64,000 nucleotides of DNA, taken from positions 6,882,001 to 6,946,000 of the forward strand of contig OZ005707.1 of the NCBI GenBank assembly GCA_963930775.1, written 5' to 3'. The notes under the pieces were generated by a model that saw only the letters and a list, made by a program, of their open reading frames with translations, made no database searches and had not been told where the DNA came from. This stretch comes from Cliona cf. orientalis. Lineage: Eukaryota > Porifera > Demospongiae > Clionaida > Clionaidae. Of the stretch, positions 1-64,000 are shown piece by piece. Made by a program: the position numbers and the translations under genes. How positions within the stretch are numbered: position 1 is the first letter of the stretch; every line of letters starts with the position of its first letter.

Positions 1-1826
1 CACTTGCAATGAGTGAGCTCATTCCGACTGACACATTTGATGCCAGTTTCATTGTAATTCAAGGACGAAGGAGCGTGTCTATCTCAGATGCTCAACTAAC
101 CTACACCCTCAACAGTAGCGTGGTAACTACATCAGGGGATGCCCGCAACCTCACGATTCAACTCTCTGATTATGATCTTAACAGCTTGAAGGCTCTTCCA
201 GCCGTGGCCTCATCCACCGAGACCACATACCTGGCCATCACAGGTCCAGCTCTTCAGGACATCAGTGGTAATAACATCACTGTAATCAGTCAGACTCAGG
301 GAAGGATTGTTGATGACTTTGTCAACGATCAGAATTCACCCAGCTTGGAGTACTTTGACCTCGACATGAACTCTTCCGAGATCATTTTCAAGTTCAATGA
401 AACAGTGGATGTTGGTACACTAATGCTGACAGAGATAACACTACAAAGCTCTCAGAATGGTCTGTCAGGTAGTATGTCTGTGCTGATGAACGGACTAACA
501 ACCCAAGATTTTGCAGATATTGTGACAGTGATGTTGTCGGAAATGGATTTCTTTGATCTTCAGCTCCTACTAGATCTCGCGACATCACGAGATGACACCT
601 TTGTCTCCTTGACTCCATTCGCAGTAAGAGACGCTACTGGAAATAACATCATTGCCATAACACCTAGTCAGGCAATGCAGGTCAGAGATTATATACCAGA
701 TATGATTCCACCAGTTCTGCGATCATTTGACCTTGATTTGGATGCTGGATTCTTGAATCTAACATTCAGTGAGGTTGTCAGTGCGACAAGTTTCATTGCG
801 AGCTACGTCAGTTTTACCAACTCTTCAACACCCATGGCAGATATCACCCTTACTTCTGAGAGTGTTGTGAGGAATGGCAATGGATTGAACATTGATGTTA
901 CTCTCTTTTTAGATGACTTAAACTCTCTTAAGTCCCACCCAGTCATTGGCAAATCGAGACAGACCACGTATCTATTCTTTGAAGATGGTGCCTTTGAAGA
1001 TGTGGCTGGAAACAATATCACTGCACTGACAGAAGCTGTGAGGGTGAACCGACTCATCCGTGATGCAAGACCACCGGAATTGAGTGAGTTTAATGTTGAC
1101 ATTGCTGGAAGGATGATCGAGCTTGTTTTTGATGAGATAGTGAATGCTGAAGAATTTTCTGCCACCTCTCTGACTCTCATCAACAGCACCATGAGCCCCC
1201 CAGCTTCATCCTTCTTTAGACTGACAACCTCCAGCACAGTGATCAGTGCAAATGGGACTAGAGTCATAATTGCAATCGGCAACGAAGATTTCAATTTTCT
1301 GTCAGATATCTTGGATCTGGCGACCGAGATGGATAATACTTTCCTCTTGGTAGATGGGTCAGCTCTAACTGACTTAGCTGGCAATCCTATTATCGCCATT
1401 CGTGTACCAGATCCTTTTCCCGCTACAACATTCAATCCAGATAGTGAGCCTCCATTCTTGAGAGAATATTCTCTTGATCTTGACTCTGCCATCCTGACAC
1501 TCTCATTCTCTGAGGCCATCAATGCAGGCTCCCTGCAAGTTTCAGGAATCACATTCCATAGCACCGAAACACCAAGTATCAGAAGGGAGTCATATACTCT
1601 CACCATGTATGCCAATGTTGAGAGGACTCTACCAAATGTGCTTCTTGTCACTCTGACAAACACCGACGTGAATGGGCTTAAGGCTAGGAGAAACTTGGCC
1701 GTTGATCAAAATAGTACATTTATTTCTCTCACCAATGCAGTTGTCAGGGACACAGCCACTCTGCTTGTCATGCCAATCCCTGACTCCAGTGCAATGCAAG
1801 TTGCTCAGTACAATGGCGATGAAAAT
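1..1826 (+). repeat. Partial super-repeat 0 (end of a B half)
   Basis: This is the tail of a B half, cut by the left edge. A partial unit (1-335, 111 codons, lacking its first hairpin) corresponds to B6. Complete units start at 336 (B7), 708 (B8), 1071 (B9) and 1449 (B10). All four have the usual Glu after the LTF strand and no cysteine was seen. The register is set by the cysteine-pair units that begin at 1827. Confidence 0.85.
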
Positions 1827-4800
1827 CGTCCCTCCCTCAGTAGTTTTGACATTGATCTCAACAGTGGCGTCCTAGTGTTGGAGTTCAATGAGACCATAGA
1901 TGTTGCAACAATTGCTCTGTCTCAGTTTACACTCCAAAGCATACCATTCTTCACCAGTATCAATGCCTATCTCCAAAGCACACCCATTCCTACTGTTGAT
2001 ACGGCCATCCTCAATCTGACACTGAGTCGAGCTGACCTGAACGAGATCAAGAGGCTTCCTGTGTGCACTTCACAGGAGGACTGCTTCCTCTCTTTCCCCA
2101 CCACTGCTCTCAATGATACATCTGGTAATCGTGTTGTACCCATCAACACAGATCAAGCGTATCGTGTGAGGACTTTCGTACCTGATACTACCGACCCTGA
2201 GCTTGAAAGCTTCGTGCTTTTCGACAGAGATGAGGGGTATATGGTGCTAAGCTTCTCTGAGACAGTCAACGTAGCCACCCTTCAACCGAGTGATGCTCGC
2301 CTGCAGTCTAGGTCTGGTCCTCCGTCTGTGGTACGCTATACCTTTACCGATGGATTTGTTGCCGATGAGAACACGGATGTTGTCAGAATCAACTTCACTG
2401 TCAATGACCTGAATGAAATTAAGGCTACAGGTATCCTATGTACCTTTGATACAGTCTGTTATATTCGATTCAGCCCTCTGTTTGTGATGGATATGGCTGG
2501 AAACAATATCACTGCTATTGACGATGGCCCCTTTAATCTGGCTCACAATCCAAGTGCATTTGTACCAGATACCACCCCTCCCAAGCTGATGAACTTTGAC
2601 CTCGATCTGACGGCTGGGCAAGTCATTCTGTCATTCGATGAGACAGTGAGCACTGGTACTATTCAGACAGATGAAATCACACTGACAAATGCCTTCAATT
2701 CCACCCAGTCATTCACCTTGCTTCGTACCAGGGCAACTAACACAGCAGTGGATGCTCCAGTTATCAGCTTTGATCTCCAGGCATCAGATATTATTGCGAT
2801 CCAAGCAAATATTGAGCTTGCTACTGGTCCTGATAATACCTTCATAACCTTCACTAGTGACATGATCACTGATACAGCCAGTACTCCAAATGATGTAATG
2901 CCTGCAGTTGATGGATCCAATCCTATCCAAGTTAACATCTACACTCCAGATACTGTTTCTCCGGAGCTATCATCATTCACACAGCTCGACATGAACAATG
3001 AAAACATCAGGCTCATGTTCAATGAGCCAATGAATGAGACCAGAATCAACTTCAATGGCATTACTCTCTGCTCCAATCCAGCTTGTGCTACCGACTATTC
3101 CCTCAATGGAGGAGAAAATGTCCGCTTTATTGATACCTTCAGGCAGGTGATCCACATTGACCTCATACCAGAAGATATCCGTGGTATTAAGCTCCTCTTT
3201 CCAATGCTGGCCACCTCTCCGATGAACAGCTTTGTGAGAGTAGCCGCTGGGAGCTTCTTTGATACCGCAGGCAATCCCAATATGGCCACTCCACCCGGTA
3301 TAGCAGAGCAAGTGGATCCAAATAACTACAGAGGTGACACCACAAGCCCTAGTCTACTCAGCTTTCAATTGGATATCAATTCTGGCATACTCAACCTCAC
3401 ATTCAATGATGTGATAGATGTGATGACTGGGCAGTATATGTTCATTTCTCTTCAGAATGAGGAGACGAGAGTTCCAACTACTGAGGTTGTCACACTGACA
3501 AATGCAAACCCTATCAGTGGTAATGACTACTCCATCCAAGTGCGTATTGTTGAAGGTGACCTGAATAACCTCAAAGCTGTCCCCAGTCTAGCTACCAATG
3601 TGAATGATACGTACATCACGGTTGGTTCCAATGCCTTTGAAGATGTAGCTGGGAGTTTTCTACTGCCAGTGACTGAGTCCAATGCCTTGCAAGCTTCATT
3701 TGTTGGTCCTGACACAGAAAGGCCTGAGCTTGTCTCCTTCACATTCAATGCCAGCACAGGGGTTCTCACTCTCATGTTTGATGAAGTTGTCAATGTCTCT
3801 GGAATTCTTCCTAGTGGATTTGTGTTGCAGAATTCTGCTTCAGTCCTTTCTCGCTCACGAAGACTATCTGGAGGCACTCCATCCACCACGAGCCCCTCAG
3901 CACTCTTTGATTACACACTGGCTAGAGAGGACATCAATTTCATCAAACTTTACACAGATTTTGGAACATCCGTGAATGATACCTACTTATCTGTTGAGGA
4001 GACAGCTGTGAGGGACATGGCTGGCAATCTTCTTGTTGGAATCCCCAGTTCAAGAGCTCTCCAGGCAATGGACCATTATCCAGATAATGTTCCCCCAGTG
4101 CTAGAATCCTACACCTTTGACATAAACCGTGGTGCTCTCACTCTGTCATTTTCTGAGACTATCAATATCACTACACTAGACCCTGGCCAGTTTTTCATTC
4201 AGTCAGTTCAGGCTGCTTCTATAAACCAATACTACCAACTGAACGATAGCTATACTTCCGACCAGTCATCGGACGTGGTCGAAATTCTAGTTGGTCCAAA
4301 TGATTTGAACAATCTTAAGGCTAGTGATGTCATTGCCAAATCTGCTGGTTCCACATACCTCCGATTTCTACCCCAGGCTGTCTATGATCAGAACAATAAT
4401 CCAACCGCCGGACTCTCTAACGGTATGGCCCAACTTGCTGCTGTCTACATCAACGATAGCACTGCACCAACTCTGAACCGGTTTTCTATTGAAATGGGTC
4501 CTGGCATACTCAGTCTCACCTTTTCTGAGACAGTGGACGTCAATACGTTCAATCCCACCACATTCTTGCTGATGAACACACCAAATGTTGGTAGTGCAGC
4601 CTTCCAGAGGCAGCTAACTGGAGGAACTGTTTTGAGTGGAAATGGTCCAGTCATCGACCTCCAGCTCAACTATGAGGATGTGAATTTCATCAAGGCTGAG
4701 ACCATGTTCTTCACCAGTGAAATCAACTCGTACATTTCCATCACTCCTGCTGCCGTGAGTGACACACAAGGCAATCCTGTGGTAGCTATTGCCAACACAT

Positions 4801-7800
4801 CCGGTCTCCAGGCTGGATTCTTCACGAGGGATGACATACGACCTACCCTGTTCAACTATACGCTGGATTTGAATGCAAATTCTCTCATTTTGACATTCTC
4901 TGAGACTGTCATTGCCAGCTCCCTTGTGCCCATGTCTATCACCCTCCTTTCACAGCCATCACTCAATCCCACTTCCATGTACACACTGCTTGGAGCAGAA
5001 AGAGTAGCTCCACCCATTTCTGCTATGCTTACCTTGCAGTTTCTGCTAGAGGACACCAATGCTTTGAAACAGGACTTGAATCTAGGCACCTCAGTTATGA
5101 CTACCTATCTCTCCCTGCTAGCTGATAGTGTATCAGATACTGCTGGCAATAACATCTCAGCCATAGCAGTCACTGATGCCCTTCAAGCAATGGATGTGAT
5201 CGCTGACATGACTCCGCCAATGTTGGAATCTTTTGGACTAGACATGCCCACAGCAGGTCCACCAGTGATACTTGTGCTTGAATTCTCTGAGACTGTCAAT
5301 GCTTCATCGCTTAGAGTTCAGTCCATCACGCTCCAAGACTCTATGTCTGGTGGTGGAGAAATGTTCACTTTGTCAAACAGCAGTGTTTTGATGATGAACT
5401 CCTTCAGATTGGAGATTACCATTGGAGATATGGATTTAGAGGCCATCAGAGCCAGACCTCCCTTGGGACAGAATATATCTACTACCTTCATTTCATTTCC
5501 TGAAGGAACAGTTCTCGACATGGCAGCTCAACGTTCCATTGCTATTGGTTCAGCTAGTGCTATGCCTGCAGATTTTGTGACCGCTGACTTCATCCCACCC
5601 CAGCTAAACTCTTTCACTCTTGACAATAACCTTGGATACCTTGTGCTCACATTCTCTGAAAGCGTTCAATCGTCAACCTTGTTTCTGAACCAAATCACTC
5701 TCAGTGATGGTTTGAGTGAGACACATACGCTCACCTCTACCAGTGTGTTTATGGGTGACAGTGATACAATCACTATCCCTCTGTCTTCTTTCGATCAGAA
5801 TACCATCAAAAATAGCAGCAGCTTAGGACTTGTTGCTAGTACAACCTTTATCTCCTTCCCAGCTGCTACAGTAGAGGACATAGCAGGTAATGATGTACTT
5901 GAAGCTGCATCGGAAATGGCTGGAGAGGTTGTTAATGACACCACTTCACCCATCATAACACAGTTTAACATCAACTTTGAACTCATGGAGATAACGCTGG
6001 TATTCAATGAACCTATTGATCCAAGCACACTGGATGTGAGGCACATTATACTACAGAATGAACGTGATCCATTCCCAGACTTGGAGTATTCACTTACTAA
6101 TGTGAATTCCATCTATACTTCAAACTTCAGCACTGTTCTGAGTTTCCAACTGAATGTATCCGATAGTAACGCTGTTCAGAGCATACTAGGACTAGCTACC
6201 AACAATTCCAATACATTCCTTGCTGTTGATCCAGAGGCCATCATGGATACCAGCGGCAACATGGTCTCAAGAGTATCTCCAACTCTTGCTCTTCCAGTCT
6301 CTACCTTTGAAGAGGACACTGTGCGGCCTCAGCTGGCATCCTTTGGGCTGGATCTCGATAGAAGAATTCTCAGGCTATCCTTTGCTGAGAGTGTGGATAC
6401 AACCACCCTGAATTTATCTCGGGTGGAGCTTCATGATTCTACCCGTGCGAATCAGTTTATGTTTCTGAGCAGTGTTCCAACTACTGGCCTCACTAGTGTT
6501 GTTGAGGTAGCTATTTCAAGCTCTGATTTCAATCAACTTGGAGAATTGCGTCTTTGTTTCTCTGGCTCAAACTGTTTCATTGACCTTGATGAGGGAGCTA
6601 TCTTTGATACTGTTGGTCTTGCGTCGCTGACAGCTGTTGACAGTCCTCTTGGTGATTTTGTGGCTGATTCACTTCCACCCAGAATTACAGAATTCACCAG
6701 CTTTGACAGTGGTACGGGAGTTATCAATCTAACCTTTTCTGAAACAATCGATTTTGCCACCCTCAACACCAGTACTATCATCCTTCAGTCCTTCTTTGAA
6801 ATGCCTGGTGAAAGCTTTAGGCTGTCTGGAGGCCTGACTGCCTCAGCTCCGACTGGATCCTTCATCACCATTGAACTATCCGACACTGATCTTTCTGCAA
6901 TAAAGGTGCTGACTGGACTGTGTACACTAAGGAGTAACTGTTACATCACAGCTGATTCAGCAACAATCTCTGATGTATCGGGCAATCCAAGCTCCGATAT
7001 CCCTGATGGACAGTCTGCACTTATTGTGAATTTCTTAAATGATGATGTTGTCAGTCCTAGCCTTGAATCGTTTGATTTTGATCTCGACTCTGGTGAACTC
7101 ACTCTGTATTTCAGTGAGCCTATTGATTCTACATCCCTTGATCTCAGTGGAATCACTCTCCAGTCTGACCAAGGCAACATAGGCTCTGTAGAATCCTATA
7201 GCCCACGGTCAGCTACAGTTGCGAGTCGTGATGACATGAGCACGCTGATTCTCACTCTCTCTAATGATGACCTCATTGCGATAAAGAGCTTTCCGTCTCT
7301 TGCCACCTCAATGATGACTACTCATCTTTCCATCAGTCCAAGTGCCATATCTGATGTGGCCACCAGGCCCAATCCTGTAGCACTTATACCTCCCATAGCT
7401 GCTTTTCCTGTCATAAACTACACTGCTGATACAAGTGGTGCACAGCTTCTTGAATTCTCACTCGACATCAACATGGATATTCTCAGCCTCACCTTCAATG
7501 AGCCAGTCAGTAAATCTTCACTTGTGTTCTCCAGTGTGATGCTGTACTCCACTAACTCTAGCAGCAATCCAGACGATTTCTCAATCTCTCTCACACAAGG
7601 CACAGTCCAAGACCCAGCCAATGATGCTTCAACAATTGTGACTATCTTCTTGGATAGATCGGATGTGGAGCAGATTAAGGGAAATTCCTCTATTGGAACC
7701 TCTGTCGATGACACATTCTTAGAACTGCTAGCTGGAGCAGTTCGAGATAGAGCTCTGAATGCTGCTGAAGTTGGCGATCGTGTACAAGCCTCCACTGTTG

Positions 7801-10800
7801 TCATGGATACTACAAGACCTGAGCTTGTCTCATACGTGTTCAACATTGAGATGGGAACTATGATGCTGACCTACAATGATGTAGTGGATGTCTCTACTTT
7901 CAGCCCAACCGCTTTCATAGTGCAGGATGGACTTTATCGCAATGCCTTCTACCAGCTAACACAGTCTACAGGTACCTCTAGTCCCAATGGCTACACCATC
8001 ACTGTTGATATTTCACCTCAGGATCTTCTCAACATCAAGCTAACACCCAGCCTAGCTAAGACCATCAATACCACTTATCTCACAATGCAAGCCTTTGCTA
8101 TTGATGACATTGCTGGAGTTGATGTATTGGCTATTACTGATGGTAAAGCCTTGCAGGCCAGTGTGTATGTGGCTGATAATGCTCCACCAGTTCTCAATAT
8201 GTTTGACCTTGATTTGAACACATCTGAGCTGATCTTGTACTTCAATGAGGCGATAAATTCTTCAACTCTTGACCTAGGACTTGCATCGGTTTATGGCAAC
8301 ATGCGAGGTACTGCTTCCTACCTTCTCAGCGACTACAGTAGTATTAGGATCAGCCCAGATGCAACCACTCTGTATGTGCGATTGAACAGAGAAGATTCCA
8401 ATGCCCTTAAAATGAGGAGTGATTTAGCGACAATGCGAAGTGATACCTTCCTTCGAATTGAAGCCAATTTCATTGCTGACCTTGCTGGAAACTCATTTTC
8501 TACACCACTCACAACCATGGCTGATAATTTCATTCCAGATGGCACTCCACCAGTTTTAGAGTCGTTTGCTGTCGATATGAACGCTGGTATACTTGTGCTC
8601 AACTTCTCTGAGGCTATACAGACCTTAAACCCATCTTCTTTCATACTTCAACCATTCATGAACTCCACTGCTGTCCCTGCACAGAGATACCAGCTGACGA
8701 CCTCCACCTTCACTCGCACGGGCTCAGACGATTTCATAATCAATCTCTCTGGTGTTGATCTAAATGCCATCAATGCTATCCCTCAACTTGCAAGCAGTAG
8801 GACTAGGACCCACCTTGCCTTTCAACCAACTGCTGCTATCGATTATAACTCCAATGCTATAGAGGAAGTTGATGATAATGGAATCAGAGCTCTGGCCTAT
8901 ATCAATGATATGACGCCACCAAATTTCATGGAATTCACTCTGGATCTGGACTCAAACACCCTATCATTGACTTTTGATGAGGTGGTGCGAGCTTCTTCGG
9001 TCTATTTCCCTGGAATTACTCTGCAAAGCACTGGAACTAATGCTGATAATTCATACACTCTGACTGATGGTGTCCCACCTCAAGCTGATTCCACTGTACT
9101 GAACCTAGTATTGAGTCTAGCTGATTTAGCTGCCCTCCAAATGCAGGAAGGGCTTGCCACACAAATAGGAAACACCTTCATTTCCATGAACTCCACAGCT
9201 GTATCAGATGTTAGTGGAAATGGTGGAAACTTTGTAAACGAGGTCAGTACAGCTATGGCTACCCGAACATCAGATCTCATTCCCGACACTTCATCACCTC
9301 GACTGCTCGATTTCAGTCTCAATCTAGCTGATATTACAGCTACTCTGATATTCTCTGAGTACGTGAATGTTGACAGCATCAACTTTGCCAATATACAGCT
9401 CCTAAGCAACATGGACCCAACAACAGCTGTTAGTGTGCCGCTAGCAAATTCACAAACTGTGTCCAATCAGACTAACAGTTCTGTTGTGATGATTCGGCTC
9501 AGCTCTGTTGACTTTCTCACTCTGCAGAGGATGCCCGCCATTGCAACAGCTATCTCCAACACCTTCATTCAGCTTGGTGATAACTCCTTGATTGATCTAG
9601 CAGGAAATATGTACAGACAACAACCACCTCTTCAAGCCACTGAAGTTCTACCAGACAATAGAGCTCCTGAGCTTGAAAGCTATTCACTGAATCTTGGACT
9701 AAGAAGGCTCATCCTTACTTTCTCTGAACCTGTCATGGCAGCTTCTACTGATGTGACTGCTCTTACCATACACGATAGTGCTTCTGGAGGAAATCCAAGG
9801 GGTCTCACAATGGATAGCACTGTGGTGGATTTCAGTTTCGACAACACTGAGGTATCGATTGGAATTGGAGCTGTAGATGACCTAAGACTGATGGCTGTCC
9901 CAGCAGCTACTACTGTTAACAACACCTTCATTTCATTCACTCAAATGCTAGTGACTGACTATAATTTCAATCCTGTTGTTCCCATTAGTACCACTTCTCC
10001 TCGACAAACTTCAGCTATTCAAGATGACACCTTACCTCCTTCTCTCCTTCAATTCTCCCTGGATCTCAATCTTGGACAGTTGGTGTTGGATTTCTCTGAG
10101 CGTGTCAACCTGGACACCTTCAACACAACAGACATCACACTACAGAGTGATCTTACATCCAATCCTGCCTCGAGAATCTCACTAAGTGGTGGTACACTTA
10201 CTCTGGAGGGAACCTCCAGAGTCATTCTTCAACTCCTAGATGCAGATCTCAACCAAATCAAACTGGATACTAACATTGCTACTGCCCTTCCCAATACTGT
10301 CATTGACCTACCAGAGACAGTTGTAGTGGATAGTTCGGGCACTCCTCTAGTACCAATCACAACTGCAGCCAGTGGCTTGATTCCTGATGAGTCTCCTCCA
10401 GCTCTGGTTGATTTCGACCTTGACCTTGATTCTGGTACCATCCATCTGCGATTTTCTGAGTTTGTGCGCACAGCAAGCTTTTCTGTGACTAGCCTCCAAC
10501 TTCAGGAAGCTCCTGGAGTTCCAAGCTTCACTGCTTCCTTCACCAATGGCACTTTTTCAGGTGATGAGACTGACATTATAACTGTGAATATCATCCCACA
10601 AGACCTAGATGTCATCAAGCTACAGGCATTGTGTGTCAGCAACACTACCTGCTATATGACTATTGGCGGTGGTGTTGTGCAGGATCTCTTTGGGAGAGCC
10701 AATCTTCCTCTTGTTAGCAATAATCCAGCTCCTGTTGATAGCTTTACACCAGATACAACCTCGCCAATGTTGGCATCTGTGCCACTGATCGACATAAACT

Positions 10801-13800
10801 CTGGTCAACTCACTCTCGAATTCAATGAGCCTGTCAATGTATCAACTCTTAACATCACAGAGTTCATGCTGCATAGCACTTTCTCTGATCAGAATTTGGA
10901 GGCAGTCACATTTGTCAACAGTACTTCAGACAGCATTAATGGCCGTTCGGTACACGTCATCTTCACTGAGGAAGATCTTGATAACGTAAAGATTGCCAGA
11001 CAACTCTGTATCAGTCAGTCAACATGCTTTCCAAGGTTCTCAAGTGATTTCATCGAAGATGTCAGTGGCAATCCTGTTGTTGCTGTTGAGTCAGTACGGA
11101 GTTCTTTTGAAGCTTTATCTGCATTCCCCATCATTTTCAATGAAGACGTTGTATCTCCCAACCTCACTGCCTTTGATTTTGACCTTAATATCAGACGACT
11201 ACTGCTTGTATTTGACGAACCGGTAGATGCAGGAAGGTTTATGATCAGTGATGTGACTCTGCAATCCGCTCCTAGTATGCCACCAGTGGAGGTGATGCTG
11301 ACCACTGCTAGTGTGCAATCCAGCAATGGACGTGAAATCGTGATTCTTCTCGCTCTCAGTGACGTACAGTCTATCCAAGCTCTGGATATCGCCAGGAATA
11401 GAGAAGATACTTGGCTTACTCATACCTCAATGATGATCACAGACACGGGCGGTGGACCTGTCAATCCTCACCTCAGTGGTGTCAATGCACTGCAAGTGAG
11501 GAACCTGGTGGCAGATAATGTACGACCAACGTTAGTTTCATTTGGTACCTTCAACATCAATGATGGGACGGTTATTCTGACCTTCTCTGAACCAATGAGC
11601 ACTGACTCAGCCTCAATAAATCCAGAGCTGATCACATTCCACTCTGCTGCTGTCAATGGTGATACATACAATCTCACAGGGTACAACAATGTCACTGGAT
11701 CAGACAGAAACACTGTACTAACTATCACCTTATCCACCCAAGATGCCAGAGAGCTGAGATTCAATCCTGTCTTCATTCAGAATAGAGACTCTACCTTCAT
11801 CTCTCTAAGAGAGGGAGCGTTTAGTGACGTAGCTGGCAATCCTGTTGAGAGCACAGAAATAACTCAGGTGACATTCTTCTCAACAGATACCACTTCTCCA
11901 CAGCTGGAAGAGTTTGTGCTGGACATTAACAGGGGCTTACTCACTCTCTCCTTTGATGAGATCGTCTCAGCTCTGTCTATCAATACGGATGAAGCAACTA
12001 TCTATGCTACCAATGAGACCATAACTGATCCTCTGGACATGTACACTCTGACTGGTGGTATGCTTACAACGTCTGGGGATAGTCACATACTCACACTTAT
12101 GCTTTCGGGAGCTGACCTCAGCATTCTGATGTCTAGAGCAAATTTGGCCCAGTCTAGAGAGACAACTTACATTGGTGTCACTAGAGATTTCATTACAGAT
12201 CTAGCAGGCAATACAATCGAGCCACTGGAACGTTTACAAGCTGCCAACTTTATTGATGATACAACTCCTCCATTCCTTCGCTCATACACCCTCAACATCA
12301 CGTCAGGAGTTCTAACTCTGGAATTTTCAGAATACGTAATCATTGGTTCATTTAGAGTCACTGAAATCACTCTACTCAGCAGCAATGATTCTAGCAGCAA
12401 TATCTCACTGCACAGGCTAACTGGTGGCACCCTCTTGCCATCCGGAGGTCTGCAAGAGGTCAGAGTTCGGCTCTCCCGCAATGACTTGAATGCCATCAAA
12501 GATGATCCTGAGCTGGCTACCATGATTGGGAATTTATTCCTCTCCGCTACTGAGAACACAGTCACTGATGGATTCGGTCGCCCTCTCATTCCCATCCCTA
12601 GTGATGATCCCCTCCCTGTTTCAACACACACTGGGGATAACCAACCACCTGTTCTTACCGAACTTAGCTTTGATCTGAACAATGGCTACCTTACACTCAC
12701 CTTTGATGAGGTGGTGAACGAGACTACATTCGATGTGACCAGAGTGAGGCTTGTGGGAGGAATAGGATCAACGTATGACCTCACCTCCAGTACATTCACA
12801 GCAATCAGTCTTCCCATCATTCGAATTGAACTCTCTGATGAAGATTTGAACAACATCAAGGCTGATTTCAATCTTGCTGTATCTCAAGCCACCACTGCTG
12901 TTCTGCCTCGAGCCAATTTGGTCTCTGACACCAATGGAAATGCCCTCCAAGCATCTTCCACTCCCATAACAGCAACATTATACGTCCCTGATACTACCCC
13001 ACCTTCACTCTCCAGGTTTGCTCTAGACCTTGATAGTGACCTGCTCACACTAACTTTTAGTGAAACAGTGGATGCCAGTACCATTGTGCTTGAAGATATC
13101 TACCTCCAGCCATTGGCTAATACAACTGAATCTGTCTCTATTGCCGGTAGCACCATTCTTTCTTCATCTGGCCCAAGTATTCAGGTCAGAATTGGTTATG
13201 TTGCCATCACTGAAATAAAGAGGAGCAGATCCCTTGCTATTTCTAGAAGAACCACGTATATATCGTTCAACGATACAGCACTGAATGATACTGCTGGCAA
13301 TGAGGTTACTCCTGTTGATCGAATGGAGGCTCAGAGAGCAGTCATGTTTGTACAGGACACCACAAGTCCCACACTTTTAGACTACTCTCTTGACCTTAAC
13401 ACAGATATGCTTCGTCTGACATTCTCTGAGACAGTTGACTCTCTCACTGTGAACTTTTCTGCCATAACTCTGACATCGTCCGATACTCCACCATCAGAGG
13501 AGTACACACTCACCAGTGGTGAACTGCTACCATTCATCGACGACCCTGTCATGAGTATTCTTTTATCTTTTGATGATATCAATGCAATCAAAGCTCTTGG
13601 AAGCCTTGCCAATGGTCCTCCCTCCACCTATCTCTCACTGGACAACAGCACTGTCCTTGACATGGCTGGGAATGAACTAGTGGGTGTGGCACTGCAACAG
13701 ATCAGCAGCGGAGGCTACATTGTTGACAACACCAGACCCACCCTTCTATCATTTGACCTGATGACTAATGGCACTGAGCCAATGGAAATTCTCCTCAGGT

Positions 13801-16800
13801 TCTCTGAAACAGTTGATGTGAATTCTCTTGAACTGACTGATATCACTATCCATCTGACAAATGAATCCAATTCAACAACTGATTACACACTGACGGGGGG
13901 CACAACCAGCAGTGAAGACTCTCCTAACATCACTGTGTTTGTCACCAACACTGATCTTGCTGCTATCCAAGCCAGGGCTCCTCTTGCCACATTTCCTAAT
14001 ATGACGTATTTATCTTTGGAAGTCGGCGGAGTAGAAGATGTATTCAGACTTCCCAATCTCCCCCAGGATCCCATCATGGTAGACAACTATGATGCAGATC
14101 TCAGCAGACCAAGTGTGAGGGAATTTTCACTGAACATGGACAGTGCAACACTTGCACTGACATTCAGTGAGGCAGTTCAGATAACATCATTTGATGTTCG
14201 GGCAGTCACACTCCAAGCAGCCAGAGATTCAGGAGCTACAGTTACTCTCACTGCCGACAGTATGGTCCTTACAAACAATAACGGAGAAATTGTTGTAGTT
14301 CAGATTGGTAACAATGACCTGAATCGAATCAAGGCCCTCCCATCACTAGCTGTCAGCTTGAGCTCCACCTACCTTGTTCTCTCCTCAGTAGTCATTGATA
14401 TTGCTAGCAATCTTGTGCTACCAATCTCCTCTGGAGATGCACAGAGAGCTGCAGCTTTTATCAGTGACGAAACTAACCCAACACTGCTTGGCTTTGATCT
14501 AGACATGATGGATGGTGTACTGACTCTCTATTTTGATGAGACTGTCAATGCCTCTTCAATTGATCCAACTAGGCTCAGATTCGTGAACAGTGATGGCAGT
14601 GCTGAGTATAGCCTCCGCAGTGGTTTCAGTGGATCTCTCTACAATGCTATGGTCGTGTTCAATCTCACCAGTGAAGACCTCAATGGTCTCAAAGCAGTGG
14701 ATGATCTGGCAACGGTGGTCAACAACACATACCTAAATCTTCTCTCTGGAGCCATCCAGGATATGAACGGCAACCCGAATACACTTATCTTCTCCCAACA
14801 AGTCTCAAACTTTGTCAAAGATGTTGGAAATCCAACACTGACCTCATTTGATATTGACATGGACCAGGGACAACTCATTCTCTCGTTTGATGAAACAGTC
14901 AATGTGTCTTCTCTACAAATAGAGCAGCTACTTATCCTTCGTGGAGATGGAACAAATTACTATCTCAACTCAAGTGCAGTAAATCATGGACCTATGCCTA
15001 CTGTCACTGTGGAGCTCTCTGATGATGACCTGAATGAACTAAAAAGGATGAGAATTTGTCTTGTCTCTACCTCTTGCTTCCTCTCCTTCCCAGCAACCTT
15101 GGTACTAGACATGGTTGGTAGATCAGTCATAGCCATTCCTGAGTCCAGCAGAGAATCTGTGGGAACTCTCACCGAAGATACCACCAATCCTGTTCTTGTG
15201 AACTTCCAAGAGTTCAATCTACTCACTGGTAGAATCACTTTGGAATTCTCTGAGACTATAGATGTTTCTACATTCAACTCAACTCAGATCACACTCCAGT
15301 CGTTCTTTGACAATAGTCCACCAACAGCTGCCTACTCAATTGGCTTAGCTAATGTCTTGACTCCTGACAGCACTGTGGTCCAACTACAGCTAACACAGGC
15401 AGACCTATTTGCCATCAAAGACAATGAAAATTTGTGCAATATTCGAGCTCACTGCTACATCACTGTCACCAATGTGACTGTCAGTGATGTCTCTGGGAAT
15501 GGAAATGATCCCATACTGCAAGAATTCCCTGGTAGAGTAGTGACCAGCTTCATCGATGACAATACTCCCCCAACTTTGTCCTCATTCAATCTAGATATGA
15601 ACCTAGGGCTACTAACTCTAGTCTTTTCTGAGCCAGTGCAAGCTGAGGAGATCAATACCAGAGGTATTACCTTCCTTTCCATGGCTAATGCTTCAATATT
15701 TGAACAGTACACTCTGACTGGTGGTAGTACTAATAGCACCAATGGTGATGTCACAGTATTTGTTGAACTATCAGCTGATGATACCAATGCTCTTAAGAGA
15801 ACCAACTTCACCAAAGCCATGGCAAACACATATCTAGCTATCAGCTCGGACACCATCATTGATGTGTCTTATAGCAGGAATCCTCTGGTTTCTGTCGACA
15901 TAAGTGAAGCAGAACAAGTTTCTCAGTACACTCCTGACACCACACCTCCACGCTTGCTATCTTTCTCTCTGGACTTGAGTATCGACTACCTTGTGTTCAC
16001 CTTTGATGAGCCAGTAGTGACAGCAACGATTAATTTCATGGGAATCACACTACAGAATGACTCGACTCTCCCTGTCTTCTCCAACACTCTGGTTGGTGGA
16101 ACAGTTCTCACAACAGACTCTTCATCACTTGTTATCACAGCTCTACTTGATCCAACTGATATCAGAGTCATCAAACTAACTGATGGATTCGGAAATTCGG
16201 TGAATAACACATTCATCAGTATCGATAGAGATGCCTTTGTAGACACAGCTGGTATTGGAATAGAACCATTGAGTGGTACATCAGCCACTTTCCACACTAG
16301 AGACACCGAAAGAGCTGAACTTGTTTCATTTTCAATCAATATGCAAACTGGACGATTGGACCTCACCTTCAATGATATTGTCTTTGCTCGCACTCTAGAT
16401 GCATCAGCATTTACAATCCAAGATGCCAGGCTGTCATCCAGCACTGGTGCTGTGATGCTCTCAGATCTCTCCTCTATAACCAACAGCTCAGATGGATACT
16501 ACATTACCATCTTTATTCATCCACTGGATCTCTTGAGAGTCAAATCTGTTCCACGTCTGGCAGTTGATTCAAACACCACTTGGATCACCATGCAGGCATA
16601 TGCAATCGATGATGCTTTTGATTCGGATGTACTGGCCATTACAAATGGCAATGCTCTCCAGGTAGCAGATGGTGGCTTCACAGCTGATACTCTAGAACCA
16701 ATTGTTGACGGATTTTTACTGGATCTTGACATGGGAGACCTCAATATCACATTCTCTGATACGGTTGATCACACATTACTCAATGTGAGTCTGCTGACTA

Positions 16801-19800
16801 TCTTGAGCAACCGATTTCCTACATCATTCTCACTTCAAGTGAATGGGGGTGAAGTGAACCGATCTCCTGATGGAAGAACTGTCGCCATCACGCTAACAGA
16901 GAGTGATCTCAATGAACTGAAGAACAATACACAATTCGCTACATCTCGAGCAAATACATTCCTTGCCATAGGCCAAGATGCCATTCCAGACTTGGCTGGA
17001 AATCTGCTCAATTCCATTCCAATTCCAGCAGCTATCCAAGCTGATGACGTGCTTCCTGATGTGACTGGTCCTGAGCTTAGAGCATTTGAACTTGATCTCA
17101 ATGCGGGAGAACTGAGAGTGACCTTCTCAGAACCTGTCATAGCTAGCTCTATTGAACCCACTGGATTCATCCTCCAGTCTAAGCGAGACGCCACATTCTT
17201 TATGGATGAGATATACATGCTCAGTACTGGAGTAGCTACCTCTCCCAACGGGCCAAGAATTGCGATAAGATTTGAAGAAAGTGACTTAAATGGCATTTTT
17301 GCTGTCACAGCTCTTGGTAATACTGCAGAGGACACCTATCTCATCATAAGCAACATCTCGGTTCAAGACATCAGTATGAATCAGGCTCAATCTGTTCCTC
17401 TGACCAATGCAGTTATGGCCACTGCTGTCATCCCAGACACCAATGCTCCACGCCTGCTGAGCTACACCTTGGATATGGACATAGGACTACTGTCTCTCTC
17501 CTTCACTGAAGTTGTGCTCACCAGATCTGTAGTATTTGACCAGTTCACTCTACAGAATGCACCCAATGCTTCAGATCCCAACACAGTGACCTATACCTTG
17601 ACTGGAGGAACAACTCAGAGTGTTGAATCAAAATATCTCAACATTACTTTCGTTGATCAAGATCTCTACAGCATCCAGTCCCTACTCCAGCTTGCTACAT
17701 CAGCTTCCAACACATATCTCTCCTTCACAAATCTGGCTCTGAACGATGCACAAGACTATGATGTCATTCCTATTGACTCTGAGAGTGCCAGACAAGTGAC
17801 AATGTTTGAAGGTGATAGCACACCACCTGGAGTTCTTGGCTTCGATTTTGACCTCAATACTGGTAGCCTGACTCTCACATTCGATGAAGTTGTGAACCGT
17901 AGCATGCTCATCTTTTCTGGAGTGATTCTGAGAGACAGTGCCAATGCTACCTCAATCATGTACCCCCTGACTGGAAGTCGTGGAGAAGGTGGACTATCCA
18001 CAACCATCGTGATTTCTGTTGGTGATGACAATTTAAATAACATCAAAGCTGACACAGAGCTTGCTACATCATCAGAGGATACCTACCTGTCTCTGCAGGC
18101 TGGTGTGATTCTTGATACAAGTAGAAATCCATACAGTGATTCTGCTAGAGTGTATGAGGTGAGCCAGTTCACTCCCGATACGACTGATCCAGAGCTGAGA
18201 TTCTTTGACCTTGATATGAACTCTGGTGAGCTGATTCTGACTTTCTCTGAAACTGTGAACATTGGTACCCTCGATGTACGGCACATCGGAATCCAGTCTG
18301 TTGAGGACAACAATAATGTACAAGTTTCTTTGAGAACTAGCACATCGTTGTCAGTGAATGGTCCTGTCATCACCATCTTACTCTCAACAAATGACCTGAA
18401 TAATCTGAAATCCCTACCTAGTCTTGCCACAAATGAGAATAACACCTACTTGACAATCTTTTCTCTGGCAATTCAAGACATGGCTAATAGGAGAGTTACT
18501 TCAATATTCTCCACAGATGCTAGACAAGTGCAGATGTTCACTGCTGATCAAACTGGCCCAGAAATTACTGAATTTGAGCTGGATATGAACACTGGTATTC
18601 TGAGCATCACTTTTAATGAATACGTGAGTGAAAGCTCTTTCGATTTGACACAGCTAACACTCAGAAGTTCACGTAGTTTCCTCAATGCTGAGACGTATGC
18701 TCTGACCAACACGGCTACTGTTCGTTCATTCACTGGCACCGTTGCTATACTCCAACTCTCGGTGGATGACATCAATGCTATCAAACTTCGCAGACAGCTG
18801 GCTATTTCAAACACAACTACATTCCTTGAAGCTTCAGCAAGTTCTGTGCTCGATAACAATGGTAACAACTTGATGGCAATACCGGCTAATCTTGCAGAAC
18901 CAGTGTCTGTGTACATCCCAGATACCAATAGACCATCGCTTCTCAGCTTCGATCTTGATGTCAACACGCAAGCTGTCACTCTTCACTTCAACGAAACAAT
19001 CGACTCTGGATCAGTACAGCTGACGCGGGTCATTCTCCAGCAAGACCAGCCTGGTGCTGCAGCTTCACTGGTGCTAGCCAATGGTACTGTAGGCAGTGAT
19101 GACCACAATCTGGTGGTGATACTGAGCTCCAGTGATGTGAATGAACTCACGAGGCTTGGTATCTGCACCACAATGGACAACTGCTATATAGCCTTCTATG
19201 AGACCGCATTCACTGATACAGCTGGGAATGAGATAATCCCCATCAATGACACAAATGCAATGCAGGTTGATGTGTTCACTCTGGACAGGACACCTCCTAC
19301 TCTAGTGCAGTTCACAAGCTTTGATCTTGATGCAGGTCTGTTGACTCTGCAATTTTCAGAAACGGTCCGTGTCTCCACAATTGATGTCACTGCTTTAAGT
19401 CTTGACCAATTCCCTACCACTGATCTATCCAGATTCACTCTGAGCACCAGCAGCATGGCACTAGGGACAGATAGGGATATTATTACCATTCAGCTATCCA
19501 CCGATGACCTCAATCGTCTCAAGCAGACTGGTGGAGTGTGCTTTGGAGCTTTTTCATGCTGGGTACGTTTCACTGCAGATTTGATTGAAGACATCACAAT
19601 GAACGATGTGGTTGCAATTAGCACTGGTAGGACTGTGAATATCATAGAACAAGTTGATAACTTTACACCAGATACCACTAGTCCACAGCTTATTGATTTC
19701 GATCTGGACCTCAACAGTGGCATTGTGAATCTTGTGTTCGATGAGCCTATTCGCAGCACAGAAATTGACTCCAACCTACAACAGCTCACCTTAGCTAACT

Positions 19801-22800
19801 CTTCTGATGGACAGACAACTTATACTCTGACCGGAGGTGTTCCTCTGACTGCTGCTGATGGCACTGAGTTCCGCTTCAGACTGCTCTCTAGTGATCTCAA
19901 CACTATCAAAGCTATCACTGAACTAGCTACTGGGCCTAACAGCACGTACCTTAATTTCACATCAGCTCTAGTCAATGATGTTTCCATCAATCCCAATTCC
20001 AGAGGCAATCCTCTCAATGTTAGCAATGTCACGGATGAGCTGCTGCAGGTGCGAATCTACACTGAGGACTCTGTGAATCCCAGGCTTACTCAGTTCACAA
20101 CTCTCGATATGAATGTTGGACGAATGACTCTCCAGTTTTCAGAAGCGGTTGAGATTAACAGTCTGATTAACAATCGGATTGTACTGCAGTCTGAGCAAGC
20201 CGTTGTCCCGCTGACCTCTTATGCTCTAACTGGAGGAGTCCCCAGCTATGCTGATGTACTAAAGACCACCGTTATCATCGATTTCAATGCCGATGATTTG
20301 CTTGCAATTAAGCTCAATAATGACCTAGCAACTTCTGGAATGACTAGCTATCTCTCTGTTAGTATTGGTGCGATCCAAGACACCTCAGGCAATGATGTTT
20401 CGTTCATCAGCCCCGCAAATGCCCAGCAAGCGCTCATGTACATCGCTGATGTATCGAGCCCTCGACTTCTGGAGTATACCCTAGACATGGATAGTGGCCT
20501 GCTTGCACTGACATTCAATGATGTCATGAACAACCAGCTGATTGATGCTACTGAAATCACCTTCAACGGCTTCATGAATGGGACTGACCTTGATAATCAG
20601 TATACGCTAACAGGAGGATCGACAAGCAGCCCAAATGGCTATGTCACAGTTGTCTCGTTGATTAGTAGGGACCTTAATGAGATCAAGAAGAGGACAGGAC
20701 TAGCCACAAGTATCACGGACACTTTCATCAGTATGACGGCAGAGTTCATCAATGATGTAGCAGGTCAACCTGTTACTCCAGTTGTCACCAGTAGTAGCTT
20801 CCCAGCCGCAAATTATACTCCGGATACAACTAATCCAACCTTAGTACACTTTAACTTCACTGTCAATGATGGTAGACTGATTCTCTCCTTCAGTGAGACG
20901 GTGAACACCAGCTCCCTCTACCCCCGCAGTATCACTCTGCAAAACATGGAAGATAGCATGGATGTTACCAGATCTTTCCCTCTCAATGGAGGAACTATCT
21001 CTGTAGACACAAATGAAGTTGTGTTTGATTTGATCCTCCTAGAGAGTGACTTGAACATCATCAAGACCTTCACCAACTTGGGTACTTCAATTCTGGACAC
21101 ATTCCTAACGATAACTGGTGGTGCTGTGTTGGATATGAATGATAATCCACTCGATGAGATACCTGAGACTCCTGCCCTGCAAGCATTGGATCACATCCCA
21201 GACTCCACCCCACCTGTTCTCACCAACTTCACCCTGGATATGGACAGGGGACGAATCATTCTGACGATGTCTGAAAGTGTGAGTTCCACAGCAGTCAATC
21301 CCATGGCTATAACCATTCAAAATGCTGAGTCAATTTCTACATCTGTTATCACTGACTACCAGACTCTGGTTGGTGGAACAGTGCTCCCTGCTGAAGGGAT
21401 TATACAGACCATTGTGATTACAGATGAAGATCTGAATTCCATCAAAGCCAAGATTTCACTTGCTGTGTCCCTTGACAGCACATACATCAGCCACACTTCA
21501 GCAGCTTTCAGTGATTACAACAACAACGATGCTCAGCCTATTCCATTAGGTAGTGCTTTTGCAGCAATGGACTTTATACCTGACAGTTCTCCACCAGTGC
21601 TCATTGATTTCCAATTGCTCATTGGAGCTGATCAACTTATTCTCACATTCAGCGAAACTGTGAATGCAGGAACCATCGAACCAACTCTATTTACTCTGCG
21701 CAGCAGCCAAAACATCTCCAATCTCATCTCCTTCCCTCTGAGTGGCGCTAGGCAAATCAGTTCGCAGAACTCCTCCATTGTTACTATCGATTTGCTAATC
21801 AATGATGTGAATGCAATCAAGCGATTCCCTCAGCTTGGGACATCAGAGGGCAATACCTTCCTCACGCATAACATATCAGCTGTGGAGGACATGAATGGGA
21901 ATCCTATAGAAGTTATTGATATTGAGATGTCTGTCATGGCCTCTCTAGTGACAATGGATTTCACCTCTCCCAGACTAGATAGCTTTGACTTAAACTTGTC
22001 AGATGATGTGCTTACTCTTGTATTCACCGAAACCGTTAGCAGAAACTCATTTGATGTGATGCTGATCACCATTCAAAGCGAGAGAAGACTAGGAAGCCGT
22101 TCATCCTACTACACTCTCACTGGTGGTTCTATACCTCCAGGAAACAACCACATCATTACCATAGAACTCAATCGAGATGATGCCAATGAGATAAAACGTA
22201 CTACCACCCTTGCTACTATTGGGGCCAACACTTTCATCTCGTTTCCCAGCACAATAGTGACGGATCTCAACAATAACCAAGTTGAAGCTATTTCTAACAT
22301 GTCAGCAACACAAGTTGCAACCTACATTTCTGATGCCAGAAATCCAATACTGGAGAGTTTTGACCTGCTACTGGATGAGGCTAGTGTTCCCCCTGTGACA
22401 CTGATTCTACAATTCTCAGAGACAGTACAGGCAAGTACACTTACTCCACAAAACATTGTCCTTCAACCTAGCAATAGCACCACCAACCCTGCAGAAAGGT
22501 ATGCTTTGATGCGAGCAACAGCTTCTACAAACAATTCTGCTGTTATAGTGGTAACTCTTAGCCTCCAAGACTACAGGGCCATCCAAGAGAGAGCACCTCT
22601 CGGTAGAAGCCAGTCTACAACTTACATTTCTATCACTGCTTCCTCAGTGCTTGATATGGCCAATAACCCACTAGATGCCATACCTACAACAGATGCTCTA
22701 GGTGTATCAGTGCATACTGCTGATCTCACTCCACCACAATTGGTCGAATTTTCTCTGGATCTAGATGAAGGATTCCTCTCTCTAACTTGGGATGAGCCTG

Positions 22801-25800
22801 TTGACTCTGCAGTTGCCTTTACTGGTATCTCCATACTCAGTGATGCTGCCAATACTACCTCTTTTGCTCTCACATCTGGGCAGGTGACTGTCATGAGTGA
22901 TACCACACTTCGACTTACGATCAACAACGACGATCTGAACTCCATCTTTGCTAACAGTGCTCTAGCTACATCTTCAGCAAACACTTTTGTATACCTCGAG
23001 CAGTCTGTTCTCATGGATATCTATCTCAATCCCAACGATCGTCAAGGACCACTTGCAATAGATGAAGCAGACTACAGGCAGGACATTCGCCGACCTACTC
23101 TCACTGCTTTTGATTTCGACCTCAATGCTGGTCAAATAACATTTGTGTTTTCAGAAACTGTCAATGCTAGTGTGCTCCAAGCTCAAGAAATCACTATCAG
23201 TAGTGAAGATGGCCTAGGAGGTGAATCCTATACCCTCACTGGAGGTACACCTCAATCCTCTAATCTACCAACAACTGTGGTACTTACACTAACGGCATTC
23301 GATTTGAACCAAATCAAGGCTCTACCAGACCTAGCTGTATCTAATGATACTACGTATATTTCATATGGAGCAGACCTGATTGTTGATATGAATGGGAATC
23401 GCATTGTCAGTATCTCCCCATCTGATGCATTGGTGACACGGATGTTCACTGATGATAATAGTCGCCCAACACTAGAGCAATTCATGTTCAATCTCAACAT
23501 GGGAATACTGACTCTGCAATTTGATGAAACAGTCAATGTCACTTCACTGGATATTTCCTCTCTGACTCTACAAAGTTCATCCATCTCCCGCCCCTCTGAT
23601 TATCATCTTAGAGACAGCACCATCTCACAGGATCATGATAGCCGAGTCGAAGTGATCCTTGGTACCAATGATCTCAACACCATTAAAGACAGGAGAGACC
23701 TTTGCACTCACGATGCAACTCGTAACTGTTTCTTGTCCTTCCCTGAGTCAGCTGTTCTCGACATGTCTGACTTCATGATTGTTGCTGTCAGTGGGCGAGA
23801 AGCGGCAGTCTTTGTAAATGATACCACAGCCCCCTCCCTGCTACAGTTTGCTGAAATCAACCTACAAACTGGGCTGCTTACACTGGAGTTTTCGGAAACT
23901 GTTGACTTTGCCTCTTTCTCACCGCAGTACATCACCTTGCAGAACCTATTTGAGCCACCTCACGATCAATTCAATCTCACTGGCGGCATGCCAATCCAAC
24001 AGAGCCTCACAACTATAGTTATCAACATGACTATGGAAGACCTTGCTTCCCTGAAGCGAGAGGAAACCATCTGTACCTACAGGGGCAACTGCTATATCGT
24101 AGCCACTCCTTCCCTCGTAACGGATATTGCTGGCAATCAGTTTGAGGAGATTCCACAAGCTGAGCCTGGTGTGATTGTAAGAGTCTTTAGGGGTGATAAT
24201 AGGAGTCCAGCTCTTCGCTATTTCAATCTCGACCTCAATGCTAGTGAGCTTGTCCTCGTTTTTAATGAGCCTATTGATGAGGATACATTTGATATCACTG
24301 GCTTCACCTTGCAAGCTGAGGCAATTGCTGACAACATGACAGAGCTCTATACCTTGACTAGTGGTTCAGTGACCACCATGGACACTGTCACTATCATGGT
24401 CAGTCTCTCAATGTCTGATGTAAATGCCATCAAGGCGGCTGATTTTGCAACTGGAGCTCTTGACACATTCCTTAGCATCAGTAGAGGTGCTGTCTTCGAT
24501 CTCAGTACTCCACCCAACCCAATAGAAGCACTCACAACAGCAGAAATGGTGACCACCTACGTCCCTGATATGACTCCTCCAATCCTCACAGGATTCATAT
24601 TTGACTTGGAATCTGACAGCCTGGTCCTTACATTTGATGAACCAGTGAAAACATCCACCTTTGTGTTCACCGGAGTCACACTGAGATCAAACTGCTCTGG
24701 TGGTATAGACTTTACCTTGACTGGAGGTGAATTTGAGCCAGCAAATCTTGCTGATGGTGTGATGGAGATCACCATTGCTGTCACCCCAAGTGATCTAATT
24801 GGAATCAAGTCCAATGTGATGTTGGCTACTGATGCCGACAACACCTTCCTTCAACTAGCTGCTGACACAGTAGAGGATACAGCTTCAAATGGAATAGAGG
24901 CTGTGGATTGTCAACCCTCTACTGTCAGATCACCAGATACTGTTCGCCTATCTCTCATATCTTTCGATGTCAATATGCACAGTGGACTCTTTAATCTCAC
25001 ATTTGATGATGTAGTCGACACTTCAACGTGGAATCCTCAAGCTATTTTCTTTCAGAGTGAAGAAACAGCGGTAGAAGGTCTAATATACCAACTCACAACT
25101 GGTAGCAGAACTGCAAGCCCTAATGGTTATGTTGTCATGGTTCAGCTTTCCAATACTGATCTATTTGGACTGAAATCGATCGTAGGACTAGCCACAGATG
25201 AGAATAACACCTACATCACAATGCAAGCCTCCGCAATTGATGATACTGCTGCAGTAGATGTGCTAGCTATCACTGATGGGAAAGGATTGAGAGTTCGCAA
25301 CTACACACCAGATGAAGTACCTCCTGAACTGCAGAGATTTGTCCTTGATCTCAACAGTGGACATATCAACCTCACATTCAATGATTTCCCCAATGCTAGC
25401 ACTATCATGTACGATCAGATAGAGATTCAAAATCTCAGAAATGGAGCTAGTGAAGTCTTGGCTCTTTCAGACACCGAAGTAGCTGTCTCTCAAGATGGCT
25501 TCACTCTCTCGATTATGCTCAATATCAGTGATCTCAATGAAATCAAGTTGATCAGAAATCTTGCTAGTGATTCATTTAACACATTCGTTAGTCTCCAGGG
25601 AGGCAGTGTGCTTGATCTAGCTGGAAATCCCGTCATTGAAGTTCCCGGAACAGCAGCTAGAAGAGCCGATAGCTACATCCCTGACACAACTGGACCCATT
25701 CTGCAATCCTTTTCCTTCAATGTCAATAACAGCTTCCTAGAACTCACATTTGATGAAACAATTGCAGCAGCTACAGTTAATCTGAACAGCATTGTTCTAC

Positions 25801-28800
25801 AGGACTCACAAAACATAACTGAGGGTGGGCAATTTTATAGACTAACTGGTGGCACTCCCAGCAATATTGATGGCACTACAATCAGTGTTACACTCTCACC
25901 TACTGATATCCTTGGACTGCAGGAACAATTCACTGTGGCATCTAGTGCGTCCACAACCTACATCGCTATTGACAGCACTGTGATCATGGACACAAATACC
26001 AACCCTGCTATGGAAGTCTCACAGGAGAATGCTCTCCAAATCCAACCAGATAGCTTTGAGCCAGATTCTACCAACCCCACTCTGATACAGTATTCATTTG
26101 ATCTGAACAGAGGAGTGCTTCAGCTAACATTCTCAAAAGTAGTAGCCGTGAACCAGATCGACTATTCTGAAATCACCCTACAGAATGTGTCAACTGGAGC
26201 TTTCACTGGTGGTTCTCACACTCTAACTATGGGTAGGTCACTGACCACCAACTCTAGTGAGATTGAGCTCGAGCTGTCTATCTCTGATCTCAATGCTGTC
26301 AAGACCATCACAACTCTTGGTGTTTCTGCACGTTCGACCTACCTCTCTTTCTCAAGCCTTGCATTTGAGGATACAAGAGGCCTGGAAATTGTTTCAATCA
26401 ATGCCAGTCAGGGAATGCAGGCGAGGACCTTCATTCAAGATAGGACTCGACCCCGGCTCACGTCCTTTGGATTAGATCTCAATGCTGGATCTCTCACCAT
26501 CAACTTCACCGAAGCTGTTATGGCCGATACTTTCCAACTCACTGGAGTGACTATCACCAACAATGATATGCCAGCAACAAGTGCCACCTTCAGATTTCTC
26601 CCACAAGCTGTAATTCCAACCAACTATGATGCCACACTGCAAATCACTCTGCTAAGCATCGACCTTGATCAGCTAAAGTCTCAACCTACTCTTGCTACTT
26701 CTATTGATGACTCGTTCATTTTGCTAGCAGCAGGAACTATCACTGACTATGCTAACTTGGACAATGACCCCAACGGTCCCGAGATGGCCTCCAACTACAT
26801 TGGAGATATGGTTGGCCCCATACTTACAGCTTTTGTCATCGACCCTCCAGGAGGTACGATTCGACTGACCTTCAATGAGGCTGTCAATGGGAGCTCATTT
26901 GTAGTCGATCTTACGGAAGTCAGATCTGAGACTAATGACTCGAGTATTCTACTCTCCGGTGGCTTGGCTAATACTGTTGCAGGCCTGCCTAATGTGATCA
27001 ATATCATGCTTTCTGGCAGTGATCAGAGTACGTTAGTGAACTTTGCGCCTGATGCCAGCCTCCTGACAATAAGGAATGTGACAGTTTACGACTATTCCGG
27101 TAACAGAGTACAACCTGTTGGAAATATCATGGGAGGTACGGGAGGTCCTGATAACCTTCCTCCTCAGATCGTGTTGGTGGATTATGACGCGGATGCTGGC
27201 CGACTGACTCTCACATTCTCCGAAGCTGTGAATATCGATACCTTTGATATAACCGGACTCACCTTGAGGAGCCGTATAGGAGTGGCCATACCCTCCTTCC
27301 CCATCACATCACGGCTTTTGACGACAGCAAATGTGTCTCGTGTTATTATCCAGCTCCCAGAAGCAGATCAAGTTGCCATCAAGTCCATGCCCGGCCTTGC
27401 AAGAAGCCAGGATACAGTCACAGTTGTATTTGCTAATAATATTGTCAGTGACATCAGTGGAAATTTGTTCGTAGGTATAGAAGTGGATGCTACCAGTTAT
27501 GTACCAGATACTACAGCTCCTCGACTCCTAAGTTGGGACTTTGATCTAAGCTTTGCTAATGTCACCCTTCAATTCAATGAACCAATGACTGTTTCTTCTC
27601 TGAGAGCAGTTGAACTTACTTTCCAAAACGATTCCTTCCCCATCACTGAAAGTCAGATCACTCTTACCGGAGGCAGTGCACTAACTACAGATGCAGAATC
27701 TTTGACTGTTGAGCTGAGGCTATCTACTAATGACATTAACTTCATCTACCAGAATACAGATTTCTGTACTAGTGCCACAAATTGCTACCTAGCTCTGACT
27801 AGTGCAGCAATAATGGATATATCTGGAAATCCAGTCTCCCCTATAACTACTGCTAGGGCTTTTCGTGTTGATACTCTAACTCCAGACAGCCAAAGCCCTT
27901 CTCTGGTGCAATTTGTGGAGATCGATTTCACCAACTCTACCTTGACTCTGTCTTTCTCCGAGGCAGTGAACACCACGTCACTCATGCCAGCTGGCCTCTC
28001 ACTACATGACTCCTACAGAGCTGGTGGGGTATCTTATCAGCTCATGGGAGGCAGTACTATCAGTGAGAATGGACCCATTGTTGTCATCCGGCTCACACCT
28101 GAGGATCTCAACAACTTGAAGGCGCTGCAACCACGCATGCTTTGCTCAGGCTTTCAGACTTGTTATGTCAGAATTGATCCATCTCTGATTGAGGATATGT
28201 CAGGAAATCCCATCGAGGCCTTAACAGATTCCATTCTCCCATCATTTGAAGGCTCTCTAGCTGGTACTGGCTATCGACCTGATACCATACGTCCCAACCT
28301 GGTTGAATTCAGCCTCAATCTCACTAGTGATATCCTCACTCTCACGTTTGATGAGACGGTTGACTACACCAACTTCAGGTCAGAGTTTATCTCTCTCCAA
28401 GGCTCGAATACTTCCCGGATGTCTATCCCACTTGATGCTGTTTTGAATCGAAGAATCACCAATAGCTATGGAACAACTATTGAATTTATGCTTTCTATGG
28501 ACGATTCTTTTAATCTCAAGTCTGATAATACTGTTGCTACTGGTGTGAATGACACCTTTATAGTCTTCACAAGAGCTATGATAAGAGACATTGCTGGACT
28601 GGATGTTGTGGAGAGAACCACTGCAGTCAATGCCCTTCCTGTCTCTGAGTACACACCTGATATGATTCCTCCTCGAGTTACAGAATTTACTGAACTTGAT
28701 ATGAACACTGGTACGATGCGAATCACCTTCAATGAGCCAGTTCTTCCCCAGGATGTTGTCTTTGGCGGTATCACTCTGCAGTCTTCAGCTAATGGACTAG

Positions 28801-31800
28801 GTGATCAGGTCACTCTCACCACTTCAAGCAATGCAGAGTCTGACAATTTACAAAGTACTATACTTGCCTTCACTTTCTCTCAAGGTGATATTCGTGATAT
28901 CAAAGTCTCAGGAGTATTGGCTAGAAGTCAATCTACTAGCCACTTGTCTATCACGGAGGATGCATTCAGTGATCCTGCTGGTAATCCAATTGAGCCCATC
29001 ACTAACACCTCCGCTCGTCGTGTCTTGAGCTATATTGATGATAGAACCAGACCAGTGCTCACAGGATACAACTTTGATCTTGACATGGGCCTGTTTGTGC
29101 TTACATTTGATGATACAATTGATCCAGTTAGCTTTGCTCCTCAATTTATAACCCTACACAGCAACCAAGATGCCACTACACCATCAACGGTCTCCTACCA
29201 ACTGACAGGCTTTGCATTCCCACCTACAACTGATGACAACTACATCTTGAATCTCACCCTCTCCAACACTGATCTGAACAATCTGAAAGGCATTGCTGGA
29301 CTTTTCACGAATGAGGATAATTCGTATTTGAGCACAGAAGGTCTGCTGGTCAGAGATCTCTTCAGAAACTTCCTACAGTCTATTGAGGAGGGAGATACGC
29401 TACCAGTCACCAATTTCACTAATGATGATACTCCTCCCACCCTCCGGGAGTTCAACCTAGATTTGAATATTGGTGGAATTGTGCTTAGCTTTGATGAGAC
29501 TGTGAACATCACAAATTTCGCTGCTAACCAACTGACCCTGCAAAACCGTCAAAATGCAAGTGAAAATGGTAGCCTGACTATTGCTCTGTCACAAGGTGGA
29601 CTTGCCCTTCCAAATGGAACTGGTATACTATTCACCTACTATCTGGACAATAATGATCTGAACTTCATCAAGGAAAGGCTAGACGAGATTGGCTCCACAC
29701 AGAACCTCACATATCTCTCGCTCACCTCAGATGCTATTGCAGACACTGCTGGGAATCCAGTCATTGCCATTGACTCGGAGAATGCCCTACAAGCAGCCGA
29801 TCAGTTCCCTGACATGTCACCTCCTGAGCTTTTCAGCTTCACTTTTGATCTGAATACTGGTCTACTGGAGATCACATTCACCGAATCAGTGTCTGGCTCA
29901 TCTCTTATTCCACAGAGCTTTACCCTACTAGCCTCATCTTCTCTGTCAGCCCAGCAATTCAGACTTACCAATGGCACAGTGTCCATGGATGACAGCCCAT
30001 TTGTCTCCATTCAGATATCGGAGGATAATCTGAACAGTATCAAGGCATTGACATCACTGGCTACTTCCAGAGGTACAACATATATCTCCTTCTTTTCGGA
30101 TGCGGTCAGAGACTTAAGTGGGCGAGGCATCCAAATGCTAGCTGCTGATAACGCCATCAGAGCAGCTGATTTCACAAGTGATACCACCCCTCCAGAATTG
30201 AGAGACTTTGTACTGGATCTAAATGAAGGTACGATCATTCTCACATTCTCTGAGACTGTGAATGCATCAAGCTTGGATGTTTCTGCCATTGAGCTTCAAA
30301 ATACTCAAGTTCGAATCACAGGAGTGCCTAGACGCTTGACCCATGATGGCGCAGTCATTATGCCTAGTTTTGCTCCCATTCTAACTATCCAGCTTGAAAC
30401 ATCTGACTTAACATTCCTTCAGCTGTCCGACAATCTTGGAACATCAGTAAGCAACACATTCCTGACAATAGAACTAGGTGCAATTCGCGATGTTAGCAGC
30501 AATGAAATTGTTGCAATTCTCCTCAACAATGCTCTTCAGGCTGGGATGGTGGTCCCAGACATGAGGCCTCCCATGCTCACTAACTACACCCTGGATCTAG
30601 ACTCAGGCTCTCTCCTCCTGACATTTTCAGAGGTGGTGACATCATCATCGGTAATTCCAACCGCCTTCACCATTCAGAGTCAGTTTCTCCAACTCCCACC
30701 ATTCATTACTCTCAGTGGAGGCACAGTGAACAGCTCAGATGGCACTGAGATACAGCTGTTGCTCGATAATAACAATCTCAACTTCATCAAGGAAAACCTA
30801 GATGTTTTTACCAGTCCACAAAACACTTTCCTGTCCATGACAGTGGGTGCTGTTCGTGATACCTCCAACAATCCCGTAACACTCATCAGCCCTAACTCTG
30901 CTTTTCAAGCTGGAAATGTGATTCCAGATAGAAGTCCACCTCAACTCTTGGGATTTGATCTAAGTACTATTGGAACTGGCTTGGAACTTGTTCTGTACTT
31001 CTCCGAAACAGTTAATGGATCATCTCTCGATGCCTCAGTCCTCAATCTGCAAGCTACTGCTGATGGAAGCCTTGGAGTCAGCTACACACTTCAGACAGCT
31101 GTGGGTAGACCTGCCATAGCTGCTCAAATCACTGTGGAAGTTGATGTATTGGATGCGGAGGAGATTCTGAGACGACCACCTCTCGGCCAGTTTCCCTTCA
31201 CAACATTCATGACCCTCCCTCAGGGAACTATAGCTGATGTATCCAACAACTATAATGAGGCTATTCTGAACACAAGTGCTGTCATGGCATTCAATATATC
31301 TGCTGACTTTGTGCCTCCTAGGCTTGTTAGCTTCAACCTCGATTTGACTGCTGGGGACAGTGGGATCCTTAGGCTCACTTTCTCTGAGCCCATTAACATC
31401 TCATCAGTCGATGTGAGCACCATCACAATTCAAAACAATGCCAGTGATCCAACTCAAAATGTCACTCTAACTAATGGAGAAGTCACTGCTCTTACAGATA
31501 GAATCTTCACCATAGCTCTGTCTCGAGTGGATGGAAATATGATCAAAGCCCTGACTGATCTTGCAATATCTCAGAGCACTACCTTCATTTCAGCCCGTGG
31601 CTCGTTGGTGGTCGATTTTGCTGGAATATCCAGTGAAGAAATTCAGCCTTCCATGGCTCTCGCCGTTGATGAATACGAACCAGACAGGATGAGGCCATCG
31701 CTGGAGAACTTCAGCCTAGACCTCACAAATAACACCATCACCTTACAATTCTCTGAAACAGTCAACATCAGTACGTTTATGCTGACTCTCATCACATTCC

Positions 31801-34800
31801 AGAGTAGTCGTGTGTTTGGTTCTCTGACTGAGTCAGTTCCGCTAACTGGAGGCACTCTCCTCACAACAGAACCAAGCGCTACTGTCGTATTTGAACTTTC
31901 CAACACTGATAAGGATGAGATTCGTCGCATGATCAACCTTGCTACTGGTGTGTCTACTACATTCATTACCATAGCATCTGATGCTGTGTATGACATGAAT
32001 GACAACCGACTTCTACCCGTCACCTCTGTGAGAGCAATGATGGCTGTAGATTTCACTGGAGATGGAATTCGCCCAGCACTCGATAGCTTTGATTTTGATC
32101 TCAACTCTGGTATCATCACCCTCAGCTTTGATGAAACCATCAATGCTGCATCTGTCATAGTCACCAATTTTGTTCTAGCCGATTCCGATATCTCACCAAC
32201 CATAAACTACACCCTCAACGATAGTTTTGTGATATCTGGTGACAGTCCACGCATTCAAGTGCAGCTTGGAATTGTGGATGCCAATGAGATCAAACGCCTT
32301 GATCTATGCACCTCAGATATGGGAGGTGACTGCTACCTAAGCTTCCCTGACAATACTACTGCTGATATGGTGGGTCATGGAGTGTACGCCTATGGGCCAG
32401 ACCTTCCACAACTCTTCACCAATGACACGACTAGTCCCAGACTAGTTCAGTTTGTGTCCTTCAATATCTCGAGTGGTGAAGTTGTTCTTGAATTTAGTGA
32501 AACTGTTCGTGTATCCACCTTACAAGCTCGGTTCTTTACTCTTCAGAGCTTGCACGACAGACCCATACAGCAATATAGCTTGACTGGAGGCACCTCAACC
32601 AATTCAGATAACAGCCACATAGTCTCATTCTATTTGACTTCCACTGATTTGTTCAATGTGAAGGATAGAGATCACATCTGTACCTACCGAGGCAACTGCT
32701 ACATCACCAGCACTGCAGATTCTATCATGGATATGGCTGGAAATCAGCTAGAACCAATTGGGAATGTCATACCTGGTAGAATTATTGACCAACTCTATGC
32801 TGATCTGAATCCTCCAACTCTCTCTTCCTTCAGTTTTGACCTGAACAATGGCACTCTATCTCTGACCTTCAATGAACCGGTAGATATTGCATCTCTTCAA
32901 CTAGACAGAATCACTCTTCAAGATGAACTTGTCAATTCCACCGTAAACTACACCCTCACTCGAGGCATGCCTACTTTGACCAGTCCTGCTGTTGTTGAGG
33001 TAGATCTCTCTGATAGTGATCTCAATCGGCTCAAGAATATGACCATAGCCACTAATATGAACAACACCTTCATCTCTCTCAGTGACGGTACAATTCTGGA
33101 CAGATCTAGGAACAGCATTGAAGAGATACAACAGGAGACCAGCTCCTTCACAGAGGATACAACGTCACCTGTTTTAGTGGAATACACCTTGAATCTGCAA
33201 CTTCGTGAACTCAAGCTGACATTTGACGAACCCATAGATATTGGTCAGATGGACTTCAGTGCATTTCAACTCTGCTCTAACTCATCTCAGAATGGCTGCA
33301 GTTTGCAGTTAAGCAATGAAACTTCTGCAGCAATAGATTCTGTTGGAGCCACTGTTGTAGTGACGGTAACCCTTGCTGCTTCAGATGGTGATATCATCGA
33401 AATTGACGACACGCTTGCTACTTCACTGGACTCTACGTATCTAAGAATTGCTGGTTCAGCAGTTTTGGATCTCTTTGGAAATGAAATTGCTGCTGTTCCC
33501 AACCTCCAGGCCAGAGGATATGTGGCAAAGAGCACCACACTCACTCTCGTACAGTTCACTTTCAACATGGAAACTGGGCTACTTGCTCTCACCTACTCTG
33601 GCATTGTTGCTGCAGATACCTTCAATCCCGTTGGCATTGTGATACAGTCTTCTCAGACTAGAGCTGATGGGCCATACTATCAACTTTCGGCTGATTCCCA
33701 AACCAACAGCCCAAATGGAGCAGTTATTGAGGTTGTTCTCTCCCTTGATGATATGGTCAACTTGAACACCATTCCAGGGCTAGCTACTTCTCCAGATGAC
33801 ACCTACCTCACAATGCAGGCCTCGGTTATTGATGATACTAGTGGAGGTGATGTATTGGCAATCACTGATGGTAAAGCTCTTCAAGCTACGGACGTTATTC
33901 CTGATGTTAATCCCCCCAGGCTTGAAGCCTTCACCTTGGATTTCAACTTGGGCATGTTGAATATCACCTTCTCTGAAGCTATCAATATCAGTACTCTTAT
34001 GTTTGAAGGCATCACACTGCAGTCTACAGCTGGTGGAATGGGAGACAACTTCACTCTGACAGGTGGTGTTTCCATGCGATCCAGAGATGGAGCTTCTGTG
34101 ATCATATTCATGACAGAAGATGACATCAACATCATCAAGTCTCTCCCAGAGCTGGCTACTGGCTCTTTCAACACCTATGTCAGTATAGCCAATGCAACTA
34201 TCCTTGATTTAGCTGGGAATGAAGTCCTTGAGCTACCACCAACCAACGCTATCAATGCTACGGTCTACATCCCGGACATTGAGCCTCCAATGCTTCTCTC
34301 CTTCGACCTAGATATGAACAATGGAGTACTGGACCTGACCTTCTCTGAAACGGTCAACATCACCAGCTTTGATCCCTCTGGAATCACCCTCCAAGATGCC
34401 AGAAATAGTACACTGAGCTCAAGCAATTTTTACTCGCTAACAGATAGCATTGGAGTTCGATATGACCTGACCAATGTTCGTGTTGAGCTCTCACAAACTG
34501 ATTTCTTTTCTCTGCAAAACACTTCTCTGTTGGCTACCAGAAGAAGCAGGACCTACATTGTACTCGACCCCATTGCTATATCAGACATGAATGACAACAT
34601 GGTCGACATGATCATGCTTGTTGCTGCTGAAAGGGTCTTCAATTTCACTCGTGATACCAGAAATCCTTCGCTTTTGTCGTTTGAACTCGACCTTGAAAGC
34701 AGATTGATCAGACTTACATTTGATGAAGTAATTGACCTTGATTCGTTCACCCCCAGTGCAATCACTATTCAGAACAATGCTGTGTATGATCCTGATGGTG

Positions 34801-37800
34801 CATATATGCTTTCTTGTGGGTCATTTGAGTACGAAACTCTGGCAGTAAGAATCCTCAACTTCTGTGCGCAGGACCTCTTCAACATCACTCTCAACACCAA
34901 CCTAGCTATTGACATTAACAGCACATATATTTCACTGAGATCTGATGCATTTGCTGATGCAGTGGGGAATAATATCACAGCTATTCCACCAACTGCTGCC
35001 ATGCGTGCTGACAACTTCACCAGTGACACAATTGGTCCTATTCTTGTCAACTTTACACTCGATTTGAACAACCCAAGAATCATCCTAACCTTTGATGAGA
35101 TTATCAATGCCTCGAGCTTTGTTCTGACTGACATCACTCTACAAGCAGGCCCTCAGTTTGATGCAAGCCTCACCTCATTCTCCCTATCCAATCCACGTAT
35201 TGACCTCAATGACAGTAACATCATCACTGTGATACTGAGTGTGGAAGACGTTGATGGGCTGGTCCTAAGACGCGGCCTGGCTACCAATTTGAGCAACACC
35301 TATATCAACATTACTACTGGAGCACTGGTGGATTACTACAACAACGAATTTGAGGCTCTAGATCCAGCGATGCGTGCTGGAGGATATATTGCTGACAGTG
35401 CTTCACCAGTTCTCCTTAGCTTCACTGTGGATCTCAATGCTAGCGTGATTACACTCTCATTCAGTGAATCAGTCAGTGTTTCCAGCCTTGATGTGACTCA
35501 GATCACTCTTGAAAACGCCAATGGAGGCCAGAGGTACACTCTCACTGACTCCAGCTCAAGCAGCAGTCCTGATGGTGATACGGTTGTCATAGATGTTGGT
35601 ATTACAGACTTCAACTCCCTGGCAACCAATCCTGGACTCTTTGCCAGCCAATCCACCTCCTACATCTCTTACAGTGCTGGAACAATTCTCGATGCATCCA
35701 ATAACCCAGTAGAAGCTGTCACAAGATTTGGACCTGCTGCAGCTTATATCGGTGATGCCCTTCGACCTGAACTGGAGAGGTTTGAGTTTGACTTAAACAC
35801 TGGTATCCTCACTCTTATATTCACCGAGACTGTCAATCTCCTGACCCTCAATCCATCAGGAATCCTATTCATCAATGAGACATTTGTCATCGACAATGAT
35901 ACAGTGATTCCTCCTGAAGGCTCACTAGCTCTGAGCTCTGCTACTCCTATGAGAAACTTCTCTTCAATGGTACGGCTCATGCTTGTCCCATTTGATCTCA
36001 ATTCTATCAAGGCAGACACAAGATTGGCAACTTCTCTGAACAGTACTATCTTGCTCATCACATCCAATGCTATGACTGATGTGGCCGGCAATCCCATTGT
36101 CCCCGCAGTCCTAGTTGCTGATGATTATATCCCAGATATGGAGCCTCCTGAGCTGATTGGATTCCGAGTCGATCTCATGTCAAGAATGGTTATCTTTGAA
36201 TTCAGCGAAGCTCTAGATCCAGCTACGATTGACATCCAGAGAGCTGCCCTTCAGAGCAGTGAGCAAAGGCCTCCTGATGAAAGAAGATTCGAGTTCACCG
36301 CAGGATCCACAAGTACACTTGTCAACTTCAGCTCAGTGATTGTTGACCTGAGTTTGGAAGATTATACTGGAATAGTAGACAGTGGATTCTGTACTAGCCA
36401 TACCGATTGCTATATCACATTCGATGCTGCCTTTGCTGATGATACCACTGGCAGGCAAGTTGTTCCTATCACTGATGGTAGTGCCAGAAGAGCTTTATCT
36501 CTAACTGAAGATACAACTCCTCCCACACTAGTCCAGTTTGTCAGCTTTGATTACAATGCTGGTCAGCTGATTCTCAGCTTCTCTGAGGAAGTTAGGGCCT
36601 CAAGCTTCAACCTCACTTTCTTGACAATCAGTGATTCATTCCAGCCTGGAGCCGATGGAGTTACGCTAACTACAGGAGATGTTTCTGATGCGAACAATTC
36701 CACAATTTTAATAAATGTGACGCAGAATGATCTGAACCGCATGAAGTCCAATCAAGTCCTGTGTAACAGCAGGATCACATGTGCGGTGAGATTTGAGAGT
36801 GGCCTAGTGATGGACATTGAGGGCAATCCAATCCAGCCCGTCAGAGCAAGCTTGAACTTTGTACAAACTGAGACTGCTGAGACCATCATTCCTGACTCCA
36901 CTCCACCTCAGCTACTATCCTTCAACCTGAACATGGACACACTTGAGCTTGATTTCACATTCGATGAAGTGATTGATCCTGGTAGCTTCATGGAGACGGA
37001 GCTGACATTTCAAAACAATGAGAATGCGTCAGTTTCATATGCCATCACTAGTGTCACTCGTATCACTCTTGACCCCTCAACTGTCCTGCAGACAGTGATT
37101 GACAATGTTGATGCTGTAGGTCTGAAAGCCAGGCTGGATCTAGCCAGCAGACGTGAAAACACATTCATCACATTTGGTGATGCACTCATCAGAGATCAAG
37201 GAGCAGGAGGTGGAGTACGAAACTTCATTAATTCTTCAAGTGAAGCTGTGCCTGTGTCTCTGTATTTACCTGACAGCACTCCTCCAGATACTGCTAGAAT
37301 CTTGTTTGCGGTGCTTGATATCAATGCTGGTACCCTTGACATATCTGCCTTTGAGCCTCTTTCCATCACTGTTGACCTAGAAGGTATCACACTTCAACAA
37401 AACATCGGTGGTGGTGAGAACTACACTCTAACTGGAGGACAAGTATCTCATCTGGATGACCTGGACAAACGTACCGTCAGAGTTGCCCTTAGCAACGATG
37501 ATTTCCAAGTTATTAAGCTGAATAGAGACCTTGGAACCTCAATGTCTAACAGCTTCTTGTCCCTCGCTGATGCCACTCTGCGAGATACATCTAACAATCC
37601 AACTGCTCCCATACCAATCACCAATGGTAAGCCTGTTATCAGATTCATTCCTGATTCCACTCCTCCCAGCCTTCTGCAATTCGACCTGGATATGAACAGT
37701 GGTATAATTACACTTGAATTCAATGATATTGTGAACACTGCTGGACTAGACCCAACCAGACTATCACTACTCGGTAGTGAGACTGCAGATGCTAATGCTA

Positions 37801-40800
37801 CCTATCAGCTTCAGATGGGATCGACCACAAGCCCAGATGGGTATATAGTTCAACTCATTCTATCTGCTCCTGATCTTAATGCCATTAAGTCCAACACACT
37901 CATTGCCACGGAAAGGAACACCACATACGTGTCCATCACTGCCGAGCTTATTGCTGATCTGGCAGATCAGAACGTCATCAGGACTACACAAATGGTCGAT
38001 ATGTTCACTCCAGATACAACTCAGCCAGAACTCAGGGGCTTCACTCTCAACATCGATGAAGGCACTCTTACTCTGAGCTTCTCAGAGGCAGTAGTGCCAG
38101 ACAGCTTCAATGAGACGGAAATTCTGCTGCAGAACAGAATTGACTTCACATCAGATCAGACACTCCCATTGAGGGGCGGAGAGATCATGACTACAGATAA
38201 TAATGTAGTGTTCATCATTACTCTCACTGATGCAGACCAGAATGACCTCAAACGGCAATTAGACCTTGGAACCAACCTCAGCAATACCTTCATTTCCTTC
38301 AGCTCATCTCTGGCAAGAGACTTCAATGATAATCAGATTGTCATGGTACCCTTTACAATGGCCATGTCAGCAGCAGGGCATGAAGTCGATATGACTCCTC
38401 CCACCATCTCATCGTTTGATTTGAATATTGATACCGGTGTGTTGGTGATCACCTTTTCTGAAACTGTGCGTGGAAGTAGCCTCATGGTCGATCGCCTCAT
38501 CTTGCAGAGCTCAGACTTTTCTCTGCCAACTCAGCGCTACACTCTAACATCAGGTACCCACACTATGGACAACAGTGTAGTTGTGACTGTGACTGTCTCA
38601 CCTACTGATCTGAACGGCATCAAGAATATTGCTGGTCTAGCCACATCCAATGATACTACGTACCTTAGGAACACGATGGGTGCTATCGTGGATACAAATG
38701 GGAATCTTATCGATGAGCTAAGAGATGGATTTGCTATTCCTGTAACGATGTTCACTGCTGATTCTTCACCACCTCAGCTCAGTGGATTCAGCCTAAATCT
38801 GAATGGCACCCTTGCCAGCATCATCCTAACATTCTCTGAAACTGTCCTCTCAAACACACTCAACGTTCAAGGCATAACTCTACTGAACTCCAACGATGGT
38901 ATGCCAAGTGTGAATGTCAGCCTCACTGGAGGAATGGTGGTAGATGCAAATGGTCCGGAAGTGACGCTTGAGTTGAATGAAGACAACTCCAATGCAGTGA
39001 AGCTAGCCAGCAACCTTGGCACAAGGAGAACCAACACATTCCTGAGCATAGCCAACAGTTCAGTGAGTGATCGTGAAGGAAACATGCTTCAGGGTATAGA
39101 CTTTGAAGATGCACTCATTGTTAATACCATCACACCAGACGAAATCAATCCTAATCTAGAAGGCTTTTCCATCAATCTCAATCGAGGCTTACTCTCACTA
39201 ACGTTTGATGAAGTCGTCGATATTGATTCATTCAATTTCACAGCTTTCACTCTCCTTTCCTCTCAGCTAATATTCAACAATATTCTCCAGCTCAGTGGTG
39301 GTGACCCACGACCTTTCACTGGTTCTGTAGTCAGTACTGAACTAACTAGAGCCGATTTGAATACCATCAAGCTCAACATCAACCTATGCACGGCTCAAGG
39401 CAACTGTTACATAGCCGTATCATCCCATGGAGTTACAGACATCGCTGGAAACATGGTCAATGATATTGAGTTTATGTCTGCTCTTCTGCATGTTGCAGTA
39501 CCATCATTTGTACCAGACACTTTACCACCTGAGTTGGAATCCTTTGACGTGATGGGTACTGATATTCCGGGACCTGCTCTGACAGCTACGCTGACTCTAC
39601 ACTTCAATGAGCCTGTACTGGTTCGTAATGGTGATGTATCTCTGGTACAGCTCCTAGCCACCAACGACAGTACTACTGGACCTTCCTACAATCTCTCCAG
39701 GAGTGTCATCGCTACAACAGTGAATGGACCAGATGTTGTGATAAATGTACACCAAGATGATATAGAGATGATTCTGAGATTGCCACCAATTTTGCAGACC
39801 AGAGACTCAACGTATATACAGATATTTGCAGGTGCTTTCGCTGATGTGCTTAATCAGGATATTATGACTACTGATGTTCAGGCAGTCGGCATACTTGTGG
39901 GAGACTTTACTCCTCCAATTCTTGATGCTTGGACTCTGGATCTAGATACTGGCCAGATTGTGTTGACTTTCAGTGAGCCAGTGAATGCTTCCACTGCCGT
40001 GCCTGAAAATGTCATCCTTCAGGATTCCCAAGTCCGTGGAGTTAACTTCATCCGACTGCCAAACCTTATGACAGATAGTGGAGATTCTGAGAATATTGTG
40101 GTGCTAACAGCTAACCAGTCTTTGGTTGATATGATTCTGAATTTGGGAATTGGCAGTGCTCCTGACCAGACCTACATCACTCTTGACAACATGTTCTTGT
40201 TTGATTCATCAGGAGTTCGATCGTCTGAAGTTCCTCCCAATATGGGAATCCAAGGCACTATTGAGGCAGACACCACACCAACTGAACTAGAAGGATTCTC
40301 CTTCCAATTCAACCCAGCACTTCTCATCTTGACTTTCTCCAAGGCCGTCAACACCTCTTCATTTGATGCCACCTTTATTACAATCCAAGCAGCACCAGGA
40401 AGAAATGCTGTACAGTACACTCTAACAGGTGGGACCTTCCCCATGGAGGACAGTGACACAGTTAGAATCACTCTCACTGAGAGAGACAGAAACACTATCC
40501 AGGCTACCACTGGTCTTGCAGAGTCTCGAGATACTACCTATCTCTCCATGCCCTCCTTTGTCACTTTGGGACTTAACGGACTGCGTAATGCTCCCATTGC
40601 TCCTGATAATGCTATGCAAGCCAGGACATTTGGTGAAGACATTGAGCCACCAGCTCTTCAGTCGTTCAACCTCGATCTAAATGCTGGTACTATCACTTTC
40701 TTCTTTAGCGAAGCAGTAAGGGTATCCTCCTTTAATCAGCAGGAAATCATCATTCAGGATGGAGTGAGCACTTTCTCTGACAGCTTACGGCTCTCTGGTG

Positions 40801-43800
40801 GAAGGTATCCACCTGAGGATGCTGCTGAACTAACTGTCACACTCAGCGATGCTAATTTTGACAGCCTTAGAAACAGCTCTCTCTGCGATACACAATCCAC
40901 CTGCCGCATAACATACTCCAATGATACAGTCACAGACACTATTGGCAATCCAATTGCTCCAAGATTGATGGGACTTCGTGTTAGTGATCTTATCAATGAT
41001 ACCACACCTCCTGAACTGGTTGAATTTGTGAGCTTTGATTTGAACAATATGGAGATAGTGCTTCTGTTTAGCGAGCCAGTTGATGTATCAACCTTTGATA
41101 TTTCTGGCTTTAGACTACAATCACTGTTTGAAGATCCAGTAGCAAACTATTCTCCAAATGGTACCATCTCTATCAGCTCAAATGGAAGACAGGTCAGTTT
41201 CATCCTCAGTGACTATGATCTAATACAAGTGAAGGGAGAAGCATATCTTTGCTCTCTGAGAGGCAACTGCTATGCCTGGGTCTCACAAAGTCTGATCACT
41301 GATATTGCTGGAAATGCCCTATCCAATGGTAGCAATATTGAGCCAGGTAGAATTGTCACCAGACTCACAGCAGACGATCAACCAGCACGGATACAGAGTT
41401 TCACCCTCGATCTCAACAGCAACCGGCTCATTCTGACATTTGATGAACCGGTCACAGCCTCCACTCTGATGGCCTCAGCTATTTCCATCCAAGCAAACAT
41501 GAATGAATCCGACACAAGCCTGATATATTCTCTCACTGGAGGAAGTACATCTTCGGGAGATGAGAGAGAAATTGTGATTGATCTAACAGCGATGGATACC
41601 AATGCTTTAAAGAGGCTGCCTTTTGCAACATCTGACGCTGATACTTATCTCTCTGTAACTTCGGCTGTGATTGAAGACAGGGCTCGACCTCGCAACCCGA
41701 CAGTAGCCATCTCATCGGAATCTGCGATCTCAGGAAGGTATGTAATGGACAGACGAGGACCCACTGTTGAAGCTTTCTCACTTGATCTTGAAGGAGACTT
41801 GCTATCGATAACTTTCGATGAACCAGTACTAGTGTCTACACTCAATATCTCAGGAATTTCCCTTAGCTCTGTTTTGAATGACAGTACTGAAATTTCTCTC
41901 ACTGGTGGTATTCTTGTTGCCCCGGGAGATGCTGATGGTGTCACGGTTGTCCTGCTCAGACTCACTGATGAAGATGTACAAACTCTGAAACTGGATAGAT
42001 TACAGATTTTTGAAACCTTCGATCAAACAGAAATCCGTCTTTCTCTTGATACTAGCACCATCTTTGATTTTGCTAACAACGGTAATTCACTGCAGGCTAA
42101 CATTTCAGCAAGTGAAATCATTGCGGATGAGTCTCAAGCAATAGCCACGAGCTTCGACCTAGATATGAACATTGGCTTACTCAACATCACATTCAGTGAT
42201 GTAATCGATGCCAGCTCTCTGCATGCTTACGCCATCACAATACAGAGTGCAGAGACCTCTGTGCCCGAGCTGAGATACACACTAGTCGATTCCACAGCTA
42301 TTGATGTTGACTCCCAAACCATCACAGTGGAGCTCTCTTCCCAAGACAGGATTGGAATCAGTGAAATTGTTGGCTTGGCTACCGAGAGAAACAACACCTA
42401 TTTGATCATGAGAGCTGATGCCTTTGATGATTATGCCGGACGAGATGTAATCGCTATCACAAATGGCAATGCTCTGCTTGCTAACATCTATGTGGCTGAC
42501 ACAGAAGGCATAATGCTAGTCCAAGCTACCATTGATCTAGACCAAGGCACTCTCGTGCTAATGTTCAATGATATCCTCAACGTGAGTACATTTATGATTC
42601 AAGATGTGGTGTTGCAGAGCGATGATAGCAGCCCACCATCCTCCATGGTCACCCTAATGGCTGATCGAGTCACTAGGTCAATGGACGCCCTTTCTATAAC
42701 CATTCAGATCACTACTCCAACTCTGAACACGATTAAATCTGTGACCACCCTAGCCACCTCAGCAAATAGTACGTACATAAATATTATGCAAGATGCCATC
42801 TTGGATCTAGCAGACAATGGCCTAGAGGCAGATGTACGTCAGATTGATCAGTTTATTGGTGATACAACTTCACCAGAGTTAACAGCCTTCTCCTTTGATT
42901 TGAATATTGGACTGCTTACCCTCAATTTCTCTGAGACTGTCAATATTTCGTCATTTGATCCAGCTGGTATTACACTACAAAATTCACAAACATCTGATCT
43001 TGTTAGTGTAGCTGTGACAGGAGGTACAGTGACTCCATTGTCACTAATATCCCTCTCTCTCCTCCTCCCATCTGCAGACTTCGACCGAGTTCAACTTCTT
43101 GGAGACCTTGGTACAGAGCTCAGTAATACATTCATTGCAGCTACAAATGATACTATTCTTGATACCAGTGACAATCAGCTTTTAGCAATCAACAGTTCTT
43201 TTGCATTGCAGGCCTACAGAGTTGCTGGGGACGAGACTAGACCAGAGCTAATCAGCTTTAGTCTAGACATGAACCTTGGTGTTCTTTCTTTGAATTTCAC
43301 AGAAGTTGTATCTGGCCCTAGTGTGAACATCACCAACTTTGAGCTTCATAATAACAGATTTCCCACCTCAAGCTATCAGTTCACGTCTCTCTCGGTATTG
43401 CCAATGAGCGATAATTCACTGGATATCCAACTTGATGCTGTAGACTTAAACAATCTTAAAAGAGACAGAAACCTGGCTGTGAGTAGAGGTACAACCTTCC
43501 TAACTCTTGGTGAAGAGGGAGTGACTGACACATCAGGGAATTTGGTAGTGCCCATTCCTCTAGCAGACGTTCGTCTAGCCCTTGAATTCATTCCTGACAC
43601 CTCTGCTCCAACTCTTCAAGGCTTTACCCTTGATTTGAATTCTTCAGCTCTCATCTTCACCTTCTCAGAGATAGTCCTTGCTAGCACTTTCCGTACCAAC
43701 CAGATCACCCTAGCCTCCAATATGGCTGGCTCCATGCCATCATATACACTCCAATCAAGCTCAGCTCCAACAGAAGACAGTGCTGTCTTCACTGTGCCTC

Positions 43801-46800
43801 TATCACTAGAAGATGGTGATAGAATCAAGCTCACGGATGGCCTGGGAACATCAATTGCTGACACTTACATCAGCTTACCAGCTCGAATCATCTCAGACTT
43901 CAACTCTAACTTGTTTGAAGCTCTTGCTGCTCCAAGGCAGGCTCAAAATGTCATCCCAGACATGAATCCTCCATCTATACTGAGCTTCAATCTGGACTTG
44001 AATGCTGGCACTCTTATAGTTCAATTCTCTGAGCCTGTATCAGTGGATTCTATTGATGTGCAAGGTATCACGTTGTATGGATCCCTCGGTTCTAGTGTGC
44101 AACTGACGACATCATCAGTAAACTCTACTGTCAATGCATCCTCCATCACCATGGACTTGAGCCAGAGTGACTTGAATAACATCAAATTCGATAGAAATCT
44201 TGCAACAGAGAGGAATGATACATTCTTGACTATTTTGGCAAATTCGGTTCTCGATCTGGCTGGGAATGGGAATGAGGCAGTTAGACGGCCTGGAATCAGA
44301 GTTAGTGTGCTAGGCGGTGATATGACGGGTCCAGTTGTGGAGCGATTTAACTTTGATCTAGACTCTGGTCTTTTGGTGATCACATTTGATGAAATTATTA
44401 ACGTTTTTTCTGCTCAGTCAACTGCCTTCACTCTCCTTAATGGACCCAATGGAGCACAATCTGTCACTCTGAGTAGTCAAATGATTTCATCTGACAACCG
44501 CACTGTCCTCACTATCCAACTTTCAGATGATGATCTGAACCAAGTTAAAGCTCTTCGGTCACTGGCTACATTGAATACCAACACCTACCTTGCAGTAGAT
44601 TCAGACGCTATTGATGATGTAGAGATGAATCCAGTGAGTCCCATTTCATCTGCTATGCCTCTACAGGTGGATATATACACCAATGATACCACTAGGCCAC
44701 AGCTTCTCCAGTTCTTGATAAACATTGACTCTGGTAATGTCACGCTAATTTTCAGTGAGACTGTGGATGTAGCTATGACTCTCAATGCATCTGAGCTGGT
44801 GTTCCAGAACGATCGTTCTAACAGACCAGCTAGCTCTGTGAGGCTATCTGCTTCAACCATTGTACCTAGCGTTGATTCAGCTGTTGTCTATCTAATGGTT
44901 TCCCAAAATGATGTGTCTCGATTATTTGCAAATGGACTTTGCCTGAATGAAAGCGAGTGTTTCCTGACTTACTCTCAGGACTTTGTTGATGATATGAATG
45001 GTAATGACATCTTTGGAAGATCAGGTGTCAACGCTCTGCAAGTGAATCAACTCATCATCGACCCAGGCCCACCTCAGCTTGCACAATTTGAACTATTTGA
45101 TTTCAACCAGGGTATATTCACATTGAGATTCACCAAAACTATTCGACCAGACTCCCTTGTGCCTGAAAACATCACTCTCTCTCATACTAGCAATCTCATT
45201 CCCACCACACAGCTCTACACTCTCACTGGTGGTGAAGTCTTGATGTCTGTAGGTCCTGTTATTACTATCCAGCTCACCAATACTGATCTCAACGCCATCA
45301 AAGCAAATACCTTCATCTGCTTTGTGTTTGCTACTTGCAACATCCGCTTCGAAGAAGGGATAGTTGAGGATCTTGCTGGAAATCCTGCAGCTGCGGTGGA
45401 CTTCACCAGTACATCTCCCATGGCAGTTGCTCAACTAGTCATCGGAGACACAACTGGACCAGTGGTCAGGGCATTTGACTTAGACCTCAATACCAATATG
45501 CTGCTAATCGAATTTGATGAGCCAATCCGAGATTTCGTCACATCAGCAGTAACTCTTCGTGATGACTTTAACTCCACCCTAAGTCACACCCTCTCTTTCT
45601 TCCCGGCGACTGAAAACATCAACAATGTCACCCTCCTTCTACCAACAGCTGATGCTAATGCCATCAAGGCAATTGATGACCTTGCCACCAATGACTCTTA
45701 TATCACCTACACATCTGCCATAGCTACTGATCTAGGATTGGGCTTAGCTGGTATTCGCACACCTGCTCAACCTGCTGTTGATAGAGTCAACCCTGTTCCT
45801 GTGAGAATCTTCACTCCTGATACAACTCCTCCTATGTTCACTGCATTTACATCATTTGACTTGAACTCTGGAGTGCTCACTATAACTTTTGATGAGCCTG
45901 TGGATATTGATACCGTAGTCTTTGAGAATTTCACTCTCCTTGAGTCCCAGTCTGCTAGCAGTGGTGTTTCTCTCTCTCCCGCTACTGTGGAGTACAGTTC
46001 TGCTGTTAGCGATCGTACCAGCATCCAGATCACTCTCTCACTTAGTGATCTTGAGTCTGTCAAGCGAACAACCACGCTAGCCTCTCAGGTAAGCAACTCA
46101 TATCTGCAGGTGGGACAAGGAGCTATTCAGGATACATCAGAAAATGTCTTCAGTAACACTCTCACTCGGCGAGTGACTACACTGTTACCAGATAGAACGA
46201 GTCCTAATCTTGTGCTGTTCAACTTCGACCTCGACAGTGGTGATCTTCTGCTCAGCTTTGATGACATTGTTGATGCTTCAACTCTCACATATACAGCCAT
46301 CACTTTCCAGAATACAGAAACTGCACCCACATTCTCCTACCAGTTGACAACGGGACCTAGCCTCACAACAATCAGTGACGTTATTGAATTCATGATCTCC
46401 AGAGTTGATCTAGATGCCATCAGAGGTATCATGGATCTCGCTACTAGCAGGAACAACACCTTCCTCAACGTAATCTCGACTGCTATTGAAGATTTGGCAG
46501 GTCTCAGTCTGAATAATGCTGTCAGACAAGTCACCAATTTCACAGGAGATGACAGCAACCCACAACTGCTCGCCTTCAACCTTGACCTTGGAGAGGGAAC
46601 ACTGATCTTTGAATTCAGTGAGGCAGTGAACATCTCTACTTTTGACGTCACCACGGTATCACTCCAGAATGGTCCAACGGTCAACTCATCCGACTTCTTT
46701 CTCCAACTTGGAGGTGGCTCCCTGCAACCAAATACAACAGCAGCCATGCTTACCATCACTCTACTCCAGACTGATGCTGATGCTCTCAGACTGCAGCCCA

Positions 46801-49800
46801 ACTTTGGCGATGAAAATACCACATACTTGTCAATACCTCGTGGGGCTGTTCTAGACCCCTCAGGCAATCCCCTGGAGGAAATCACCCAGGACAATGCTCT
46901 CAATGTGTCAATGACATTGATTGATATGACACCACCTGAACTGCTCTCGTTCACCTTAGATCTGAACACAGGCATTCTGACGGTCTCTTTCGATGAAGTG
47001 GTAAACAGTATGATGGTGAGCATCCCCAGCTTCACTCTCCAGAATGCACGGGTGACGCCAACATCGACATACACTCTCAGAAGCTCAGCAGTGGATGTGG
47101 ATCCCAACATCACTCTCACATCTTCATTGACAATTGATCTCTCCGATCAAGACTTGAACTTTATCAAAAGCATTCCTTCCCTGGCCAACGGTGTAGAAGA
47201 CACCTACCTGACAATTAGCTTTGGAGCACTGATGGACTCAAATAACAATCCAATAAGTGCAACATCTCCTACCAGAGCAAGTCTCTTGGAACCAGATACT
47301 ACCCGACCTTCACTCACAGAATTTTCACTCAATCTCAACACTGACCAACTGCTCCTTACTTTCACTGAGGCTCTTAACATCTCCACTCTCGATATTACAG
47401 AGATTTTCCTGCTTGATTCCCCAAACATCATCTTTGCATCTGCTACTGTGACTCTCAATGACAGCTCTGTTGTAGACACAGTGAGCAGTGTCCTTACAAT
47501 CAACCTCTCCCAAGGGGACTCCAATACCATCAAAGTCAATGCACAGCTAGCTAACAATGAAAATGACACCTTCATTGCTTTCAACTCTGACCTTGGTTCA
47601 GACTATGCTGAAAATCCAGTGGAAGCTATCAGCCAACTCACTGCACGTCAGGCTGAAGTTGTTCAGCCGGACATCACGTCTCCCAACTTGCAGAGGTTCT
47701 TCCTTGACTTGGATGAAGGAATACTAGACCTGACATTTGATGAACCTGTAAATGTCTCTAATATTGACTACACCATGATCACTGTGCTTGCTGGACCTAG
47801 CTCACCAAGAAGTGTGACTCTGACGGGTGGTAGACCTGTCACTCCAAATGGAAGACAAATCTCCATCATGCTTGCCTCTTCTGATTTGGACCAAATGAAA
47901 ATAGACCCACTACTTGGCCTGGCTCGAGCCACCACATACCTAGCTATGGGCAGTGCTGCCTTCAGAGATGTGAGCGGAAATACAGCCACTGCTATTCCTG
48001 TAGGTTCACCCCAAGAAGCTGGTGGTATCACAACAGACACATCGTCACCAATATTAACAGCCTTTGATTTTAAGATGGATAGCTCCATGCTACCTCTTTA
48101 TGTTGTCCTCTACTTTGATGAAGCAGTGAATCCATCTACCCTGAATCTCAGTGCACTCACTCTCTTAGCAGATGCTGATGACAACACAACATCTTTCAGC
48201 CTTGCTGGCAACACCATTGTGACTTCAACTGCCCAGCCCACTATCAGAGTGAACATTGATCTAGTGGAGAGGATCAGAGATTTATCTCCTCTTGGACAGA
48301 CAGTGAATACCACCTTCCTTCTCGCGGCTTCAGATCTGGTTGAAGATGTAACTCAGAACAGATATGTGTCTACTAATGTGGCTCTATCAGTCTCTGATTT
48401 CACTGCAGATCTCATTCAACCGACACTGACCAGGTTCATATTTGATCTAGACAGAGGCTACCTCTTCCTGACATTCTCTGAAGAAATTGTCTTGTCCTCA
48501 TTCAATGCTTCTGCCTTGTATATTCTTGGGAATCAATCCTTCTCTGGACAGGCTCTTATTCCTCAAGATTCAGGCGCTTCCCGTACTAACCCACGAGTAA
48601 TTCGTCTCATCCTTTCAAATGATGAACTAAACAGCATCAAGGCTATGGACATGATTGGAATAACAGTGAATGATACCTATATCAGTTTAGATGAGGGAGT
48701 TGTTACTGATCCTGCTGAAAATCTTGCCGAAGCAATTCCTGCAATTGAAGCTCTACCAGCAGCTATCTTCATACCAGATACTACCCCACCCAGACTTGTC
48801 AACTTCTCTCTCGGTCTTGATACAGCTGAGATTGTGCTCACATTCTCAGAGACCATTACTGCAAACACGTTCCAACCACTTGAGATATCTCTACAGAACT
48901 TACCATCGAATCCCACATCAACATACACTCTGCAGGGTGGTACCTTCTTGAGCACAGTGAATTCACCTGTCTTGAGGCTATCCTTGATGGAATCTGACAT
49001 CAACAGTATCCAATCAATGGGAGGTCTTGCTGTGTCTCAGAGCACTACCTTTATCACAATCTCAGAGGACACTGTGGAAGACACTTCTGGCAATGAAGTA
49101 GTTGCTATTCTATCATCCAATGCTTTACAAGCTGGAGCCTTCAATTTGGACACTGCCAATCCCAACCTGCTTTTGTTTGAATTTGACATCAACACAGGCC
49201 AACTTACCCTCAATTTTGATGAATTTGTAAACGTCTCTTCATTCCAGATTGCTGAGCTCACTCTTCAAGATGGTTTCCTGGCTACTTCTGCAAACTATAC
49301 TCTCACTCAAGCTGCATTTGTTGAAGTTGAAGGCAGATCTATCATTGTCACCATATCAGATGTTGATCTGAATGCCATCAAGCTTCTGCCACTCTGTACT
49401 GGTGGCGATGATTGCTACCTTTCTTACACCAATGATACGGTAATGGATACAGGTGGCCTGTCACTGAATGCTAGACTAGATGGAAATGCTCTCAATATCA
49501 CCTTGTACACTCCTGATCAAATGCTACCAGAACTTGTATCCTTTGTATCTCTAAATCTCGAAACTGGGACCATGTCTCTGAGCTTCTCTGAGGCTGTCAA
49601 TGCATCCAGCATCAGACCAGAGGCCATTACTCTTCAGACATTGTTTGAAATGCCTCTGCAATCATATAACCTCACAGGAGGCTTGGTTGAGATAAGCACT
49701 GATGGTACAGCTGTGATTATCTACTTGAATGCAGAAGATATCAATTTCATCAAGCGAGAGCCAAGGCTCTGTACCACACGAGCCACGTGCTACTTCACTG

Positions 49801-52800
49801 CATCGAGTGACTTCCTGCAGGACACAAGTGGAAATGTATTCTCAGCTACTATTGAAGAGTTCCCTGGGTTCATTGTTGGTGATCTTGTTGAAGATGAAGC
49901 TGGTCCAGTTCTGATTAGCTTTGATTTGTCACTTGACCAGGGAAGATTGGTTCTGCATTTTGATGAGCCTGTCGATTCCAGTACATTCCAACTAACTTTG
50001 CTCACATTCCAGTCAGCTATGAATATATCTGAAGCTGATGACACCTATTCTCTAACAGGAGGTGAAGTGCTCAGTGGAAATATTGAAGATATTGTCATTC
50101 AACTATTGCGGGAGGATATCAGTGCCCTGAAGCTTGCCAATGTAACTACTGATGAGAATACCACTTTCCTTGCTGCAGAGGCTGGATATGTTCAAGATAC
50201 AGCATACTTCCCCAACAGGGCTGGCGAAATACCATCTTCTAATGCCATTCAGGTGGCAAACTATACCCCAGACACAGCCCCTCCACAGTTACTGCAGTAC
50301 AGCATCAATCTTCGCACAGAAGTGATCCAGCTAACCTTCGATGAAGCTGTTCGAGTTGACCTGTTCAATGTATCGGGACTTCTGCTCCACTCTGATTCTA
50401 TGCTTGCTGGCAATCTACGCAGACTGTCTGATGGAGTGGTACAAAACATAGAATACACTAGCACTGTGATTAGCGTTGCCATCTCACGTGAAGACATTGC
50501 AACTGTTAAGCTCGATGCAAACTTTGGCACAACCGTCAACAACACTTTTCTCACGATTGAATCCGATTCTGTCTTTGATGTTGCTCTCAATGGAAATGAT
50601 GAAATTCTTGATCGTATGGTGACATCACTGCAGGACGTATCTGCTGTTTCATTTGCTACACTGCTAGAGTACACTCTTGACTTAAACACAGGACACCTTC
50701 TCCTCACCTTTAGTGATGTCATGAACATTAGTACCCAATATTCTCAAGCTATTAGGCTCCAGAGTAGACGCACTGCCACAGCTGGTGAGGTGCTGACTCT
50801 ATCTCCAAACAGTCGATCAGGCAGTCCAAATGGGCATATAGTGGATATCACTCTTGCACCTCTCGATGTGCTTGCCATCAATTCCATCGCTGCTTTGGCT
50901 AATGCACGCAATACCACCTATCTGATCATGAGAGCTGACTATATTGATGACTACCTTGGAAATGATGTCCTATCGATTACAGACGGAAAGGCTTTGCAAG
51001 CAGCTGCCTTCTTCGGTGATAACTCACCTCCATTGCTTACTGAAGTTATCCTTGACCTGAATGTAGGCAGTCTCAATATGTCCTTCACTGATGCTGTGAG
51101 TACTTCACAAATTGTGTTGAATGATATAACCATTCAGAATGAGAGAAATCTCACAACTGAATCGGTATCCATCTCACTCAGTGGAGCAAGACTGATCGAA
51201 TCTTCTGTAGATGGTCGAACCGTTGTCATCTATTTGGCTGTGTCAGATCTCCATGCTCTGAGAATTGATGACAGAATTGGCACAGATGTGAACAACACCT
51301 TCATTTCTATTGCTGCAGCTGCCATTCGTGATTTCTTTGACAATACTGCCGATGAGATTCCTGCCTCCGATGCTTTCCCAATCATTGCAGTCATTGAAGA
51401 TACAACAGGACCAACTCTAACCAGCTTTTCGTTGGATCTGAACTCTGGCCTGCTCAATTTGACTTTCTCTGAAACGGTCAATATTTCAACGTTCGACCCA
51501 GCAGGATTTTCTCTCCAGAGTTTGCCAGATTCTAGTGCAGTGAGCTACCAACTAACCAGTGATATAACGAATGATGAGGACAATTACTTCATCTCCATCA
51601 TGCTCGAAACTGGAGATTTGAATGCCATAAAACTAGCAAGAGAGCTTGGCAACTCTAACAATGATACATACATCACTGTGCAACAAACAGCGGTTAGAGA
51701 TTTGAGTGGAAATCCAGCTATCCCCATCCCCATATCAGCTGCACTGCAAGCCAGTATGGTGTTCAGTGATTTGACATCACCAGAGCTCACTTCATTCACC
51801 TTGGATCTTGATACAGGATACCTTGTGCTCTCTTTCAGTGAGGTAGTCATATCATCATCTCTCAATACCACACTTATCTCACTGCAGAGTGAACGTACAT
51901 TGGCAGCTATGACAGAACAACTCACTCTGGAAGCAGTTACTATTAGGCAGGCTGATTCTGACTTTGTGAATGTCTCTCTCACTGAAGATAACCTGAATTT
52001 CATCAAGGCAGCCTCACTCCTAGGAGAGAGTGAAAACACCACATTTATCACCATTGCTGTGGATGCAGTCACAGATCTTGCTGGCAACCCTGTCGATCCA
52101 ATCGCCTCCAACGATGCTTTACGGGCGACTGCGGTGGTTCCTGACCGTGATCCACCTCTCATCACCAATTTCACTCTAGATCTTGGAAGTTCCCTCCTCT
52201 CTTTAACATTCTCTGAAACAGTCGATCTGTTCTCCCTCAATGTGACAGTAATCACCCTTCAGAATATGGCCACATCACCTACTGACTCATACACACTCAC
52301 AACTAGCTCTGTTGGTTCGATCACAGACAGCCGAGTGGAGTCCACTGCCATTGAGCTGAGTGTGCCAGATCTCAATGCCATCAAGGTCCGCAATTTGGCT
52401 AATGATATATCAGACACCTATCTTCTTCCTGGAAATGGAACAATAGCAGACGTAGCTGGAAACTTCTTAGTTCAGCCGTCAGTGGCTCTTCAAGCTATTG
52501 AAGTTCTTCCAGATACTGCTCCTCCTCAGATTCGATCGTTTGTTCTGGACCTCAATGCTTCCCAGCTCATCCTAACATTCAATGAAGCTGTCGATGTAAC
52601 CTCACTTAATGTCTCCGGACTGACAATTGTACCTGGTCGTGGTGTGACTGACCCTGCCCGCTCCCTCACTCTTGCTGGTGGAACAGCTAGTAACAGCTTC
52701 TTTGGTGATGTAATAACAATTGAGCTCGTGATGGATGACTCCATCTTCCTCAAAGGCACTGTAGGAGTAGGAGACTTGATCAATAATACCTTCCTAGTAG

Positions 52801-55800
52801 TTGCAAATGGCTCTATATCTGATACCAATGGGTTTGATATTGCTGAAACAAGGCTTGTGAATGCTCTACAGGCTACTGAAGTCGTTCCTGATGAAACAAG
52901 TCCCATACTTTTGAACTACACCATTGATTTCGATGCTGGTATTTTGGTGCTCACATACGATGAGCCAATTGATGCCCAATCTGTTCAACCAGAGAATATC
53001 TATTTTGTGGATTCCAACAATGCATCAGCAGTAACTACTAGAGTTGCTCTATCATCTGTCACTGCTACTGCTCAGTTTAACATCCTAACATTGATTCTCA
53101 GCCCTGAAGACCTTGATCGTACAAAACCGTTTCAGTCGATAATCTGGGAGAAAATAGAAATTGAGACCAACACTACTGATGACAATAGCACAATGTCTGG
53201 TACCGTGATATATCTCAACAGCACCACCGTTGAAGTCATTTATGACACATGCATTTTTATAGTGCCAGGATTTGGTTCGGTCTCTGATGTATCTGGCAAT
53301 CTCCAAGAAAGATCATCTCCTTCAGCACCCCTGACTATCACTTTTGATGAAACACGTCCTGAGTTAATCATGTTCTACATTGATTTAACTAATGCCAACC
53401 TGAGCCTATTCTTTGATGAAGCTCCCGATCTTACTACTCTAGACTTAGTTCAGTTCACCCTGCAAAATTCTGACTCCACTTCATCAGTCAGCTTCTCTTT
53501 CTCTGGAGGGAGTGTGACGGTCCATCCCACTGTGACATCAGCTTTGATGGTACAGCTCAATACTCCGGATTTGAATGAGATCTACAGGCTTGAACTCTGC
53601 ACCAACCAAAGTGACTGCTACCTCCATTATACTGAAGCTCTGGTACAAGACTATGCTCGCAACCGCATTGTTGAAAGAAATGCTAGTAACAGTCTGCAAG
53701 TGAGCCAGTTCAATCCAGACTCAGTCACGCCAATGCTTGAGAGTTTTGTATTGTTTGACTTGGATACTGGTGTGCTAACGCTGAGCTTCAGTGAGACCAT
53801 CAGAGCTTCTTCTATCAGTCTAAATGGCTCTGTCTTACAATCATTTGATGTAAATCCTCGATCTCAGCTCATGTTGAGGGGAGGGACAACCACAAGTGAG
53901 AATGGCCTCCTCATTGAAGTTCAACTCCACCCAGATGATTTCACTGCCCTCAAATTAGACAATCGTCTCTGCACCTTCCTCACCAGCTGCTACCTCAATC
54001 TTGCTCAAGGCAGCTTCCTTGATATGGCAGAGAACCAACTGCAGCCAATCCTTGCGAGAGCCAATGATTTCATTGAAGATACCTCTGGACCTATCCTGAA
54101 TGAATTTGCATTGGATTTGAACTCGGGTGCTATTCGTCTGACATTCAATGAGCCTATTGAACCTAACTCCAGAGATTTCACTGCCATTACCCTGCAAGAT
54201 GCCCCCACTGCCAACGTCCAATACCAGCTGACAGGTGGCACTCTAACTAGCACTGCTAGAGACAGAATCCTTGAATTCACTCTCAACCAACGGGACCTTG
54301 CTAACATCAAGTCAATGAACAATCTTGCTTCTAGAATTGAGAACACCTACATAGTTGTCAGTGCTACGCTTGTGCGAGATGTGAGTGTGGCTGGTCTTTT
54401 CAACATTCCTCTGGTGAATGGCTTCAATGCCACTCGTGCTTCAGTATATGTGCAGGACATGATGCCAGCCACTTTGACCAGTTTTGCTGAACTGGATCTG
54501 AACGGAAACACCATTACGCTGAACTTTGACGAACCAGTGGCTATTGATTCAATCGACTATACTCAGTTCACTCTCCAGAGTATGTCCTCTGCTGCTGGTA
54601 TTCTTGTGCCTCTGACTGGAGGACAGGCCATGTATGGGCTGGATAGGACTGTGGTGATAATTCAACTCAACCGTCAAGATATTGTTAGTATCAAAGCCAA
54701 TCCAGGTATAGCAACAACCATGTCAAACACCTACATCAGTGCTAGTGCTACAGCCATTGAAGACCTGGCTGGAAACATGCTAGTAGCAGTACCAAGCTCA
54801 GCGGCTCGTCAGATTTCTCAGGTGCCACTTCTTGATAGGACACCACCCTCACTTGTTGATTTCTCTCTAGACATGGACCAAGGTGTGATCATGCTAACAT
54901 TCAATACAGTCGTTCGAGTGTCGTCCTTTGTGCCGAATCGTTTTGGCTTGCAAAGTGATGAGAGAGTTCTCCAGCCAGCAGACAGATACCAGCTTACCAC
55001 TCCTGCTAGCAGTGTGGTGACTGTGAATGATGGATATGAGGTTGAATTCAATCTCACAGTTGCTGATCTCCAAGCTCTTCAAGCCAATCCTAACTTGGCC
55101 ACTTCTCTCAATGATACTTATGCCTTCATGTCGAATACTGCTATATTTGGTGTTAATGGTTTCCAAGCAGTAGAGATATTCCAATCTAGTGCTCTGCAGG
55201 CCACTGAATACATACCTGATATGACTAGACCAATGATTAGTGAGTTCACCTTGGACATTGACTCCGGTACTCTCATTCTAACTTTCAGTGAAGTCATCAA
55301 CACTACTACCGTTGAACCTAGTGAAATTATCGTTCAGAATACTGCCAATGGTACAGGTCTCTTCCTGCAACTCATGGATGGATTTGTTACTCCAAGCACT
55401 CCTGCTCCAGTTGTGACCATTGAACTGCTATTTGATGACTTGGAAGCCTTGAAGACGATGATGAGTTTGGGAGTTAGTACAGCCACGACTTACCTAGCTG
55501 TTTCCAATGAGACTGCAGCCGATATGGCTGGTCTGCCTCTCACTGAGATAACAACTGATGCTGCTTTAATGGCTACAGTTCATTTTGAGGATCTCACAGC
55601 TCCTATGCTCACCAACTTCTCCCTGGATCTCAACACTGGCCTGCTGACGTTCACATTTGATGAGACAGTGAGTGCAAGTTCATTTAACCCCACCAGAATC
55701 ACCATCCAGAACAGAGAGAGTGCACCATCGACCAGCGTCACTCTTAGTGGTGGTAATTTGGCAGCAGGGAGTGTAGATGGCACTGAACTACGTGCTTTCC

Positions 55801-58800
55801 TTGTACCGTTTGACTACAATGTTCTGAACACTGATCCAACCATTGCCAGAAATCGTGATAATACTTTCATCAGTCTCACAGCTGGTGTATTTCGAGATAC
55901 CAACAATCGTCCAGCTGCAGCTATTCCACCTACTAATGCTCTCCAAGTTGGTGAATTCTTCCTGGACGGAACCAGGCCTATCCTGGTGGCATTTGATTTA
56001 GATATGAATGCTGGTACACTAGTACTTTCATTTAATGAGCTAGTGTCACCATCATCATTCATCAGCTCCTTCTTCACAATCCAGAGTGAGAATGCCACCA
56101 TGCCAGAGTTCTTCTATTCTCTGTCAGATGGAGTGTCACCAACCACAGCCAGCGATAATGAAACGCTCATTATTCAGCTCACCACTGAAGATTTCAATGC
56201 ACTCAGATCAGATCTCAATCTGGCTACTTCGGCTAATAACACATACTTGAGTGTGAGGTCTGGTGGTGTCACTGATGTGTTCCTCAACTTGCTTGAACCG
56301 ATTGAAACTGACGACCCACTGCAGGTCAACAACTACACACCAGATGTCACTAGACCCACCTTGAATGCTATCACTCTTGATCTCGATTCCAGCATCCTCA
56401 TACTAGACGTCTCAGAACCCATTAATCCAGACTCATTCGACCAAACTCAGATCACTTTCACCAACAGTGCTACAGCTCCAACTGTCAGCTACCCTCTCAC
56501 TGGAGGTGAACTGTCTATCAACAACACGGAGCTCACTCTACAGCTAAGTGATGAAGACATCTCCTTCCTGAAGCGTAACACCTCTCTCGCTAGCAACCCA
56601 ACCAACACGTTTGTTGTTATCACTCCATTTGTCTTCATGGATGGAGCTGGTAATTTGTTTGAAGGTATTCGTCCAGATATGCCCAGAAGCATCAACTTCT
56701 TTGCCGATGTCTCAGCTCCTGAGCTTTTCTCGTTCAGCTACGTTGCTCCAGGTGACAGAGCTGGAGTGGTCCTAGTGTTGGTATTCTCTGAAGTCATCGA
56801 TACCTCATCACTCACTGCAACCTCGTTCACATTCCAAGACGCAGCCACCTTTGCTGATGTCACGCAGAATTTCACTCTCACTGGTGGAGAATTTTCAACA
56901 GATGATGCCTCTATTGTCAATTTGAACATTACAGATGCAGACTACAGCAATATTCTATCACTGTCCCCCCTGGGGACCAGCATCAACTCCACTTTCTTGA
57001 CAGTATCCTCAGGAGCTGTGCTAGATCTCTTAGGTACTCAGCTCATTGCAATACCCAACACCAGAGCTCTCCAAGCCACGCAATACTCAGTAGATCTTGT
57101 CTCCCCAGAGGTTCTTGATTTCACATTTGACCTCAATAGAGGCCAAATCATCCTTACCTTCACTGAGGTTGTCAATGCTGGTTCTTACAATGCATCACAG
57201 TTCACAATACAAGCCAGTCCTAATGATACCGCCATCTCATACACACTCAGTGGAGGCACTGCTATGACTGATGGATTTAGACTAGTCATTTCTCTCTCGG
57301 GAACTGACCTTGATGAGCTTAATCGAAATCCTTCTCTTGCTACTGCTGAGAATAACACGTTCCTATCGCTGACTGTGTATGCCATTCAAGATGCTTCCAA
57401 TAACATGGTTGTTGAAGTACCCAGCAGTGATGCTCTCAGTGTTGATCAGTTCATTGAGGATTCGTCTGGACCAATCCTGAGATTCTTTGAGCTCAATCTT
57501 GACACACAGACTCTCTCCCTCAGCTTCTCTGAGACTCTAGACATCGCCAGCTTGAACCTCTCTGTGTTGACACTGCAAAATTCTCCATTCAATGCTACAG
57601 AGTCATTCACACTCACTGGTGGAGACTTTATCAATCTCAATGCTTCATATGTCAAAGTAAACCTCACAGATGAAGACTATCGAACTCTACAGACTCTCAC
57701 GGATCTGGGAATCTCAACAACTAACACATTCATCTCATTCCCATCAACTCTGGTCCGAGATGTCAATGGATTCTATGCCATGCCTATTTCTCCCGATGAT
57801 GCTATCCCAGCCAGGACCATTGGTGAAGACACCATGCCTCCAATGCTGCTTCGATTTAGCTTTGATATGAACACTGGTGTAATTGAGTTAACATTTGATG
57901 AAGTTGTGGATAGTGGTTCTTTCCGACCTGAAGCTCTCACACTCCAGAATGCAGCTGCTACAGCTGGAGCCAGCTATGTGCTCACTACAAATAGCTCTGT
58001 CTTTGGTCCAATATCTGAGGTACTCTCTGTACGGCTCAGTGGTGAAGATCTTGATATAGTGAAAGCCATGGCCATCTGCTTGGAGCAGTCAAACTGTTTC
58101 ATCTCCTTCACTGCTGCACTCGCCACTGACACATTCAATAACCCCGTGATTCCACGTATTGCCAACAATGGACTTCAGGCTGTGAGCCACACTAGAGACA
58201 CCATACCACCTGACCTCCTCACATTTGTTAGCTTTGACCTCAATCTGGCTCAATTTACTCTGGAATTCTCAGAGAGTGTCAACACATCGTCGGTAGATTT
58301 CACCGGTTTCATTATTCAGTCATTCCATACCAATGCTTTTGATACCATCACACTCTCGAGTGGTACAGCAACTGGTAATGCTCCAACTGTCACATTCGTT
58401 CTCTCTCTTGCTGACGCCATTTCTCTGAAGCAGAATCCCTTCCTCTGTGGAAGGCAGGGTACCTGCTATATCAGAATCAATTCCATAGCAATCGAAGACA
58501 TGTCTGGAAATGCTATTGTATCGATTCCTGATGGAGCCAGCTTGCCTGTAGAGAGCTACACTGGGGACAATCTATCACCAGTTCTTATGGATTTCGATCT
58601 CAATATCAACACTGGGTTCCTCAACCTGTCCTTTAATGAGATTGTTGATACACGTGTACTGATGCCAAATAGTCTTGTTCTTCGCTCTGATGGCTCACCA
58701 ACTGCGGCTAGTGAGTACAGACTGACAGGAGGTACTAGAATCTCAGACATCTTCAGTGATATGTTGATTATAGAACTCAGCTCTATGGACCTGAATGGGA

Positions 58801-61800
58801 TCAAGGCTACCACCTTTGCCAAGCAGAGAGCTGATACATTCATCTTGATCGAACCATCAGCTCTAACAGATCTCTCTCCAGCTTCCAACAGAGCCGCAAG
58901 AACCATCTTACAGGTTGATGACTACGTTGGTGACACCGTTGCCCCCCAGCTTCTCAGCTATGCCCTGGATTTGAATGAAAATGCTCTGATATTAAGCTTC
59001 AGTGAGCCCGTGATAGAGAATGAGATCACGCTTAGTGGAATATCTTTGGCCACCACAATGGCTGGTGCTAACAGCTACACTCTTACTGGAGGAACAGTGA
59101 CATCAACTCAACAGAGAACCATTGTGAACATTGCTCTGAATGCTGCTGACCTCATAGCCATCAAGTATGGCAGAGCCACACCTCCCTCAGCCAGTGATAC
59201 ATTCTTGTTTATTGCATCGAGCACTATTGAGGACACCTCAAGAATTGACTTACCAGCTATCTCTGGACTCCAAGCCATCGCTCCAAATATGTTCATTCAG
59301 GACACATCACGACTTGAACTAGTGGCATTCACTCTGGATATCTTCAGAGGTGAAATTGTACTAACTTTCAATGATGTCGTCAACAGCAGTACTTACACTC
59401 AGGCATTTTTCCGGCTACTTGGACAGCGAACAGGAAATCCACAAGTGAACTTCTTTGATACAAGCACTACAAGTCCCAATGGCTTGGAAATTGTTATAAA
59501 TCTTGGACCAAACTTCCGATCTACTCTGCAAGCTGCTGCAGGTGTTGGTACCAGCACTGATAACACCTTCATCGCCATCAGAAACGAACGTGGTATCTTG
59601 GGCTACAATGGAGAGTCAATTGTCCCGATCCCTGAAGACAATGGGCTGCAGGCTGCTGAGTTCATTGGTGGTGGAAATGGAACACAGCTCACCTCCTTCA
59701 CTCTAGACATGAATACGGGCCTCTTGGAAATGCAATTCAACCAAGTAGTGGAGGTAACTTCATACGATCCAACTCTGATAAGCATCCAGGATTCAACTGG
59801 AGAAGTCAATGTTACTCTGTCAGGAGGCACAGCTACTCTTGCCATGGGAGGCCTGCAAGTGAATGTAGACCTCTCAATGACTGATCTAGATGCTCTGAAT
59901 GCACAAGAAAGAGTTGCTATATCTGTCAGAGATACATACATTTTCCTCGTACCTGGTAGTTTCCAAGACAGCTTGGGTGGTGACGTATTTACTCCAGAGC
60001 CTGTCCAAGCCTCTGATGTCATACCAGACATCATTGCACCAACCCTAAATGACTACATACTTGACTTGAACACTGGTGAACTAGTATTGAATTTTAATGA
60101 GGTGATTCTGGCCAGTTCTATCAGACCATCATCTGCTACAATCCACAGTAATATGAATATCAATCTTCCGAGCAGCTCCACTAGGACTCTAACTGGAGGC
60201 ATGGTCACATCTGGAAACAACAGACGCCTCACCTTTGCCCTCAGTGCTGATGACTTAAACTTCCTGAATATTGATGATTCAATAGCTACAGCTGTTGTTG
60301 ATACCTACCTCACTCTCCTGGAGTCGTTTGCAACAGACGCATTTGGCAATAGAATCAATGCTGTGTCTGGGGAAAGGGCTCAGAGAATTGATAGGGACGT
60401 TACTGCGCCCCGGCTTAATCAGTTTGTCCTGGATCTTGACAGTAATATGCTCGTACTCACCTTTAGTGAAGTCATTGAAACCAACTCATTCCGACTCCAG
60501 CTTTTCGCAATCCAAAATTCAGCTACTAGCAATGCTGTGATGCAATCTCTTTCAAATTCAGTAGTGGCTTCAACTGTTGATTCAAACATCATCATCATAG
60601 ACATTCTTCCAATGGATTTATACCCCATCCAAGAGAACATTAACCTTGGAACAGGTATTGACAATACATTTATCAGTATTGGACGTATGGGAATAACGAG
60701 TGGTGCTACAGACAAAGCATCTCCTCCAAATCCCCTCACTGAAATCCTTCCAACTGCCGCTCTGCAGGCTTCTTCTGTCATTGAAGATCAGACCAGTCCA
60801 CGTCTGGAATCATTCTCACTCGCACTCTCTGATGGGAAACTCTTGCTGACATTCACAGAAATAGTCAACATTAGCTCAATTGATCTTGAAAGATTTATCT
60901 TCCAGAGTGCAGCCTCCTCTGCTAATGATTCAGCTGCTCTAAGCAATGATAGTCCAATTGCTACCACCAGAAATGCAGCTATTGTTGAAATAAATCTGAA
61001 CAGGGATGACTTTGATAAGATTCGGACCAACGTAAATATGGGAACTACAGTGGATGACTCCTTCCTGAATCTCACTCTTGGAGCTGTCTATGATATGAGT
61101 GGTAATTCCAATGCTGCTTCACATTCGGCTACCCAAGCCAACACTGTAACACCAGACACCTCTATACCTATGAGACTATCATTTGAGATCGACATGAGTC
61201 GTGGAGTTATCATTTTCTCCTACTCTGAGGCCATCAATGTGGATAGGTTTGATCCTACTAGCATTGTTCTGTTCAATAGCCGTATGTTTACACCATCCTT
61301 TTCTCTGACCTCGGCTAGCAGAGTGATCAGCCCTAGTGGCAGTACAGTGATTGTAGACATCAATGGTGACATCAATCCACTCAGAGAGGCCATGTCATTT
61401 GGTGGTGCAACCAACACCTTTCTCACTCTACGAAGTGGTGCACTAGTTGACTTTGCTAACAATCCAGCTGCTGGAATTACAATGCCCACCCCTCCAGATG
61501 TTTTCACTGCTGATGATGCAGGGCCTTTGCTGACTTCATTCGAGCTTGATCTTAACATAGGACGTCTAACTTTGAACTTTGCTGAGACAATTGTGGCGTC
61601 CACTTTCACCACTGCTCAGCTCATGCTGCAAAATGCTGCAAGAGATGCCATAGAATTTGTTGCCATCACTTCCACAACTTTCCAACGAGACAATAACTTG
61701 GCTTCTGTCATCATCACTCTCAACCCTCGAGATATCGACGAGCTCAACCTCAGACCAGAGCTGGCCACTGGTGTAGCTGATACCTTCATCTCTCTGAGTA

Positions 61801-64000
61801 ACCTCACAGTAGAGGATGTCCTTGGTAATGCTGCACAGGAAATCCCCATTGAAGATGCACAGCAGGTCACAGTGTACGTGAGGGATGAAATCAGACCAAA
61901 TGCCACTGCCTTCCAGATCGATCTCAACAACCTCACAGCCACCTTTATGTTTGATGAGGTCATTGATCCACTCTCAGTGAATATGACTTACCTCACAGTT
62001 CAAAATAGCCTTACTGCTCCCACGCTGACTTTCACTTTCAGTAGCTTCGAGTCTGCCCGTGCTGTTGGTAGAGCTGTCGTTATTGATCTCTCACAAAGAG
62101 ATGTAAATGGACTCAATGCACTCGACATTTGCACCATAATGAGTGATTGCTTTGCTGTTCTGAACACAGGCTTCATCACAGATGCTGCTGGTAATGATAT
62201 CTTCACCTCTGATGCTCTACCAGCCTCGGTGTTCACGACTGATATTCTAGCTCCTGCCTTTGAGAGATTCTTACTCATGGACATCGACTCAGGAATCATG
62301 ATTCTTGAGTTCACCGAGACCATTGATGCTGATTCTGTTCAACTGAACATGCTGAGACTGCAGAGCGACTCCCTTGGAGGCAACATGGTGACGCTCAGTG
62401 GTGGAGAGATAGTCAGTGGAAGCAGTAGCCAGCTAGAGATTCGTCTCCTTCAGAGCGATCTCGATGCTATCAAGCTTGATAACAATCTCTGTACCAGAAA
62501 TGCAGACTGCTATGTGAGGTTCCCATCCATGTTTGCAACCGATGCATTTGGAAATCAACTGCCTGCTGTAGCTAATGCCATCACTCCAAATTCCGACGAA
62601 TACCCATCCATGTATATCCGTGACAGCACTGGACCAGTTGTTGTTTCATTCAATCTTAATCTGGAGAACGGTCTACTCTACTTGTCCTTCAATGAAATCT
62701 ACCAAGAGCCAAGCTTTGTCGCTAGTCAGATAACCATTCAGGATGGTCCTTTTGCAACCACCTCTTATACGCTAATAGGAGGTACTGTTGTGACTTTCAA
62801 CAGCTCGGGACTAACTCTACAACTGGAAGACATTGACACAAGGAGAATCAAGGGCAACCCAGCTTTAGCTACATCTGCTACAAACACCTTCTTAGTCAAT
62901 ACAGCTACACTGGTGGTGGATATATTCAACAATCGAGCTGTTCCTAGAGTGGATGGAGTGAATGCTCTTCAAGTGACAGACTTTGAGGAGGACACAACTA
63001 ATCCGCAGTTCCGGACTTACAATCAGTTCAACAGGGAATCAGTCCAAATCACTCTTGAATTCACAGAGCCCATTGACGTTACAACCGTCAACTTCTCCCT
63101 CATTACCCTTCAGTCTACCCAATCTGGTGTCGGTGGAGTCACTCTCCAACTGTCACCTGGTCGGGCGGAGCTAATGGACTCTGACCCACGATTCCTTGTT
63201 ATTACACTATCTCTAGATGACCAATTTGCTATCAAAAACATGACTATCGGTATGCTGGCAGTGAGCATGAGCACATCTTACCTTATATTTGATCGTGGTG
63301 CATTCACAGACACAGCAGGAAACGTCGCTGATGGTATATCAACTGCTATACAGCCAATACTGTTCATTGATGACACCTTTGGTCCAAGACTAGCTGGATT
63401 TGAACTGAATATGGAGGATGCTATTCTCCTGCTCACATATGATGATGTAATTCGACCAAGAGAGTACCAATTCTCTGGTATTGCATTCCAAAACAGCCCC
63501 TTGCTCCCAACTCAGAGGTACCAGCTCACTGGCGGACAATCTGTTTCGACAGAGCGCCTTGGATTTATCATCAACACCACAATTACACCTCAAGATCTGC
63601 TACAGTTGAAATATCGCATTGGTCTAGCCACTGGTATTGAAGATACCTTCATATCTGCCGGTACTCGTGTAACACAGAGTGCTAGTGGTAGTAATGTTGT
63701 GGCCACTCTCTCACCAGCTATTCAAGCTACGGGCTTTATCCTTGATCAAACACCACCCTTAGTGTCAGCATTTAGTGTCAATCTGACAACAGAGATTCTC
63801 AGTGTTGTTGCTGATGAACCACTGGACCCTGCCTCATTCGATCCCACAGGAGTTGTGCTGCAAAATTCAGCAAACAGCACTGGCTTGGATATTATGAGTG
63901 TGAGACTCTCAGGTGGTGTGGCTCGACAAGCAACAAATTCCATCTTCCAACTTGATGTTCAGCTCTCCAACTTGGATCTCAATCAGCTGAAGCAGATGGT
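1..64000 (+). CDS. Giant tandem Ig-like repeat protein, internal fragment open at both ends
   Basis: The frame with codons starting at multiples of 3 (first complete codon at 3, last at 63996) has no stop codon across the window, giving 21,332 codons. No start or stop lies inside, so signal peptide, membrane anchor and C-terminal domains cannot be judged. The protein consists only of about 124-residue beta-rich units separated by a short PDTT-type junction; no enzyme motif, kinase, lectin or EGF domain was seen. Recurring order within a unit (residue numbers approximate): xPxLxxF 1-7, LDLN-x-G 9-14, LTFSE 18-22, ITLQ around 38, YxLTGG around 52, DLNxIK around 72, LATS around 81, NTYLS around 87, DxAGN around 100. 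The motifs resemble bacterial Ig-like (Big_5/SwmB) domains, which suggests an extracellular adhesive or structural filament; this is inference. Base use (CpG-poor, AGA/AGG arginines) looks animal-like. I do not recognise the gene. Confidence 0.93.
1827..2576 (+). repeat. Cysteine-pair units A0-A1 of super-repeat 1
   Basis: A0 has Cys at 2064 and 2082 (CTSQEDC) and A1 at 2439 and 2457 (CTFDTVC), both CX5C. They replace the Ala of LAT and the Thr of NTYL, so a disulfide closing this loop is likely. A1 also has the longer hairpin FVLFDRDEG. Confidence 0.88.
5214..5594 (+). repeat. Long-hairpin unit A9 of super-repeat 1
   Basis: The first hairpin is lengthened (DMPTAGPPV before the LEFSE strand). 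The helix-like DLNxIK region reads EAIRARPPLG instead of the standard LATS loop. The same combination recurs every 23 units. Confidence 0.8.
6324..7052 (+). repeat. Cysteine-pair units B0-B1 of super-repeat 1
   Basis: B0 has Cys at 6555 and 6573 (CFSGSNC) and B1 at 6921 and 6939 (CTLRSNC). B1 has the longer hairpin FTSFDSGTG. These units sit 12 units after the A0-A1 pair. Confidence 0.88.
7815..8183 (+). repeat. Hinge-type unit B4 of super-repeat 1
   Basis: The strand reads LTYND (Asp for Glu). The middle has SSPNGY and the end reads TMQAF, then DVLAITDGKALQ, replacing the usual AGN-type end. This is the only B4 copy that keeps the junction Pro (RPEL). Confidence 0.85.
10395..11153 (+). repeat. 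Cysteine-pair units A0-A1 of super-repeat 2
   Basis: A0 has Cys at 10632 and 10650 (CVSNTTC, with an N-glycosylation sequon NTT between the cysteines). A1 has Cys at 11007 and 11025 (CISQSTC) and the longer hairpin VPLIDINSG. They lie 11 units after the previous pair. Confidence 0.88.
13734..14105 (+). repeat. Long-hairpin unit A9 of super-repeat 2
   Basis: The lengthened hairpin reads MTNGTEPME before LLRFSE; the loop reads AIQARAPLATF. Confidence 0.8.
14829..15566 (+). repeat. Cysteine-pair units B0-B1 of super-repeat 2
   Basis: B0 has Cys at 15057 and 15075 (CLVSTSC) and B1 at 15435 and 15453 (CNIRAHC). B1 has the longer hairpin FQEFNLLTG and ends with the FPGRVV tail typical of this position. 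Confidence 0.88.
16311..16694 (+). repeat. Hinge-type unit B4 of super-repeat 2
   Basis: The start reads RAEL (Ala for the junction Pro) and the strand LTFND. The end has TMQAY and DVLAITNGNALQ. The following unit B5 also has Asp (ITFSD). Confidence 0.85.
18930..19679 (+). repeat. Cysteine-pair units A0-A1 of super-repeat 3
   Basis: A0 has Cys at 19164 and 19182 (CTTMDNC). A1 has Cys at 19539 and 19557 (CFGAFSC, followed by Trp) and the longer hairpin FTSFDLDAG. Confidence 0.88.
22341..22730 (+). repeat. Long-hairpin unit A9 of super-repeat 3
   Basis: The lengthened hairpin reads LDEASVPPV before LILQFSE; the loop reads AIQERAPLGRS. At 390 bases it is among the longer units. Confidence 0.8.
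23463..24203 (+). repeat. Cysteine-pair units B0-B1 of super-repeat 3; B0 is CX7C
   Basis: B0 has Cys at 23703 and 23727 with seven residues between (CTHDATRNC), two more than usual. B1 has Cys at 24072 and 24090 (CTYRGNC) and the longer hairpin FAEINLQTG. Super-repeat 4 shares both peculiarities. Confidence 0.88.
24945..25319 (+). repeat. Hinge-type unit B4 of super-repeat 3
   Basis: The start reads RLSL (Leu for Pro) and the strand LTFDD. The middle has ASPNGY and the end TMQAS and DVLAITDGKGL. B5 follows with LTFND. Confidence 0.85.
26814..27158 (+). repeat. Shortest unit, B9 of super-repeat 3
   Basis: At 345 bases (115 residues) this is the shortest complete unit. The start and LTFNE strand are normal. 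The DLNxIK and LATS segments cannot be recognised, and a Gly-rich tail (MGGTGG) precedes the next junction. The frame is intact, so this is divergence and not a break. Confidence 0.8.
27516..28289 (+). repeat. Cysteine-pair units A0-A1 of super-repeat 4
   Basis: A0 has Cys at 27765 and 27783 (CTSATNC) and A1 at 28143 and 28161 (CSGFQTC). A1 is one of the longest units (396 bases), with an extended tail before the next junction and the longer hairpin FVEIDFTNS. Confidence 0.88.
30936..31313 (+). repeat. Long-hairpin unit A9 of super-repeat 4
   Basis: The lengthened hairpin reads STIGTGLEL before VLYFSE; the loop reads EILRRPPLGQF. The next unit (31314) also has a slightly longer hairpin. Confidence 0.8.
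32070..32810 (+). repeat. Cysteine-pair units B0-B1 of super-repeat 4; B0 is CX7C
   Basis: B0 has Cys at 32307 and 32331 (CTSDMGGDC, seven residues between). B1 has Cys at 32679 and 32697, with the same CTYRGNC heptapeptide as super-repeat 3, and the longer hairpin FVSFNISSG. The B1 tail reads IPGRII. Confidence 0.88.
33537..33911 (+). repeat. Hinge-type unit B4 of super-repeat 4
   Basis: The start reads TLTL after a junction (GYVAKST) with no PDTT. The strand reads LTYSG, the only Gly at this position in the array. The end retains TMQAS and DVLAITDGKALQ. Confidence 0.85.
36144..36902 (+). repeat. Cysteine-pair units A0-A1 of super-repeat 5
   Basis: A0 has Cys at 36390 and 36408 (CTSHTDC) and A1 at 36762 and 36780 (CNSRITC). 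A1 has the longer hairpin FVSFDYNAG. Confidence 0.88.
37281..37661 (+). repeat. Aberrant unit A3 of super-repeat 5
   Basis: The junction is PPDT but the core Leu and Phe are missing, and the strand that is LTFSE in nearly every other unit reads ISAFEPLSITVD. From GITLQ onwards (YTLTGG, IKLNRDLGTS) the unit is ordinary. The frame is intact. It sits at the A3 position, which has the one-residue-longer hairpin in other copies (here VLDINAG). Confidence 0.8.
39147..39524 (+). repeat. Extra CX5C unit, A8 of super-repeat 5
   Basis: Cysteines at 39387 and 39405 (CTAQGNC) occupy the same LAT/TYL positions as in the marker units, but A8 in the other copies lacks them. The unit probably received the loop from a marker unit by gene conversion, or gained it independently. 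Confidence 0.8.
39525..39911 (+). repeat. Long-hairpin unit A9 of super-repeat 5
   Basis: The lengthened hairpin reads MGTDIPGPALTA before LTLHFNE; the loop reads MILRLPPILQT, keeping PP but not PLG. Confidence 0.8.
40647..41378 (+). repeat. Cysteine-pair units B0-B1 of super-repeat 5
   Basis: B0 has Cys at 40884 and 40902 (CDTQSTC) and B1 at 41250 and 41268 (CSLRGNC, close to the CTYRGNC of copies 3 and 4). B1 has the longer hairpin FVSFDLNNM and the EPGRIV tail. Confidence 0.88.
42135..42506 (+). repeat. Hinge-type unit B4 of super-repeat 5
   Basis: The start reads QAIA, with neither Pro nor Leu at the usual places, and the strand ITFSD. The end has LIMRAD, DDY and DVIAITNGNAL. B5 also lacks the Pro and has Asp. 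Confidence 0.85.
44694..45455 (+). repeat. Cysteine-pair units A0-A1 of super-repeat 6
   Basis: A0 has Cys at 44940 and 44958 (CLNESEC) and A1 at 45318 and 45336 (CFVFATC). A1 has the longer hairpin FELFDFNQG and Lys where Glu normally follows the LTF-type strand (LRFTK). Confidence 0.88.
48045..48416 (+). repeat. Long-hairpin unit A9 of super-repeat 6
   Basis: The lengthened hairpin reads KMDSSMLPLY before VVLYFDE; the loop reads IRDLSPLGQT. Confidence 0.8.
49158..49901 (+). repeat. Cysteine-pair units B0-B1 of super-repeat 6
   Basis: B0 has Cys at 49395 and 49413 (CTGGDDC) and B1 at 49770 and 49788 (CTTRATC). B1 has the longer hairpin FVSLNLETG and the FPGFIV tail. Confidence 0.88.
50652..51026 (+). 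repeat. Hinge-type unit B4 of super-repeat 6
   Basis: The start reads FATL after QDVSAVS, without Pro, and the strand LTFSD. SPNGH is in the middle; the end has LIMRAD, DDY and DVLSITDGKALQ, closest to super-repeat 5. Confidence 0.85.
52899..53354 (+). repeat. Longest unit, B10 of super-repeat 6, with insertion
   Basis: At 456 bases (152 residues) it exceeds the mean by about 28 residues. The extra part lies between the DLDR segment and VSDVSGN. It contains SIIWEKIEIE, three sequons (NTT, NST, NST) and a lone Cys at 53250. Frame and flanking units are intact. A retained in-frame intron is possible, but I see no convincing splice signals. Confidence 0.78.
53355..54086 (+). repeat. Cysteine-pair units A0-A1 of super-repeat 7
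   Basis: A0 has Cys at 53598 and 53616 (CTNQSDC) and A1 at 53970 and 53988 (CTFLTSC). The A1 hairpin FVLFDLDTG closely matches A1 of super-repeat 1 (FVLFDRDEG). Confidence 0.88.
56715..57101 (+). repeat. Long-hairpin unit A9 of super-repeat 7
   Basis: The lengthened hairpin reads VAPGDRAGV before VLVFSE; the loop reads ILSLSPLGTS. Confidence 0.8.
57837..58574 (+). repeat. Cysteine-pair units B0-B1 of super-repeat 7
   Basis: B0 has Cys at 58077 and 58095 (CLEQSNC) and B1 at 58446 and 58464 (CGRQGTC). B1 has the longer hairpin FVSFDLNLA. Confidence 0.88.
59310..59678 (+). repeat. Hinge-type unit B4 of super-repeat 7, diverged end
   Basis: The start reads RLEL (Leu for Pro), the strand LTFND, and TSPNG is in the middle. 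The end differs from the other copies: AIRNERG and IPEDNGLQ replace TMQA and DVLAIT. The next unit starts from a Gly-rich junction (GGGNGT) without Pro. Confidence 0.82.
61893..62630 (+). repeat. Cysteine-pair units A0-A1 of super-repeat 8
   Basis: A0 has Cys at 62130 and 62148 (CTIMSDC) and A1 at 62490 and 62508 (CTRNADC). A1 has the longer hairpin FLLMDIDSG. This is the last marker pair in the window and shows that the periodicity continues to the right edge. Confidence 0.88.
61893..64000 (+). repeat. Partial super-repeat 8 (A0-A5)
   Basis: Units start at 61893 (A0), 62250 (A1), 62631 (A2), 63000 (A3), 63381 (A4) and 63753 (A5, cut at the window end). The expected signatures are all present: cysteine pairs in A0 and A1, the longer hairpin in A3 (YNQFN) and Asp in A4 (LTYDD). 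A5 reads SVVADE, so the usual aromatic before the acidic turn is Ala. The array clearly continues beyond base 64000. Confidence 0.88.

Follow-up and report, generated by a model that had tools for sequence, protein, structure and literature searches.

The stretch of DNA analysed here (the window) comprises 64,000 nucleotides of contig OZ005707.1, referred to below as C19, from the sponge Cliona cf. orientalis, and is the central part of a predicted 125-kb exon encoding tandem Ig-like units. These units follow an exact 23-unit super-repeat, with seven complete copies in the window (1818 to 61883) and 14 in the whole exon (units 0-321); the final 13 units of the exon are out of register. Two five-domain nodes marked by Cys doublets recur in every copy. 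The coordinates of all features are listed in Table 1.

A unit HMM built from the giant's own units gave 333-335 matches in the stop-free stretch. The final set was fixed at 335 units by adding a divergent N-terminal unit by hand and retaining one weak unit (ORF residues ~33250-33316, 18.6 bits), without which the register seems shifted by one after unit 265. Mean spacing is 124.6 aa, and 170 units lie within the window. Mean unit-to-unit identity, corrected for row and column, was calculated for offsets 1 to 309, and over the whole exon ranks 1 to 13 of the 309 are exactly the 13 multiples of 23. The window alone gives 23, 46, 69, 92, 115 and 138 as its top six offsets. At offset 23, mean excess identity over the whole exon reaches 0.0418, compared with at most 0.0057 in 1000 permutations of unit order, and 168 of the 335 units have their best match in their own class modulo 23 (about 1 in 23 expected). 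In a FastTree tree of 322 units, position modulo 23 requires 171 steps (268.7 when shuffled, minimum 258). Clustering by neighbourhood, which the initial annotation had set against its proposed 23-domain period, is absent, as that label needs 262 steps (251 when shuffled, minimum 239). Neither of the two outcomes that the initial annotation had named as refuting the period was thus observed.

The markers on which the period was originally based agree with this register. All seven B4 (DVLAIT type) starts fall on phase 16 and all seven A9 starts on phase 9, each no more than 9 bases from the unit starts called here. The range of 8,535-8,661 bases given earlier for the copies in the window was recovered exactly (8568, 8535, 8586, 8628, 8550, 8661 and 8538 bases). 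As there are just 20 DNA-level self-matches in the giant, none longer than 82 bp, recent tandem duplication or assembly collapse was rejected.

Table 1. Features of the giant gene, the paralogous loci and other loci noted. Positions are window coordinates unless a contig is named.
Feature	Position	Strand	Markers or remarks
Central part of 125-kb stop-free exon	3-63998	+	tandem Ig-like units of ~124.6 aa
Super-repeat copy 3 of 14	1818-10385	+	Cys doublet A 1818-2567; D-type 3336-3710; phase 9 5205-5585; Cys doublet B 6315-7043; phase 16 7806-8174
Super-repeat copy 4 of 14	10386-18920	+	Cys doublet A 10386-11144; D-type 11886-12257; phase 9 13725-14096; Cys doublet B 14820-15557; phase 16 16302-16685
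Super-repeat copy 5 of 14	18921-27506	+	Cys doublet A 18921-19670; D-type 20448-20822; phase 9 22332-22721; Cys doublet B 23454-24194; phase 16 24936-25310
Super-repeat copy 6 of 14	27507-36134	+	Cys doublet A 27507-28280; D-type 29040-29423; phase 9 30927-31304; Cys doublet B 32061-32801; phase 16 33537-33902
Super-repeat copy 7 of 14	36135-44684	+	Cys doublet A 36135-36893; D-type 37653-38012; phase 9 39516-39902; Cys doublet B 40638-41372; phase 16 42126-42497
Super-repeat copy 8 of 14	44685-53345	+	Cys doublet A 44685-45446; D-type 46191-46547; phase 9 48036-48407; Cys doublet B 49149-49892; phase 16 50658-51017
Super-repeat copy 9 of 14	53346-61883	+	Cys doublet A 53346-54077; D-type 54834-55217; phase 9 56706-57092; Cys doublet B 57828-58565; phase 16 59301-59684
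Super-repeat copy 10 of 14, start only	61884-63998	+	full copy ends 70457; Cys doublet A 61884-62621; D-type 63372-63743
Two-unit tandem, structure predicted	51399-52142	+	pLDDT 96.5, pTM 0.87
Stop-free stretch	-15474 to 109622		41,699 codons
Signal-peptide-like exon	-16924 to -16840		85 nt; flank read by eye
Predicted giant exon	-15470 to 109622		last codon before stop ends 109622
Terminal half-domain of giant exon	about 109400-109622		first half of unit, profile 1-67
Tandem segmental duplication, gene 3' end	108424-117061		
Divergent neighbour	C19:6814455-6863168 (window -67545 to -18832)	-	single open stretch, 16,238 codons, 127 units
First half-domain of neighbour	C19 about 6862850-6863168		C-terminal half of unit, profile 64-122
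Third giant	C19:5926774-5976195	-	open stretches of 2257, 11159 and 2991 codons
Silicatein-like sequences	C12:3671718 and C12:3674575		opposite strands

Cysteine distribution also follows the register; Cys counts depend on unit boundaries and residue alignment is not needed. At least two Cys are present in all 56 units at phases 0, 1, 12 and 13 (units 0-321). Both occupy profile columns 85 and 91 in all these slots but two, the divergent unit 0 and unit 35, which leaves 54. At other phases, 20 of 266 units contain any Cys, and 12 of the 20 contain exactly two. Overall, 258 of the 335 units lack Cys and the number is even in 69 of the 77 that have it. The chance of filling the 56 slots from the 71 units with at least two Cys is ~10^-48, less a penalty of a few orders of magnitude because the four phases were chosen after inspection of the data. 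The doublets at phases 0/1 and 12/13 divide the 23-mer into 12 + 11 units, with a doublet opening each half. Further position-specific features are EPV, favoured at phases 3 and 15, and D, favoured at phases 4, 16 and 17, where E prevails in most units. The five-domain node consists of two Cys-pair domains, one plain domain, one of EPV type and one of Asp type. In the giant, which has 28 Cys doublets, nodes are separated by alternately 7 and 6 spacer domains, and two nodes with their spacers make up the super-repeat.

A tblastn search with 740 window residues returned 120 matches, all on C19, in the giant itself, a divergent neighbour and a third locus 0.9 Mb away. As 60 of the 177 candidate relatives in the genome were scored, additional paralogue copies are possible. 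The neighbour opens with a signal-peptide-like sequence followed by the C-terminal half of a unit. The third gene has three large exons separated by two GT-AG introns (read by eye), with a signal-peptide candidate as in the neighbour. A 23-unit period was not found in the neighbour, which has an 18-unit super-repeat instead. One mis-split 'unit' (index 96) was removed before counting, and for the whole gene the best offsets among 1-59 are 36, 18 and 54 (28.0, 23.6 and 18.4e-3; permutation maximum 14.6e-3), rising to 48-57e-3 within units 36-108, a range chosen after inspection. Cys doublets start at units 0, 24, 42, 60, 78 and 96, and extra Cys units are 10, 86, 95, 118, 121 and 126. No super-repeat was detected in the third gene, where the best offset (11.9e-3) is below the permutation maximum (15.4e-3).

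When the giant and the neighbour are placed in a shared register, they match at node positions +0, +1, +3 and +4 (z 3.1-7.6) and weakly at +2 (z 1.5-1.7), with z ≤1.1 past +4. A node profile trained on the giant's own nodes has its six best windows in the neighbour exactly at units 0, 24, 42, 60, 78 and 96, and 0 of 2000 permutations reach this sum. In the third gene the four best windows are 0, 17, 54 and 85, and again 0 of 2000 permutations reach the sum, by a slim margin (26.8 against a permutation maximum of 26.4) and with the number four chosen after looking. Before standardisation, the 95 % limit was passed by 27 of the 28 giant nodes, which are the training set (unit 69 fails), by four neighbour windows and by one third-gene window. 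Among the putative third-gene nodes, units 17-18 are without Cys and a single unit of the node at 85 contains it. The five-domain node thus appears to be common to all three giants, with differing numbers of spacers, though the support from the third gene is thin.

Domains in the node are on average better conserved than the others. Mean in-phase excess identity is 6.0 % at phases 0, 1, 3, 4, 12, 13, 15 and 16 and 2.0 % elsewhere, a contrast for which the phases had been chosen from these very data. Phase 16, the DVLAIT domain, is the best-kept class (13.2 %; with it omitted the node mean is ~5.0 %), and phase 9, a 'spacer', has an excess of 4.6 %, above those of node phases 0 (3.0 %) and 3 (3.9 %). 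One or more of the DNA-level self-matches seem to lie inside the phase-16 domain (position by hand), which may reflect DNA-level constraint or gene conversion.

From the constancy of unit number, the initial annotation had suggested selection either on length or on the order of domain types. Selection on copy length is not supported; across the 14 copies, length has an SD of 54 nt, compared with 53 nt for shuffled units, and 57 % of 5000 shuffles are equally tight or tighter. Copies thus vary in length as shuffled units do and no length control is apparent above the unit level. Unit length itself differs among phases beyond chance (variance 3.4, permutation maximum 2.2). The other half of the suggestion fared better: selection on the order of domain types, mainly at the nodes, is supported by the filled Cys slots, by the higher excess identity at the node phases and by the node order in the paralogues. 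A constant number of units would need no selection if unit DNA is too diverged to recombine.

This last point is part of a competing account, in which a 23-domain block was duplicated and drifted, so that the period is a historical residue without function and the diverged units no longer recombine. In-phase identity, at 27.8-35.5 %, is indeed hardly above the 27.4 % background seen out of phase, the in-phase signal is nearly nil at phases 7, 8, 19 and 22 (0.5-0.9 %), few and short DNA-level matches are left and copy lengths vary no differently from those of shuffled units. However, drift of this kind does not sit well with retention of Cys in 56 of 56 slots, with conservation biased to the node phases or with an identical node order in paralogues that have different spacings, and we regard a purely historical period as unlikely.

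Frame 3 of the window is open throughout (21,332 codons), and the full stop-free stretch was delimited after adding a 100 kb flank on each side. Over the same stretch and strand, the remaining two frames contain 2,550 and 3,733 stops. The N-terminus is predicted to be supplied by a hydrophobic, signal-peptide-like exon, MGRPFTTLGGPTPLYLSLVTLLVFVSSTS, which by reading joins the array exon in phase, using a phase-1 donor GTGAGT and an acceptor TTAG just before -15470 (intron ~1.4 kb). As predicted, the spliced giant would consist of this exon and a single exon of 125,096 nt, together encoding 41,726 residues. The longest unit spacing in the giant is 152 aa, leaving little space for introns in the array. 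The stop-free stretch on its own encodes 4.50 MDa with pI 4.05 and net charge -3346. It is lysine-poor (316 of 41,699 residues; arginine, by subtraction from K+R, 1,435). The big ORF yielded no anchor segment apart from one borderline hydrophobic stretch within a unit. The exon terminates mid-domain and an exon completing the last domain was not found in the ~54 kb searched downstream, bar a frame-broken tandem copy, so the C-terminus of the giant is uncertain. This copy belongs to a tandem segmental duplication in which the giant's last stretch and 3' flank (~1.5 kb) recur 3.8 kb downstream, 95 % identical and with the frame broken; beyond it are more repeats, 82-96 % identical. A topoisomerase II-like gene, recognised by eye only, lies downstream of the giant.

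The units are called Ig-like here and their fold is possibly S-layer-like. The structure model of two units (Table 1) used 110 window rows, and single-sequence prediction reached just pLDDT 34.9. Among the best 50 of 1504 Foldseek matches in the PDB, SbsC entries 2ra1 and 4uic have the top probability (1.00), with 4uj6 at 0.96 and a T6SS-complex chain at 0.97. By E-value the SbsC entries rank 10, 12 and 39, with generic antibody chains ahead, and they have TM-scores of 0.30-0.31 and 13-14 % identity; the TM-scores of all these chains are close to 0.3 or lower. Big_5 (PF13205) passed its cut-off in one of two stretches (25.4 vs 23.6 bits, one stretch of 2,400 aa), but there was no match at E≤0.01 in five window pieces, one of which spans that stretch. 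Of 43 single units, 10 matched at E≤1, all short of cut-off level (best 0.012), and a genome-wide Big_5 scan that was positive in 5 of 14 control genomes gave 0 matches here. As this sequence link is weak and inconsistent, the units were not filed as Big_5. Any resemblance to SbsC and Big_5 would lie in the Foldseek probabilities and in a single stretch over cut-off, and the giant differs from SbsC in being a eukaryotic gene with ~335 copies of the unit.

No other domain family was assigned. I-set, FnIII and kinase matches were absent from the five window pieces (E≤0.01) and from the 43 single units (E≤1), and Calx-beta was absent from the five pieces at E≤0.01. A sequence profile search of the PDB with the units gave nothing under E 0.15. 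NCBIfam searches of the 110 two-unit rows hit 15 families, none of them in more than 2 rows (best E 0.0011). In Pfam searches of window pieces, Big_8 scored 22.1 bits, below its 22.9 cut-off, and Glyco_hydro_5_C scored 26 bits against a 22-bit cut-off, yet no individual stretch passes alone; both identities were set aside as chance or fold-level resemblance.

Our preferred explanation, for which we judge the prospects to be about even, is that the giant is an acidic filament of the extracellular matrix, secreted and N-glycosylated, whose regularly placed nodes serve for docking or cross-linking, the spacers setting the distance. The array probably arose by nested duplication, from a unit to an ~11/12-mer, then a 23-mer and then 14 copies, after which the copies would have diverged, the nodes least. 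The ~335 tandem Ig-like domains would form an extended extracellular filament in which the node is the most constrained part, spacer domains determine the distance between nodes, and nodes may serve as sites for docking or lateral cross-linking. The Cys pairs would presumably form disulfides. Even spacing, Cys pairs and conservation at fixed positions, as in the titin C-zone (excerpt of PMC10665226), fit such a role, but nodes could be mechanical staples instead of docking sites. A broader version, which we consider unlikely, is that the three genes encode an extracellular molecular ruler, in which the nodes would set a periodic matrix lattice; they recur every 12/11 domains in the giant, for the most part at 18-domain intervals in the neighbour, and irregularly in the third gene. 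The giant ends in the first half of a domain and the neighbour starts in the second half, so that they might be joined at their ends through a domain completed between them.

A close parallel in organisation is titin, which carries a kinase domain. Titin belongs to muscle and combines Ig with FnIII domains, and conservation in its C-zone localises to two super-repeat positions, Ig in position 1 and FnIII in position 7 (PMC10665226, excerpted text); the gene has 364 exons (PMC12580133, excerpted text). The sponge giant shares with titin a giant Ig-fold chain, long super-repeats and conservation focused on few positions, to the extent that these are described in the same excerpt of PMC10665226. 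It differs in having one domain type, a predicted signal peptide, one giant exon, a 23-domain period with Cys doublets and no FnIII, I-set or kinase match within the window. It works like a titin super-repeat and is not a member of the titin family. A titin-like elastic tether, in which spacers are mechanically unfoldable springs and the Cys-pair doublets act as stops or mark points of attachment, as part of a tension element outside the cells in the body of the sponge, would be in keeping with the tandem Ig-like structure model, with the 258 Cys-free units and with the likeness of these super-repeats and their position-specific conservation to the C-zone, but the predicted signal peptide, sequons and acidity indicate an extracellular location and an anchoring domain was found at neither end. 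We consider such a tether quite unlikely.

Sponge aggregation factors, which consist of Calx-beta repeats and a Wreath domain, offer a different comparison. Like them, the giant is predicted to be secreted, acidic and sequon-rich, with 783 N-X-S/T sequons (566 +/- 18 in shuffled sequences), and sequons are enriched in all three giants. At its C-terminus the third gene has three TIG stretches (E 3.3e-19), together with a Calx-beta-like stretch. Unlike them, the giant has another array domain, is far larger and lacks Calx-beta in the window at the threshold used above. The chain might then be a proteoglycan-like core for adhesion or aggregation that chiefly shows glycans and binds calcium, with the period secondary. 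Strong acidity and sequon enrichment would suit this, as would the SGSG motifs of the third gene (24, in SGSG-rich inserts) and the neighbour (12), but the big ORF has 0 and the Calx-beta-like match (23.5 bits) is under the 27-bit Pfam cut-off, and we regard a core of this type as quite unlikely. An assembly artefact, contamination or misplaced bacterial gene, to which the extraordinary 125-kb exon and the SbsC matches (in the best 50 of 1504) might point, is extremely improbable, given copies too diverged for assembly duplicates, Wnt matches on the same 7.2-Mb contig, the two GT-AG introns (by eye) of the third paralogue, no relative in plasmids or phages (740-aa query) and 0 confirmed of 100 pattern matches in GTDB genomes (248-aa query, which reaches close relatives only).

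The secreted filament with spaced nodes remains the explanation we favour. In size class the giant, at 4.50 MDa, resembles PKZILLA-1 of Prymnesium parvum, given as 4.7 MDa (PMC12194139, excerpted text), but PKZILLA-1 is a polyketide synthase, and the sponge protein is an Ig-like chain in which no enzyme domain was recognised. A limited open-access literature search found no description of such a sponge protein among the matches listed. If expressed as read, the 41,726 residues would make it, to our knowledge and within that limited search, the largest predicted animal protein. If the reading is true, titin-style long super-repeats with position-specific markers also arose outside muscle, in a predicted secreted sponge protein. 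The Cys pattern predicts a testable matrix filament of micrometre length with a 23-domain period of roughly 90-105 nm, assuming 4-4.5 nm per domain. The gene also raises the question of how a cell transcribes, translates and folds the product of a 125-kb exon.

The genome comprises 217 Mb in 149 contigs, and its Wnt and silicatein-like matches point to a sponge. Wnt matches were found at three places in the genome, some of them on the contig carrying the giant. Innexin was absent from the scan, a weak result as the control matched in no genome. A motif that we take to be that of silicatein matches three places, with Ser at the active-site position in two. Two silicatein-like sequences lie ~3 kb apart (Table 1), and one silicatein-like sequence, compared with the PDB, matched silicatein alpha (6zq3) best (E 3.7e-25), ahead of cathepsin L (3.8e-19).
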